A stretch of 64,000 nucleotides of DNA, taken from NCBI GenBank assembly GCA_001599355.1, contig BCGQ01000010.1, forward strand, positions 248,001 through 312,000. Direction: 5' to 3'. This document shows positions 1 through 64,000 of this stretch, piece by piece; within the stretch, counting starts at the first letter, position 1; each line of letters begins with the position of its first letter. Made by a program: the position numbers and the translations under genes. This DNA comes from Nakazawaea peltata (lineage: Eukaryota; Ascomycota; Pichiomycetes; Alaninales; Pachysolenaceae). Below the pieces are notes generated by a model, which was given only the letters and a program-made list of their open reading frames with translations, had not been told where the DNA came from and ran no database searches.

Positions 1-730
1 GCGTCCACCTTCACCTCCACTGCCTATTCTTCATCAAACTGGAACAGGATCTGCCAATTTCAATAGTAAAGATTGGCATATTCCTCTGCTGGTATCGAAT
101 TGGAAGAACCAAAAGGGTTTCACCATTCTGATAGATAAGAGGATGTCATATTTAGATAAAGATAACAAGGAAGAAGAGATCAATCTGGAGAAATTCTCTC
201 TGTTAAGTGAGCTGTTACAAAAAGCTGAGCAAGAGGCTAGAGAAGAGATCAAATTGAAGCAACAAATGCAGGTAAAATTAAAGGAAAGAGAACAACAAGA
301 GAGAGAATATAAATTGCGGGAGTTAGCAAGTAGATCTGGATCAAATTCTGCCACTGGTTCCAATGCTATCTCTTATTCAACTGACTATAAAAGTGCCAAA
401 CAAAGAGAGATTAGTAGAGAGGAAAGACGTAGAAAAGCCGAAAGAGAACTCAAATTATCACAACAAAAGAAGACCCTGGCTCCTCCTGCTGCTCCTTCTC
501 TCGATAAATCCAATGTAGATGCCAGACTTTACTACAAAGCCTCATCTTCTAACAATAATGCCGTCTACGATGGAGAATTATTTGAAGATAAAGATGTGAT
601 GGAAACTGTTTATCGTAATAGTGCGGGAACAGGAGATGAAGATATCAGATCACTGCAACCTGTAGTATTTGAGAAAGGCGAAACCAAAGACGAACTGGAT
701 CCTCCACTGAAGAAACCAAGAAATCTGTAA
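1..730 (+). CDS. PRP45: Spliceosomal SNW-domain protein Prp45, C-terminal part
   Basis: The reading frame is open from base 2 to a TAA at 728-730, so the 5' end lies outside the window. The first residues contain the SNW signature (DWHIP, then VSNWKNQKGFTI, then DKR), which identifies the SNW/SKIP family; the yeast member is Prp45, a component of activated spliceosomes and of the NineTeen-complex environment. After the SNW core the protein becomes highly charged, rich in E, K, R and Q (predicted helical, roughly codons 55-160), as in the C-terminal half of the family. It ends in a basic tail (PLKKPRNL). Convergent with POP5, with a gap of only about 36 bases. CTG codons in it should be read as Ala. 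Identification is confident; only the N-terminus is missing. Confidence 0.9.
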   Translation, partial: RPPSPPLPILHQTGTGSANFNSKDWHIPLLVSNWKNQKGFTILIDKRMSYLDKDNKEEEINLEKFSLLSELLQKAEQEAREEIKLKQQMQVKLKEREQQEREYKLRELASRSGSNSATGSNAISYSTDYKSAKQREISREERRRKAERELKLSQQKKTLAPPAAPSLDKSNVDARLYYKASSSNNNAVYDGELFEDKDVMETVYRNSAGTGDEDIRSLQPVVFEKGETKDELDPPLKKPRNL

Positions 731-766
731 ACTACATAGTGTAATATAAATGATGCTATTATATGA

Positions 767-1201
767 CTAAATAATCTCCACATCATCGGCTAATATGGAG
801 TCAGTAAGTTGTCTATTACGACGGATTGCGTATTGTTCACATTTCTTGATGGTCCCACTCACACGGGAGACTCGCACCACACATGGTTTACCTCCAATAT
901 TATCTATGGTCAGTACGGCGGCACAGACGATCCTATAGTATTCTCTTGGGCACCTTAGGATCCCGGTGCTGGTCAGATTTGAGAAATATTTGATCACCAA
1001 AGTAGTGCTAGCGACACCAGAACCGAAATTCCCAGCTAGTTCATCAATAGCCAGTCGCACTAACTTGATGAGGATCTTGGTGTTGATTGACTGAGGGGTC
1101 AGTTGCCTTAGTGAAAGGGAGTAATTGGAGGAGATGGATGAGATCTCTGTTGGGGGGTATAAAACCTCAAAAAGGATGTATCTTGTTTTTAAGCGGACCA
1201 T
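767..1201 (-). CDS. POP5: RNase P/MRP protein subunit Pop5
   Basis: A 144-residue protein starting at an ATG (CAT at 1199-1201). The N-terminus (MVRLKTRYILFEV) and the later segments GNFG, ARFG-like region and CPREYYRIVCAA match the Pop5/Rpp14 family, which binds the catalytic RNA of RNase P (tRNA 5' maturation) and RNase MRP (pre-rRNA processing) in the nucleus/nucleolus. It is somewhat shorter than the S. cerevisiae protein (about 173 residues), which has a longer acidic C-terminus. The gene is divergent from ELP3 across a 548-base spacer and convergent with PRP45. No introns are needed. Confidence rests on the family motifs and on the conserved N-terminus. Confidence 0.85.
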   Translation of the reverse strand: MVRLKTRYILFEVLYPPTEISSISSNYSLSLRQLTPQSINTKILIKLVRLAIDELAGNFGSGVASTTLVIKYFSNLTSTGILRCPREYYRIVCAAVLTIDNIGGKPCVVRVSRVSGTIKKCEQYAIRRNRQLTDSILADDVEII

Positions 1202-1749
1202 AACTTCTGGGAGGGAATGTGATGGAAGTGATTAGGAGGGTGATATGGAGTGATATGAACGGTGATATGCTGATGGGGGGGTTGGTGGAGTAGTGATATT
1301 TGGAGAGAAGAGAAGAAGAGAAGAAGGGAAGAAGAGAAGGAAATTTGAGTGTGCACGACCTTTTAGTGATAAATTGCTGAGGAATCGATGGAGGATCTGA
1401 ATGGCAGGTAATCGGTCTAGGGTGGAGATGAGGGTAGTGAGAGCATTAGTGAGAGAATGCAGCGAGAGGAAATAGCGAGAGAAAGTAGTGAGGTGAGCAG
1501 CATCCGAGAGTGGTGCAGGGGACGGCTGTTGCCGGGCACTGGGCACTGGCCTTCTGCCGGGCACTGGGCACTGGGCACTCTGCTCATCGCAAAAGAAAAG
1601 AAAAAAATTTTCAACCTCTCCCTAAAAAGCTCTGGCGCAAATGGATAAAAAAAACAGAAGGATTAGAGGGCTGGTAGGTTGAAGTGCAGTAGTGAACCGA
1701 AGGTATACCACAGTTATCGGATAGTTATACGACATTTACAATCCAGAAT
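1202..1749. promoter_or_regulatory. Divergent POP5/ELP3 promoter region
   Basis: A 548-base spacer between two divergent starts. It contains a purine-rich tract (about 1300-1345), one copy of the recurrent motif TGCACGACC (1352-1360), and five copies of a GGGCACT heptamer: two at 1534-1547 and three at 1559-1579. A GAAAAAAATTTTC segment near 1607 resembles an RRPE box. Short open frames here have no family resemblance and look fortuitous. Confidence 0.5.
1534..1579. repeat. GGGCACT heptamer repeats
   Basis: Heptamers GGGCACT at 1534, 1541, 1559, 1566 and 1573, in two blocks separated by GGCCTTCTGCC. A simple local duplication in the POP5/ELP3 spacer. Confidence 0.8.
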
Positions 1750-3408
1750 ATGCCTCCAAAATCAAAACAACGTTTAGCGCCCGAAAAAGAACGGTTCCTC
1801 CAATGTTGTGGTGACGTCTCTTTGGAGCTTGTGGCTTCCTTGAAATCTTCAAATAAAGACATCAATTTAAATGGGTTGATCATGAGATATTCGAAGAAAC
1901 ACAAATTGAAATCGATGCCTCGTTTGACCGATATCATCAGCTCGATCCCAGACCAGTACAAGAAATACTTGATCCCCAAATTGAAACTGAAACCTGTCAG
2001 AACCGCCTCCGGTATCGCAGTAGTCGCCGTCATGTGTAAACCACATAGATGTCCTCACATTCTGTATACAGGTAACATTTGTGTGTATTGTCCTGGAGGT
2101 CCGGACTCGGATTTTGAATATTCCACACAGTCTTATACTGGTTATGAGCCAACGTCGATGCGTCTGATCAGAGCTCGTTACGATCCTTACGAACAAAGTC
2201 GTGGAAGAATAGAACAATTGAGACAATTGGGACACAGTATCGATAAAGTCGAATATATTATTATGGGGGGTACGTTTATGTCGTTACCTATTGATTATCG
2301 TGAAGATTTCATCACCCAATTGCATAACCTGTTGACTGGATACAATGGTAAAGATATCGATGAGCTGATCAAGTACAGTCAGCAGTCCTTGACTAAGTGT
2401 GTAGGAATCACTATTGAGACAAGACCCGATTATTGTACCGAGACTCATCTTAGTGATATGTTGAAATATGGTTGTACCAGATTAGAAATCGGTGTACAGT
2501 CTGTGTATGAAGATGTAGCCAGAGATACCAATAGAGGTCATACGGTCAAGCTGGTTTGTAAGACTTTTGCAGTACTGAAGGATGCTGGTTATAAAGTTGT
2601 TAGTCATATGATGCCAGATTTACCTAATGTAGGAATGGAGAGAGATTTGGAACAATTCAAGGAGTATTTCGAGAATCCTCTGTTCCGTACAGACGGTTTG
2701 AAATTATACCCTACTTTGGTCATTAGAGGAACAGGATTGTATGAGTTATGGAAGACTGGAAGATATAAGAGTTATAATGCCAATCTGTTGATTGATTTGG
2801 TGCTGCGTATCATGCTGATGGTCCCACCTTGGACTCGTATTTATCGTGTTCAAAGAGATATTCCTATGCCTTTGGTTACAAGTGGTGTAGAAAACGGTAA
2901 CTTGAGAGAATTGCTGTTACTGAGAATGAAAGATTTCGGTACCACTTGTCGTGATGTTCGTACTAGAGAAGTTGGTATTCAAGAAGTTCACCATAAGATT
3001 CAACCTGACCAAGTAGAATTAATCCGTAGAGATTATTATGCCAATGATGGTTGGGAGACTTTCTTAAGTTACGAAGATCCAAAGAAAGATATCTTGATTG
3101 GTTTATTGAGATTACGTAAACTGTCGAAGAAACACACTTATAGAAAAGAGTTCACATCACAGCAGACTTCGATTGTTAGAGAGTTGCATGTCTATGGAAG
3201 TGTCGTGCCGTTACATTCGAGAGATCCTCGTAAATTCCAACATCAAGGTTTTGGTACCTTATTGATGGAGGAACTGTATAGAATCGCTAAAGAGGAGCAT
3301 GGATCCAAGAAGATCAGTGTTATCAGTGGAGTTGGTGTAAGAAATTATTATGCCAAGTTGGGTTACTGGCTTGATGGACCTTTTATGTCTAAATGGATCG
3401 ATGAATAA
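1750..3408 (+). CDS. ELP3: Elongator catalytic subunit Elp3
   Basis: A 552-residue protein (S. cerevisiae 557) that, as the catalytic subunit of Elongator, forms cm5U derivatives at wobble uridine of tRNAs. The radical-SAM half carries the cysteine cluster CKPHRCPHI...[10 protein letters not shown] (residues about 97-118), followed by TRPDYC and GVQSVYEDV. The C-terminal GNAT acetyltransferase domain (about 395-552) carries RELHVYGS and [13 protein letters not shown]. The start ATG at 1750 is the first and fits the family. This gene gives clear code evidence: CTG stands where the family has Ala, for example RE-L-CTG-L-CTG-RM for RELALARM written with one shift (CTG at 2914 and 2920), DLV-CTG-R, EE-CTG-YRIA and RK-CTG-SKK. 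Intronless. Confidence 0.97.
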
Positions 3409-3419
3409 ATATAGTATTG

Positions 3420-4703
3420 TCATGAGCTTTTGTAGTCATCGAAAATATCACCACAGAGTTGTAGGAAATCTTGTTTGGAGATGGTGGAGGGGAGACGGAG
3501 CAGGAAGAGATGGTTATTGATTTTGATTTCAGTATGAATTCCGTTATTTTCGCTTGATGAAGATGCTGGGGGTTGAGTTTCGGTAGTGGTTTCTTGAGCT
3601 CCAGTGGTTGAGTTAGCAGATGATGAGGATAACACTCTTGTGAATGTCGGTGCTGTACTTGCAACTGCATCAGATAGACGTCTTTCTGTAGTCTGGGCTG
3701 CATTACTTGAAGCTACACTGGAACTTGTGCTGGAGCTAAGTTTCAATTTTGATCTTTCCAGGTCCATAAATTCTTGTCTTTGAGCACTTAAAGGTTGCAG
3801 TTGAGGTGGCAGTTGTCTTAATTCACCATCTGATAATACGTCTACTACTCTTTGCGATGAACTAGGTGTGTTGGATGTATAAGCCGGGACGATTGGAGTG
3901 ACAGCTGGAGGGATTGGTAAAGCTCGAGATCCAATTTTGACATATTTGTAATGTTCATATTTCAGGTTCCCTTCTGGGAGTTTTATCGAGCTTGTATTTT
4001 GATTTTGGTTTTGATTTTGAAGAGACAGGATGTTCTGCTGTTGGAGTTGATGATAATGAGCAGTTGCTGCTGCTGCCTGTGCTGCTGCTTGAGCTGCTGC
4101 TTGAGCTGCTGCTGCTGCTTGAGCTACAGCCGATGTGGTATTGAATTGATGTGGTGGTATTACAGGGATGCCTGGCATTCCAATTGGAGCAGCAGGTGTG
4201 GGGAAATAGAACATACGAGGAGGATGAGCAGATTTGATGTTTTTTGATGCAGCTACAGCTGCTTGTGCTTGTGCTTGCGCTTGAGCCTGAGCCTGAGCCT
4301 GCACCTGGGCCTGGACCTGAGCCTGTCCAAAATCCAACAGTCTAGGCATCTTATCTCTTTTAAGTCTCTTAGGAGATCTCAAAAAAATCTCATCAGCATC
4401 AGAAATCAGGTGAGCAGAACGACCCTTATCGTCTTCATTCTCTTCATCTTCAGAACCTTGACTATCTTCGGACAGATGAATATCCCCCTCTTCAACTGAC
4501 ACTACGTCATCAGCAACACCCAGCTCAGGGGTTCGAGACCTCAGTTTGGATCGCAGCTTGTTATCGAGTATCTTTTGATCTTGTTGCAGCGACGAGTCCT
4601 GCGAACTTCGAAGCTTAGATATGAGTTTCAGTTGTCTAAGCCTAATGGAATGACTCAGTTGCTGAATTGAGTCGGGAATGGGGGGTTCTATCGATTTGGT
4701 CAT
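3420..4703 (-). CDS. Unrecognised Q/A-rich protein
   Basis: A 427-residue protein from an ATG at 4701-4703; I do not recognise the family. Seen in order: a basic N-terminus (residues about 10-60), an acidic stretch rich in E and D (about 70-95), a short basic patch KRLKRDK that could be a nuclear signal, a QA/QV dipeptide tract (about 128-150), an alanine-rich tract with QAAA repeats (about 190-215), Q/N-rich and S/T-rich linkers, and a compact C-terminal tail that looks folded (HLF-A-LRLPSTIS, DFLQLCGDIFDDY). The composition suggests a nuclear regulator, but this is inference. It is convergent with ELP3 (11-base gap) and has a very long upstream region, common for regulated genes. Confidence 0.6.
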   Translation of the reverse strand: MTKSIEPPIPDSIQQLSHSIRLRQLKLISKLRSSQDSSLQQDQKILDNKLRSKLRSRTPELGVADDVVSVEEGDIHLSEDSQGSEDEENEDDKGRSAHLISDADEIFLRSPKRLKRDKMPRLLDFGQAQVQAQVQAQAQAQAQAQAQAAVAASKNIKSAHPPRMFYFPTPAAPIGMPGIPVIPPHQFNTTSAVAQAAAAAQAAAQAAAQAAAATAHYHQLQQQNILSLQNQNQNQNTSSIKLPEGNLKYEHYKYVKIGSRALPIPPAVTPIVPAYTSNTPSSSQRVVDVLSDGELRQLPPQLQPLSAQRQEFMDLERSKLKLSSSTSSSVASSNAAQTTERRLSDAVASTAPTFTRVLSSSSANSTTGAQETTTETQPPASSSSENNGIHTEIKINNHLFLLRLPSTISKQDFLQLCGDIFDDYKSS

Positions 4704-6093
4704 GGTATTTGAGATCAGTTGTCCACTATATAGGTGGGGGTTGCTAATGATTTATTAAATGCCCCACTGAATCAGAAGCGGAATTTGAAACTCAGGCGGG
4801 AAACTTTTTAATCTGTGAGAAATGTGGACGAGAATGAATTGGCCGAGTATTTGAGTGGTTTCTGCAAAGCGATGGAATCGATCAAGGTTTCCGTATCAGG
4901 AAGTCTTTTTTTCTCAGTATGTTGGAGGAAGGATGAGTGAACAAATGCGTGCGGTATTTAAAAGGGGGTAACCAAGGGGGAGAGCTGTTTATATAGGGAA
5001 AAAATAGAGAACCCCAAAAAGTGGCAGATCGAGATGGGGATGCGAGGCCATGGGGTGGGTGTGGGGTGAACAGGGAATGACCATGTAAGATGACACTAGG
5101 GTGTCTGAGGTGTGTGTTTGGTGTATGGTTAGAGAATCGAAGATCATAGGACTATTAAATTTGACTTCATTGGAAATGGTGTATATAGAGTTTGGTAGTT
5201 TAAATTGAAGTAAGCCTTTTCATAGTTAACTTTAAGAATAGAATATATAACATATATCGATTATTGGAAATATCGGATAACTCTCGAGATCACGAAATTG
5301 AATTCAATTCCTTTCTAATACACTGTTAGCCGATAAAGTTTTAGAATTGTTGCATTAATTTTGTATAACCGCACACTGTATAACTGCACAGCTCTTTAAA
5401 ACCCCCCCTGAGCTTATTAAAAGGCGGTTAGGATTGCAGAAAATTATCGATTAGCGGTGCCATCTAATCCCAGCAAAATATCAATTTAAAATTATTCAAA
5501 ATTATTCAAACTCGCTAAAAGTCGTGTATTTAGTCTCTATTTTATATAAGAAAAATTTTCACCTAACAAATTCAAATCATCTTTGTACAACTCGACCTTT
5601 AGTTGAGGTGGTATAGGATACGTTTTTATAGGTATAAGATGTAATCTATATGAAGAAGCAAATGATGAGACAAATATATATCAAATTATACAGTTATCCC
5701 TGTCTTAATACATTATGTCGATAACATATTATGCACACTCTGAAAGCTCTTTATATGGTGAAATCTTGTATTGTATTGACGTGAAGAAGTAATTATTATG
5801 TCACTGTAAAACTATCTATATGTCTATATCAATTGTAAACTTGTTATTCTGCCTAGCTGGTGACGGTCGTGGTCACCCTGCCTAACCAGCCTAGCCGGCC
5901 TGCTGCCTAACCAGCCTACTGCCTAACCAGCACTGCTCTTCTCATTGTAGCAAAATACGAATATCTGCCATCAATACCCCCTGAAAAATTTTCTCATCTC
6001 AACGGGCAAATAACGCACACCAACGATTTAGCCTAATTTAAAAATTTGATCAGCGCTTAATCATCCACCTACCACTCAATCAATAAATTGAAA
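4704..6093. promoter_or_regulatory. Long divergent upstream region of the unknown gene and TEF4
   Basis: About 1.39 kb without a supported gene. The left third is G-rich (GGGGTGGGTGTGGGG near 5050); the middle is AT-rich. Close to TEF4 are three copies of CTGCCTAACCAGC (about 5878-5932), and at 5982-5998 an RRPE-like TGAAAAATTTT directly followed by CTCATC (PAC, reverse orientation). Both are elements of ribosome/translation genes in yeasts. No tRNA or conserved snRNA was recognised. Confidence 0.45.
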
Positions 6094-7341
6094 ATGTCTC
6101 AAGGTACTTTGTACGTTACTCCACAAATTAGAGGTCTCTTGCCTCTGGCTTTAGTCCAACACTACAAGTTGGACATCACCATCTCCGAAAACAAGGACGA
6201 TGAGCTGTTCGTTTCTGCCTTCCCATTGAAGAAGATCCCAGCTTTCGTTGGTCCAAAGGGTTTCAAGTTGACCGAGGCCATTGCTGTCGTCTACTACTTG
6301 GTCTCCTTGGCTGAGGGTGAGGACTCCTTGTTGTACGGTAAGACCGCTCAAGACAAGCTGAACGTTTTGAAGTGGATCTCGTTTGCCAACACCGAGTTGT
6401 TGCCAACCGCTGCTGGTGCTTTCGCTCCATTGCTCGGTATGGTTCCATACAACAAGAAGGCCGTTGACACTGGTATTGAGGGTGCCTTGAAGTATGCTGA
6501 CGCCATCTTGGAGCCAAGATTGGCCGAGTTCACTTACTTGGTTGGTGAGAGATTGACCATTGCCGACTTGTTCGTTGCTCTTTTCGTTGGTAGAATCTAC
6601 GAGACTATCTGGGACAAGGCTTTCATTAAGAGCCACCCAGGTATCACCAGATGGTTCAAGTTGATCTCTGCTCACCCAATTTTGTCTTACACCAGATTTG
6701 CTGCTGGCAAGTTTGAGTTCAGAGAGAAGGCTTTGGAGTTTGTTCCACCAAAGAAGGAGAAGAAGAAAGCTGCTGAACAACCAAAGGCTGCTGAGAAGCC
6801 AAAGGCTGCCGAGGCTGCCGCTCCAGCTCCAGCTGCTGAGGAAATCAAGAAGCCAAAGCACCCATTGGAACTGTTGGGTAAGCCAAAGATGGCTCTTGAC
6901 GAGTGGAAGCGTGTCTACTCTAACGAGGAGACCAGAGAAACCGCTTTGCCATGGTTCTGGGAACACTACGACCCATCTGAATGGTCTTTGTGGAAGGTTG
7001 CTTACAAGTACAACGATGAGTTGACTTTGACTTTCATGTCCAACAACTTGGTCGGTGGTTTCATGAACAGATTGTCTGCTTCCACCAAGTACATGTTCGG
7101 TTGTATGGTTGTCTACGGTGAGAACAACAACAACGGTATCATTGGTGCTTTCTTGGTCAGAGGTCAAGAGCACGAGCCAGCCTTCGATGTTGCTCCAGAT
7201 TGGGAATCTTATGAATTCGAGAAGTTGGATGGTTCCAAGCCAGAGGTCAAGGACTTTGTCGACAACATGTTCGCTTGGGACAAGCCAGTTGTTATCAACG
7301 GTGAGTCTAAGGAGATTGCCGATGGTAAGGTCTTCAAATAA
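6094..7341 (+). CDS. TEF4: Translation elongation factor eEF1B gamma subunit
   Basis: A 415-residue protein, the same length as yeast Cam1/Tef4. It is the gamma subunit of the guanine-nucleotide exchange complex for eEF1A. The N-terminal half is a GST-like domain (FVGPKGFKLTEA, ADLFVALF, residues about 1-205), followed by a K/A/E linker (about 215-255) and the conserved EF1G domain (KHPLE-A-LGKPK, ALPWFWEHYDP, FMSNNLVGGFMNRL, VVYGENNNNG). I choose the ATG at 6094 because the codon six bases earlier is TTG. Unlike S. cerevisiae TEF4 there is no intron. Codon use is strongly biased (TTG for Leu, GGT for Gly), as expected for a highly expressed gene; only four in-frame CTG codons were found (6145, 6205, 6358, 6871). 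Confidence 0.96.
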   Translation: MSQGTLYVTPQIRGLLPLALVQHYKLDITISENKDDELFVSAFPLKKIPAFVGPKGFKLTEAIAVVYYLVSLAEGEDSLLYGKTAQDKLNVLKWISFANTELLPTAAGAFAPLLGMVPYNKKAVDTGIEGALKYADAILEPRLAEFTYLVGERLTIADLFVALFVGRIYETIWDKAFIKSHPGITRWFKLISAHPILSYTRFAAGKFEFREKALEFVPPKKEKKKAAEQPKAAEKPKAAEAAAPAPAAEEIKKPKHPLELLGKPKMALDEWKRVYSNEETRETALPWFWEHYDPSEWSLWKVAYKYNDELTLTFMSNNLVGGFMNRLSASTKYMFGCMVVYGENNNNGIIGAFLVRGQEHEPAFDVAPDWESYEFEKLDGSKPEVKDFVDNMFAWDKPVVINGESKEIADGKVFK

Positions 7342-8835
<1,494 letters not shown>

Positions 8836-8950
8836 ACACCAGACCCGTTAAGTAGATAATACATACACATTACATCAGTTCAGAGCTAAATCTATCGTTC
8901 TATTTTCTCGTATCCGTTTTATATATCTTTTAAAATCCCATAAATTGTAG

Positions 8951-10174
8951 TTAGTCCATCAAGAACTGAGTTTCCTCTCTATTTTCGATCAACAGGGCTG
9001 AGGAGAGTTGTGAAAGTTGCAAATTCAGGCTTTGGAAGGGGACCTGAGCCGAGGCGGAGCCAATTCTCATGCCAGCAGAGCCCATTCCTGAGGATGGTGT
9101 GGCTCCAAATGGAGAAGACGAGAACCCTGAGCCATAGCTTGGGCTATGAGAAACAGGGAAAGTGAGATTGGAACCTGAGCCAGTGAAAGGGCCTGTGACA
9201 GCACCGGTGCCAGCACCGGAACTGAATCCACCAGCAAATCCAAAGTTGGAAACTCCTCCATTTCCAACTGGAGCCGATCCAGATACGTTATTGAAATGAC
9301 TGGTGAGGAGATATTGAGGTTGAATCCCATTACCAGACGATCCATTACGTGAAGAGTTCCTTCTTTGCAATTCTTGTGGGGTAAGTAAGTCACTCAAAGA
9401 GCTAGGAACAAAGTCTTCCTCTTTGCCTTGGTCTTCATCATCATCCAAGATCAGAGATCCATGTAAAAAGGTCTGTGATGAGCTTGAAAGTGTGGAGAAA
9501 GAGTTAGGTTGGACATGAGGTGTGGAGTAAGTTCTATTGAAGCCTGAATTATTCCAGATGGAGGCCGAACCCGAGAAAGATCCTGGACCAGAGGCGGAAT
9601 TTGAGCCTGAACGAGAAACACTTGAAGATCCCACTGGCACAGAGTTAGCCTGAGGAACACTAAATCCTATAGAAGAATTGGAAGTGGCCGAGTTCCCATA
9701 GTATTTGGACTGGTTGGCGGAGAAGGAGGATCTGGAAGGTGGGGACGAGTTGGAAGTGTATTGCTGTAAAGATCTCGGATTGACTCTGCGTCCATCCGGC
9801 AAGATATGCAGCAAAGCACATTTGACGCCAAACTTACAGTTGCCCTTCTGGAAATACTTGCACGGAGCCTGCTCCATGTTGATGTCCAGCGAATGAGAGA
9901 AGGGACACGAGTTGCCCAGTTGACAAGAACCTTGTTTGAAGAATTTGCATGGCACGTGTGAGAGGTTTTTGGAAGAAGGAGGTGATTTGGAATGGGAATG
10001 TGACTGATTTTGATTTTGATTTTGTGACTTGATTGGCATCTCCTTCGAATAGTCGTGTGTGGCACCATAAGTGGCGTCTTTTGAGGTGTCTTGTTGCATA
10101 AAGATTGGTGGTAGTGTAGGTTGGTGACCATTCAGATGACCATTCAGATGATTCTGAGATGGCGGTCTAGTCAT
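8951..10174 (-). CDS. LEE1: CCCH zinc-finger protein, Lee1-like
   Basis: A 407-residue protein starting at an ATG (10172-10174). Two C-x7-C-x5-C-x3-H fingers lie near the N-terminus: C76, C84, C90, H94 (PCKFFKQGSCQLG) and C105, C113, C119, H123 (PCKYFQKGNCKFG). This tandem arrangement followed by LPDGRRVNPRSL is characteristic of Lee1-type fungal proteins; such fingers usually bind RNA, but the function of Lee1 is poorly known. The remainder is Ser/Gly/Asn-rich and probably disordered, with a short structured C-terminus (PFQSLNLQLSQLSSALLI) that may be a partner-binding helix. It is longer than S. cerevisiae Lee1 (about 301), the extra length being low-complexity. Confidence 0.75.
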   Translation of the reverse strand: MTRPPSQNHLNGHLNGHQPTLPPIFMQQDTSKDATYGATHDYSKEMPIKSQNQNQNQSHSHSKSPPSSKNLSHVPCKFFKQGSCQLGNSCPFSHSLDINMEQAPCKYFQKGNCKFGVKCALLHILPDGRRVNPRSLQQYTSNSSPPSRSSFSANQSKYYGNSATSNSSIGFSVPQANSVPVGSSSVSRSGSNSASGPGSFSGSASIWNNSGFNRTYSTPHVQPNSFSTLSSSSQTFLHGSLILDDDEDQGKEEDFVPSSLSDLLTPQELQRRNSSRNGSSGNGIQPQYLLTSHFNNVSGSAPVGNGGVSNFGFAGGFSSGAGTGAVTGPFTGSGSNLTFPVSHSPSYGSGFSSSPFGATPSSGMGSAGMRIGSASAQVPFQSLNLQLSQLSSALLIENREETQFLMD

Positions 10175-11066
10175 AATGATATAATTTTAATCGCGAGATA
10201 ATTACGTTTGTGTCAATTAAATTGTATTAATATAATTTGCTGCCAACCTCAAGTCTTAGCACCTTTTGCCCTTTGTGGGAGAGAGCTTATTGTTCTAAAA
10301 TGGGAAGGAAAAAGAAAGAGTTGGAGGGAGGGAAAGATAAGGGAGTTTCAGATGGGGAAAATGTGGAGGAAGAGGATGCAGAGGATGTAGAGGGGATGCA
10401 GAGGGGAAACAGAGAGGGGGATTATAGGGGGATAGAGGTAGAGTGAGAGGAGAGATGATGGAGAGATGAGGAAAGTGGGAGAATGGGTGAGTAATCAGGA
10501 CCTCCGGTATAGTTGATCGATCCAGTGACTAGTCGGATCACTATTTAGTGTGGCTATCAGTGCCACATATTTTAAAAATATCTTTCTACTGTTAGTGGGT
10601 ACTGTGGATTTGACTCTGTAAATTCCCAAGTGTGAACAACTATTACTCACCAACCTTCAATCAAGTTTCTCGTTTCTCTTGGATATTACCTCTTATGCAT
10701 TCTCTATTGCTATGTCTTCTGCGCTGCTATTCTTATCTGTCACACTGTGCGTTACCCCTTTGCTCTTATCAGTAAAGATAAGGAAAAAGCATATTAGAAA
10801 ATTATTGGCTGAAGGGAGGGAAAATATTCGCCAAAAATAAAAAAAGAAAAGTGACATGTCAGCGCGAGCATATTTTTGACGTGTCTGTGCGTTACGAGTG
10901 TCATGGGAGTGCCATATCGGGATACAGATGGCGAGCAGAAGAAGGTGCAGTGACTCACACTGTCTACATATTTATATCATAATATTTATAATGACTAAAC
11001 ACTGTCTAAACCAATCGATATATAACAAAACAAAAGATGCCGGCCGTAAATGATTTCAAATATCCC
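10175..11066. other. LEE1 promoter and NOG1 3' region
   Basis: About 890 bases upstream of LEE1-like and downstream of NOG1. The part at about 10290-10490 is an almost unbroken purine tract on the plus strand; the two short open frames in it are compositional artefacts. The rest is AT-rich with A-runs. No RNA gene recognised. Confidence 0.4.
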
Positions 11067-12986
11067 TCAACGTCTATCAGTAGATCCAACACCTCTCTTA
11101 CCACTATACAAATGCTTTGGTAACGACAGAGAAATATGTCTATCCAGCTCTCCCTTTCTCAGATGTCTATTTCTGTCACGTCTTTGCAACTTTTGCATTC
11201 TATCCAGCTTAGATCTCATAGAACCATCGTTAACACCATCGTTCAATCTGTCAGATTGGTTAAGAGTCTTCTCGAATGATTTATCTCCACCTTCGGTCAG
11301 TTGTTCGTAAACAGACCTTCCAGCAGCAGCACTTCTCTTCTTTTGAGCAGCTGCGGCCTTACCGTTAAGCTTCTCGGTGTTATGACCAATCATGTACATA
11401 TGGTCTTCCAACTCGTTGAAGTTCTTAGTCTGCTTAGTACGTGGCATCATAGCCTTATTCTTCAAAGATTTCTTCATTCTAGCATCATGGACCATCATCT
11501 TTTGCTTGTTTCTGATCCAAGTCAGCTTTTCACGAATATCTTCTTCATCAGATAACTCGAAATCTTCATCTTCGTCATCGTAGAATCCTTCCAGTTCCAA
11601 TCTCAGTTCTTCCTCTTCTAACAGTTGCAATTTAGCACTGATATCTGGGTCAAAGAAGTCATAAACATTCTTACCTTCCAATAATTCTGGCATGATATCA
11701 TTCTTCCAGTCATCATCCTCAAGTAAATACTTATCTTTCAAGTTGATATTGAAGACACCGGCACCTCCATTCTCCAGCTCGATATCACGCAGTAATTGAC
11801 GACGGTTTGGATCATTAATATCAAATTTAGGTAATAATTTGACCAGCTCTGGAATATACAGATCTCTATTGATATTATCTCTCAGTTGTGGTTGCAGAAC
11901 ATGGATCTTGTTCAAGACATTGTTAACTCTACCTGAACCCTTCAACTTCTGCTCAATTCTGGCCGTCAATAACTTCTCACACAGCTTGTTTCTGACTTGC
12001 ATTACGTTGTCTTCTTCATAACAAGAAGTTTGCATGATCTCGACACCTGGTTCGGCAATGACAGTGTTAATAAGCTCTTGTTGAACACCATCCAAATCCT
12101 CAATTCTGATAATATCAGTCTTGTTAATAACAACCAAGACACTCTTGTTGACGAACAATTTCTTCAAAGTATGGAATAACTTCACTTGCAGTTCAATACT
12201 GAAACCACACTGCTCAGACAAGTCCATGAAGTACAAGATACACGATCTCAAATGCAGAATAGCATACATACTCTGCATCTCAATATTGTTCATCTCCTCA
12301 GCAGGTCTGTCCAAAATACCAGGAGTATCAATCAGCTGGAATCTAAGATATTTATAATCGAAATGACCAACGTATAAAGACTTGGTGGTGAACAGATAAG
12401 GTTGGACTTCGACATCCAGCTTGGTGATACATCTTAAGAAAGACGATTTACCAACGTTAGGGTAACCACATACTACCAAAGTTCTGGTATTTGGATCGAT
12501 AGAAGGCAATCTTCCCAAATGCTGTCTGACATGTTCCAAATATAACAAAGGTTCCTTCAATTTCTTCACGATGGTGGCCATTCTACCCAAAGCAGCTCTC
12601 TTCAACTGCTTACATTGGAACAACGACTGACCAAACTTCAATAATCTGTTATAATCTCTGGAAACTTGTTCGATCAACATCTTCAGTCTGTTAACAGCCA
12701 GAAGGGATAATTTATAATGGTTCTTGTCGTATAAAGTGTCCATTAAATCTCTGTGGAAAGGGTGGATATCATCGATGTTTGGGAATCCAGCTAATAACTC
12801 GGCGAATTTCTCTTCGAAACCTTCCAGGGTGAACTTAACCTTTCTCATATAAAAACTACGAATTCTGCTGATTTTGAAGCCTGGTCTGATCACGGTCGGG
12901 GTTTTTCTTTGGGTTCTGTTCAAGACAATGTCCAACATATCGTTGGACGTTGGAACAGTTGGGATATCTTTCCAAGTGAGTTGCAT
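11067..12986 (-). CDS. NOG1: Nucleolar GTPase Nog1
   Basis: A 639-residue Obg/HflX-type GTPase (S. cerevisiae 647) that binds pre-60S ribosomal particles and is needed for their maturation and export. Seen: N-terminal helical domain; G1 GYPNVGKS (residues about 174-181), G3 DTPG (220-223), G4 NKTD (about 288-291); conserved KDKYLLEDDDWKNDIMPE; acidic region; basic C-terminus ending GKRGVGSTDRR. It is one of the richest sources of code evidence: CTG lies at alanine positions in VQPYAFTTKS, FQAIDTPG, AIAHLRSC, IEAQVKLF, RNKACEKLL, RDIEAENGG and MRSKADRM, while TTG lies at leucine in GILDRP. An RRPE-like tract lies upstream. Confidence 0.97.
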   Translation of the reverse strand: MQLTWKDIPTVPTSNDMLDIVLNRTQRKTPTVIRPGFKISRIRSFYMRKVKFTLEGFEEKFAELLAGFPNIDDIHPFHRDLMDTLYDKNHYKLSLLAVNRLKMLIEQVSRDYNRLLKFGQSLFQCKQLKRAALGRMATIVKKLKEPLLYLEHVRQHLGRLPSIDPNTRTLVVCGYPNVGKSSFLRCITKLDVEVQPYLFTTKSLYVGHFDYKYLRFQLIDTPGILDRPAEEMNNIEMQSMYAILHLRSCILYFMDLSEQCGFSIELQVKLFHTLKKLFVNKSVLVVINKTDIIRIEDLDGVQQELINTVIAEPGVEIMQTSCYEEDNVMQVRNKLCEKLLTARIEQKLKGSGRVNNVLNKIHVLQPQLRDNINRDLYIPELVKLLPKFDINDPNRRQLLRDIELENGGAGVFNINLKDKYLLEDDDWKNDIMPELLEGKNVYDFFDPDISAKLQLLEEEELRLELEGFYDDEDEDFELSDEEDIREKLTWIRNKQKMMVHDARMKKSLKNKAMMPRTKQTKNFNELEDHMYMIGHNTEKLNGKAAAAQKKRSAAAGRSVYEQLTEGGDKSFEKTLNQSDRLNDGVNDGSMRSKLDRMQKLQRRDRNRHLRKGELDRHISLSLPKHLYSGKRGVGSTDRR

Positions 12987-13962
12987 TGTGGGTGTGAGAT
13001 ATCGGGTGGGTTAACTCTTTGCAAGCTTCTTCTCAACAAGGTTTCTTCTTAACTGATTTTGTAACTAAGAGAAAAATTTTCCTCACTTTAAAAATTTTTT
13101 TAAAAATTTTTTTGTATAGTTTCTTTTTGCGATGCGATGGAGGAGCAAAATATGGATATGGGATATGGGATATGGAAATATGGGAATATGGAGAGCAGGT
13201 TAGGATGGAATAAAGTTTGAACACACAAGGTATGGGATAAAGATGGAGGAGAAGGTGGAGGATTAAGATATGTTGACGAGTTGTAATTGCATGAGTGAGT
13301 ACACTCAGTTTGAATAATTATAGTGATCCTGATATCAGAGGCTTGTTGAATAGAGAGGATGGTATTTAGTATGGAAAAATAGAGCATTAAATGAGGGAGT
13401 ACATTGTGAGAAGCTGAGTAGAAAATTGAGTAGAAAATTGAGTAGAAAATTGAGTAGAAAAAAATTGAGAGTACTAAGCAGTAAATAAGTAGCAAATTAT
13501 AAAATTATTAGGGGAAAGGGAAGGGAGGGGGATGAGAAACAAAGTATGGCTTACATAGGGATGAAATGGACAGGAAGAGATCAAAGAAATCGAGATATCA
13601 GATGTCCAACTTCCATTTATTCTCACTTATAATTCAATAACAATTCGAGTAGTTCTGAATTGAATGGTACTATATCTCCCTGCTATATTATTTATCTTCC
13701 CTATTTATCCTCTTTACTTAGGCTCGTGCCCCTTACGTAGTACCCACCTTACGTAGTATCCCCTTAAGTAATACCCACGTTAAATCCCCCAGTCAACAAA
13801 AAATTACCCACTACCAAATTTGCATCACATACACGACCATAATTATCCCCACGCACACGACCAATCTGATAAGCTTTTAATGAGCTGAGATGGCGTTAAT
13901 TAATCTTTTTAACTAAATCAAATACTCGTATTTGGACAGGTTCCATCATACAATCCATACAC
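12987..13962. promoter_or_regulatory. Divergent NOG1/RMD5 promoter region
   Basis: Close to NOG1: GAGAAAAATTTTCC and two TAAAAATTTTTTT blocks (about 13069-13111), typical RRPE elements of ribosome-biogenesis genes. Then TATGGGA/TATGGGAA repeats (13146-13190) and a 12-base tandem repeat (13415-13466). Near RMD5: two copies of the recurrent motif (13831-13838 and 13855-13862) and three CTTACGTAGTA/ACCCAC-type repeats (about 13733-13785). No gene recognised in the short frames. Confidence 0.5.
13415..13466. repeat. Tandem TGAGTAGAAAAT repeat
   Basis: Four head-to-tail 12-mers beginning at 13415, 13427, 13439 and 13451; the last is lengthened by an A-run. Confidence 0.85.
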
Positions 13963-15156
13963 ATGTCATTCACATCACTCAAAGAGGACATTGGAGGCCT
14001 CAAATCCTCCAAAAAATCTATGGACGATTCTGTCAAAGAGTCCAGCAAATTGCTCATTAATCTTAGGCAGATTCAATTACAATTGGAGCAAGCCAGTAGT
14101 ACCGAATCAGAAGCAGGTTCTTCTGAAAATGAGATCTTATCCACGTTCAAGAAGAAACTCGAAACAACCAAAGACCCCCTTTCCAAGCATGTCAAGTCGG
14201 TACTGCCAAAGTTGAAGAAACTAGACAAAACTATCGATAAAATTTACAGCAATTTCTCTATTGATGATCTTTATAATAACAAAATTGATATCGAATCTAC
14301 TGAAATCAACAAGAAAGTTATAAGGCGTGCTATCTTAGTTCACTTCTTGAGGTCTGGAGAGTTGGAGTTGGTTCAAAAGATGTCAGATGATTTCGAAATG
14401 CCCATTCCTAATCAAATTTCTAAAGAGTTCACCAAATTGAACCATATTTTGTACGATTTGAATGTCAAACGTGAATTAGACTCCCTTATAGACTGGTGTT
14501 CTTCTAACAGAGATCAATTACATTCGATTGGATCTGATCTAGAGTTCCAATTGTGTAGATTGAAGTATATTTTGATCTCTCGTGAGGATAAATATAAAGG
14601 TTTAAAATTTATTGAGGCCTTCTTTAATGACTCAAGATTTGGACCAATGTATAGCGAGATGATGAGTAAATTGATATTTGAGGTTAATGTGGAGAACACC
14701 AACAGACTCATAGATGGGAATTCCGACTGGATCGGAAGGCAATTCGACCTCATTAGTTCTCAATTCAACCAAGTATTCAATTCACTTTTGGGCCTCACAT
14801 GTAAAGACCCACTTGATCAAGTTTTCATCACAAGTTTCATCTCCCTCCCGCACTTTGTCAAATTCAACAAAGTTGCAAGCATACAGAAATTGGATTGGTC
14901 CACTAAAGATGAGTTACCATTCGAGATCAATTTACCTAAATTCTTAAAGTTCCATTCCATTTACATTTGCCCTGTGTCCAAAGAAGAGACTACAATAAGC
15001 AACCCCCCTCGTTGCCTTCCTTGCATGCATATTCTCAGCCAACAAACGGTGATGAATTTATCCAAAGACAATTTAAATAGTAGTTTCAAGTGTCCTTACT
15101 GCCCACGCATAACTAGACAGTCGGAGACCAAGCTTGTTAAATTTGTAAACTTGTGA
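13963..15156 (+). CDS. RMD5: GID/CTLH ubiquitin ligase subunit Rmd5 (Gid2)
   Basis: A 397-residue protein (S. cerevisiae Rmd5 421). Together with Fyv10/Gid9 it forms the catalytic RING pair of the GID ubiquitin ligase, which degrades gluconeogenic enzymes when glucose returns. Seen: N-terminal coiled-coil-like region (residues about 1-100), LisH/CTLH/CRA helical region (about 110-300, with IRRAILVHFLRSGE), and a C-terminal degenerate RING: CPVSKEET, then CLPCMHILS and CPYC (about 335-385). As in the family, the RING lacks a full set of zinc ligands. The ATG at 13963 is the first in frame. The C-terminus ends with VKFVNL, resembling the hydrophobic tail of Gid2 proteins. Confidence 0.9.
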   Translation: MSFTSLKEDIGGLKSSKKSMDDSVKESSKLLINLRQIQLQLEQASSTESEAGSSENEILSTFKKKLETTKDPLSKHVKSVLPKLKKLDKTIDKIYSNFSIDDLYNNKIDIESTEINKKVIRRAILVHFLRSGELELVQKMSDDFEMPIPNQISKEFTKLNHILYDLNVKRELDSLIDWCSSNRDQLHSIGSDLEFQLCRLKYILISREDKYKGLKFIEAFFNDSRFGPMYSEMMSKLIFEVNVENTNRLIDGNSDWIGRQFDLISSQFNQVFNSLLGLTCKDPLDQVFITSFISLPHFVKFNKVASIQKLDWSTKDELPFEINLPKFLKFHSIYICPVSKEETTISNPPRCLPCMHILSQQTVMNLSKDNLNSSFKCPYCPRITRQSETKLVKFVNL

Positions 15157-17558
15157 ATACATCAAACACAATATGATAGATTATTGTAGTGAAAAGCGCG
15201 GGACAAATGCCAAATATTTGGCGTCCGATGCGGACTTTTTTTGGCTCGATTGTTTTACATATTGAGGGGACTTTTTTTTGCGTACCTCATTTCTTGGTAT
15301 TATTTTCTGTGTAGACTTGATAAAAAGCTTTAGAGCAAATTTAGACGAGCTAGTCTTATTAGTACTTTTACGGAATAAGCTATAACCGATCATCAAAACC
15401 CAATAAAGGCTTATCAGATAGAGGACTCGAATTACATAGTTGAATATCCTCAATGTTTCAACGACACTCTAATCCACTCTAATTTGACATCGTAAATCAC
15501 GGCCATCCCAAATCAACCCGCACATAAAAACACCCAAAGATTGTACAGTTTACGATTAACCGAGGTTAGAGGATTGTCATGCAGGTATGTTCACTCTGGA
15601 GGCGAACTGGGGTGGGTTATAGTAGTGAAAAAATTGGGCGAAAATGAGCCAGATCCCAGACTTAGTCACATAATCTAAGACATCCTTGAACTTTAAAATT
15701 GTGACGCACAGACGTAGAAAAAAAAAACAAAGCTAAAAATACTTGAGGAGGACACCATCCAATGAGAACTCATTGGGGGATTTCAAAGTACCGAAGCCAG
15801 TAAGGTACATGCTCGAAGATACTTTGATAGATTATGCTTGAAGATACCAAGCGGATGTCGGTATACTATAGGATTGGCGTAGTGATTGGGGTCCCGCCTT
15901 GCCAAATTTCATTGTGAGCCCTATATTTTTATGCATTTTGTCACTTTCTGTCACTACTTCTAAGTAATAATAAAACTTTCAAACCTTATTTGAACAATAT
16001 CACTTCAATCTTTTTCCTAGCGTCACTTGTCCGATAGTGACAGCTTAAAGTAACAAATATGGGAAAATTTTTCCTGTGGGAATTAAGATCAACAATCGAT
16101 CTTCAGTTGGCCGACATGGTGCAATGTAAGGAATGTTGAGAGATCATAGATTGAAGTAAAGTACATGTGGGAAGCCAGATTCGTACGAGAGAGATCTATG
16201 AGATTAAACTGGTAGACCGGAGGATAAACAGTACATATTTGGTCCTAGATTGTCGTAATTTGCGACATTGAAGTAGTTGCTAAGGGGTCGAAAAAAAGGC
16301 CTAAAGATCTATTTCTAACGGCATTAAAGATTCTGGATGTCCCTTTCCACAGTTAAACAAAAGTACCCTTAAATATTATTTGGATAAATAAATAATACGA
16401 ACCAAGATTGAATGCAAAGGCTGTTATCTGGCTGTCGAATGTTTAGCATTTTTGCGCGGGTTATCGCATAGAGTTTCTTAGTAAGCCCTCATGCAAGAGG
16501 AAATTTGTATGCAACACATATTTTCTGAAGAAAAAATTCCAACAAAGATTCTGCGTCCTTCTTCCTTCCAAAAATATAAGGGATCTCCAATCACAGAAGC
16601 AGTAGGAGTGCGGGTTAAAAAAAGACGTAGGTGAATAAAGGAGATCAGGAACAATTGGCAAGGCGGCAAGATATGTAAAGTAATAGTCGTGGCGAGGATG
16701 GGATAGGATCGACAACGTTTAAGGTGTTTGTGAGTATGCAAATGGAATTTTAAATGCATTATATTTCAAGTACTTTATATTGTATTAAATCCCAATCGAG
16801 ATGTAGGCTAACCTCCTTTGTATAGTCACAACCTCTAAATGTGAGGTTATAAAATTCTATTCATCGTCTTGATGAACTAGTGTAATTCTCTAAGTTCTTT
16901 GAGAGGATCGACAAAGGATTGGAAAGAAGAGTTCACCTTCAAGGCGATGGAGTTAATTGCTGTCGATATGTGGGGTGAGGCATTGTGTCGATGCTGCTAA
17001 ATAGTGTTGAAGCGGCATGTTCGGTTGGCATCTGCTGGCGCCCGCACCCACCTTTTACACCTGTGAATTGCTTAATATTCTGCTGACTTTTGTCCTTGCC
17101 TTTATCACGTTTCTATGTAAAGTTCCCTATCTTGTTCGTATTTCACCTGCATCCACCTTTAACAAGACCTCGCAGCATATCCCCCCAAACAGGTAGCTAA
17201 TCCACATATTTCCCAATTGTCTCCCAATTAAACTAAGAAAAATATGCAAACTCAAAATATAATAATACATTGAAAATTGCGCAATTGCAAAAAAATAAAA
17301 GTGGAGGACTTTGTATTCTTATGTCAAATATTCATTCTTCGGCCTTCACTTTTGACTCGTTTCTGAATTAATTGTCACGACAGAGTTATTTTTATAAATG
17401 TCAAATGAATCCAGCTTCTTTTTTTTCATAGATAGCATATTCCATTTCATTTTGTTCCTACATACCTCTAATCTGTTTGCCAGCTTAAATTCACTTTTAG
17501 GCCGTCGTACAGTATTTTTCGATAAAGAGCACTAATCGTTACACTATATATTGGAAAA
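15157..17558. promoter_or_regulatory. Long gene-free region upstream of the C2H2 regulator
   Basis: About 2.4 kb, by far the longest gap. No open frame with an ATG and family resemblance was found (a 90-codon frame at 15181-15453 begins with TTG). Visible: TGTCACT at 15939 and 15949 and an inverted GTCACT...AGTGAC (16022-16041); an inverted AACCTC...GAGGTT (16830-16848); a CACCCACC-type element near 17041-17055; AT-rich DNA near the start of the gene. I recognise no tRNA, snRNA or solo LTR. A large regulatory region for the downstream transcription factor is the simplest reading; an undetected ncRNA is possible. Confidence 0.4.
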
Positions 17559-19352
17559 ATGGATATATATCATCAGGCCGATACGAGCACATATTATGCT
17601 CATTTATACCAGCAGCAACAACTGTCACAGCAGTCACTGTCACAACAGCAGCTGCCACTGTCACAACAACCACTGCAACTGACTCCTCCCCCACTGTCAC
17701 AAAACTTCCCTCAACAGTTCCCTCAGCACATGTATCATGACACCAATACCAACCTTGGGTATCAGCTGGGACAAAATACTATGTATTTAGCACAACAACA
17801 GCAGCCTCAACTGTCACAACAACAACAACCACACCAGCAATTACTCCAGCAGCAGGTCCAGCAAGTCCAACAACTCCAACAACAACAGCTGCCCCAACAA
17901 CAACTGGTCCTGCAGCAGTTTGCTCAATGGAACTCCAAATACACATCTCCATCTACTTCTTTCCAGCAGCAGATGACTTCAACTCTGGGCTCCAGCAATG
18001 ACATGTACGTTGTCCAACAGCCACAATCTCAGCAACATTTCGTACCTCAACAACAGCAGCAACAACCTTTTGTCCCTGTCCAAATGTCACAACCTCAACA
18101 AAACCAACAATTCTTTGAAGAAGACTTGGTCAACAACAATGGCAACCGTTACCTACCAAAGAAGTCGATCGGAAACATCTCTCCATACACTCAGCATCTG
18201 GTATTACAACAACAACAACTGGCAGACCAGTCGCAAGACGACTCGAACTCTTCTAGACCGATGCTGTACCCAATTTTCAACCCTCAAGACCAACAAAATC
18301 TTCCTCCATTGAGAGTGGGCTACGATTTGCCCCAGCAGCAAATGCAATTCCTGCCACAATACCAAGAAATGGTCCCTGCTTCTGGTTCTTCAGGCCTTCT
18401 CATCAACAATCTGTCCGGTTATAATATGAATGGAGGCCTTGTCGGAGCCGGAAATGGTAATAGTTTCAGCTCTGGAAGCAATGGTATGTTATCATCATCT
18501 CCTGCTATGAACTCCAAGAGTAACAGCAGTACCAGTGTCATGGTCCATCATCAACACATGTCTGGATCGTCTCTTCTGGAACGTAAACGTCGTAATACTA
18601 TCGAAGGTATGTCGATCGAGACTCTGGCCCGTAATAGATGCCCAACGTGCCAGAAACAGTTCAAGAGACCTTCGTCTTTAAAGACTCACATGTATTCTCA
18701 TACTGGAGAGAAACCATTTGTATGTTTATGGGAAGGATGTGATAAGATCTTTAGTGTTCGTAGTAATATGATCCGTCATTTGAAGCTCCACCAAAAGAAA
18801 TACTCCGAGGATGGAACTTCGTCGTCGTCTTCGTTCTTAGCGCAAGCCGCTGCCGCTGCCAACGACAGTCATATGCATCCTCAACTGCAGAGACTGCAAA
18901 GTGCCGTCAATCTTCCGACTTCTATGGCAAGTACACTGAGTAACTCTGCCATTTCATCCGCTTCAGGTTCTGTTCCAACTATGATGACCCTGAGATTCTC
19001 ATTCGATAATGGGAATAGACATGGGTCTACAGATACCGCTTCTACATCGACTTCGAGTCTTTCCAGTCTGTTGAGTACTCTGACATCGACCACCAGTTTC
19101 GGGTCTGCTGCTCAGGCCCTGGCCCAGATGATGATGGACAACCAACAACAACGTCATAACTCGTTCCTGCTGTCCAACTACTTAGATGCCGCCGGTAAAG
19201 GTCACTTCACCACGGCTCCAATCTCCGGTTCCAAATCGAATAACGTGGGGTCCATGACTAATTCTGGATCCACCAATCCATCTACTGTCACCACTAGTAA
19301 TCTTGCGGCTGCCGCCACTACTTTGGCCACAAACACTGCTACAAATGTGTAA
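17559..19352 (+). CDS. C2H2 zinc-finger transcription factor with Q/A-rich activation region
   Basis: A 597-residue protein. Two adjacent C2H2 fingers lie at residues about 360-414: CPTCQKQFKRPSSLKTHMYSH, linker TGEKPF, then CLWEGCDKIFSVRSNMIRHLKLH (each written here only as the finger core). The pair resembles fungal regulators of the Cmr3/Azf1-like type; I cannot assign an orthologue. The N-terminal 300 residues are glutamine-rich. In-frame CTG codons are dense there (seven in about 30 codons at 17611-17700), so the region is Q/A/S-rich once the code is applied, not Q/L-rich. The C-terminus is Ser/Thr-rich with alanine runs. The long upstream region fits a heavily regulated gene. Confidence 0.8.
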   Translation: MDIYHQADTSTYYAHLYQQQQLSQQSLSQQQLPLSQQPLQLTPPPLSQNFPQQFPQHMYHDTNTNLGYQLGQNTMYLAQQQQPQLSQQQQPHQQLLQQQVQQVQQLQQQQLPQQQLVLQQFAQWNSKYTSPSTSFQQQMTSTLGSSNDMYVVQQPQSQQHFVPQQQQQQPFVPVQMSQPQQNQQFFEEDLVNNNGNRYLPKKSIGNISPYTQHLVLQQQQLADQSQDDSNSSRPMLYPIFNPQDQQNLPPLRVGYDLPQQQMQFLPQYQEMVPASGSSGLLINNLSGYNMNGGLVGAGNGNSFSSGSNGMLSSSPAMNSKSNSSTSVMVHHQHMSGSSLLERKRRNTIEGMSIETLARNRCPTCQKQFKRPSSLKTHMYSHTGEKPFVCLWEGCDKIFSVRSNMIRHLKLHQKKYSEDGTSSSSSFLAQAAAAANDSHMHPQLQRLQSAVNLPTSMASTLSNSAISSASGSVPTMMTLRFSFDNGNRHGSTDTASTSTSSLSSLLSTLTSTTSFGSAAQALAQMMMDNQQQRHNSFLLSNYLDAAGKGHFTTAPISGSKSNNVGSMTNSGSTNPSTVTTSNLAAAATTLATNTATNV

Positions 19353-19590
19353 TGATCAACATTTTAATGAGCTTCTAAATTTCTTTTCAACTCAACTTTT
19401 ACATAGTTATTTTTAATCTTATCAATTTAAACTCTACTTCAAATTAAAGTTTTATAAATTTAGTCTCTGCAGGAAGCTGCTACATATTTTATCAAATAAT
19501 ACTCGAGTCGCAGAGAAAAATAGGTGAAGGTTATTTAGCGCATCGCTCCAGCCCAAGTTGCTATGTTAAATTGACCGCAACCAAACTAAT

Positions 19591-20220
19591 ATGGAGGTGT
19601 TCAGTTATCAAGAGGCTACTGTTGAAGCTTGCGGGGAGATTGCTATCAAATTACTAGATGTGTACGAGAAAGTATTCCAAGATTCGGATTTAACCGTGTC
19701 CGTAAACAGGGTGGATGAGCTCCCCACTAACGCGTTAAAACTGTGTCTCCAATTGTTATCGGCAAATTTGAGTCGCTACTATATCAAGAGAAATGGAATT
19801 CGTTGGCAAATCGATAAAATTGAAGAGATGCAGGAATCAGGTTTGGTATATGTATGTTTATGGGAAGAAGATAAATCCAAATTGGCACTGTTCCTCTCAA
19901 TTCTTCCATGCATCGAAGAAGAACAGTTAGTCGTGTACGTATATGAAATTCAGATTGCCCTAGATTTTAGGGAGAAGGGAATCGGAACTAAACTAATGGA
20001 GGCTTTATATGACCAACTTCTTCCCTGGCTTTCAACCAAATACAAATGTCCATTCGATGGATTAATGTTGACCTGCTTCAACGACAACACATCACTGCTC
20101 CTGTTTTATAAATCTCGTCATAAGTTCATACTCCTGCTGCATTCTCCCACAGATACCAAACTTCGATCCGGCAAAGTTTTACAACCAGAATATTACGTCC
20201 TTTTCCGTCCAGCCAACTAA
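19591..20220 (+). CDS. NAT4: N-alpha-acetyltransferase NatD (histone H4/H2A)
   Basis: A 209-residue GNAT protein from the ATG at 19591. The acetyl-CoA region is visible as YEIQIALDFREKGIGTKLMEAL (Q/R-x-x-G-x-G/A type), after a conserved GLVYVCLWEED and before LTCFNDNTSLLLFYKSR, the pattern of Nat4/NAA40. These enzymes acetylate the N-terminal serine of histones H4 and H2A, probably on the ribosome. Shorter than S. cerevisiae Nat4 (about 285), which has extra segments. It lies between the C2H2 regulator and a complex I-like gene on the same strand. Family call good, exact orthology a little less so. Confidence 0.72.
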   Translation: MEVFSYQEATVEACGEIAIKLLDVYEKVFQDSDLTVSVNRVDELPTNALKLCLQLLSANLSRYYIKRNGIRWQIDKIEEMQESGLVYVCLWEEDKSKLALFLSILPCIEEEQLVVYVYEIQIALDFREKGIGTKLMEALYDQLLPWLSTKYKCPFDGLMLTCFNDNTSLLLFYKSRHKFILLLHSPTDTKLRSGKVLQPEYYVLFRPAN

Positions 20221-20385
20221 TGAGTGCAATTTGGCTTAAGATCGTGCCTACGAACATATTTTTGAGTCCGAGCAAATTATCAAAATATATAGAGTCAACA
20301 TAGAAAAAAAAAAGCGGAGACGCTCTCATTTAAAAATGGGGTAAGTAGATTTAATTAAAAGAGTTATTGGACAATCAATCACAAG

Positions 20386-20589
20386 ATGAGATATAGCAGA
20401 GCTCTTTTATCACTGTCTGGTCATACGGAGAAATATATTCGCCATGCTCCACCGCCAATGCCAAAAGTCCCATTCCTGTACCGTATGACAGCTAAGCTGC
20501 TTGGTGGTCTTATGACCTTCTGGTTTTTGTACAGAGCAAAGGAGGACTGGCAGGTATGGTTTGGATTGAAACATCCATGGGAACATTAG
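20386..20589 (+). CDS. Small complex I accessory subunit, NDUFB2/AGGG-like
   Basis: A 67-residue protein. The C-terminal half, GGLMTFWFLYRAKEDW...GLKHPWEH, resembles the signature of the NDUFB2 (AGGG) subunit of mitochondrial NADH:ubiquinone oxidoreductase as I recall it from plants (MWFWxLYRAKxD, then HPWE). One membrane segment (about residues 37-52) would place it in the inner membrane. Saccharomyces has lost complex I, so its presence fits a non-Saccharomyces lineage. CTG codons in AYRMTAKALGG should be Ala. The N-terminus is uncertain: an upstream ATGGG at 20336-20340 is followed by GTAAGT, and joining it to CAGAGCTC at 20396 would keep the frame, but no TACTAAC branch site is present. 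Confidence 0.65.
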   Translation: MRYSRALLSLSGHTEKYIRHAPPPMPKVPFLYRMTAKLLGGLMTFWFLYRAKEDWQVWFGLKHPWEH

Positions 20590-20905
20590 ATATCTACAGA
20601 TGATCCAATTATTTATTATTTATTATTATTTATCTATTTATTTATTGAATTATAATTCAGTTATTTATTTGAACTATGCCCTAGTAAAGCTCTCTCTATA
20701 TAACCATTACTGTAGTATAAAACGTCAGCAATTTACTAAAATTTCATTGTTATTGCACCTTTATCTGACTCTAAAAATACACGCTTCCCAGCCTGAAAAA
20801 CACACAGACACAAAAAACCGCGACTCTTTCTCATAGTGTTATTGTCACGACGAACGTTTACAAAGTTTTCCCGTTCTGTTTTCATCTTTGAAGCGTTGAG
20901 TCAAA
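20590..20905. promoter_or_regulatory. Spacer and ZRG17 promoter
   Basis: 316 bases, AT-rich with ATTTATT repeats just after the small complex I gene (probable 3'-processing region). No gene recognised. A GTCACGAC element at 20845-20852 is a partial match to the recurrent motif. Confidence 0.4.
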
Positions 20906-22846
20906 ATGGATAGCAACGTTCCTTCAACACCGACAAAACAGACATTCCGCGGCCGTAGTGGCCCAGAAGACGATGTAACACAGAGTAATGCCTTTACTGA
21001 CTTGAAAATCGGTCTTGGAGGGATTCCAAATTTACTGCCTGATGATGACGACGATGAGATGACAATGTTTTCTCCCCCACCTGTGCCGTTTTCTCCTGAA
21101 TTTCAAAGGGATCTCGCTGCCAGCCCATCAGCTGCTTCTAATAGCTTATACCGACACAGCAATCACTCTGGAACATCGGTGAAAAGCAGTAAATTGAACT
21201 ATATCCCATCATTTACACTGCCCCCTCCGCTGATTCAGGTCTCAACAGCCGGGGCAGGTGGCCATAGTCGTCGTTCTCGCTCACCTATAAGATCCAAGTC
21301 GCCAGCTCGCTCTCCTTCTCCAATAAGGGCTCCATCTCCGCTTCGAGGACCTTCCCCAATCAGAGGATCAAATGGTGGGGCTGTGCCCAATCCGTTTAAT
21401 TTCAAATCTCAGTCATTCCTGGTGAATGCAGGATCCTTAGGAATTCCTGGAGGTGCTGGAGGGTCAATGGGAGGATCTATAGGAGGAGCCGCGGCTAATA
21501 AGAGAAGAGGTCATCGTTACAAACATTCTTCTGTTTCTATGAATTTATTCCAAGAGCCTCCAAAAAGGGCTCCTCTCAACATTCCTCAAAGTTTCAGTAT
21601 TCCGACTATCCGTGAGGCTGTACTGTCTCTTTCTAAGTCTCAAAAACTCAAACTTTTGTGGTGCTGGAGTCACCTGGCTGTTGTTGGACTCATCTTCTTT
21701 ACAGGAATGCGCCATGATAACTCAGTGCTTCTTACTTTGAGTCATCTCAGTTTTTACGATACGCTTTCTAACTTTATTGCTGTACTGGTGGACATTATGG
21801 CTAATTTTGAGTGCTGGAATAATGCCTCACTTCAATACCCATTTGGATTAGGTCGTATAGAGGTTTTAGTGGGATTCGGACTCAGCGTTAGCTTGATATT
21901 CGTTGGAGGGGATCTTGTTTCACATTTGATAGAGGAATTGATCATCTCTATGATCATTACCGGTGATCTGGGTCTGTCGTCAGAGTCTGAAGGTACCAAA
22001 AGAGTCCACCACTCTCACGGAAACTCTCCATTTGCTCATTCTGGCCTTTCGATTGATTTTTATGAGCTATTGATTATGCTTATTATGTCAATGACTGTCA
22101 TTTCTTCTAATGTTTTGTTACCAAGGACTTCAAACTCTACAGAAACCACTCCAACCCGTTCGTCACTCTCATCTTTCCGATTGGTCAACAAGAATTATCT
22201 TATCAACAGCTCTACCAATACTTTGATCCTCGCTTATTCGACTTATCTGCTTTTCTATCCGCTTTTAGCTCTTGTTCATAGCTTTGAAATGCTCAATGAT
22301 CTCGCTACTTTACTCATAGCAATCTTGATTTGCTCTACAGCTTGGAATTTAGTTAGAGCATTGTCATACATCTTACTTATTTCATATCCATACGACGAAA
22401 CAGATTCAGACTCAAATTCTGGCACTATCGTGGCAGGATCTGCGGCATCTCAAATTCAAACCGGAAGCTCATCTTTCAAAAAAGTCACGGCTTCAATCAC
22501 CGATCAGATTCAGTCCCTCGATTTTTTCAAATCTACCCATAAAATTGACGACATCATCCTCCTGAAAGTCAACTATCGTATCTATATTATTATTGTTCGT
22601 CTTTCCATGCCTGGATGTTCGGAAGATGATGAAAGTAGAGTCAGATTTTATGCTACAAGGATCATCCGGAGTCTGATTTTAGACGAGGAGCAACAGCAAG
22701 TGACTTTAAAACGTCGTAGCAGTGCTACGTCGGTGACTCCAGCCCTGTTTCAAACTCCAGCTGATACTGATTTCTCCTCATCGATTGATCAATCAGGAGC
22801 CAAATTTGAAATCACTATCGATATCAATCGCTCCAGAAAGGTTTAG
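20906..22846 (+). CDS. ZRG17: Cation diffusion facilitator, ER zinc transporter subunit Zrg17-like
   Basis: A 646-residue protein (S. cerevisiae Zrg17 605). The first 230 residues are cytosolic and rich in Ser/Pro, with RSPIR/SPSPIR repeats (about 130-155). The membrane part (about 245-510) has CDF features: HLSFYDTLSNF, then the family block PFGLGRIEVLVGFG, and hydrophobic segments near 260, 285, 330, 380, 440 and 470. In yeast, Zrg17 pairs with Msc2 to move zinc into the ER; the catalytic HxxxD set is usually in the Msc2 partner, and here the usual zinc-site residues are not obviously complete. The paralogue Msc2 is the alternative reading. A C-terminal cytoplasmic domain follows. Confidence 0.72.
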   Translation: MDSNVPSTPTKQTFRGRSGPEDDVTQSNAFTDLKIGLGGIPNLLPDDDDDEMTMFSPPPVPFSPEFQRDLAASPSAASNSLYRHSNHSGTSVKSSKLNYIPSFTLPPPLIQVSTAGAGGHSRRSRSPIRSKSPARSPSPIRAPSPLRGPSPIRGSNGGAVPNPFNFKSQSFLVNAGSLGIPGGAGGSMGGSIGGAAANKRRGHRYKHSSVSMNLFQEPPKRAPLNIPQSFSIPTIREAVLSLSKSQKLKLLWCWSHLAVVGLIFFTGMRHDNSVLLTLSHLSFYDTLSNFIAVLVDIMANFECWNNASLQYPFGLGRIEVLVGFGLSVSLIFVGGDLVSHLIEELIISMIITGDLGLSSESEGTKRVHHSHGNSPFAHSGLSIDFYELLIMLIMSMTVISSNVLLPRTSNSTETTPTRSSLSSFRLVNKNYLINSSTNTLILAYSTYLLFYPLLALVHSFEMLNDLATLLIAILICSTAWNLVRALSYILLISYPYDETDSDSNSGTIVAGSAASQIQTGSSSFKKVTASITDQIQSLDFFKSTHKIDDIILLKVNYRIYIIIVRLSMPGCSEDDESRVRFYATRIIRSLILDEEQQQVTLKRRSSATSVTPALFQTPADTDFSSSIDQSGAKFEITIDINRSRKV

Positions 22847-23243
22847 ATGGCCATATCCTCAACTAATTCTCTGAAGAAGATCTTATTTGTCATCTTGTAC
22901 AATATCGATAAAAGAATGACCAACAAGAGGAGAAAATCACCCCTTTTATATCATTTCAAAAAGGGGTAAAGGGGTAAAGGGCAAAAAAAGTTCCAAAAGG
23001 TTCCAAAAGGGGGTGAAAAGGGATGAAAAAACCAAATTTGCATGTGATTTTCACCTCACTACTATATAAACCCTGCAAAATCTTCATATTCAGTCATGGA
23101 CATCAATATCCCCATGGCCACGGTGCTATCTACGCTAAGATATTTCTACAATATTTCATCACATCAACTCGTATCACCTACAAGATAAACTCACTTATTC
23201 TTTATATGACTTCTTCGTGATATCTCACTCTATATATGCATTT
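22847..23243. other. Convergent spacer with inverted repeat
   Basis: 397 bases between convergent genes. Contains ACCCCTTTT (22939-22947) and its inverse AAAAGGGGT (22959-22967), followed by more AAAGGGG repeats and GTTCCAAAAG duplications. A TATATAA and a 30-codon ATG frame (23096-23188) occur but resemble nothing known. Confidence 0.4.
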
Positions 23244-24887
23244 TTAGCTAATCTGTATACCAGGAACGTTCATCAATCTCAATAAAATATAGAATTGATC
23301 TTGCTCAAATCGATAGTACAGTCGCAATTTTTCTAACAGATTCCAGTAATTTTCTTTCAGATGATCCAATTCGGCTTCCGGGTCTTGTAGAGTGCTCAGA
23401 TCGTCAGATTGATCTTTCAAGTCCGGCTTCTTCTTGCTCTGTCTCTGGATTGGCCTCTCGAAGTAACTATTCTCATCCCAAAGATGTCCACCGTTACTAA
23501 ACAGTCTCAACACCAGTCTCTTTCTCACTGGGAAGCACTTGAACTTCTTATGATACGAGTTATAACCCAATTGATGTTTATCGGTGTACCATAAGATGAC
23601 ATTCCCCCATAGCGTCAACAGATCCATGTTCACGTACTTCTTGGAGATATCTAACAAGCTTGTTCCGAACCCTTCTGAAAGACTCTTAGCCACCGACGAG
23701 TTGGGATCCATTACTTGCTCAAGAAGAGAGGTAGTCTTGGACTTGGATGGGTCCAGTAACATCGAAGCAGATGCTAAAGCCACCTGAACAGCGAAATCAT
23801 GGACTACTCCCATCTGTTTAGGGTTCTCGAACAGTTCCCCATGCGAAATCACCAATTCCAACAATTCTTTAAGGCGAGGAGACAGTTTGAGAACTATATC
23901 TTGGACAATTTGATGTGAGAATGGTACTTTCTCAAGGAGTTTCACATCGTAGTCTCGCGTAGTGTGTTCGTTATAGTACAGTTCGTTATTGACAAGAAGC
24001 AGAGTCGACTTGATGATTGAGTGGTCATTAGCCAGAGATGAGGAGCTCGTTTTAGACTTATCTTGAGTCTCTGCCTTCTCTTTAGACCCATTCTCCACTA
24101 TTGGCACTCCCTTCTTGAACTTGGAAGTCTTGATACCAAAGTCTTGAGCGAATTGGTTCACTTCTTTCTTACTTTTACATTTGATCCCATGTTCTTTTAA
24201 GAGAATATTATACTTTGTAGTCTCATTTCTTGATAAGCCGAGACGTGTGATCTCATCCTCTTCTACGAATGTGACTCCACGAGAGAGAATATCGGTTTGG
24301 ATTGTAGAAGGCTCTGGCTCTGGCTCTGGTTTGGGCTCAGATTTCAACTTGTCACCTTTCTTCTGGTCACTTCCCTTTCCCTTTCCCTTTTTATTCACCT
24401 CTTTCTTGTCACTTTTCTTCTTGTCTGACTTCAGTTCATCTTCAAGACCATCAATTGGTGTGCTCTCTCTCGAGATATCTCCTCCATTCTTCCCTCCACT
24501 CTTCCCACCATTCTTATCCTTCACCTTTCCTCTCTTCTTTCCCTTCTTCTTCAATTCCTCCTCTCCCTCTTCATCAGATGAAAGTCCCAACAGGTCAAGG
24601 TCACCTATTATATCCAGAATCTTCAGTTGACCCTTCTTACGACCTTTCATTTGCAATATAACCTCGGGAATGTACTCTTCCAGCGGAGGAGACACGCTCT
24701 TCAGCGCTTTCCCAGTTTTCTTTGGCTTCTCAGCTGTGGAAATAGGCTGATTAGACTTGGATTTCGACACATTCACCTCCTGAGGTTCATCTTCTCCAAT
24801 GAGATACAGCAAATCAGTATCAAATTTGTCCTTATCCATTCTCAAAGGGTTGCACTGACTTCCAATTACACTGATCAGCTCAATCAT
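23244..24887 (-). CDS. Unrecognised conserved-looking charged protein
   Basis: I read the start at the first in-frame ATG (24885-24887), giving 547 residues; a second ATG at 24836-24838 (MDKDKFDTD) is also plausible. No family recognised. Seen: an N-terminal acidic block (LIGEDEP), a block with EYIPEVILQMKGRKKGQL and DLDLLGLSSDEEGEEE, a long lysine/glycine-rich disordered stretch with KKGKKRGKVKDKN and EPEPEPEP, then a folded-looking part: ITRLGLSRNETTKYNILLKE, FAQDFGIKTSKFKKG, and a helical C-terminus (LRLYYRFEQDQFYILLRLM in standard code; several of these Leu are Ala here). The basic tract suggests nuclear or nucleolar location; this is inference. Confidence 0.55.
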   Translation of the reverse strand: MIELISVIGSQCNPLRMDKDKFDTDLLYLIGEDEPQEVNVSKSKSNQPISTAEKPKKTGKALKSVSPPLEEYIPEVILQMKGRKKGQLKILDIIGDLDLLGLSSDEEGEEELKKKGKKRGKVKDKNGGKSGGKNGGDISRESTPIDGLEDELKSDKKKSDKKEVNKKGKGKGSDQKKGDKLKSEPKPEPEPEPSTIQTDILSRGVTFVEEDEITRLGLSRNETTKYNILLKEHGIKCKSKKEVNQFAQDFGIKTSKFKKGVPIVENGSKEKAETQDKSKTSSSSLANDHSIIKSTLLLVNNELYYNEHTTRDYDVKLLEKVPFSHQIVQDIVLKLSPRLKELLELVISHGELFENPKQMGVVHDFAVQVALASASMLLDPSKSKTTSLLEQVMDPNSSVAKSLSEGFGTSLLDISKKYVNMDLLTLWGNVILWYTDKHQLGYNSYHKKFKCFPVRKRLVLRLFSNGGHLWDENSYFERPIQRQSKKKPDLKDQSDDLSTLQDPEAELDHLKENYWNLLEKLRLYYRFEQDQFYILLRLMNVPGIQIS

Positions 24888-25125
24888 CGAGAACAAGTTG
24901 GCGTTTCTGAAGGAAAATTTAAAATGGACGGAGAATGGACGGATATTGGGCGGGGGAGAGAAAAAACAGGCGGAAAATGGGCGGAGACCAGAAATGGATT
25001 AGATCTAGATTACAATCAAGGGTTTAATTGGAATGATATCACTCAAATTTTATATTCATACAATGGAACCTACAACTTTATACACTGTCTCTAAACATAT
25101 TTATAACACAACGTTCTATTTAATG

Positions 25126-26572
25126 CTATTTTTTACCCATTTTAAACCATTTAGGTACCTTCTTCAGCTTTGGTTCATCATCTCCAGCGATCAGGACCGA
25201 TTTTCTTGACGCTTCAGCAATAGTAGAAGTCGTAGAAACCGAAGAACTATCATCATCATCATTCTCCAAGCTATAACTAAGAGTCTCCAGAGCAATATGA
25301 TCTTTTAAAATGGATACCTGGTTATGATCTTCAGGTTCTAACAATAATACGGTCTTTGGTCCTAACAAATTCAACATTTCGACCTCATTTGAACTAAGAA
25401 TCAATCTACGAGGATAACTTTGGAACAAATCGAACTTGAGATCCGGATTTTCCAAATAATCTTGTCTCAAAGTATCAAATAACTTATCGATAGTCTCATT
25501 TTTGTTGAATTCCAACTCCAAAATACGTCTATCTGGGAACTTGATTCTTACTGCTACCAGTTTGATCCCCAGTTGTTGTTGCAGTCTCTTATGCAGATTC
25601 AATTTTTGTCTGGTATGATCGTTGAGTCCACGATTGGTTATAGATTTATGATACAGCTTGGCTTGGTCTACAGACATCTCATATACTCCAGTAGACTCGT
25701 CTTGTAATGCTGGGGCCGTAGTTTTCAGTGGAGGTTGGAATAACTTGGCATGAGAAGAAGTGAGTTCTTCGGTCGGCTCTTCATCAGCAATAGTAGCAGC
25801 TGTAGAGTCAATTACACTTGGATGCTGATTTGAATCGTATTTGGCCTCTTTTTCATGTAAAATATCTTGTTCTACAAGGTGATCTAACAGATCACGATTT
25901 GCTTTAAGCAGATTTAATGGATCTGAAACAGACAGAGATGGCAGAGGCGACAGAACCAGCAGATCTGATACCTTCAGTTGCTCATTAAATGATCCTCTAA
26001 TAAGTACATTCCCCTTAGATACTCCATAATCAACTAATCTCCTACTAAATTCTTCCGATTTTCCAATTGTAGTAGTGAATATTTGCAATGTAACTTTACT
26101 TTTGAAACCTTCAGCTGATAAAGCCCCCAATTCTACATCATAAAAATCACCAAATTGACTCAACATCTCGGCAACAGTCATCTTGGGATCAATCTGCATC
26201 ACCATTGGCCCCAATCCACTGATCAGTAACTTGATATTAACCGGAATACTCAGCAGCAGCACTGTAGACAGTTGTTTCAGACTGATCTCATCACTTTTAG
26301 TCAGAACTAATTCCAATTTACATCCCTGAGGTAAATTAGCCAATCGCACAGGAAGCATTAAATCCAACAGCACTCCATTTTTACTACCAGAGTTAGTAAA
26401 TCACCCCCTCACATCTCGTTAAATCATCTACTTACCTCAAACTGTACTCAAATTGATCATTCTCAAGCTTAAAATGAGCAACAGCTCCATCACACACCTC
26501 TTTCAAGGACATCTGACCGCTGATTTTAGCTCTATACGTCTTAAGACCGTACACTATATTCAAATTCGACAT
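25126..26572 (-). CDS. UBX4: UBX-domain Cdc48 cofactor Ubx4 (TUG/ASPSCR1 family), spliced
   Basis: Two exons: 26436-26572 (ATG at 26570-26572) and 25126-26383, 464 residues in all (S. cerevisiae Ubx4 416). The N-terminal TUG ubiquitin-like domain is split by the intron and reads across it as FEYSL-SKNGVALDLMLPVRLANLP, matching the family only after splicing and with CTG read as Ala. The C-terminal UBX domain is visible at KLVAVRIKFPDRRILELEF...LFQSYPRRL. Ubx4 binds Cdc48/p97 and modulates its hexamer and ERAD functions. A Ser/Asp-rich tail ends KVPKWFKMGKK. Divergent from URA6. Confidence 0.93.
26384..26435 (-). other. UBX4 intron (52 bases)
   Basis: On the minus strand the intron begins GTAAGT, has the branch site TACTAAC (plus-strand GTTAGTA at 26392-26398) and ends TAG. 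Branch adenosine and splice acceptor are only about 9 bases apart. Splicing joins AG|T to give Ser and restores the TUG domain. Confidence 0.93.
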
Positions 26573-26844
26573 AACTACCACCAATTCTATTCCAATTACC
26601 CTCCAATCTCGTTCCAATTTACTTCCAATTCACCTTATCCAAGCGCCTTTGACGCCATCGAACTTTCTGCTACTTCTTTTACATCATAACACCAAAAAAA
26701 AAAATTAAAAAAATAAACATCATTACACCAAAAAAGATATTCGACGGCTTTAACTTAACATCATTACACCAACCATATTTCCCGCTCAATTTCAAAAATC
26801 TCATCGTTCAACGTTCACCAACACTAACCCACCAACCAATAATC
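26573..26844. promoter_or_regulatory. Divergent UBX4/URA6 promoter
   Basis: 272 bases with A-rich runs and a direct repeat AACATCATTACACCAA (about 26717 and 26757), plus a third looser copy near 26684. A PAC-like CTCATCG occurs at about 26800. Confidence 0.45.
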
Positions 26845-27705
26845 ATGTTAAATATTGCTTCTAGAAGATTGGTCCAACGTGGTTTTGTACCATTGGCCAG
26901 GAAAAACCTCATTTCCCGTCAAATCAGCTTGTCAAACAGATTCCAAGCCAGACAATACTCGTCCGGATCAAGTCCAAGCGGCGGTAACACCGGTAGATGG
27001 ATCACCATTGGAGTTTTGGTCGCTGCAGGGCTTGGATTATACACTTTAAACGGTACTGGGAAGCTGCCATCGCTGTATATCGAGCCTCTGAAACCTAAAG
27101 TTGAACCTCTGTTCAAACCTTCCGATGGAGTCTCGGTAATCTTCGTCCTTGGAGGACCAGGTGCTGGTAAAGGTACCCAATGTGCCAATATGGTGAAGGA
27201 TTACGGGTTTGTCCACTTGTCAGCTGGTGATTTATTGAGAGCCGAGCAACTGAGACCAGGTTCCGAGTATGGAGAAATGATCAAACAGTACATTAAGGAC
27301 GGGTTAATTGTACCACAAGAAGTGACAATTGCTCTTTTGGAAAATGCCATGAAACTGGAGGTGTCAAAGGGAAATAAGAGATTCCTTATCGATGGGTTCC
27401 CTCGTAAAATGGACCAACTGATCACTTTTGAAGAAAAAGTGGCCAAAAGTTCCTTCACTTTGTTCTTCGAATGTACAGAACTGATCATGTTAGAAAGATT
27501 ATTGGAAAGAGGAAAGACCAGTGGTCGTGAGGATGACAATACCGAGAGTATCCGTAAAAGATTTAGAACTTTTGTCGAGACTAGTATGCCAGTTGTTGAA
27601 TATTTTGAAGCTCAAAACAAGGTGGTAAAGGTAAATTGTAACTCTCCTGTTGATGAAGTTTATGGTAATGTTAAGAAAGCTTTGAAGGATAAGTTAGATA
27701 TTTAA
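26845..27705 (+). CDS. URA6: Uridylate (UMP/CMP) kinase with N-terminal mitochondrial-type extension
   Basis: A 286-residue protein whose residues about 98-285 form a nucleoside monophosphate kinase of the Ura6 type: P-loop GGPGAGKGT, HLSAGDLLRAEQ, LIDGFPRKMDQ, LLERGKTSGREDDN. Ura6 makes UDP (and CDP) in pyrimidine synthesis. The first 40 residues are basic and lack acidic residues (MLNIASRRLVQRG...RQYSS), like a mitochondrial presequence, followed by a membrane segment (about 51-69, WITIGVLVAAGLGLY). S. cerevisiae Ura6 (204 residues) lacks this part. CTG codes Ala in DQAITFE (position of DQAISFE). Adenylate kinase is the alternative, but the lid and REDDN are UMP-kinase-like. Confidence 0.88.
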   Translation: MLNIASRRLVQRGFVPLARKNLISRQISLSNRFQARQYSSGSSPSGGNTGRWITIGVLVAAGLGLYTLNGTGKLPSLYIEPLKPKVEPLFKPSDGVSVIFVLGGPGAGKGTQCANMVKDYGFVHLSAGDLLRAEQLRPGSEYGEMIKQYIKDGLIVPQEVTIALLENAMKLEVSKGNKRFLIDGFPRKMDQLITFEEKVAKSSFTLFFECTELIMLERLLERGKTSGREDDNTESIRKRFRTFVETSMPVVEYFEAQNKVVKVNCNSPVDEVYGNVKKALKDKLDI

Positions 27706-27740
27706 ATTCGTACTTATATAGATCATATTTCATTACTTAT

Positions 27741-30281
27741 TTAGCTCAAGTTCATCGCAGAAATAAAAATAGCTTCACTCTTAGTATACTCGATACCCAA
27801 CTCCCCACAAATAACAAGGATATCTTCCTCAATATCAGCAGGATCCAAATCCCAGAATACCTTGTAGAAGTTATATACATAATAGTAGACCAAATCAATG
27901 GAGTATGTTTGGAATTGTGTCTTAAGACGAGGTGACAGTTTACTCAAGATATCAGCTCTACTTTGTTTAATCAACAGGACCAATTTTACTCGAGCTTCCG
28001 ACGTCAGTTCCGACACATGTCCAGTATCAGATTCAGGAAGATGTCTCTCACTCAACTCTATCAAATGTTTCTGAACCTGAAGATAGCTCTGTTGGTCGAA
28101 ACAGATCTCATAACCCCTCAAAGCTTGTAAATAACAGATCAGAAGCTTGATATTGCGAGTCCTCAACAATGTCTCGGTGACCAAGAACAGAGTCAGATGG
28201 TTAGGAGCCCTCTTCTGATGACATTTCATAGTATAAGAGAGCAATTGGTGGATATCGATACTATTTAGTTTAATTCCTTGTTCGGACGTGGAACTACGGT
28301 TACTATCTCTATAAATCTTCCACATTGTCTCCAATAAGACAAAGGAATAGGCGTGGATATCTCTCTCAATGAAATGGGTTTTAATATATTCGATACAATG
28401 TCCGAATTCTCTTTTACGATACAAAGTTAGGAGCAATTGAGTATTGAAATATTGTCCTCTACGAACTCCAACTTTGTTCATGATCGCAAGTAGACTTTGG
28501 ATCCGATTTACTACTTCTTCCGATTTATGACGTCCCAATTTTTGAAGGACAGGTATATAATGAATAGAAGAGACTGGAGGGAGTAAGAATTTGGTACGAT
28601 CTCCTTTGTCTTTCAGTAGTTTCACCTCTTGCATGTAGTTTAACATTTGGTTGACCTCATCGAACATTCCACGGTTAGTGAAATCACGAATAATCGAGTA
28701 ACAATCCTCACTACTTAACGGAATACCTTCTTCATCTACCAGGACCAAGGGAGATTTACGTTGCAAGACTCTTTTGAAGATCATTTGCTTCAATTCCAAG
28801 TCAGATTTCAGTGTGATATTGTCGATAACCTCTTTTAATATGTCGGTCAACTTTTTATGGCCTAGAGAATTCAGATGATAGTAAATACCCAGTTGCATGG
28901 TCTCTGGTAATTGACAGATTTGGAGTAAAAGAAATGATTCAATGTTGGGAATCAGTTCAAGATAGTTTACAATTAAATTTACGCTGATATCATACTCTCC
29001 AGCATCTAAAAACAGCTCGATAAGTTGGAAAATGTCATCAAAAGTGATTGGGTCCGGAGAATTCATACGGTCAAATGCTTCAGAGTCAGATCCCAGATCT
29101 GTCAAATCAACATCAAGACTTCTTTGGGTGTATTCTTGGTCAATTCCATACTCTGCACCCATCCTATTGAATATTTCAACCCATTCCATCACCAATTTAC
29201 GTTCAAAATTCTGCAGTAAGTACAGCTTCACCAACTCTACAATCGATCTACTTGATATATACCCATATTGACTCACAATTTCCTTGGAAAGAAGTTCCAG
29301 CCGACGGATATTCTTACGGGAGATATAAATCAATACACCCAACTCATCCCAGAATCTCTGACCTTTGACATCTTTCTCTCTACGTGAACTCCAAAGGTAT
29401 TCCAGCCTCAAATGACCACCTTTCTTGAGAAGAACTGTTATATAACGAGCCTCACTGAATGGGTCCAGACGTAAGCCCTCATTCAGGTATATGATACTAC
29501 CCAGTACATATAATGCAGTATCTTGATCCTCAGTGCCATCAGGAAATCTAAGAGCACAATCAAATAACCTTGACTGGAGTTCTAATGGTAAATCCTGATT
29601 AGACTTTTTAATGTTCTCTCCTAACAGTTTAAATATGGCGAGCATATCGTCTTGCAGGCTGGGTCTCAAATGCAGCAGGATTTTATCGGTTATTTGGTCT
29701 AAATTATTTACAAGATTGGTAGGATTCAACAGAGATGCGAGTTTTGACATGAAAGACTCGTTTTCCTCGAGAGATGTCTCGGAGATCTGAGCTCCAACCG
29801 ACCCCCCAGACTCTCCCGGCTCTGTTTGACCCAATTCACTATAAAACCGATCAATACTTGACTCCAAGTATTGGAGGAATTGATCTAGATCTTCTTTTTG
29901 GAATTTAGCAATATCAAATTTCCCATCTTCACCCACACTCAGCTTCAATGATTCCTCCATATTCTTAGCTTCCTCGATCATATCTTCTATGAATTTCTCA
30001 GGTACTTTATCACCATAAAGAGTACGGATTTCTTTTCGTATCACGTCTGGAGACTTGACATATTCCATTTTAGTTGGTTTCAGAGGCTCCTTGACTTGAA
30101 ATTTCGACCTCACTCTGCCTTTTCGACCATTAGATCTACTCTTCTCATCTTCCATACCCTGCTCAGAGGACGATTCAGCATCTTGACTCGACCACCGCAC
30201 CTGTCCTTGGCATACCGCCGATTTTAAAACAGGTCCAGTGACCTTTTGACCCACTATTCCAACTCCAATTCGTCTCAACAT
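27741..30281 (-). CDS. Large mitochondrial protein, helical-repeat type
   Basis: An 846-residue protein whose N-terminus (MLRRIGVGIVGQKV...VRWSS) looks like a mitochondrial presequence. Residues about 25-150 are charged; from about 190 to the end the protein is a series of helix pairs with aromatic/leucine spacing, like pentatricopeptide-related mitochondrial RNA factors of yeasts (the divergent Rmd9/Aep-type proteins). I cannot pick an orthologue. A role in expression of a mitochondrial gene is inferred from architecture only. It is convergent with URA6 (35-base gap). Two CArG-like boxes lie upstream (30397-30406 and about 30457). Confidence 0.6.
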   Translation of the reverse strand: MLRRIGVGIVGQKVTGPVLKSAVCQGQVRWSSQDAESSSEQGMEDEKSRSNGRKGRVRSKFQVKEPLKPTKMEYVKSPDVIRKEIRTLYGDKVPEKFIEDMIEEAKNMEESLKLSVGEDGKFDIAKFQKEDLDQFLQYLESSIDRFYSELGQTEPGESGGSVGAQISETSLEENESFMSKLASLLNPTNLVNNLDQITDKILLHLRPSLQDDMLAIFKLLGENIKKSNQDLPLELQSRLFDCALRFPDGTEDQDTALYVLGSIIYLNEGLRLDPFSEARYITVLLKKGGHLRLEYLWSSRREKDVKGQRFWDELGVLIYISRKNIRRLELLSKEIVSQYGYISSRSIVELVKLYLLQNFERKLVMEWVEIFNRMGAEYGIDQEYTQRSLDVDLTDLGSDSEAFDRMNSPDPITFDDIFQLIELFLDAGEYDISVNLIVNYLELIPNIESFLLLQICQLPETMQLGIYYHLNSLGHKKLTDILKEVIDNITLKSDLELKQMIFKRVLQRKSPLVLVDEEGIPLSSEDCYSIIRDFTNRGMFDEVNQMLNYMQEVKLLKDKGDRTKFLLPPVSSIHYIPVLQKLGRHKSEEVVNRIQSLLAIMNKVGVRRGQYFNTQLLLTLYRKREFGHCIEYIKTHFIERDIHAYSFVLLETMWKIYRDSNRSSTSEQGIKLNSIDIHQLLSYTMKCHQKRAPNHLTLFLVTETLLRTRNIKLLICYLQALRGYEICFDQQSYLQVQKHLIELSERHLPESDTGHVSELTSEARVKLVLLIKQSRADILSKLSPRLKTQFQTYSIDLVYYYVYNFYKVFWDLDPADIEEDILVICGELGIEYTKSEAIFISAMNLS

Positions 30282-30528
30282 GCCCCTACTATCCGTCTTG
30301 ACCTCCGTTCTCTCCTTTAGATGTCAATACTTCAATCTCATCGCCAGTTGAAGGGCGAAAAATTTTAAATACTATAATAGGAAATATCACTGGATTCCAA
30401 ATTAGGAAATGATATTAACAAAACTTTAAATTCCGTTCTGGGAAATATTCAAAACTTCCCAATAAGGTAATACGATCTAGTCCAGTTTATCAAATGTCAT
30501 CATATATTATACATTACATAAAGTGCAT

Positions 30529-31875
30529 TTAGTTTCTCTTGCCGGACTTCATACGTCCTTCAAATCCGGCACGCTTCTTCTTATTCTTGTCACCTGTAAC
30601 AGTGACACCCCCCTTCTTTTGGATAATCCCAGAAAACTTCCTCTTCATCTTGGTCTGTTTTTTACTACGTTTACCCTTGTTCTCCTTCCTCAATTGCAAA
30701 TTCTCTTCACGTCTTTTCAGTCTCAGCAGGATAGTGGCCTCAACAGTATCTTTACGGTCCTTCCATTCCAATTCAGACTTCAATTTCTGTTTCTCCTTAC
30801 GTTTCAACAGCTTACGTAACAATTTTTCATCGTCTTTCAACTTATTTCCCTCAATGTTGGAGATCAATCTACTCCATTTGTTCTTTTCTTCGAACTTGGC
30901 TCTTTTCTCCAGTGACATCGACTCCAACTTTTGTTTCTGTTGTTGCAATTTCAGAAGATGCAGTTTAATGTCGTTGTTGGAAGGACCCTTCTTCTTCTTG
31001 CCCTTTCTTAATGCCGATAAATCAGAGGTCAATCTGTCTCCGTCGTTGAAGACAATGTTTTGGAACAAAACTTGGCTCTCGGCTTCCAGATCCTCTTCAA
31101 CATCATCATCAGAACTAGAATGGTCTTCTTCTTCTTGGTCTTCTTCTAATTCTCGCAGCTTTCTCTTCTTCAGTTGTTCCAGTTTTAACTTACGTTGCTC
31201 CAAAATTTGTTGTCTTGAAGAAGGAGCTCCTGTTACTTTGGTTCCTGGAGCCTTTCTCTTTTCCTTCATAGCTGTGATCTTTGAAGATAATCTTTCTCTT
31301 AACAGAGCCAATCTCTCTTCTTTAGCTTTCTGTTCTTCAGGTGAAAGTTGTTGCAGTTTCTTTTTATTGGAATTTTTTGGTTTGGATTCGTTTTCAATCT
31401 CATTACCTTCATCATCAAATACTAAATTAGACAGCATAAGAGATTCTTCAGCTTCTGAAGTCTCAGCCGGAGCATCTTCAGCATCTTCAGCTTTAGATTC
31501 TTGCTCCTCATCTTCCTCATCACTATCTTCAAGCTCACTAGAGTTCACCTCTGGAACATCATCGTCTTCAGATTCCTCTTCTTCTTCAGCTTCTGGAGCC
31601 TCAACAGGCAACTTCTTACGACCAGGAATAACAACCGGCTTAGCTACCAGCTCCTTTTGCTTCAAAATCTCACTGGCACTAGAATTCTTCACATCTTTAA
31701 CCTCAGGATCAAACTTCAGCCTCTTATTCTGCTTCAACTCTTCCTTCGATTTCTTCTTCTCCTGCCATTGGGTTTGAGTAGCCTCATCGTAGTAATATTT
31801 GGCAGGGATCAACGATAGAAGCCCATCAAATGCAGACGAATGCGTCTTAAGACGCTCTTCTAATGATTTAGACAT
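30529..31875 (-). CDS. RRP14: Ribosome-biogenesis protein Rrp14 (SURF6 family)
   Basis: A 448-residue, very charged protein (S. cerevisiae Rrp14 434). The N-terminal block SLEERLKTHSSAFDGLLSLIP with AKYYYD is the Rrp14 N-domain; the C-terminal SURF6 domain shows NKWSRLI, DDEKLLRKALKRKEKQK (CTG read as Ala next to a TTG leucine), WKDRKDTVE and RREENLQLRKENKGKRSKK. Rrp14 acts in the nucleolus in early 40S/60S assembly. Acidic stretches fill residues about 90-140 and 270-290. The promoter has both PAC (CTCATC, 31951-31956) and RRPE-like elements, matching ribosome-biogenesis regulation. Confidence 0.93.
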   Translation of the reverse strand: MSKSLEERLKTHSSAFDGLLSLIPAKYYYDEATQTQWQEKKKSKEELKQNKRLKFDPEVKDVKNSSASEILKQKELVAKPVVIPGRKKLPVEAPEAEEEEESEDDDVPEVNSSELEDSDEEDEEQESKAEDAEDAPAETSEAEESLMLSNLVFDDEGNEIENESKPKNSNKKKLQQLSPEEQKAKEERLALLRERLSSKITAMKEKRKAPGTKVTGAPSSRQQILEQRKLKLEQLKKRKLRELEEDQEEEDHSSSDDDVEEDLEAESQVLFQNIVFNDGDRLTSDLSALRKGKKKKGPSNNDIKLHLLKLQQQKQKLESMSLEKRAKFEEKNKWSRLISNIEGNKLKDDEKLLRKLLKRKEKQKLKSELEWKDRKDTVEATILLRLKRREENLQLRKENKGKRSKKQTKMKRKFSGIIQKKGGVTVTGDKNKKKRAGFEGRMKSGKRN

Positions 31876-32208
31876 CCCCTCTATTAATATTCTCCGGTCC
31901 AGATCTGAAATCTCACTACCTCAACTTCAAATATCCCGCCCTTAGCTCTTCTCATCTCAATATGTGAAAATTTTTTCAAATTAGGCGTATGCGCACGACT
32001 AACTGCAATACAGAGCAATATATCAATTTATGTATTCCCTTCGGAATCTTATCATTCCCTCACCTTTGGTCGTGCACACCCAATTCTTTGCAGCCACCTC
32101 GAAAAATCCATCCAAAAAATCCTCTTTAGACGGCAGCCAAGTCGGCGCTTAACTACCAGAAGATTACTTCGAACTCAGGGGTTCCGTATATCAATCCATC
32201 ACAGCAGC
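31876..32208. promoter_or_regulatory. Divergent RRP14/VMA5 promoter
   Basis: 333 bases. PAC element CTCATC at 31951-31956 and RRPE-like TGAAAATTTTTT at 31965-31976 on the RRP14 side. Two recurrent-motif copies: GCGCACGACT (31991-32000) and GGTCGTGCACA (32068-32078), in opposite orientation. Confidence 0.6.
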
Positions 32209-33396
32209 ATGAGTACCATTTCTGAGGACCTGTTGGGATCCTATTTGGCGGTTTCCTTACCGGAATCTGTAGCTCCGAGTGAGCAAACTTTGAAGCAGAA
32301 TTTAGTACTGAAAGTGGCTTCACTGAGTAAAGAGGGCAGTGAGATCATCAGTTTCAAGTTACCACAGTTCAAGATCGGGACATTGGATACTTTGGTTCAA
32401 CAGAGTGAAGACCTCGTCAAATTGGACCAACAATTGGACAACTCCATCAATAAAATTTTGGACATTTTCTCCACCATCTTTGAAGACAATAAGCTGACGA
32501 TAAAGAGTGCTAAGACTTGCAATGACAAATCGGTGTTGCAATTCATTGAAACTTTCAAGTGGAATACGTCTAAGTACCGTTTGGACAAGTCGTTGGGTGA
32601 ATTGATCGATTTGATCTCATCTGAGCTGATCAATTTGGATAACGACGTTAGAACAAGTTACACAGAATATAACGTTGCCAAGTCTAATTTATTGGCGGCT
32701 GAGAGAAAGCATACTGGAGATTTGAGTGTCAAGTCATTGCACGATGTAGTCAAGGAATCCGATTTCGTATTGGATTCTGAACATTTGACTACAGTTTTAA
32801 TCCTGGTTCCAATCTCTCAAAACCTGGACTTTTTATCGAGTTATGAGACTTTGACCGAGTTTGTCATTCCTAGATCTGCCAATTTGATCTCGCACGATCT
32901 GGATTACAATTTATACAGTATTGTTGTATTCAAGAAATTCCAGAACGACTTTGTCCTGAAACTGAGAGAAAAGAAATGGTCCCCAAGAGACTTCCAATAC
33001 TCAAGAGAATTGATCGATAGTTTAAGACAAGAATATTCTCAACTGAGCAAACAAGAGACTCAATTGAGACGTGATTTGATGATGTTACTGAAGACTTCAT
33101 ATTCGGAAATTATGTCTAGTTGGTACCACTTAAAATTAATAAGAGTATTTGTCGAGAGTGTCCTTAGATACGGTTTACCTCCAAATTTCTATACATTTTT
33201 GTTCAAATTGGCTCCTAGAAACATCGCCAAACTGAAGGAAGAGTTGATCGAACAGTACGGGTACTTAGGTGGTAACGCTTTCGGCATGGATAAGAATGGT
33301 AAGATCAGCAAAAATGCTACTAATTTGCATGAATATGCTTCCTTGGTCGATACCGAATATGAACCATTTGTCATGTATGAAGTGGCCATCAATTAG
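32209..33396 (+). CDS. VMA5: V-ATPase V1 subunit C
   Basis: A 395-residue protein (S. cerevisiae Vma5 392). Subunit C bridges the V1 stators and the V0 domain of the vacuolar proton pump and leaves the complex on glucose withdrawal. Matching blocks: SLPQ-like start, FKIGTLDTLVQQSEDLVKLD, RYRLDKSL-type region, ARKHTGDL-like AERKHTGDLSVKSL, DFVLDSEHLTTVL, and the C-terminal SWYHLKLIRVFVESVLRYGLPPNF. The ATG at 32209 is the first in frame. Intronless. Length and blocks make the call safe. Confidence 0.95.
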   Translation: MSTISEDLLGSYLAVSLPESVAPSEQTLKQNLVLKVASLSKEGSEIISFKLPQFKIGTLDTLVQQSEDLVKLDQQLDNSINKILDIFSTIFEDNKLTIKSAKTCNDKSVLQFIETFKWNTSKYRLDKSLGELIDLISSELINLDNDVRTSYTEYNVAKSNLLAAERKHTGDLSVKSLHDVVKESDFVLDSEHLTTVLILVPISQNLDFLSSYETLTEFVIPRSANLISHDLDYNLYSIVVFKKFQNDFVLKLREKKWSPRDFQYSRELIDSLRQEYSQLSKQETQLRRDLMMLLKTSYSEIMSSWYHLKLIRVFVESVLRYGLPPNFYTFLFKLAPRNIAKLKEELIEQYGYLGGNAFGMDKNGKISKNATNLHEYASLVDTEYEPFVMYEVAIN

Positions 33397-33894
33397 ACAA
33401 GGGTCTGCCCAGAACTCATCCCATAGATTTGCTTTTATATAACTTTTGATAAAAAGTAAAAATTTCCCAATTCAGATAACAACAGTATGTAGAGTCGTAT
33501 CCTTGACATTCCAACCCCTCTTAACCAGTCGAAAATCATCTCATTGCTTCGCCCTCGCTCCCCCATTCATGTCTTGGTAACTCCATCTGAGACATAAACA
33601 ACCCAATTAGGTAAAAAAATCTATGGAGAATCCTCATAGTATGAGAGCAGGGAAGTGTCTTATAAAGGCGAGGAAATTCCACTTGGGATGAATTTATTGA
33701 CATCAGGTAGACTTTTCAGTGACTTCAGAAGTACCATTTACTCGTTTTTAGTTTCGCCAGTGCTCCCATAGTCCTTCAAAAACGTCCCCATAATATTGCC
33801 ATAGTAAGCCATACTTCCCCACGCTATTCCCAAATAGGAAATAATTAATCTAGAGCTTAAAAAAGGGATCCATATTGAGAGAAGAGAAGTTAAG
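33397..33894. promoter_or_regulatory. KIP2 promoter region
   Basis: 498 bases. The clearest element is a CArG/Mcm1-like TTCCCAAATAGGAA (about 33827-33840), 57 bases before the ATG, next to AATAATTAAT. No gene recognised. Confidence 0.4.
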
Positions 33895-35973
33895 ATGAAT
33901 GGAAGTAGATTAAGACAACCTGGGTCTTTCAGAGTGGCTCCTTCCAAGATAGAATTGCAACAAGATATTAATCTGAGGCCATTATCAAGTTTGAGTGGTT
34001 CTGGGATTCCCCCTCCTACAGCTTTAGTAGTTAAGAGTCGCAGAAGTTCTCTTAATTATTATCCATTGAGAGAGAGCAGGACAAATAATAATGTTGTCGA
34101 AGACAAGGAGTTGAAAGATTCTCCTTCGAATAAACCAAGAACTCCAACTATGACCAGGGTCACTATGATCGATACAGCTTCTCCAAAGACCCCTGTACTG
34201 CAGCAAATGCGTAGTATGAGAAGCCCTCAAGAACAGTCTCCTTCGGTCGATAATATTAAGGTTGTTGTTAGATTTAGACCATTCAGTAGTGCGGAGCGTA
34301 AGACTCATAGAGTGGCTGATCATCACCAAAATAACACTATTTCAATGACAACAAGAAATGGGAACAGACATGCCTTCAAATTCGATAGAGTCTTTGGAAT
34401 GTCAGTTTCTCAGCTGGAATTATACCATTATTCAGTATCCCAAACAGTTGAAGATTTATTTGGTGGGTTTAACGGAACTGTTTTATGTTATGGTCAAACT
34501 GGTTCTGGTAAAACATATACTATGATGGGTGGAATGAAGGAAGAAGATAAAGGTATCGTTCCTCGTATTAGTGATCAGATTTTTAGTAAAATCAATGAGA
34601 TCAAGACTGTCGAACACCGTATAAGTGTTCTGTACATGGAGATTTACAATGAGAGATTAATTGATTTGTTGGTTCCTCTGAGCAATGAAAGATCATCAGG
34701 TGATCATTTAAAGATCATCGAAGACCCAGAACATGGTGTCGTAGTTAAAGGTCTTAAAAGAGTCAATGTCCACTCTAAATCTCAAATTAGAGAATTAGTT
34801 AATAGTGGTAGTTTATGTCGTAAAGTGAGGGCAACGAAGATGAATGAAGAGAGTTCCAGATCTCATTCTATTTTCGAAATCCAGTTGCATCAATATAACC
34901 CAGAGACTAATATCAGTAAAACTTCCAAATTGTATTTGGTTGATTTACTGGGCTCAGAGAAAGTACACAAGACTGGTGCAACTGGTGCTACATTGGAAGA
35001 GCTGAAAAGAATCAACAGCTCATTAAGTTGTTTAGGAAATGTTATCAACTCCCTCACAAATTCAGAAAGTCATTTACATCCACAACAACAAAAGATCTCT
35101 CCAAGAAGACATGTTCCTTACAGAGATTCCAAATTAACAAGAATCTTGCAAGAATCTCTCGGAGGTAATTCCAGAACTACTCTTATTCTCAACTGTTCTC
35201 CGTCGGTAGTCAATGATCAAGAGACATTATCCACTTTGAGATTTGGTTCCAGACTGAAGACAGTACAAAATCATGCTCAAATCAATGAGCATGAAGGAAT
35301 GGCCTCTCAAACTTCTTCTCCAACCACACCATCTTTCCTGAACCATCCTGATATACAGCAAGTAGCTGATCTGTTACGTAAAACTCAACAGGAGCATCTG
35401 AAAGATCGACTGTACATTGACTCGTTGGAGAGAGAATTGGAGAGATTGAAAATGGAATATTCATCTTCTTCTCCAACGTCTTCAGCCTCTTCTGTGAGCT
35501 CGGAACTGTCTACTGTTCTGACAACTTTTGAGGACACAGACGAGTTTGACCAGTTGATCAAGAAATATAACTCTCTGAAAAGTCATGAATTGCAACAATT
35601 GGAGCTCTCGAAGGATCTGGAATTGATAAAATTGAAATTGAAAGTTGCAGAGTTAGAGACGGTGAATGGGAATTTGGTCAACGATTTACGTACTCTGATA
35701 GGTACTAAAATTAGCCAAAAGATAGCTGACTACGAAACTGAAGAGGAGATGATGCTGAGAAACAAACTGTTCAGAAAACTATACAAAAGATACCAAGAAT
35801 TGAACAATAATTACTCTCAATTACAACTGAAACATTCGGAGATGGCAATGTATCTCAAGAGTCTTGATCATGGCAGCGATAATGACAGTTGCGATAGTCC
35901 AAAGACGAAACGGGGATCCAAGATTGGACTCAATTGGAGAATTGTACATCCTCTTATAGTAAACGAAGAATAA
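33895..35973 (+). CDS. KIP2: Plus-end kinesin Kip2
   Basis: A 692-residue kinesin (S. cerevisiae Kip2 706). A Ser/Pro-rich N-terminal arm (about 1-115) precedes the motor domain (about 117-465): VVVRFRPFS, P-loop GQTGSGKT (about 200-207), switch I NEESSRSH, switch II DLAGSE, LSCLGNVI and HVPYRDSKLTRILQ. Coiled coils follow (about 500-665). The N-terminal arm plus mid-length tail is the Kip2/CENP-E-like layout; Kip2 carries dynein and Bik1 to microtubule plus ends. Switch II is encoded DL-CTG-GSE (CTG at 34948-34950); only alanine fits this nearly invariant motif. Leucines of SKLTRIL and SLGG use TTA, TTG and CTC. Confidence 0.92.
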   Translation: MNGSRLRQPGSFRVAPSKIELQQDINLRPLSSLSGSGIPPPTALVVKSRRSSLNYYPLRESRTNNNVVEDKELKDSPSNKPRTPTMTRVTMIDTASPKTPVLQQMRSMRSPQEQSPSVDNIKVVVRFRPFSSAERKTHRVADHHQNNTISMTTRNGNRHAFKFDRVFGMSVSQLELYHYSVSQTVEDLFGGFNGTVLCYGQTGSGKTYTMMGGMKEEDKGIVPRISDQIFSKINEIKTVEHRISVLYMEIYNERLIDLLVPLSNERSSGDHLKIIEDPEHGVVVKGLKRVNVHSKSQIRELVNSGSLCRKVRATKMNEESSRSHSIFEIQLHQYNPETNISKTSKLYLVDLLGSEKVHKTGATGATLEELKRINSSLSCLGNVINSLTNSESHLHPQQQKISPRRHVPYRDSKLTRILQESLGGNSRTTLILNCSPSVVNDQETLSTLRFGSRLKTVQNHAQINEHEGMASQTSSPTTPSFLNHPDIQQVADLLRKTQQEHLKDRLYIDSLERELERLKMEYSSSSPTSSASSVSSELSTVLTTFEDTDEFDQLIKKYNSLKSHELQQLELSKDLELIKLKLKVAELETVNGNLVNDLRTLIGTKISQKIADYETEEEMMLRNKLFRKLYKRYQELNNNYSQLQLKHSEMAMYLKSLDHGSDNDSCDSPKTKRGSKIGLNWRIVHPLIVNEE

Positions 35974-36012
35974 ATGATATATGTATTTGAAAGTATATGT
36001 AAGAAATCAAAC

Positions 36013-36834
36013 TTAAAGCTTTGGAACAGAACCAACAAGGTAACTACCACCATCGATTGGGAGTACAATACCGTTAAGGAAGCTGGTCTTGTCATCACAT
36101 AAGAACAAAACAACGTTTTGCAAGTCAGCACTGACACCATATCTTCTGGTTGGAGTACGTTTGGCGACAAATGGACCGATCATGGTCAATAATTTATGGG
36201 ACATCTTGGTGTCGAAGAAACCAGGACATAAAGTATTGACATTGATGTTTTGGTAACCCAATTCTACAGATAAGATCTTACCCAAGTGAACAGCAGCCAG
36301 CTTGGACATACCATAACCATAAGCTCCAACATTAGGGAAAGTACTGACAAGACCGGCAATCGAGGCAATGATTAAAAGACGCGAAGGCTTTTCTTGGGTC
36401 AGTTTGGCTTTCAATAAAGGCAGGAATTGTTGAGCAGCAAGGAATACTCCAATTTGGTTAAGATTGATAACCTTATGTAACAGCGCCTCTGGGTGCTTTC
36501 CAAACTGAGCTCCCCAACTAACTCCAGAATTCAAGATAAGAATATCGACATGGTCAGTTCTCAGGGCAACTTCATTATAGAAAGTCTCAATTCCCTTTTG
36601 ATTCGACAAGTCCAGTGATACGTAATGGACTTCCTTCAATGGTAATCCATTCTCCTTAGCAAGAGCCAATAAATCATTCTTAGCCTTCTCCAACTGTTCC
36701 TTGTTTCTAGAGCAAATGTACAATTTTTCAAGACCAGCTTTGACGAGGATTTCACAACTGAAGTACCCAAGACCTCTGGCACCACCAGTGACTACGGCAA
36801 CTTTGCCTTTAACGTTGTATTGGAGTTCTGACAT
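36013..36834 (-). CDS. Short-chain dehydrogenase/reductase
   Basis: I start it at the ATG 36832-36834 (MSELQYNVKGK), because the longer frame upstream begins with TTG; length 273. Classical SDR features: cofactor loop TGGARGLG (residues 16-23), DLSN after the dinucleotide-binding half, NSGVSW (variant of NNAG), catalytic Ser in IASIAG, and YGYGMSK (YxxxK), then LCPGFFDTKM. Arg after the glycine motif and in CSRN suggests NADP(H). The substrate cannot be told from the sequence. The tight convergent gap with KIP2 (39 bases) and the divergent NEM1 give no functional hint. Confidence 0.85.
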   Translation of the reverse strand: MSELQYNVKGKVAVVTGGARGLGYFSCEILVKAGLEKLYICSRNKEQLEKAKNDLLALAKENGLPLKEVHYVSLDLSNQKGIETFYNEVALRTDHVDILILNSGVSWGAQFGKHPEALLHKVINLNQIGVFLAAQQFLPLLKAKLTQEKPSRLLIIASIAGLVSTFPNVGAYGYGMSKLAAVHLGKILSVELGYQNINVNTLCPGFFDTKMSHKLLTMIGPFVAKRTPTRRYGVSADLQNVVLFLCDDKTSFLNGIVLPIDGGSYLVGSVPKL

Positions 36835-37250
36835 TTTCGAATCCTTTGATAATTGAATTGATAATTGGTCAAACGAGGGTCTCAAATATTGCTTATTTAG
36901 ATCCGAGGTTCCCCTCAAGATTAGTACCGAGAGAGCCCTGGTATTTCCTAATGCAGTATATCGGACAGAATCATATGAAAATTAGAGTGCTGACAGCCCT
37001 TATAATTCCGAAATAAGCTTTTTACACCTATCATATGTAAAAAAATAAACGCTCAGAATTTACAGCCCCACCATTCCCCTTAAAGGAAAATCTCTAACCT
37101 TGCTTGCGCCAACCCAACATCCCTCCAGCACCCCCAACCTTCCTAAAACAGTACACTCAACAAATCAACCCGCGTGTGTTGGGAAGACTCCAAACAAATA
37201 GAGATGAGATATTAGACAAGGTGTAGACGGACGGGGTAAGGAGAGACAAG
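36835..37250. promoter_or_regulatory. Divergent SDR/NEM1 promoter
   Basis: 416 bases with a pyrimidine-rich part (about 37060-37150) close to NEM1. No gene or RNA recognised and no copy of the recurrent motif seen. Confidence 0.35.
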
Positions 37251-38834
37251 ATGAACTCTTTACATCTCTTGCTGAGTACAGTGGATAAGCTGCTCTCGGT
37301 GAAGAAAGACGAGAAATTGAGGCCTGTGGCGAATGATGATGACGGTCTTTCCTCGTTTGAGCGTTCCGATGGCGATCTGCAACAAGGGTTGGGGATAGTG
37401 GATGATACAGACGTTGTGACGAGGGCGGAGGAGATATATGATGACGCGGTGGTAGAGAGTGAGGAGGATGATTTCTATACGGAAGAAGAGCGTTCTAATC
37501 ATTTATTATGGTCTATTATTTATGCTGTGTTCTTTCTCCCCAATTATCTTCTATGGAAGCCTATTACGTTTAGTATATGGGTGATGATGACACCATTTAG
37601 ATTTGGATGGAGATTGATTGGAGGAGATTCAGGCACCTCTGAATCGCCTGTAAATGAGAAAGATTTACCTCAAGAAGTGGATGATTCAATGGTATCAGAT
37701 CTTGATGAGAAATCTATGATTAAAGAAGTTGAAGATGATGAGGATTTGGCATTTGAGATTCCTTCTCAATCTGGGACACTCGCTGATAGATTGAAATCTC
37801 CTTCATCTCCTTCAGCTGCAAGTAGTACTATTTTAGAGGAAGATGAGAATGAGGAGCCTACTCCTCAGACTGTTGAGAAGGCTAAGATGCTTAAACAACT
37901 GCAAGAATTACAACTACAAAAGAAGAAGCTTCGAAAGAAGAAGCAAAGGTTTGTATTCCCGAGACTTTTGATCAACAATAATTTCAACCTTCACAATCCA
38001 CCTCAAGTGGCTAGGAAGACATTAATTTTGGATCTCGATGAGACTTTGATTCATTCTTTGTCTAGACATAATTCGTCTGTGATCTCTAAGGCTCGTGGGA
38101 AGATGATCGAGATCAAATTGAATCATCAATTGGCAACTTTGTATTATATTTATAAGAGACCAATGGTTGATGAGTTCTTGAATGTGGTGAAAGATTGGTA
38201 CGATCTTATTTGTTTCACTCTGTCTATCAAGGAATATGCTGATCCAGTGATTGATTTTTTGGAGGAAGATTTTATTAATAACAAGGGGACGAAACTGTTC
38301 AAGAACAGGTCGGAAAACGCTTCTGGAACTGATGGGTCTGATAATGAGATGCGTCTTTTCAAAAGAAGATATTATAGAAGTGATTGTTTATGGGAAAAAG
38401 GTGTTGGTTACATTAAAGATCTCTCTATACTTACTGGGACGGAATCTAGAGCGATGAGCGTAGTTCCAATTCCAGAGGAAGACACGCCTACAAAGCCAGC
38501 AGGTGGTGAAAAACATAGAGGAAGAAGAGGAAGAAGAATTGGATTAGATGAAGATTCTGAAAGTGATGATTCTCGATCGAGTAGTGTGACCTCACCAAAA
38601 TTACGTCCCGTAGATGGTTCAACCATCGATCTGTCCGATTTGATCATCATAGATAATTCTCCTGTTAGTTATAAATATCATAAACTGAATGGAGTGATGA
38701 TTGAAGGGTGGATTAACGATCCTAATGATATGGAGTTGATGAATTTGTTACCATTACTCCATAGTCTTAGATTTACTTCCGATGTGAGGGCTGTTTTGGG
38801 ATTAAAAGAAGGTGAATATGCCTTCAATGAATGA
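37251..38834 (+). CDS. NEM1: Lipin-activating phosphatase catalytic subunit Nem1
   Basis: A 527-residue protein (S. cerevisiae Nem1 446). Two hydrophobic segments near residues 85-125 (LLWSIIYAVFFLPNYLLW and ITFSIWVMMTPF) anchor it in the nuclear/ER membrane. The HAD phosphatase domain carries the DxDxT motif in LILDLDETLIHS (about residue 261) and ends DLIIIDNSP...IEGWINDPNDMEL. With Spo7 it dephosphorylates the phosphatidate phosphatase Pah1. Long acidic inserts (130-200 and 395-450) explain the extra length. CTG at 38220-38222 lies in CFT-x-SIKEYADP, where the family has FTAS. Confidence 0.93.
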   Translation: MNSLHLLLSTVDKLLSVKKDEKLRPVANDDDGLSSFERSDGDLQQGLGIVDDTDVVTRAEEIYDDAVVESEEDDFYTEEERSNHLLWSIIYAVFFLPNYLLWKPITFSIWVMMTPFRFGWRLIGGDSGTSESPVNEKDLPQEVDDSMVSDLDEKSMIKEVEDDEDLAFEIPSQSGTLADRLKSPSSPSAASSTILEEDENEEPTPQTVEKAKMLKQLQELQLQKKKLRKKKQRFVFPRLLINNNFNLHNPPQVARKTLILDLDETLIHSLSRHNSSVISKARGKMIEIKLNHQLATLYYIYKRPMVDEFLNVVKDWYDLICFTLSIKEYADPVIDFLEEDFINNKGTKLFKNRSENASGTDGSDNEMRLFKRRYYRSDCLWEKGVGYIKDLSILTGTESRAMSVVPIPEEDTPTKPAGGEKHRGRRGRRIGLDEDSESDDSRSSSVTSPKLRPVDGSTIDLSDLIIIDNSPVSYKYHKLNGVMIEGWINDPNDMELMNLLPLLHSLRFTSDVRAVLGLKEGEYAFNE

Positions 38835-38862
38835 ACTAACGATAAAAACTGCTGTAAATATA

Positions 38863-39579
38863 TTAAATAATAGATTTAATTGTCAATGATATTAACTTGA
38901 TTATGAGATTGGTGTAAATTCTCAGTTCTATGTTCACTATTTGTAACTCGCACAATGCGTACCATGACAGGAGTCCTACTGGTAAAGCGACCAATGCGGT
39001 TTTGGATGTCGCAATGAGGAGATATGATAAAGTTGAGGGGGGTTGTCTCAATATAAATCGAGATTTGTACGATCCCAAGTAAGGAACATCGTTTTTGAGC
39101 CAATTTTGAAATTCTTTAAAGATTTTGAAACTCCCTATTTGATCTATATTTTGTCTTATCCATTGGATTTGAACCTGATTTGAAGGTTCTGTCACTTGGA
39201 GTAATAAGGTACAGACTTGGTGAGGATTGAAATCACCACCAGAGTGTGGTCCAGCAACAGGGAGACCGAGAATTGTTGTCATTTCAAATAACATGAGACT
39301 TCTGTGATTCTTGCTTCTTAAGAAATCGTAGACTCTATGAGATTCAAAGGACGGTGATTTGGGTCTTTTGGGGGGTGAAAAAAGTAGCAAATCGTTGCCG
39401 AATTTCGAAGGAGACCGTAATGGACTGTCGACTAATTGGGGGGTGTCATGATTTTGGAGTCCAAAAGGGTCAGTTGAATTGGCATCTGGATCAGAATTCT
39501 CGGTTCCACGACTAGATGTCGAAGATGATAAAATACTTTTAGTAGGTTTGATTGTATTTTTTCTAGTTCTTAGTGCCAT
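38863..39579 (-). CDS. Unrecognised protein with SP-rich N-terminus
   Basis: A 238-residue protein from an ATG at 39577-39579. Not recognised. The first 90 residues are Ser/Pro-rich and carry several proline-directed sites (DSPLRSPSKF, FSPPKRPKSPS) of the S/T-P-x-K/R type used by cyclin-dependent kinases. The middle looks folded (VYDFLRSKNHRSLMLFEMT, GGDFNPHQVC, WLKNDVPYLGSYKSRF). The C-terminal 60 residues are hydrophobic and might hold one or two membrane segments, although several Leu there are Ala under the true code. Convergent with NEM1 (28-base gap). Confidence 0.55.
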   Translation of the reverse strand: MALRTRKNTIKPTKSILSSSTSSRGTENSDPDANSTDPFGLQNHDTPQLVDSPLRSPSKFGNDLLLFSPPKRPKSPSFESHRVYDFLRSKNHRSLMLFEMTTILGLPVAGPHSGGDFNPHQVCTLLLQVTEPSNQVQIQWIRQNIDQIGSFKIFKEFQNWLKNDVPYLGSYKSRFILRQPPSTLSYLLIATSKTALVALPVGLLSWYALCELQIVNIELRIYTNLIIKLISLTIKSII

Positions 39580-40023
39580 TCTGCCTTTGGGGGGTTAGAA
39601 TTTTTAGAGATGTATTGGGTTTTATATATTGTTCAAGCTATTCGGGACACAAGGACTCACAAGTACAACAGTACTCAGAAAGAAACTAACAGGTCAAATA
39701 TGACCCCTCACATAAAATCTCATTGCATCATCCTGTTAACTTTCACATCAAATTACCCCCAATTGACCTGTCGCTAAAAATACTGCGCTTCGCTCTGCGA
39801 TGCCCTGCAGGGAAGTGTCGCTTCACCGTATATTCCGAATATCGTATTTTGCTGACCGCGGCAGATCCGCGGCTCTGAACGCCACTAACAGGAAGAGCGT
39901 AAGGAAAAAACGAAAAAAAATTTCAGAATATAAATATAAAGAAGAGGCACAGAGTTATGAGAAGACTTTGAGGTTAAATATACAAGTGTATATCATCGTT
40001 TATAGATAATAGAAGAATTAAAA
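39580..40023. promoter_or_regulatory. Divergent promoter region before the SNA-type gene
   Basis: 444 bases. Contains two compact palindromic segments, CCCTGCAGGG (39813-39822) and CCGCGG-CAGAT-CCGCGG (about 39857-39873), within a GC-rich island, then an A-rich leader. No tRNA fold could be made from it. Confidence 0.35.
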
Positions 40024-40467
40024 ATGTGTATGTGTTTTTGTGACTGCATTTTAGTATTGCTCGCAGTACTTTTCCCACCTATCCCAGTCATCATGAAGAG
40101 AGGATGCTGCTCTGTTGATTTGCTCATCAACATCCTGCTCTGTTGTCTTGGATATTTCCCGGGACTTATCCACCTGTGGTATATTATTTCCAGATATCCT
40201 GAGGATCAATATTTGGTAATCGATGAGGAGCTGCAAATTTATGTATCCCCATCTGCTTCTACCCACCATCATCATCACCATCATCATTATTCCCCAGCTG
40301 CTACACCTACTTTGGGTGCTGCCGCTGCCGCTCCAACTGATGCTATCAATAACAATCTGAATCTGGGAGTTGCTAATTATGGCGCTGTTGAAGAACAGGA
40401 AGTACCAGCTGAGGCTCCTCCTGCTTATGATAATGTGATTAATGAGACTGCTAAGAATATTTCTTAG
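40024..40467 (+). CDS. SNA4: PMP3/SNA-family membrane protein with PY motif (Sna3/Sna4-like)
   Basis: A 147-residue protein. Residues 1-57 form the UPF0057/PMP3 hairpin: cysteine-rich start MCMCFCDC, FPPIPVIMKRGC, DLLINIL, LGYFPGLIHLWYII. The cytosolic tail has a run of eight or nine histidines (40263-40289), an alanine-rich part and PPAYDNV near the C-terminus, a PY motif for the ubiquitin ligase Rsp5. Sna3 and Sna4 of S. cerevisiae (133 and 140 residues) share this layout and travel through multivesicular bodies to the vacuole. Which of the two is the orthologue is unclear. Cysteines next to the membrane could be palmitoylated (inference). Confidence 0.75.
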   Translation: MCMCFCDCILVLLAVLFPPIPVIMKRGCCSVDLLINILLCCLGYFPGLIHLWYIISRYPEDQYLVIDEELQIYVSPSASTHHHHHHHHYSPAATPTLGAAAAAPTDAINNNLNLGVANYGAVEEQEVPAEAPPAYDNVINETAKNIS

Positions 40468-40912
40468 GTTATTGAACGGAAGGTGAGTCCAGATGGGCTC
40501 TGCCCGACTCAGCTTTGCTCAGCTCAGCTCTGCTCTGTTCTGCTTTCCCAAGGTCACTGCGCGATCCCTCTGCCTTCACGCTAAACCGGTAAAGCGCTGC
40601 AAATTTGGCATTATTAAATTGATAAAATGCTAATGATAATTTACTTAATAGAAACTCGAAGTTATTGAGGCTGACTGGTTTCAGGTTGCCTGCTTGCATT
40701 GCTTGTCTTCATGTTTACCTTTACAGTCTGGTTATGATATGTCACACCTCAGACATGGTTCTCACAACATCCAGCCCCGCAACAACATTCCTTGTTGTTT
40801 TCTTACCGCTTTCTGCTTCTGTCTGAGGCACGACCCATTCTGAGACATCCCTCAAAGTATATAAACTAGGGGTGCGCTATTCGGGAATGGTCTAAGGAAG
40901 TCATTGGATATA
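40468..40912. promoter_or_regulatory. Spacer between SNA-type gene and unknown membrane gene
   Basis: 445 bases. Has CAGCTCTGCTC-type short repeats at about 40500-40545, one recurrent-motif copy (GCACGACC, 40828-40835) and a TATATAAA at about 40858. No gene recognised in the remaining frames. Confidence 0.4.
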
Positions 40913-41782
40913 ATGTTTGCTTTGAAGAAAGTTGCTGAATTGCTGTTTGTTGTGTTCTATCCGTTGGTATTGTCGTTTTTGAAACCTCTGTTCCAGACCG
41001 ATTCGCAATGCTGTCGTCCTAATAGGTGTGGTATTCCAGGTCGTTTTGGGCGTGGAATGAGGGGGTTACCCTCTCCTCAAGGAATGGCACAAGGTGGCCT
41101 GCAATCAATGCTGCTGCCTGGCGGAGCAATGAGTCCTACGCCTACACAGGAAGGTGTTGGGTCAGGGACTGGTGGCCTCGCTTCATTGTTAATGCGGCCA
41201 TCAGATTCTACCCCGGATTACGCCAGTATTGTTATATTGATTGCAATGGTAGCTATGTTGATGATGGGAGTTATCTATACTCGTGGATCTCCTCAGCAAA
41301 ATCAATGGACCCCTCCTATTCCCGAATTCATCACAACCTCGGAAAAAGTTCGTCTTGATGATTTGAGTCCAGATTGTAAAAGAGAGCTCCTGGATGGTGT
41401 CGTAGAGCAGGTGGAGGAACTTTTTGAAACTAAATATGTACCCCAATTATCAAATTACAAATCGTTGAATGACCAATTATTTGTACTTATCGAGCTGTTA
41501 GATGATCAGTACCAGAAATTAAATGGCCGCATTTCTTCTAGTTACGAGATGCGCATCGATGAACTTCAGGCTTCTCATCATGAGAAGAATATGCAGATTA
41601 ATGAACTCCAAAGTAGGGTAAATTATTATGAAGGAGATGAGATAGTGACAGAAGCAACTACTCAAGATTCGGTATTTTCCTCTGAATCTTCATCACCTCA
41701 TACATCATATTTCTTTTCTCATGCTTCTTTACCTGCTCCGAAGCTCAAATCTGCTAAAGAGCTCAAGAAAAGATTATTATGA
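40913..41782 (+). CDS. Unrecognised two-segment membrane protein with coiled coil
   Basis: I start at the ATG 40913 (MFALKKVAE), since the codons before it begin with TTG; 289 residues. Not recognised. Seen: a hydrophobic N-terminus (about 7-26, LLFVVFYPLVLSF), a Cys pair CCRPNRC, a Gly/Met/Pro-rich segment (about 40-90), a second membrane segment (about 103-119, YASIVILIAMVAMLMMG), then a charged helical region (about 140-235) that could form a coiled coil (VEQVEELFE, LNDQLFVLIELLDDQYQ), and a Ser-rich tail ending KSAKELKKRLL. The layout resembles a small organelle-membrane tether, but that is speculation. Confidence 0.6.
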   Translation: MFALKKVAELLFVVFYPLVLSFLKPLFQTDSQCCRPNRCGIPGRFGRGMRGLPSPQGMAQGGLQSMLLPGGAMSPTPTQEGVGSGTGGLASLLMRPSDSTPDYASIVILIAMVAMLMMGVIYTRGSPQQNQWTPPIPEFITTSEKVRLDDLSPDCKRELLDGVVEQVEELFETKYVPQLSNYKSLNDQLFVLIELLDDQYQKLNGRISSSYEMRIDELQASHHEKNMQINELQSRVNYYEGDEIVTEATTQDSVFSSESSSPHTSYFFSHASLPAPKLKSAKELKKRLL

Positions 41783-42437
41783 TTTACTAAAGAACCTCGA
41801 GGGTTAAAGATGTTAGGCGTTTGGATTAATAAATATAAGACTTGATTTGATTGATGTAGATGTATGGTAGCATAGAGCATATAGAGCGTATATGTGTATA
41901 GCATGTGTATAGCATGTGTATAGCATGTCCGTAATAACTCTATAGTAAGTCTATAGTATGTCTAAATAGCCTATAGTTACCCCATACTATGTGCGCATAC
42001 AATATTCCCCCACTGCAATACTGCCCACAGTTAACTTGAACAGAGTCAAAAATACGGAGTTATAAATACATACACCCAGGGTTAAAGGGCATAATCTCAT
42101 GCCCTTTAAGAGATAGATCTCGAGTGGAGAGAGACCGAAACCCCTACTTTTATTTCTCAAAAATCTCTACATATCCTCCATAAACATACTCATCTTTACC
42201 AAAATATCTCTTCACGACAACATCCACTCAATCCTACCCCCATACTATGCACCCCCATTCTCAGCTCTTCTTACCCGTCTCCGGCCCGTTTAAGCGCTTT
42301 TTGCCCTTTTTGAAAAATTTGACGAATTTTGCCCTTTTTCGCTCCGATCCTCAATTTTTATTCACGTCGAGGATTTGTTCAGATGAGATCTCAACTAAAA
42401 AGCCGGTCAACAAAAGAGTCAGTTGCAAGCAAACACG
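41783..42437. promoter_or_regulatory. DLD2 upstream region
   Basis: 655 bases. Contains three tandem TGTGTATAGCA units (41893-41925), a perfect 11-base inverted repeat TTAAAGGGCAT/ATGCCCTTTAA (42082-42092 and 42099-42109), further TGCCCTTT copies at about 42301 and 42330, and an RRPE-like TGAAAAATTT near 42309. Confidence 0.5.
41893..41925. repeat. Tandem TGTGTATAGCA repeat
   Basis: Three perfect 11-base units in a row at 41893, 41904 and 41915. Confidence 0.9.
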
Positions 42438-44039
42438 ATGAGTCTGAACATTTTGAGAAGAGCTGCTGGATCTGTTGCTTCTAGAGCAGTTTTGGGTCGT
42501 TTGGCGCTCCGTGGAGTCGTCTCTAAAGCTCCTGTCGTCATTTCGGCAGCCTCGAGCATCAGATTGAGCTCAACTAAGGTCGTTCCTCTCACCAAGGACA
42601 CGTATTCGTACGTTAAAAGAGGTGATTACAAGCAGTTGGAGGACAGTGACATCGAATTCTTCAAGCAAGTTTTGGGAAATGGTGTTGTCACCGACGCCGA
42701 TGACTTGTTATTCTACAATGAAGATTGGATGAGAAAATACCGTGGGGAATCGCAGGTAGTTTTGAAGCCAAAGACCACCGAACAGGTCTCTGAGATTTTG
42801 AAATATTGTAATGACAAGAACTTGGCTGTTGTCCCACAAGGTGGTAACACTGGTCTTGTCGGTGGTTCGATCCCTGTCTTCGATGAAGTTGTCATTTCTT
42901 TATCGAATATGAACAAAGTCAGATCTTTCGATAATGTTAGTGGTATTTTGAAGGCCGATGCCGGTTTGATCTTGGAAAGTGCCGACATGTTCTTGCTGGA
43001 GCAAGGTTATATCTTCCCTCTTGACTTGGGAGCCAAAGGTTCTTGTCATATCGGAGGTAACGTAGCTACTAATGCCGGTGGTTTAAGATTGATCAGATAC
43101 GGATCTTTACATGGATCTGTTTTGGGTGTAGAAGCCGTCTTACCAGACGGAACTATCTTGGACTCGATGCATTCCTTGAGAAAGGACAACACTGGTTACG
43201 ATTTGAAGCAAGCTTTCATCGGTTCCGAAGGTACTTTGGGTATAATCACCGGTGTCTCGATCTTATGTCCAGCCAGACCTAAGCTGGTCAACATTGCTTT
43301 CCTTGGAGTTTCCTCTTATGAGCTGGTCCAAAAGACTTTTGTTCATCTGAGAAACGAATTGTCCGAGATTGTCTCCCTGTTCGAGTTCATGGACAGAAAT
43401 TCTCAAGTCTTGGCCGAACAATTTTTGAAAATGGACCACCCATTGGAGGAGGAGTTCCCATTCTATGTCTTAATTGAGACTTCTGGTTCCAATAAAGACC
43501 ACGACGATGCTAAATTGGAAGCTTTCTTGGAATCTGCTATGGAAGAAGGTCTTGTAGACGACGGTATTGTTGCTCAAGACGAGACTCAATTGAAAACTTT
43601 GTGGCTGTGGAGAGAAAGTATTGCCGAACTGAGTACTATTGCCGGTGGTGTCTATAAATATGATGTTTCTTTACCATTGGCTGATTTATACGGATTGGTT
43701 GAGCTGGTCAAAGAGAGATTATCAGCAGCTAATTTGATCGGAGAGACCGATGAGTTCCCAGTTTTGGATGCCGTTGGATATGGTCACATTGGAGATGGTA
43801 ACTTGCACTTGAACGTTGCTGTCAGAAGATATTCCAAGGAAGTTGAGAAGGTTTTGGAACCTTTTGTCTACGAATGGATCCAAAGTAAGAAGGGTTCCAT
43901 CAGTGCCGAGCATGGTTTAGGTTTCCAAAAGAAGAACTATATTCATTACAGTAAGACCGAGACCGAGATCAAGATGATCAAACAATTGAAGCAATTGTAC
44001 GATCCTAAGATGATCTTGAACCCTTACAAGTACGTTTGA
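42438..44039 (+). CDS. DLD2: Mitochondrial D-lactate/D-2-hydroxyglutarate dehydrogenase
   Basis: A 533-residue flavoenzyme (S. cerevisiae Dld2 530). I start at the ATG 42438; the frame runs 15 bases further to a TTG. The basic N-terminus ([11 protein letters not shown]...SSTK) is a mitochondrial presequence. FAD_binding_4 domain at about 90-270: [59 protein letters not shown]-oxidase C domain: [37 protein letters not shown]. Dld2 oxidises D-2-hydroxyglutarate coupled to pyruvate, or D-lactate. CTG falls at recalled yeast Ala positions in FLAEQGY, SAFEFM, HARNELSE, AEASTIAGG and VEAVKERL. Confidence 0.95.
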
Positions 44040-44077
44040 TATAGATAATATATTTAATTTATTGAACAGAGTGTAGA

Positions 44078-44590
44078 TTATTTCTTGTTTTTGACAAATC
44101 CTCCATTCCTTAGACTTTCTAGGGCTACATTCGAGATATCTCTGAACCTGGCTGGACCTAAGGGGGTTCCTCCGTACCATCTAGACACCACTACAAGCAC
44201 ATTTACCAATTGTAATCTCTCAAGTAACCCTAAAAGTCGAGAACCTGCCCCTCCTTCTCCGTTATCGTGGCTACTTTGATTGATAGAGTCGAATTTCGGG
44301 TTACCTTTGGAGTCTACTCCAGCAGGACGACCCACTCTCCACAGATACATCGTAGGATGAGACAGTTTCAGTAAAGATTTGTACAGATCTGAGTTCCAGA
44401 GCTCTTCAAGAGCTGGCTGGACATCATTGGGGGAGTCAATTCTTCGGCATCTTCCTTGGAAACGGGATTTTTTATCTATGAGGATTTGAGATTCGTTCCA
44501 TGAGCTGAGGGAGCGGTGAAACTGTTGTCGCACTATAGAGTGGAACAGAGTGGGGAGAGTGGCTGGGAGACTGAGCTGAGTTCGAAGCAT
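44078..44590 (-). CDS. IMPACT/UPF0029-family protein (YDL177C-like)
   Basis: A 170-residue protein from the ATG 44588-44590, about the length I recall for S. cerevisiae YDL177C. The IMPACT domain is clear: KKSRFQGRC, DNGEGGAGSRLLGLLE, VNVLVVVSRWYGGTPLGPARFRDI. Bacterial relatives are YigZ. It lacks the N-terminal RWD domain of Yih1, so it is not the Gcn2 regulator itself. The N-terminal 30 residues (MLRTQLSLPATLPTLFH...) are basic and might target mitochondria. Function unknown. Convergent with DLD2 (38 bases), divergent from YLF2 (123 bases). Confidence 0.85.
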   Translation of the reverse strand: MLRTQLSLPATLPTLFHSIVRQQFHRSLSSWNESQILIDKKSRFQGRCRRIDSPNDVQPALEELWNSDLYKSLLKLSHPTMYLWRVGRPAGVDSKGNPKFDSINQSSHDNGEGGAGSRLLGLLERLQLVNVLVVVSRWYGGTPLGPARFRDISNVALESLRNGGFVKNKK

Positions 44591-44713
44591 TTGAGTTCAG
44601 ATCTATCGGGCAGGCAGGGTTTGAACAGAGTTACAGTCGAACAGAGTTAGACCGATGAGATCGGAGTCAAAATCTTGTGAGCAAAAAATGATCAGAGTCA
44701 AAAAAATTTTCAG

Positions 44714-46015
44714 ATGCCTCTTGTTAAACGGACTTTTCATCAGATTCAACCTCCCATCCACCAGTACCCCAAAATGCCTAGAGACCCGTTGATCGGTATT
44801 GTAGGTAAACCTTCATCAGGTAAAAGTACTACCTTGAATAGTTTGACCGACGCCGACCTGAAAGTTGGAGCTTTCCCCTTCTGTACTATCGAACCCAACA
44901 GAGCCACAGGATATTTGCAAGTCGACTGTGCTTGTAGTAGATTTGGCAAGCAAGAATTCTGTAAACCAAACTATGGATGGTGTACAAATGGTAAGAGACA
45001 TATTCCAATTCAATTGTTGGACGTTGCAGGGTTAGTTCCAGGAGCCAGTACTGGAAGAGGTTTAGGTAACAAGTTCTTAGATGATTTAAGACAGGCAGAT
45101 CTGTTGATTCATGTAGTGGATGTCAGTGGTACAACGGATGCTGAAGGTAAGAACACTAGAGGATATGATCCATTGAATGATATTGATTGGTTACAAGATG
45201 AAATTCGTCTTTGGATCGAGAATAATTTACAGAAAAGATGGGGCTCCATTGTGAGAAGACATACTCTGACCAAGTCGAGTAGCGTTGAAACATTGAGACT
45301 GCAATTTGGTGGTTATGGAGCTACTCTGAAGATGGTTCTGCGACTGTTAGATAAGTTAAAAGATCTTCCTAAATTGGAAGAATGGGATAATGAATGGATC
45401 ACTAAAGTGGTCAAACTGTTTATGAGTGTCAAGTTTCCTACAGTATTGGCATTGAATAAGATCGACCACCCAGATGCCGATAAGAATGTCTCCAAGATCT
45501 TATTGAAACATCCTAACACCAAACTGGTGTTGACTTCTCTGATCACCGAGGTATTTTTGCGTAAATTGCTGAAACAAAAGTACATTAAATATGAAGAAGG
45601 AACAGAATTTGTTGATACATATGAAGATTTAGGGGATGAAAGTGGGTTAAAACCTTTAGATGAAAGAATTGCCCTGAGAATTGAAGATATTAGAGATTTG
45701 GTTCTTTACAGATTTGGAAGTACAGGAGTTGTACAAGTGTTACAACTGGCTGCCGATGTCTTGGATTTAGTTCCTATTTACACCGTAAGGAACATCAACA
45801 CTTATACCGGTGCTTCTGGTCAATATGTCTTTAGAGATTGTACTTTGGTCAAGAGAGGTTCTGCTGTTGGAAATGTGGCCAGACATATCATGGGAGACGT
45901 GACGATTCTGCTGATTGAAGGAGTTGGGGGAACTCGTGTGAGTGAAGATGATGTGATCGATGCTGGTAAGAATGATATTCTTTCTTTCCGTATTGTACCA
46001 TCTTCTAGTAATTAG
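44714..46015 (+). CDS. YLF2: Obg/YchF-type GTPase Ylf2
   Basis: A 433-residue GTPase of the OLA1/YchF branch (S. cerevisiae Ylf2 405). Visible: G1 GKPSSGKST, switch I-type [23 protein letters not shown] with [33 protein letters not shown] (G4), and a C-terminal TGS-like domain ([29 protein letters not shown]). A second ATG at codon 21 ([11 protein letters not shown]) matches the usual start of the family; the first 20 residues ([10 protein letters not shown]) may add targeting. S. cerevisiae Ylf2 is linked to mitochondria. Intronless. Confidence 0.9.
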
Positions 46016-46573
46016 GATATCAATAAAGGAGATTGGTGTAAAATAAAATATAATTGAGTGTAGTAATTGATATACTTACTATTAGTGAGATATAATATTT
46101 TTCATATTCCATGGGTCATTACTCATCTAAATGATCATCTGCAGTGAATATCTAAATAATTATCTACAACAATAAGATGAATTAGCATCGGTGATGCATT
46201 AGTTAGCACATCGGTGATGCATCACTAGTGTAATTGAATTAATTAAGTCAAATACATGACATATTGACATGTTACCATGGTGACCACGATATAATCACGC
46301 AATTAAGTGACTGTCATGCACCTCCTTTTCTTCCCCTCCCCCTTTACCCCTCCTTTATCACCCCTTACCCCTCCTTGCTTACCCCTTATCCCGTTCTCCC
46401 CTTTACCCCTTTCGCTTCCCTCTAATTCTCCCATCTCACACGACCTTTCGCCCCACAGCGAAAATTTTTTCCTCCGGCGGAGAAGCTTCGATCGAAAAAA
46501 AGGCAAGAATCATCAGTCGTTTAAGGGGTCACTGATTAATATCTAGGTAGATTTTGAGACGAGGAGTGCTTGA
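46016..46573. promoter_or_regulatory. TIM50 upstream region
   Basis: 558 bases. A duplicated CATCGGTGATGCAT (about 46186-46222), an AT-rich part, then a pyrimidine-rich block with repeated TTACCCCT (about 46330-46412) resembling Reb1-type sites, one recurrent-motif copy (CACACGACC, 46437-46445) and a CGAAAATTTTTTCC tract before TIM50. Confidence 0.45.
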
Positions 46574-47992
46574 ATGATGCTGTTGAGAAGAGGATTCATG
46601 GGCGCTACCCGATTTGGTAGCGCATTACTGAGAAAACAGTTTATTCAGCCAACTAGAACTTTCCAAACCTCCACTGGTTTATGGCAAGAAAAGAAGAAAT
46701 ATGAATCGATCTTGAACGAGGATATGTTGGCCAAGCTGGGTGTTGAAACCGAGGCTGAACCAGCTCTGAAGGAAGGAAGTGGTCCATCTGAGTTGAACGA
46801 GGAACTTAAAAAGAAATTTGAACTGCAAAGGGCCCAGCAAAAGCAGCGTAAGAAGAATACTCACACTACTCAGACCGATCTTAAACGTGAGAGATATGCC
46901 AAGTTCTTTTATTCATCTCTGTTGGTGGGTCTTTTGGGTGGAAGTGCTTATATGACACGTGACTGGGATCAAGAACTGGACGGAAACTTGTACAATGAAC
47001 TGGAGAATGGTTACTATCCAGATAAAATGTACAGCCGTTTCAAGAAGAGATTCAACAGCTTGTTTGGATTATTTACCGAGCCAGTATTTGAGGATTTATT
47101 ACCTCCACCACCTCCAGATCCTTATAAGAGACCTTTGACTCTTGTTGTCAGCTTGGAAGATTTGTTAATTCACTCTGAATGGACTACTAAGAAGGGATGG
47201 AAGACTCTGAAGAGACCTGGATTAGACTACTTTTTGGGTTACTTGTCTCAATACTATGAAATTGTCGTCTTCAGTTCCAATTATATGCAATTCCTGGAAC
47301 CAATTGTTCAAAAATTGGACCCACTTCATGCTTTCATCTCTTACTCTTTGTTCAGAGAGGCTTCTCGTTACGTTGACGGTAAAGTAGTCAAGGATTTGAG
47401 TTTGATGAACAGAGACTTATCTAAGATGATCATTCTCGATACTGAGAGCGACTCTTATCTGTTACAACCAGAGAATGCCATCCCAATGGAACCTTGGACC
47501 GGAACTCCTGATGATAAATTGGTCAAATTAATCCCATTCTTAGAATACTTGGCTACTCAACCAATCAAGGATGTCAGACCAATCTTGAACTCTTTCAAGG
47601 ACAAATCTCAGATTCCAGAAGAGTTCTTACACAGAGAACTGCTCTTGAGAAAGAAGTTCGAAGAAGATTACAGAGAAAAACATAAAGGTATGAACTCTGG
47701 AAACTGGGCCGCTTCATTATTAGGCTTAAGCGTCCAAAAGCCATCTGCTCCAAAGATGCCATTAGATATCATCAGAGAGGAAGGTCAGAAGCAGTATTTG
47801 CATTTCACAAACTACTTGAAAGAGCATGGTGAGAAACTTTTGGCCGAAGAGAAGAAGAGAGAGCAAGAGTTCCTTGCTGAGAACAAGTTCACTTTGGAGA
47901 AGATCTTAGTCGAAGGAATGCCTTCAGCTGAGGATGTTGCTAAACAACAACTGGCCAAGCAAGCTGCTGCTGCTTCTTCCGAAGCTAAATAA
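46574..47992 (+). CDS. TIM50: TIM23 translocase receptor Tim50
   Basis: A 472-residue inner-membrane protein (S. cerevisiae 476). Presequence at the N-terminus (LRRGFMGATRFGSALLRKQ), a charged matrix segment, one membrane span (about 114-131, FFYSSLLVGLLGGSAYM), then an FCP1/HAD-like intermembrane-space domain: PPPPPDPYKRPLTLVVSLEDLLIHSEW (the DxDx site is degenerate, as in Tim50), KRPGLDYFL, KDLSLMNRDLSKMIILDT, LQPENAIPMEPW. Tim50 receives preproteins from TOM and gates Tim23. The C-terminus is E/K-rich with QAAAASS. The first codons are ATG ATG CTG. Confidence 0.96.
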   Translation: MMLLRRGFMGATRFGSALLRKQFIQPTRTFQTSTGLWQEKKKYESILNEDMLAKLGVETEAEPALKEGSGPSELNEELKKKFELQRAQQKQRKKNTHTTQTDLKRERYAKFFYSSLLVGLLGGSAYMTRDWDQELDGNLYNELENGYYPDKMYSRFKKRFNSLFGLFTEPVFEDLLPPPPPDPYKRPLTLVVSLEDLLIHSEWTTKKGWKTLKRPGLDYFLGYLSQYYEIVVFSSNYMQFLEPIVQKLDPLHAFISYSLFREASRYVDGKVVKDLSLMNRDLSKMIILDTESDSYLLQPENAIPMEPWTGTPDDKLVKLIPFLEYLATQPIKDVRPILNSFKDKSQIPEEFLHRELLLRKKFEEDYREKHKGMNSGNWAASLLGLSVQKPSAPKMPLDIIREEGQKQYLHFTNYLKEHGEKLLAEEKKREQEFLAENKFTLEKILVEGMPSAEDVAKQQLAKQAAAASSEAK

Positions 47993-48259
47993 ATGTGATG
48001 AATGTATATAATAACGCTTTGATTCTGTTATATTTGTGAGTTGTAGTGTATGGGATGTTTAAACCTCAACTATCATCTCTTCTCAGAGGTATTTGGGGGT
48101 GATGCCAAAGGTCGTGCACAGCTAATTTTTACCAATTGGGACAAATTAATATATTTCTACAAAAAGGTCGTGTAACTATAATATCTACTAATTGGGAAGC
48201 TTACGTAATCTTACCTGTAACAGATTCAATTTTTATATATACATGATTAAGTGATGAGT
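47993..48259. promoter_or_regulatory. Convergent TIM50/MBA1 spacer with two recurrent-motif modules
   Basis: Two copies of a composite module in the same orientation: GGTCGTGCACA (48110-48120) followed by TACCAATTGGGA (about 48130-48141), and GGTCGTGTAA (48166-48175) followed by TACTAATTGGGA (about 48186-48197). No promoter is expected here, since both genes end in this spacer. Confidence 0.6.
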
Positions 48260-49087
48260 TCAATTGGAAGGAGGAGGTAAACTCAAACGTGGATCTGATC
48301 TATAGATATCTCCGTGAGTCATCATATGCTCAATAACCTCTTTTTGTGACTGTTGTTTCAGATTTCTGTCATAAACGTAATCAGATGGGTCACTCTCAAA
48401 CGAAGATCCGGCAAGACAAACCTCATCTGAGTATGGATCAATGTTGAAACTGAGATATTCAACGATATCTTTGTCATTGGTCTTGACTTCTCCGTTGGCT
48501 ACAGAAACCAATCTTTGTTTGGTCTCGAATTTGTAGGTGATTTGCAAACATAAGGTTGATCCATCCTCATGAGGGAAGTTGTTGAAAGAGACAATTTTTG
48601 GAACCTTGTTGAACTTGATTAATTTCCAGTCCAATTCTACACCTTGAGGTAATGATTTCTGTCTTTTTGTTAACAGATCATATACGTAATTGGAACAATA
48701 TGGTCTAACAGAAGTTAAATTCTTCTTAGCAAACAGTTTGTTAATCATAACATACTTCTCAATGGCTTCATTTTTCCATACTAAGAAATTTGGTTTTAAA
48801 TTTCTTCTGAAATCTACGATTTGAATGGTATTTAAACCTACCAAAGCCACACGTCTGAAAACACATCTTGCAAATTGCAATGGACTTGTGAAAATAGATG
48901 GCAAGTTACCCCAGGTAGGTGGAATATATACCTTTGTTGGGATTCCGATCTTGGTGATCGAAGGAACCAGACCACCAATCGCGTCTTTAGGTTTGGTGGA
49001 GGTGGAATAATTGAATTTTTGCAAGCCTAAAGCAAATCTGCTCATCTGAGAGACTGCAGTTACTTGTCTTCTAGTAGTGATCATCAT
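48260..49087 (-). CDS. MBA1: Mitochondrial ribosome receptor Mba1
   Basis: A 275-residue protein (S. cerevisiae 278) of the Tim44/Mba1/mL45 fold. Presequence-like N-terminus (TTRRQVTAVSQMSRF), then the family blocks YIPPTWGNLPSIFTSP, NTIQIVDFRRNLKPNFLVWKN, FAKKNL, LDWKLIKFNKVPKIVS, YKFETKQRLV, and the C-terminal HGDIYRSDPRLSLPP. Mba1 ties the mitochondrial ribosome to the inner membrane for co-translational insertion with Oxa1. The start has two adjacent ATGs at 49082-49087. Its convergent neighbour TIM50 is also an inner-membrane biogenesis factor. Confidence 0.92.
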   Translation of the reverse strand: MMITTRRQVTAVSQMSRFALGLQKFNYSTSTKPKDAIGGLVPSITKIGIPTKVYIPPTWGNLPSIFTSPLQFARCVFRRVALVGLNTIQIVDFRRNLKPNFLVWKNEAIEKYVMINKLFAKKNLTSVRPYCSNYVYDLLTKRQKSLPQGVELDWKLIKFNKVPKIVSFNNFPHEDGSTLCLQITYKFETKQRLVSVANGEVKTNDKDIVEYLSFNIDPYSDEVCLAGSSFESDPSDYVYDRNLKQQSQKEVIEHMMTHGDIYRSDPRLSLPPPSN

Positions 49088-50803
49088 TTTCCACTACTTT
49101 GAACCGTTTGATATCCAGCTTCTACCCTTCGAATAAGCGCCCAAGGCGAAAAATTTTAAGGTGGTTTTTTCCTTGTAGTTGATGACCGGTTTTTCACGAT
49201 TTAGAGGAGTATAAGTGGGGGTTGGCGTAGGGTTCAATTTACGGTTTAGACGGGGACAAGTTACGGTTAGTGGGGGTACAGACGAGAAGCCAATGGTAGA
49301 AACACTGGAAGGAAGTCAGTTTAAAGAAGTGTCTATACCTCGAGATGTGTAGATCTTTATTTTAGTAGTGTCAATTGCATTAGTTTCAATGTTCTCAGTC
49401 CGTGTCAGACTAGTAATTTGCTACCATGGTACTCTGGACTCTCTTTCACTCCTCCCTTCATTAGAAAATCGTTTAAATAAAGATTATATTTGAAAATTTG
49501 CCCCCTCTTATGGAAGTTGATATTAGAGCCCCAAAAACAAGATGTCTCAATTGAAAACCGTTAGAAAGTCCAATACAAAGAAACAACGAAATACCCCATA
49601 TTCTTCAGAACCCTTCTGATGACTGAAGACCCTTCTGTTGACCGAAACGAGACTCGTATAGGTAGAGCGCTCCCGTTAACCTAATGATGGATACAGTAGC
49701 GTATTGAGTCAAAAGGGCATAAACTTCTCTATATACAGGCTCTAAATGCCTTTGCCCCCCTATAATGCCGTTTTAGGGGCACGCAAAGAAAGGAAAAAAG
49801 GCCGATTTCGCAGTGCGGTTACGGCGAAAATTCGCCAGAAAAATTTTCATACCGATGACTCTGTGCTAATTGTGGAGAACCAATGTGGCATTGGGGTAGA
49901 AAGGCAGAGATGGAAGGCAAATACAAAAGTCAACATACAGCAATACGAGGGCAATTAGATAACACAGGACACGGGACAGCGATTCAGAATCCATTGGAAG
50001 CGAGAAAATCCTCGCTCTCCGGATAAGAACATAGCACCGGATCAACTAATGAGCGATATCGGATAATTTTCGCACAAAATCCTATGTTTAAAACGGAAGA
50101 GTCAAAAAAGGGAGCCGAACGGAAACCATTGGAAACCATTGGGTGCCGGACCGGGGAAACAACACTACAAAGGGTAAAATGACCCTGATGTCTTGAACCG
50201 TCTCTCCTCCCCATACTGCGCGTCTTATCCTGTTATATGCGATAGAAATAAAAAAAGCTAGTTGGACCGAGATACGGCGAAATCGATATTTCCACAACAA
50301 GATACGAAAAAAAACGTGACTTACGTTTATCTATTCAATCTATAGCGCTTAAGCAAGGTAGTGGAAATGGGGCAGAAGTTGCGCACACACACTTTTTTCC
50401 AGCATTAGTCTCAGGGCAAACCCGATTCAGGAGATGAGATGCATGCACGGTACGGGCATACCCGATGGGGCAGGCCCGCAAAAAATACTTTGACATGATT
50501 TGTCGATATAAGATCCAGATAAGACCCAGAAACAGGCACCGGTGCTGCGATATGATCTGCCTCCTCCGACTCGTCATCTTCTTTTAGCTTCCATTACTCA
50601 TTAATGAAAAATTTTCCTTGTCATTCTTGCAGCAAAACCTTGAACTCGTCCCTTGTAATATCCCCTCTCCACATGAAAAATTCGACAAATTCCGATTTCT
50701 CTCCAATCGGTGAAATATAAATACCGTGTTTGATTCCCTTTGATTGTAAACTTGTTTTTTAAACATTTAATTAATATTTAATTAACTAACTCATATATAC
50801 AAA
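49088..50803. promoter_or_regulatory. Long regulatory region of NADP-glutamate dehydrogenase
   Basis: 1.7 kb. Candidate sites: a Gcn4-type TGAGTCA (49705-49711), GATAAG (50022-50027 and 50518-50523), three ATTGG/CCAAT cores (49993, 50128, 50138; the last two in a tandem GGAAACCATT), a near Leu3-type CCGGACCGG (50146-50154; spacing one base instead of two) and a TATA-like AAATATAAATAC near 50713. AAAAGGGCAT (49711-49720) resembles the DLD2 palindrome half. No gene recognised; frames of 60-80 codons look random. Confidence 0.5.
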
Positions 50804-52186
50804 ATGGTCCAACCACACGAACCAGAATTCGAACAAGCTTACAACGAATTGTTGTCTACTTTGCAAGACTCCACTTTGTTCGAGAAGCACCCAGAGTACA
50901 AGAAGGTTATCCCAGTTGTCTCTATCCCAGAGAGAATTATTCAATTCAGAGTTGTTTGGGAGAACGACAAGGGTGAATTGGAAGTTAACAGAGGTTACAG
51001 AGTCCAATTCAACTCTGCTTTGGGTCCATACAAGGGTGGTTTGAGATTCCACCCATCTGTCAACCTTTCCATCTTGAAGTTCTTGGGTTACGAGCAAATC
51101 TTCAAGAACGCCTTGACCGGTTTGAACATCGGTGGTGGTAAGGGTGGTTCCGACTTCAACCCTAAGGGTAGATCTGATGCCGAGATCAGAAGATTCTGTA
51201 CCTCTTTCATCAGACAATTGGCCCGTCACATTGGTCAATTCACTGATGTCCCAGCTGGTGATATCGGTGTTGGTGGACGTGAGATTGGTTTCATGTTCGG
51301 TGCCTACAAGCAACTGCAAAACTCTTGGGAAGGTGTTTTGACCGGTAAGGGTTTGTCTTGGGGTGGTTCTTTGATCAGACCAGAAGCCACTGGTTACGGT
51401 TTGGTTTACTACGTTGAGAAGATGATTGAGCACGCCTCTAACGGTAAGGAATCCTTCAAGGGTAAGAGAGTCGCCATCTCTGGTTCCGGTAACGTTGCCC
51501 AATACGCCGCTTTGAAGGTTATTGAGTTGGGTGGTACCGTTGTCTCTCTTTCTGACTCCAAGGGTGCTATTGTTTCCCAATCTGGTATTACCCCAGCTCA
51601 AGTTGAGGCTATTGCCGCTGCCAAGTTGAAGTTCCAATCTTTGGAGCAAATCATCGGTGAGGCTTCTGCCTTCTCTTCTACCGACATCAAGTACCACCCA
51701 GATGCTCGTCCATGGACTTTGGTTGGTCAAGTTGATGTTGCTTTGCCATCTGCTACCCAAAACGAGATCTCTGGTGAGGAAGCTAAGGCTTTGGTTGCTG
51801 CCGGATGTAAGTTCGTTGCTGAAGGTTCCAACATGGGTTCCACCCAAGAGGCTATCGACGTCTTCGAAGGTGAGAGAATCTCTACCGCTTCTGCTTCTGC
51901 CCCAGCTATCTGGTACGCCCCAGGTAAGGCTGCTAACGCCGGTGGTGTTGCCGTCTCTGGTTTGGAAATGGCTCAAAACTCTCAAAGAGTCCAATGGACC
52001 GAGGAGGAGGTTGATGCTAAGTTGAAGGACATCATGGTTACTTGTTTCAACAACTGTTTGGAGACTGCCAAGGCCTACTCTTCCGAGTCCAACAAGGAGT
52101 CCTTGCCATCTTTGGTTAAGGGTGCCAACATTGCTGGTTTCAAGAAGGTTGCCGATGCCATGTTCAACCACGGTGACGTTTTCTAA
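50804..52186 (+). CDS. GDH1: NADP-specific glutamate dehydrogenase
   Basis: A 460-residue enzyme (S. cerevisiae Gdh1 454) that assimilates ammonium by reductive amination of 2-oxoglutarate. Visible: [30 protein letters not shown] (active-site lysine region), [38 protein letters not shown], the nucleotide-binding [10 protein letters not shown] with SDSKGA favouring [15 protein letters not shown], and [10 protein letters not shown]. The terminal VF is conserved. Codon usage is extreme, as for an abundant protein: Leu is almost always TTG and I find only one in-frame CTG (in KQ-CTG-QNSWEG). A long open frame on the opposite strand is a by-product of this bias. Confidence 0.97.
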
Positions 52187-52664
52187 ATTAAATGATGAAT
52201 GATATAAAATATATAGCTAAATGAGAATGATTAAGGTCTTTTCAAGGAGGTAGAATCAGTAAAGCACTATAATATGGTAGGCATCATCGGTATCGCACTA
52301 TCGGCATGTCACTATCGGCAGAACATCACTAAGACCATCACGATACTTTTTATTTGTGCTTGTTGATTCAGGTCACCCCCAATTTGAACCCCCATTTTGA
52401 AAAATAAAAAAAAAAATTTAAACTCCGAAACGGGGAATTGAACCCCGATTGTCGCGATGAGAACGCGAAGTGATAGCCATTACACTATTTCGGATTTTCT
52501 TGTTATCTTTTTCTCTCAATCAAAATATATTCAGATATGTCCCCTTTAGGAAAACCGCTTAATTTACACGACTTTATTTGCGCTGTAAAATTCATTTTGC
52601 CCTTCATTTAAGATGAGAACAGATAGAATTGAAGATCAGGTAACACCCAAAAGACTCTATAACG
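52187..52664. other. GDH1 3' region, tRNA and SIN4 promoter
   Basis: 478 bases. Apart from the tRNA it holds a TATCGGCA/CATCGGTATC repeat (about 52283-52320), one recurrent-motif copy (TACACGACT, 52565-52573) about 90 bases before the SIN4 start, and AT-rich spacers. Confidence 0.45.
52423..52494 (-). tRNA. tRNA-Glu (anticodon CTC)
   Basis: A 72-base cloverleaf on the minus strand: acceptor TCCGAAA pairing with TTTCGGA, TA at 8-9, a D-arm like that of yeast tRNA-Glu (GTGTAATGGCTATCAC), an anticodon stem TCGCG/CGCGA with loop TTCTCAT (anticodon CTC, reading GAG), T-arm GGGGTTCAATTCCCC, and discriminator G. No intron. T-rich DNA follows on the minus strand (A-run at 52405-52417 on plus), giving a pol III terminator. 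Confidence 0.95.
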
Positions 52665-55600
52665 ATGACCGTGGATCAACCAGTTGTCAAGAGTGAACAC
52701 CGTGAGTCAGGTGAACTGTCATCCCGCGTTCATCCTAATTACAACCCCGGTTTAGTCACCTATAACAAGTGAGTATAAATTAGACGCCGTTAGGTGGAGA
52801 AGAAGAGTACTAACAGATACAGCCAAATCTCATGGTCGAAATTCGGTTTCATCGCTTATGCTTCCTTGGATCCAAAGTCCATCCATAACTTCTGCATCAC
52901 CTATATGGAATGTGTGGACGGGAAGTCATGGCAATTGGCACCTCCTAAAGAATTCTCCATCAGATCTCTCCGCCAATTACAACAGTTGAATGAAATGAGC
53001 TCTCAGATAATATCACCGCTGCCTAGAATTGCTCTTGTCTCTTATAGTCCTAACTGTGCAGATATTGTCATATCGGATGAGTTTGGTAACCTTAGTATTC
53101 TGGTAACCGGAGTACAGAAACCAATTGATCCTAACTCGAAGATACCATTGGTACTGTCGAGTTTGAATAATATGGAGATCATTTACAATGATGATGTTGA
53201 GCCTTATGTACCTGACGAAGAAGCGGAACTGAAAGACCCATCACTGATCTCGTGTCCTCAACAGTTGATCCATTTACTGTGGCTTCCACTAGATAAACCT
53301 ACTATCGTTAATGCTCCACTGAGTCATATTTCCATGTCACAACTGTCTCCTTTGATAAACGGTGCTGCATCTGAGCATGGTGCTCTGTATGAAGATTCAA
53401 ATGGACAACTGTATCAATATAGTGTGTCTCAACATAAACCGGTTGGGCTGAGCCATCCAATTGGATCGAAAGAAGCTTGTGTCGGTGTTAGACACAACGG
53501 TGAGTTCTGTTTATGGTATCAAGGAGAACATGGATTGGATTATTATAAAGAGACGATATTCTTGGATGGAGGACCTCGTGAAGTTGCTCATCTGTCTGTA
53601 GGATTTGCCAAGGATGGCACTGTCATAGTAGCTGTGTACTGTGAAATTGCTAATATGATGAAAGTATACTCTATCTCCATTGATTGGGGATATTTGGCAT
53701 TAGCAGCTCAGCTGCAAAAGAAAATGCCTAATTATGTTACTCCAGAGAACAAGAAGACTCCTCCTTCTATAAAGATCACCCGTTTAAACGTTCAAAGAAT
53801 ACCAAGAGTCAATTACAAGACGGGAGAATATCAAAAGCTTAAGATATTGACGGTGATATCTGAGAATTATCAGGCTGGATCCGATGTGGATATCGTATTA
53901 GGATTTGAGACAAGAGAGAATGACAAATTCTATACTTCATTGACCGTGTATAATGTCGATAGAAACCCGATCTCCTCTCTTTTTGGAGTCGAGCCTAATG
54001 TTCTACCTGAAAATCAGGCTTTGTTGGGTACTTGCTTGAAAACTAAGTTGGTAATTAACTGTCCAGGACCACTTTTATCAGTGACTTCAAATATCCAATC
54101 CACATTAGTGTTCTTGACTTATCAATCTGGTGAAGTTGAGGTTTTAGACAGGACAAATTTCAAGAAATTGAAGAATAAGTTCGCAGAGGTGACTACACAA
54201 AGTTTCAATAATGTTGACTCGATGAAATATTCAGCTACATCGTTAGAATTACCTGAGAAGTTTGGATCTATTCTTGATGCTGGTTTCGAGCTTCCCGGAG
54301 CTGGATTCCGTCCAAGTTTCACGGCCATCTCACCAAATATCTGTTCTTATGTGGCTATGGATCCAACTACTAACCAATTGACTTTACAGAATGTGCGTAG
54401 AAGTGAAGATTTGATGGTTATACCTGGTCAGAATAGATTCAAGCAGGGTTACCTTTTATTTACTCTGTCGACTTTCCTGTATATACACACTTCGGCATGC
54501 TTCGCCCAGCTTTTCACCGGTGATATGATAGTAACTATCGAAACAGAACTCGAAAGAGCTCGTCGTGTACTGGGAGACGAATTTGCAGAAAGACTCAGAT
54601 TACTGATTTTGGAAGAAAGTCAAAGATCGATCAATTTCCAGTTGGACTATACGCGAGAGAATGCTGATAAATTATTAAATCATCCTCCGTTCCAGAAATT
54701 ACTCGCATTACAGCTGGCTCTCGGCACTAGCAGTAATTGGCGTAAGAACAAAAGTGCTCAGTTCAGTTATTACTTATTAAATTTAAGATTGGGGGCCTTA
54801 ATCATCACATTGGGATTGCGGACGATCTACCACCAAATCCAAAGAGAAACCAGCTCTGGAATCTCGAGCAGTAGTAGTAATAACCTTGAGGACTCTCACA
54901 TTAAGGCCAATACCGTACTTTCAGCTATTGGATATGTGACTTGGTTCATTGATTTCTGCGTGATGTTGAATAAACAGTTGATTGAGATAGGAGAGAAATT
55001 ACAACTGCAACCTCACAGATTAAATGAGACTATCGAAGAGTACATTGTGCTCCCAATAATCTTAAACACAGTATCTCGTTCCCTTCTCTTATACTACATT
55101 ACGGGCATTCGGAAATTACACGACTTTTCTAAAAAGAGTGTGGAGAACATTGATAATTCGAATATTCGGAATATCTCAATTTTAGAAGGATTCCAGAGAT
55201 TGAATGCGGTTCTTGCGTCATCTCCGATCAAGTTAGAAGTGTTTGAGAAATTTATCTCCGACACCGATAACTCTATTCGGAACATGAAGCACGACAAACT
55301 GATGCTCATACGTGTGGAGACGCAATTGTTCTGCCAGGCTCGTATTCCGAAATCGTATGCAGAACCAATCGGTAAATTATGCACACTCTATTCGCGGATG
55401 CTGCGTAAAGATTTCGATTTATTGAGACTTCATAACTATGACGTCAGCTGGTTAGATGCCAATAACCTTTTTGTGCCTCTGCCTCAAGACAAATTGCCTA
55501 GTTCGACTGTGCTTCGAATCTCTTCACAATGGGCACATGACTTCCCATTGCAATACAGAAGACGTAAGAACAAGTTGGTGATCGATGATTTACGTAAGAA

Positions 55601-55754
55601 TTTGATTCTTTCAAGACATCTCCGTCGTTGTATGCTCTGTGGGTGTATTTCCAGTTGCAATGAGATCCCATTGTTCTCGATGGAGCATTTGAATCCTACA
55701 TTACTTCCTTTCCAACGTAGTTGTTATTGTGGAGGTTACTGGATCGAGATTTAA
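52665..55754 (+). CDS. SIN4: Mediator subunit Sin4/Med16, spliced
   Basis: Two exons, 52665-52768 and 52823-55754, 1011 residues (S. cerevisiae Sin4 974). The long frame alone has no ATG near its start (it opens with GTG at 52794); joining the exons gives VTYN-NQISWSKFGFIAYASLD, which matches the conserved MSWSK-G-IAY start of the family. N-terminal WD-like region (about 30-500), helical C-terminal half, and a Cys-rich end (CMLCGC then RSCYCGGYW) typical of Med16. It is a tail-module subunit of Mediator. The SWSK start and the CGG end make the call good. Confidence 0.9.
52769..52822 (+). other. SIN4 intron (54 bases)
   Basis: Starts GTGAGT, has TACTAAC at 52808-52814 and ends ACAG at 52822. 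The branch adenosine to acceptor distance is about 9 bases, as in UBX4. A nearer AG (52815-52816) would also keep frame but sits too close to the branch site. Confidence 0.9.
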
Positions 55755-55890
55755 AAAGTAGTGGAAGATTTATATATGTATGTAAAAAGATATAGGACTA
55801 AATCTGACAAGGATAAAATCAACTCGTAGTTCAAAATGAACACTATATGGAGCCCTACAAGGGCGTAATACTGAAGTTGAACAAGTTGCA

Positions 55891-56337
55891 TCATAATTTC
55901 AGTTTGACAGGGTTTGCAGCTTTCAAAACACTTTCAATAGAAGCCAGCTTCATAACATTCCCTTTGATCTTCAATTTACCGCTCATAAACAATTTCTGAG
56001 CGTTGGATTTCCCCAAAATCAATTTACGTAAATCCAAATCGCTCACGTTAATTGTGATATCTGGGTCTCCTTTTCCCTCGTACTTTCCTTCAGTTAACTT
56101 TCCAGCCTCTTTCAAGTCAAGGACGTAGGTTTTCGATTCTCCCAGTTTGTTCTTGATGTTAAAAACAATGACAGCAGCGGTCTGTTACGATGGCAATTAG
56201 CCTCAGTTAGTATGGGGTATAATTCCGGGTTACGTTACCGCCCTACTCACCTTCTTAATAGTGGATTCTCTTAACTTTGGATTCTTCTGCAAAGCCTCTC
56301 CAATCAGCTTCATATGCAGATCAGACTTGAACGACAT
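55891..56337 (-). CDS. POX18: SCP2-domain sterol carrier-like peroxisomal protein (Pox18-like), spliced
   Basis: Exon 1 56251-56337 (29 codons, ATG at 56335-56337) and exon 2 55891-56181 (96 codons plus stop) give 125 residues, the usual size of fungal SCP2 proteins such as Candida PXP-18. Seen: TAAVIVFNIKNK, TYVLDLKEAGKL, GDPDITINVSDLDLRKLILGKSNAQKLFMSGKLKIKGN, the lipid-binding SCP2 fold. The last codons are AAA CTG AAA TTA TGA. With CTG = Ala the protein ends -AKL, a canonical PTS1 peroxisomal signal like that of mammalian SCP2; the standard code gives -LKL. Upstream lies a stress-element-like palindrome. Confidence 0.9.
56182..56250 (-). other. Intron of the SCP2-like gene (69 bases)
   Basis: On the minus strand begins GTGAGT, branch TACTAAC (plus-strand GTTAGTA at 56206-56212), ends ACAG. 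Phase 0. Branch to acceptor is about 24 bases, longer than in UBX4 and SIN4. Confidence 0.9.
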
Positions 56338-56374
56338 GATGGTATTCAGTGATTACTCTCTCCTTTTATCTCTG

Positions 56375-56387
56375 CCCCTTAAAGGGG
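56375..56387. promoter_or_regulatory. STRE-like palindrome
   Basis: CCCCTTAAAGGGG, two stress-element cores (CCCCT and AGGGG) head to head, 38 bases upstream of the SCP2-like ATG and about 100 bases before GCG1 in the divergent spacer. Confidence 0.5.
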
Positions 56388-56487
56388 TTCCTTCTTATAC
56401 TTTTTAAGTTTGTCAGCGCAAAAAAAAATAAAAGGGCAAGTCACTGACTATTAGCATGTGAATTGCATGTGATAAAAGCGGAGAGGC

Positions 56488-57270
56488 ATGACTCGGGACC
56501 AAGATAATATAGGCGTTGGTAAAGGGGCAAGTGCAAGTGAGTCTGACGGCATGTGGATCTTGGGGTATGGATCACTCATCTTCAAACCCCCACCACATAC
56601 TCAGTATAAGTTGTCGGGATATATTCATGGGTTTATCCGTCGGTTTTGGCAGTCTTCCTCGGATCACCGTGGGACCCCAGAAAGTCCAGGCAGGGTGCTG
56701 ACTTTGGTCAGCCTTAAGGATTTAAAAGAGAATCCCAAATTGTGTATGGATGTGTTTGAATATGAGTTTCCAGGACTGGGACATGCTGGCATCGAGAATA
56801 TTACCGAGGATGATATGAAGATTTGGGGTTCTATTTACTATGTGCCTCCACAACACGTTGAAGAAGTGGTTGAATACTTGGATGAGAGGGAGCAAGATGG
56901 ATATACTCCTCATCAGGTGAAATTCAACATTGAATTATCGGAGACTCAGCTCGAAGATGCCAAGTTGATGAGTTTACTTGATTCTACCATGTCACGTGAC
57001 CTCGTCGAATCATCAACGACTCAGACCAAACCATCATTCCATATTACTTGTAAAGTTTATATTGGGACCTTGGACAATGAATCTTTTATTGGTCCTGAGC
57101 CTGTTACTGAGACTCTGAAAGTCATCCTGCATAACGTTGGTCCTAGTGGACCTAATATCGAGTATTTGTCTAATTTGGTGCATTCATTACGTCATTTGGA
57201 TCACAAGGGCAGATCTCATGATCCTTATTTGGAGTCATTACTCGAAACGGCTTCTAATTATAGAAAATAG
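56488..57270 (+). CDS. GCG1: Glutathione-specific gamma-glutamylcyclotransferase (ChaC family)
   Basis: A 260-residue protein (S. cerevisiae Gcg1 232). Family marks: WILGYGSLIFKP near the N-terminus (the YGSL substrate loop), GFIRRFWQSSSDHRGTPESPGRVLTL, and VVEYLDEREQDGYT with the glutamates expected at the active site. C-terminal part GPEPVTETLKVILHNVGPSGPNIEYL ... HDPYLESL. The enzyme splits glutathione into 5-oxoproline and Cys-Gly in the cytosol. Start at the ATG 56488; the first 20 residues are a loose extension. Divergent from the SCP2-like gene. Confidence 0.93.
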   Translation: MTRDQDNIGVGKGASASESDGMWILGYGSLIFKPPPHTQYKLSGYIHGFIRRFWQSSSDHRGTPESPGRVLTLVSLKDLKENPKLCMDVFEYEFPGLGHAGIENITEDDMKIWGSIYYVPPQHVEEVVEYLDEREQDGYTPHQVKFNIELSETQLEDAKLMSLLDSTMSRDLVESSTTQTKPSFHITCKVYIGTLDNESFIGPEPVTETLKVILHNVGPSGPNIEYLSNLVHSLRHLDHKGRSHDPYLESLLETASNYRK

Positions 57271-57430
57271 TATGTATAGAACAATAGAAATTAATAGTTT
57301 ATGCAGATTTTACTCCCTCTTTTGGGGGTGTTCGTTTTGTGTCACTTTCAAATGGGAAATTTGGGGGTGTTTTTTTAATATATTTATTTGATGGTTCAGT
57401 GGAAGTAGAAGTTCAAGAGTTATCGAGATA

Positions 57431-58249
57431 ATGTTTCGTTTATTCAGATTAGTGTTGTTAATCTTGGTAGCAATTGGGATCGTTGTTGAAGCGGCACAGG
57501 CGCCAGTTTCCAGCGATTCTCCAAAGAATGTGAAACTGAGAGCCGATTTTGACAGCGGTAAATTGCATGGTGTAATGAAATTCGATGCCCCAAACGGTAC
57601 TGTTAGAGTCCGGTTGGATATTACTGGGTTACCAGAAGAAGGAGGTCCATTCTACTATCATATTCATGAGTACCCGGTACCAGCTTCGGGTGATTGTGAA
57701 GCAACAGGAACTCATTTTAATCCGTACAATGCCCCATATGATGTGGATCAGTCTTATGATGATAGTTATTTCCAAGTGGGTGATTTGTCTGGTAAACATG
57801 GTTGGATCAATACTACCTGTTTCAGAACCAAATATTATGATCCATATTTGTCAATGAACCCCCAAAACCCTGCTTATTTTGTTGGTTTGGGGGTAAATTT
57901 TCATTTTGCCAATATGACCAAATTCGCCTGTGGGAATATAAATGTCTACAAAGGCAAAATCAGCGCTGCCGAAGAAGCAGCTTGGGAAGATGAAGATGAT
58001 GGTGAATTGGTTCCATTGAACGCTGATTTAAAATACGAGAATATCGTCAAGAAACAAGTTGTGTCTTATAAGACAAATTACTTACCTGCTAGAAAGAATA
58101 GTACTCTCCCGGGTAAAAATATGTCGAACAGTTCAAACGGTTCACTGTTTACCAATATGACATGGGAATCTGAAAATGGGTCATCTCCTCTGAGACTTGG
58201 TTCTTTGAGTGCCCTTCTTCTCGCATTCATCGCCATCTTTGTCATGTAA
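57431..58249 (+). CDS. GPI-anchored extracellular Cu-only superoxide dismutase
   Basis: A 272-residue secreted protein. Signal peptide at 1-23 (LVLLILVAIGIVVEA), SOD-like beta barrel at about 30-180 with copper-ligand candidates in YYHIHEYP, GTHFNPY, GKHGWI and NFHFAN, several N-x-S/T sites, and a C-terminal Ser/Asn-rich stretch followed by a hydrophobic GPI signal (LGSLSALLLAFIAIFVM). The block CEATGTHFNPYNAPY followed by GDLSGKHG matches the Candida Sod4/5/6 type, which lack zinc and the electrostatic loop and detoxify superoxide at the cell wall. Cu/Zn Sod1 is excluded by the signal and anchor. Confidence 0.88.
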   Translation: MFRLFRLVLLILVAIGIVVEAAQAPVSSDSPKNVKLRADFDSGKLHGVMKFDAPNGTVRVRLDITGLPEEGGPFYYHIHEYPVPASGDCEATGTHFNPYNAPYDVDQSYDDSYFQVGDLSGKHGWINTTCFRTKYYDPYLSMNPQNPAYFVGLGVNFHFANMTKFACGNINVYKGKISAAEEAAWEDEDDGELVPLNADLKYENIVKKQVVSYKTNYLPARKNSTLPGKNMSNSSNGSLFTNMTWESENGSSPLRLGSLSALLLAFIAIFVM

Positions 58250-58976
58250 GTTTTGAATAAAAACTCTCAGAACTTTCTACAGATACAAGGAAAGTATCAC
58301 CGGCAAACATTCATGAAGTCATTACTGAACATTGGAAGTCTCAGAGTGACACTGGTTTGAATTGAAGCCTATACGTTGCTATAATAAAATTGATAAAAAC
58401 CTCTTTGATTGTAAAGGTAAGTCTTAGATTATATGTTAATTTAGTGTAGTGAGATCACGAATGTAAGGAATTGGGAGTGGAGAGTCAAGGGGAAATCTTA
58501 TCTCATCGTATTACCCCAACAATTATCTGCGCCCTTCAAATATCTTCTCCAGTACCATACCTTTCTCATCTCCAAACTGGTGCTGGGTTAACCCCCCAAA
58601 TGGTCGTGCACAAAACACAATAACATAGCGCGGGTAACTTTCGCAAGGGTCAACCGAGTTTTTACGACGGAGCGACGGCTCCGACATGAATCAGTAAACT
58701 TTACACGACCTTGAAGAAGTGGGGCTAGATAGTAAACTAAAGACGATATCAAGTCAGAAGATGGGGCCAGGCAACAGGGAAGCTCAAGATAACAACAGTA
58801 TCACACCAGAAGCACTGCTACTACATAACTTCAAAAATGTTAGTTCATTAAAATAAATAAAAAGAGATCGTAAAAAACCAATATAGCAGTCCGTCTCTTA
58901 CCAGAGAAGACGGAAGGTCATATCTAGTGTTCTATAATTGGTATGCAAGTTGAAGAATGTAGTGAGAGGAGCAAGT
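58250..58976. other. Convergent SOD/ISA1 spacer
   Basis: 727 bases between two gene ends. Holds an inverted pair of the recurrent motif (GGTCGTGCACA 58602-58612 and TACACGACC 58702-58710) and a small GC-rich hairpin GGAGCGACGGCTCC (about 58672-58685). No gene, tRNA or snRNA recognised; the length and motif pair leave room for a non-coding transcript. Confidence 0.4.
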
Positions 58977-59669
58977 TTAGACCATGAAACTTTCTCCACA
59001 TCCACATGTACCTTTAGAGTTTGGATTCTTGAAAACGAATTTGGAAGATAATTTGTCATCAATCCAATCCATCTCTGAACCGACAATACTAAACAATGCT
59101 TTGGAGTCGATCAATACCTTGACACCATCTTGTTCAACAGTCTCATCAAACTTTCCTGGCTCAGTAACGTATTCCAAATGATAGGTCAAACCGGAACAAC
59201 CTCTATTGCGGACTCCGATTCTGATCATCTTTGGAGTAGGTTGATCCAATAACTTGGACAAATGATGAACTGCATTTGGTGATAAAGTAATCAACAGCTT
59301 TCTAGGTCTCAACAGTCTTCTTCTCTTCTTTGGTTTCTCCAGTTGCAAAGGCAGCAGCAGCTTCTTAGGTTCTTGTGCTGGCGTTTTCAACAAATCCTTC
59401 AATGACTTGCCCTCGGGCAAGGAATGTTTGGACCATTTATTAACTGCTGATTCACTTTCTGAACTAATACTTCCGCTAGAAGTCGAAAGCACACCAGTTG
59501 GGGCAGCCGCTGGTGATGATGATGATGACGACGAGCTTCTGATCACTCTAGATTGCTGGACAGTTTGCAAGTATCTCTTACTGGACATAGAAGGCACCAG
59601 TAAAGATCTTCTTAATAAATGAATTGGCTGTGGAAGGCCTCTGGACTGAAGTAAAACGCGAACTGACAT
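58977..59669 (-). CDS. ISA1: Mitochondrial [4Fe-4S] assembly factor Isa1
   Basis: A 230-residue A-type Fe-S protein (S. cerevisiae 250), starting at the ATG 59667-59669 (the frame upstream opens with TTG). N-terminal presequence, Ser-rich linker, then the conserved domain: LITLSPNAVHHL, RNRGCSGLTYHLEY, GVKVLIDSKALFSIVGSEMDWIDDKL, FKNPNSKGTCGCGESFMV. The three conserved cysteines (GCSG and CGCG) bind iron/cluster. With Isa2 and Iba57 it makes 4Fe-4S clusters for aconitase and lipoyl synthase. CTG next to TTG in RK-CTG-LITL fits RKALITL. Confidence 0.96.
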   Translation of the reverse strand: MSVRVLLQSRGLPQPIHLLRRSLLVPSMSSKRYLQTVQQSRVIRSSSSSSSSPAAAPTGVLSTSSGSISSESESAVNKWSKHSLPEGKSLKDLLKTPAQEPKKLLLPLQLEKPKKRRRLLRPRKLLITLSPNAVHHLSKLLDQPTPKMIRIGVRNRGCSGLTYHLEYVTEPGKFDETVEQDGVKVLIDSKALFSIVGSEMDWIDDKLSSKFVFKNPNSKGTCGCGESFMV

Positions 59670-60034
59670 CTTTAAACGTGATATAATCAATTGATGGTGG
59701 CGCTTAATCCTGATCTTTTAATTAAAATATGTTTAAAATTTTTTTGCCTATTAGATTTTAATAGAAGTCATTTTTTTTTATGGGCGGGAAAGAGGGACAG
59801 CCCCTGTTTTTGGGTGATGATTACCTCTTGGATTGATGTGATTGGCTGGAAATAAATTCCGGAAGGGGAAATATTGGGGCGGTGGAAATGGATTTGTAAG
59901 CGAAGTATGGGGGATTAGATGATCAGAGGGAGGGTCAGGAATTTAGGGAGAATAAACGGAGTCCACATGGACTCCAAATATCTCTACACTAATCATAATT
60001 GGGGTATTTTGGTATTTTCTTTATTTAGTAGTCT
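59670..60034. other. ISA1 promoter and FRA1 3' region
   Basis: 365 bases, AT-rich next to ISA1 with a long T-run (59771-59779), then purine-rich. No gene and no recurrent-motif copy seen. Confidence 0.35.
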
Positions 60035-62251
60035 CTAAATAGCAGCACATTCTGCCTTCAACCAATTATATTCCAATGATCCCTTGGTGAAATTCTTACT
60101 AATCTCGTCCCAAACTGTTTGGTGATACTTATTAACCCAAGCCTTTTCTTCCAGATCCAACATCGAAACATTGATCAATTTTTTACAGAATGGAACTCTG
60201 GTAATGGTCTCAAAAGCGTAGAATTTGCGATCTGAAGAAGCTCCAACTTCAGCTTCCTTCACATACATGACATTCTCGATTCTGATACCGTATTCACCGT
60301 CTTTGTAGTAACCAGGTTCATTGGAAAGTAAGTTTCCTGGTTCTAAAGGTGCTTTGTTTGTCGAAGGTCTGAAACTGATTCCAATAGGACCTTCATGAAC
60401 GTTCAAATAGGCACCGATACCATGGCCAGTACCATGTTTGTAGTCCAAACCATATTTCCACAAGAATTGTCTGGCCATTGAGTCGATCATATAACCTGTA
60501 GTTCCTTCTGGGAAAACCAAAGTAGCAAGAGCTATGTTTCCCTTCAAAACCAAAGTATAGTTATTGATTTCCTCGGTGGTTGGAGTGGTGAAATGGAGAG
60601 TTCTTGTTGTGTCGGTAGTTCCTTCCAAGAATTGGGCACCAGAATCGTTCAAGTAGATTTTCTTAGGGTCAATGACAGCACAATCTCCTCTCTTTGGAGC
60701 ATAATGAATAATAGCAGCGTTAGATCCAGTGGAGGAGATAGTCTCAAATGATAATCCGACAAAGTTCTCTTGTTCTTTACGGAAAGTTTCCAACTGGTCA
60801 GCAGCTTCAACCTCATCGATCAACTCGTAATTATTACCAATTTCGTTGTTCAACCAAGCAAAGTATTTACATAATGCAATTCCGTCTTTATAATGTGCCA
60901 GTTTAGCACCTTCGATCTCTTCAGAAGTCTTCACCAGTTTCATCGAATCAATAGGAGAGGTGATAACTTGGAAATTCGATAAACTGTCAACGATAGCCCA
61001 CGACAGAGTCTCTGGAACCAACACTTTCTTAGCCTTACATTGGGACAAATCTTCGAATAATTGATCATATGGCTTGACTTGCAAATTAATCTCCTTGACA
61101 TACTTGTCCAATTTGGAAAATCTCTCTGAGCGATCAGAATACAAGGTCAACTCGTCTTTTTGAATCAATAAATAACTGTAGAAAACCGGATTGTACTCGA
61201 TATCATTACCTCTTAAGTTCAAGAACCAAGCAATTTCATCTAACAGACTAATAACAAGAGTCTCTGAGTCATATTTGGCGATCAGAGATTTCAATTTCGA
61301 CAATTTTTGTTTAGTAGAACAACCAGTGTATTTATCATCCAAATATCCAACACCGTTCAATATACGGTCAGGATATTGTTCGAATTGACCCCAAATATTA
61401 TCAATAAGATTCTCACGGACAGGAACAAAAGCAACTTTGGCTGAAGAAGTGCCAATCATTTCATCGATTTTACGCTCAAAGGCTTTAAACAGAGAGTAAG
61501 TGATCAACTTTGGATCAATACCAATCTTGACTTCTTTACCACTGTCCAAAGACATATCTTTCAGTTGTTGAATACTCCATTCTTCCCAAGAAGGTTCACC
61601 TTTAGTGAACTGTTTCAACAATCTCCAGTTGAAATCCAATTCATTGTTCAGTTGGTTGAAATAACGGCCGTCAGTACTTAAGGCACTGACACCGTCTGGG
61701 GTATCGTTCAAGGAGGTGATATCACGAGTGACGACGGCGACACCGGCAGATCCACTGAATCCACTGATGAAAGCACGTCTTTGGTCGGCAGCTGAAGTGT
61801 ATTCACTTTGATGAGCATCTTCAGAAGGGATGATATAGACACCCAAGTCGAACTTGGACATCTGTTGACGTAATTTCTCCAATCTTAACGAGGTGTTGAT
61901 CTCTTTGACCGAGTTATCACAGTTGCTGGCGGCGCTACTACGACGAGCTGAGCCGGCGGTTGACGAACCTTCCTCAGCTTCGATGGTGTACAAGGAGTTT
62001 TGTCTTCTTGGACTTGAGAAGGGGGACTGGATGCGTCCTGAGGAAGATCTGCGTAACGACAACCTTCTGCTGTATTGACTGCTTAAGCGCCCTTGTCTGG
62101 TCAATAAACCAGGAGAGCAAGTACAGTTGTTGCAGGGTCTGAAGGAGCCTGAGGAACGACGGGTGGCGATACCTGGACGGGCTGAAGCGTGGGTGGTGTT
62201 ACCGCCCAAAGAGTACATTGAGGGACGAGCAGTAATTCCTTGATGCGACAT
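60035..62251 (-). CDS. FRA1: Aminopeptidase P-like protein Fra1
   Basis: A 738-residue M24-family protein (S. cerevisiae Fra1 749) when started at the ATG 62249-62251 (MSHQGITARP); the frame runs to a TTG further upstream. N-terminal disordered region holds the Fra1-specific FRPCNNCTCSPGLLTRQGR. Then creatinase-like domains (YIIPSEDAHQSEY, RRAFISGFSGSAGVAV, STDGRYFNQ) and the pita-bread catalytic domain: DSGAQFLEGTTDTTRT, KHGTGHGIGAYLNVHEGP, NEPGYYKDGEYGIRIEN, with metal ligands D, D, H, E, E in place. Fra1 relays mitochondrial Fe-S status to the iron regulon with Fra2 and Grx3/4. Confidence 0.94.
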   Translation of the reverse strand: MSHQGITARPSMYSLGGNTTHASARPGIATRRSSGSFRPCNNCTCSPGLLTRQGRLSSQYSRRLSLRRSSSGRIQSPFSSPRRQNSLYTIEAEEGSSTAGSARRSSAASNCDNSVKEINTSLRLEKLRQQMSKFDLGVYIIPSEDAHQSEYTSAADQRRAFISGFSGSAGVAVVTRDITSLNDTPDGVSALSTDGRYFNQLNNELDFNWRLLKQFTKGEPSWEEWSIQQLKDMSLDSGKEVKIGIDPKLITYSLFKAFERKIDEMIGTSSAKVAFVPVRENLIDNIWGQFEQYPDRILNGVGYLDDKYTGCSTKQKLSKLKSLIAKYDSETLVISLLDEIAWFLNLRGNDIEYNPVFYSYLLIQKDELTLYSDRSERFSKLDKYVKEINLQVKPYDQLFEDLSQCKAKKVLVPETLSWAIVDSLSNFQVITSPIDSMKLVKTSEEIEGAKLAHYKDGIALCKYFAWLNNEIGNNYELIDEVEAADQLETFRKEQENFVGLSFETISSTGSNAAIIHYAPKRGDCAVIDPKKIYLNDSGAQFLEGTTDTTRTLHFTTPTTEEINNYTLVLKGNIALATLVFPEGTTGYMIDSMARQFLWKYGLDYKHGTGHGIGAYLNVHEGPIGISFRPSTNKAPLEPGNLLSNEPGYYKDGEYGIRIENVMYVKEAEVGASSDRKFYAFETITRVPFCKKLINVSMLDLEEKAWVNKYHQTVWDEISKNFTKGSLEYNWLKAECAAI

Positions 62252-62776
62252 GATTTGGGTGTTTTGAGGGGGGTAGTAAAGGTGTAGTTCTTTTAAATAA
62301 GGAGGTTGCTTGGGGGTTGAGGAAAAATTTTCTATAGGCTGGGGGCTGGAGGGAGGGCAGGAAGGGAAAAGAATGAGATGGGCGGAGAGTTGGCGGAGAG
62401 TAGGTGGAGGGTAGGCGGAGGGTAGGCGGAGAGAGGAAACAACGGGCAGACAGTAAATTGCGCGCAGATTCAAAAGCCGCCGTACGGCTTAAAAAGAAAG
62501 GTGGTGTGTTTTTTTAGATGGCCCGATTGGGAATACGGTACACGACCTTTTTGGGGGTTAGGTTCTAGGGGGGTTAGGGGGGTTAGGAGGGGGGTTAGGA
62601 AGGTACTTGGAATGGAGAAAATAAGACGACAATAAGGGGATAAAGGATAAAATATGTATGTGGATCAGTAGCAACATGTCATCCGATCTTTACGTAAATA
62701 TCAGTAACTACCTCTCACTACATATCACTCAATCAAGTATATCACACTCTCATTAACTATACCTCTATTACTCTAT
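62252..62776. promoter_or_regulatory. FRA1 promoter and GCV2 3' region
   Basis: 525 bases. Contains an 11-base-type imperfect repeat of GGCGGAGAGTA/GGCGGAGGGTA (about 62380-62436), one recurrent-motif copy (TACACGACC, 62539-62547) preceded by ATTGGGAA as in other copies, and a GGGGGGTTAGG repeat (about 62567-62600). Confidence 0.45.
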
Positions 62777-64000
62777 TTATTGCCCAGCAACTTCCTCAAC
62801 ACTAGGACAAGTACACATCAAATTAATATCTCCATAAGTATCATCAAGTCTTGTCACAGTTGGCCAGCACTTGTTTTGTTTCAAGAACTCCAATGGGAAC
62901 AGAGCTTGCTCTCTGGTATAACTTCTAGTCTCCCAATCTTGACTTTGAACAATGTCTTGTAAGTTATGAGGAGCATTATGCAAAATAGCACCGTCGGACT
63001 CTCCAGCCTCGACCAATGCAATTTCTTTTCTGATTTGGATCAAAGAATCGACGAATCTGTTCAACTCAGCAATGTTTTCAGATTCAGTTGGCTCGATCAT
63101 TAAAGTACCTGGGACTGGGAAAGACATAGTTGGAGCATGGAATCCGTAATCTTGTAATCTCTTAGCAACGTCAAGCAGCTCGATACCGATTGGCTTGAAT
63201 TGTCTGATATCAAGGATGAACTCATGTCCACAGTGCTCGGAAGCAGATGGGTTAACAAATAAGACTTTGTAGTGGTCTTTCAATCTGTACATCATGTAGT
63301 TGGCATTTAAGATAGCAATGACAGAAGAATATGGCAAATATTGACCTCCCATCATCTTGATGTAAGCATAACTGATGGTCAAAATGGAGGCGGAACCGAA
63401 ACCGGCAGAACAAATTGGATCAATGGAGTTCTCGGTCTTGTTAGTGGTCTTAGTCAATGGGTGACTTGGTAAGAATTCGGTCAAATGTTTCTTGACACAA
63501 ATTGGTCCAACACCTGGTCCTCCACCACCATGAGGAATAGCAAAAGTCTTATGTAAATTCAAGTGACAAACATCGGCACCTAAATCTCCTGGAGAGGTTA
63601 AACCAACTTGAGCATTCATGTTAGCACCGTCCATGTAGATTTGACCTCCGTTAGCGTGGACAGTGTCGATGGCAGCTCTAATTCCTGGCTCGAATAATCC
63701 ATAAGTGGAAGGATAAGTGATCATAGCAGCGGCCAAGTTGTCCTTGTGCTTCTCAGCCTTCAATTTCAAATCTTCCAAATCTAAAGAACCATCTGGTTGA
63801 CACTTGACAGCAACAACCTTCATACCAGCCATCAGCAGGGACAGAGGGTTGGTTCCGTGAGCAGAAACAGGAATAAGACAGATGTTTCTATGCAGTTCTC
63901 CCTTCTTCTCGAAGTATTGTTTAATGACACTCAAACCAGTGTATTCACCTTGAGCACCAGAGTTTGGTTGTAAAGTAGTAGCGTCGAAACCGGTAATATC
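62777..64000 (-). CDS. GCV2: Glycine decarboxylase P protein, C-terminal part
   Basis: The frame is open to the window edge on the minus strand ([22 protein letters not shown] at the edge), so the N-terminal two thirds lie outside. About 407 residues are present. Blocks of the PLP-dependent P protein: [60 protein letters not shown] (Lys of the internal aldimine in NLHKTF), [36 protein letters not shown]. It is the decarboxylating subunit of the mitochondrial glycine cleavage system. CTG occurs three times in TNP-x-S-x-x-MAGM (63833-63838, 63842-63844), where the family has PASAA. Confidence 0.96.

Follow-up and report, generated by a model that had tools for sequence, protein, structure and literature searches.

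Which amino acid do the CTG codons of this locus specify? The window, by which we mean the whole 64-kb stretch of DNA that was analysed, has 40.8% G+C, a gene density and gene set of the budding-yeast type, and genes of nuclear type. A sequence-only reading had claimed that CUG is alanine here, with CTG at alanine positions of conserved genes and TTG, TTA and CTC at leucine positions, and had named a tabulation of the residues at CTG columns as one test that could refute it. We ran this tabulation, together with a likelihood control for each sense codon and Pfam scoring under three codes.

Residues facing CTG in homologues

Ten conserved genes were translated with CTG as X and compared to the sequences of solved structures; with CTG masked, the codon was unable to steer the homologue search. 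Of 37 printed homologue rows, 19 were kept (fungal, fly, slime mould, bacterial and archaeal), while 18 were dropped for being mammalian, duplicated or, in three cases, from a branch further away. The genes discussed in this section are listed here, with their CTG codons and the residues facing them.

1750..3408, + strand: Elp3 orthologue; 15 CTG, 15 aligned to the yeast homologue (Ala 12, Ser 2, Asp 1)
7720..8835, + strand: Mnn9 orthologue; 20 CTG, 19 aligned, 16 facing Ala in the yeast homologue
11067..12986, - strand: Nog1 orthologue; 24 CTG, 24 aligned (Ala 15, Ser 3 in the yeast homologue)
26845..27705, + strand: Ura6-type UMP kinase; 8 CTG, 5 aligned, 2 facing Ala in the yeast homologue
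30529..31875, - strand: Rrp14/SURF6 protein; 16 CTG, Pfam SURF6 score 156.9 (Ala), 154.3 (Ser), 145.1 (Leu)
32209..33396, + strand: Vma5 (V-ATPase subunit C) orthologue; 13 CTG, 10 aligned (Ala 5, Ser 2)
33895..35973, + strand: kinesin (called Kip2 in the sequence-only reading); 20 CTG, of which 6 align in the motor domain (Ala 3, that of DLAGSE included, and Ser 2)
42423..44039, + strand: Dld2-type FAD dehydrogenase; 9 CTG, 8 aligned, 4 facing Ala in the closer of two bacterial homologues
44714..46015, + strand: YGR210-like Obg-type GTPase; 15 CTG, all aligned to one archaeal homologue at 38% identity (Ala 5, Leu 1)
46574..47992, + strand: Tim50 orthologue; 13 CTG, 3 aligned (Ala 1, Ser 1, Lys 1)
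62777..64000, - strand: Gcv2 (glycine dehydrogenase P protein), truncated at the edge of the window; 6 CTG

The ten genes carry 143 of the 398 CTG codons counted in the window, and 111 of the 143 could be aligned to the closest homologue used. The residues facing them there are Ala (66), Ser (11), Glu (6), Asp (5), Val (4) and Leu (1), with the rest scattered, such that 34 of the 111 face neither Ala nor Ser, the single Leu among these. The codon therefore lies at the alanine positions of orthologues, as in NCBI table 26, and not at the serine positions that define table 12 or the leucine positions of table 1. Against S. cerevisiae alone, Ala was found at 51 of 76 CTG, Ser at eight and Leu at none.

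For the enrichment, the codons of Leu, Ala and Ser were all masked together, and the counts were set against the hypergeometric expectation. Ala faces 66 of the 110 CTG aligned in this way versus 8.2 expected (P 1.4e-48), while Leu faces one versus 9.8 expected and Ser 12 versus 6.7. Columns that are unanimous, i.e. with at least two homologues used and all agreeing, give the same order: CTG occupies 16 of 53 such Ala columns, one of 42 Ser columns and none of 89 Leu columns. Leu faces the remaining leucine codons as it should (141 of 205 TTG, 69 of 108 TTA, 23 of 30 CTT and 5 of 8 CTC sites), so that both halves of the earlier claim, on CTG and on the leucine codons, were borne out by the tabulation. 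Ala faces CTG as often as it faces the GCN codons (66/110 vs 75/142 sites; Fisher P 0.31), and CTG thus behaves like any alanine codon. The non-Ala residues at CTG can be read as ordinary divergence, since the off-Ala share at GCN (67/142) is no smaller than that at CTG (44/110).

The individual motifs quoted earlier as examples are all present (16 of 16), with CTG at their Ala letters. Those from Elp3, Mnn9, Nog1, Ura6 and the kinesin, in which Pfam does find a kinesin motor domain, have Ala in the closest homologue used, and each of the two Dld2 motifs has it in one of two homologues. The PASAAM motif of Gcv2 held in part: of 80 bacterial relatives, 80 have Ala at its first CTG and 79 at its second, while at the third 65 have Val and seven Ala. 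Over all six Gcv2 CTG columns in these relatives, Ala is found 80, 79 and 64 times at three, Val mostly at two (65 and 52), and one column is mixed; in the same comparison, at columns conserved to 90% or more, 172 of 189 codons other than CTG fit the standard code. A first scan of prokaryote genome contigs found no Elp3 relatives.

Likelihood and Pfam scores under rival codes

The masking procedure was applied to all 61 sense codons in turn, and for each the best of 20 meanings was taken by likelihood. For CTG the best meaning is Ala, with a log-likelihood lead of 52 over Ser and 142 over Leu. The other sense codons are standard, as table 26 has them, wherever sites suffice: all 46 of the others with at least 11 sites return the standard amino acid. 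Fourteen codons have at most 10 sites; eight of these return the standard meaning, AGC, AGG, CGA, CGC and TGC do not, and CTA is without a site.

Pfam scoring under the Ala, Ser and Leu readings took in 19 proteins, of which nine had no part in the column test (for Nem1 and Rrp14 it is the sole check). The Ala reading scores best in 30 of 33 domain rows, and Leu in the other three (Fe-S_biosyn, Med16_C and Acetyltransf_1) by margins of 0.1 to 0.4 bit. Acetyltransf_1, which has no listing under Ser, was kept out of the sums; across the other 32 rows, each listed under every code, the lead of Ala is 194.7 bits over Leu and 86.1 bits over Ser. The NOG1 and MMR_HSR1 rows overlap in one protein; without NOG1 the leads are 189.7 and 85.6 bits. 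Secondary or overlapping rows were kept out of the 33. Among these left-out rows, (i) those listed under all three codes score best with Ala for FeoB_N (twice), AAA_17, adh_short_C2 and KR, and with Ser for Microtub_bd (1.0 bit over Ala) and AAA_18 (0.8 bit); (ii) those not listed under all three include GTP_EFTU (Leu ahead by 1.5 bits), Thymidylate_kin (Ser ahead by 0.4), and Acetyltransf_10 and Tim44 (best with Ala), along with the weak rows Gtr1_RagA and RsgA_GTPase, listed only under Leu.

On column statistics, likelihood and Pfam scores, both the standard code and the CUG-Ser code are rejected. Under the standard code the alanine matches would be due to chance or misalignment, and it may draw on the one CTG facing Leu, in the YGR210-like GTPase with its one homologue at 38% identity, and on the three Pfam rows that gain at most 0.4 bit from Leu. 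These stand against the unanimous Leu columns empty of CTG, the near absence of Leu from CTG where 9.8 were expected, and the deficits of 142 in log-likelihood and 194.7 bits in Pfam sum, and we give this reading practically no credence. Serine, as in Candida (table 12) and also Ascoidea/Saccharomycopsis, fares somewhat better, since it ranks second to Ala both in frequency at CTG and in likelihood. Yet Ala is six times as frequent, the log-likelihood lies 52 and the Pfam sum 86.1 bits behind those of Ala, CTG occupies one of 42 unanimous Ser columns against 16 of 53 unanimous Ala columns, and Ser is about as common opposite the GCN codons (11/142); a serine meaning is extremely improbable. 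Alanine is the meaning that the data support, as had been claimed, and within the limits of sequence evidence it can be regarded as established. We put at roughly 0.97 the probability that the window comes from the nuclear DNA of a budding yeast in which CUG is translated as alanine under table 26. For annotation, this means that proteins predicted with the standard or CUG-Ser table would be wrong at CTG, on average at 2.6% of residues in the 34 ORFs described below.

Heavy use of CTG and depletion of CTA

Codon usage was taken from 34 ORFs (15,087 codons, introns left out of account), each with at least one CTG; they were hand-picked from the 41 ORFs of at least 150 aa by leaving out five antisense and two nested ones. 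CTG is the commonest alanine codon in this set, with 398 of 1,116 alanine codons or 26.4 per thousand codons, followed by GCT (383), GCC (200), GCA (104) and GCG (31). With CTG as Ala the residue make-up is 8.9% Leu, 7.4% Ala and 9.5% Ser; with CTG as Leu it would be 11.6% Leu and 4.8% Ala. Base composition was rejected as the sole cause of the high CTG level: non-coding composition predicts 23.5% of Ala codons against the 35.7% observed, and composition alone is therefore insufficient. GCN codons cannot reach CTG by one substitution; wherever CTG now stands at an old alanine site, two were required.

The CTG share of alanine codons is uneven, ranging from 0.02 to 0.71 between ORFs. Two genes, both of expected high expression, are nearly without CTG:

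50804..52186, + strand: NADP glutamate dehydrogenase, Gdh1 type (named by eye); 1 CTG among 48 Ala codons
6088..7341, + strand: EF1B-gamma, Cam1/Tef4 type; 4 CTG among 49 Ala codons

The heterogeneity is also seen when these two are set aside (chi-square 98 with 30 degrees of freedom, for ORFs with at least eight Ala codons). Expression was tried as its cause and rejected: a codon-adaptation index built from Gdh1 and EF1B-gamma is uncorrelated with the CTG share in the other 32 ORFs (Spearman -0.03), and for this reason we claim no general expression effect.

Leucine is written mainly TTG, TTA, CTT and CTC in the window. CTA is depleted, with 28 CTA to 133 CTC and 201 CTT, as compared to 1293 A, 981 C and 2160 T endings in six other four-fold boxes (P 2.5e-22). 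This depletion is not specific to the Ala code, as CUA is under-used in CUG-Ser clades as well (the accessible part of PMC6701816, in which the Ala clade is left out) and CTA is called unpreferred throughout the subphylum in excerpts of PMC11540330. One possible cause of low CTA is a limited tRNA-Leu(UAG), which would otherwise be a competitor for CUG.

The same tRNA enters the reading in which CUG is mainly alanine with leucine inserted as well at a low level, for instance through wobbling of tRNA-Leu(UAG) to CUG. The depletion of CTA, its best codon, looks as if the tRNA were limited, an argument that is weak given the general disfavour of CTA just noted; and 10% leucine was once published for Pachysolen, a figure that PMC8645108, in the section available, calls mistaken, citing >99% alanine. 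Strong misreading should prevent CTG from occurring at alanine columns as freely as GCN, while a few percent would be invisible to column statistics; we consider such a dual meaning unlikely. A further reading is that CUG passed to alanine independently, as a fourth reassignment, in a yeast that lies outside Alaninales, the order in which NCBI taxonomy now places the CUG-Ala clade. The heavy CUG use is unlike the printed picture of code-changed yeasts, where CUG is relatively rare and tends to poorly conserved sites (PMC5951914) and where, by the extract of PMC8084343 at hand, mean CUG frequencies in three GAL genes of reassigned species are 0.003 to 0.006; in addition, the available portion of a 2017 review (PMC5499181) gives CUG as alanine in Ascoidea rubescens, which PMC5951914 contradicts with serine. 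On the other side, PMC5951914 describes one CUG-Ala clade, and membership of a known clade is the more economical explanation; the window's G+C is also near the 42.3% given for Nakazawaea ambrosiae in Table 2 of PMC10106607, which is a hint only. We regard a fourth event as very unlikely, and on the strength of that one-clade account the alanine-translating yeast of the window would belong with Pachysolen, Nakazawaea and Peterozyma.

The heavy use of CUG is the less expected part of these results and is worth following, although 34 ORFs from a single window may be unrepresentative of the genome. At somewhat better than even odds, the reassignment is complete genome-wide, with CUG as the leading alanine codon, standing at invariant alanines as freely as GCN. 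If true, this would contradict the printed rule of a reassigned CUG that remains relatively rare and keeps away from conserved sites, and would show that a captured sense codon can rise to be the leading codon of the amino acid it has gained, despite having no single-base link to GCN. A search of the accessible article texts found no statement on heavy CUG use in Alaninales, which is not proof of absence. The new point is quantitative, the high CUG use at invariant sites, and it may offer a genome in which a late stage of sense-codon capture is directly measurable; the fate of CUA and of tRNA-Leu(UAG), the expected competitor for CUG, would be measurable likewise.

Decoding of CUG and comparison with known codes

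A scan of the window for tRNA genes gave one match and no CUG-reading tRNA, and an intron-tolerant search found nothing beyond it:

52423..52494, - strand: tRNA-Glu(CTC), the sole tRNA found in the window

Likewise, no match to rDNA was found within the 64 kb. The identity pair of tRNA-Ala is G3-U70. From the literature, the likely decoder would be a tRNA-Ala with its anticodon mutated to CAG. Alanyl-tRNA synthetase could charge it, as this enzyme does not depend on which bases the anticodon has; the tRNA-Leu(CAG) of the ancestor would be gone. In species of the Ala clade the CAG-anticodon tRNA did arise by anticodon mutation of a tRNA-Ala (PMC5951914). The reassignment is probably old in this yeast, because CUG has reached alanine sites both ordinary and invariant and leads the alanine codons of the window, with leucine carried mainly by TTG, TTA, CTT and CTC.

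The CUG-Ala code itself is already known. It has been in print since 2016 and is assigned to one clade, that of Nakazawaea, Peterozyma and Pachysolen, in a study that assigned codes by BLAST, plus LC-MS/MS for 18 species (PMC5951914). The window resembles this code (table 26, Pachysolen tannophilus and its relatives) in having CUG at alanine columns, other codons standard where sites suffice, and a budding-yeast gene set. It differs from the published description of code-changed clades, with their relatively rare CUG, in that CTG is its commonest alanine codon. The CUG-Ser1 (Candida) and CUG-Ser2 (Ascoidea/Saccharomycopsis) codes share with it the reassigned codon, and the under-use of CUA noted above, whereas the meaning in the window is Ala and not Ser. 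Avoidance of CTG is reported for Serinales and Ascoideales in the excerpts of PMC11540330; in the window, by contrast, CTG is not avoided at conserved sites. Finally, CUU and CUA are reported to be alanine in Ashbya mitochondria, likewise a capture of CUN codons by alanine; that system is mitochondrial and involves other codons, while the genes of the window are of nuclear type.

Codon usage across the window

The leucine codon CTA is markedly under-used compared with CTC and CTT, with 28 occurrences against 133 and 201 in a hand-picked set of 34 ORFs covering the whole window. CTG, read here as alanine, makes up a variable share of the alanine codons (CTG plus GCN), from 0.02 to 0.71 between ORFs and from 0.21 to 0.53 per 8 kb bin across the window; we identified no cause for this unevenness among either ORFs or bins. 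One ORF was noted for its CTG codons:

17559-19352, + strand: glutamine-rich C2H2 zinc-finger protein, 29 CTG codons

Several of these codons lie within or adjoin its glutamine runs.

A snoRNA and a repeated motif upstream of EF1B-gamma

The EF1B-gamma ORF (Cam1/Tef4 type), with an ATG at 6094, is preceded by about 340 bases by a snoRNA gene:

5654-5751, + strand: snoR38-family C/D-box snoRNA

Between the two sit three copies of a 13-base motif, CTGCCTAACCAGC, starting at 5878, 5903 and 5919 (span 5878-5931), and no further copy occurs on the + strand of the window. No GTATG donor site is found in 5400-6130, the region spanning the snoRNA and the start of EF1B-gamma. In S. cerevisiae, snR38 lies within the intron of TEF4, itself an EF1B-gamma gene, and thus the adjacency seen here may be an ancient linkage that has been retained.
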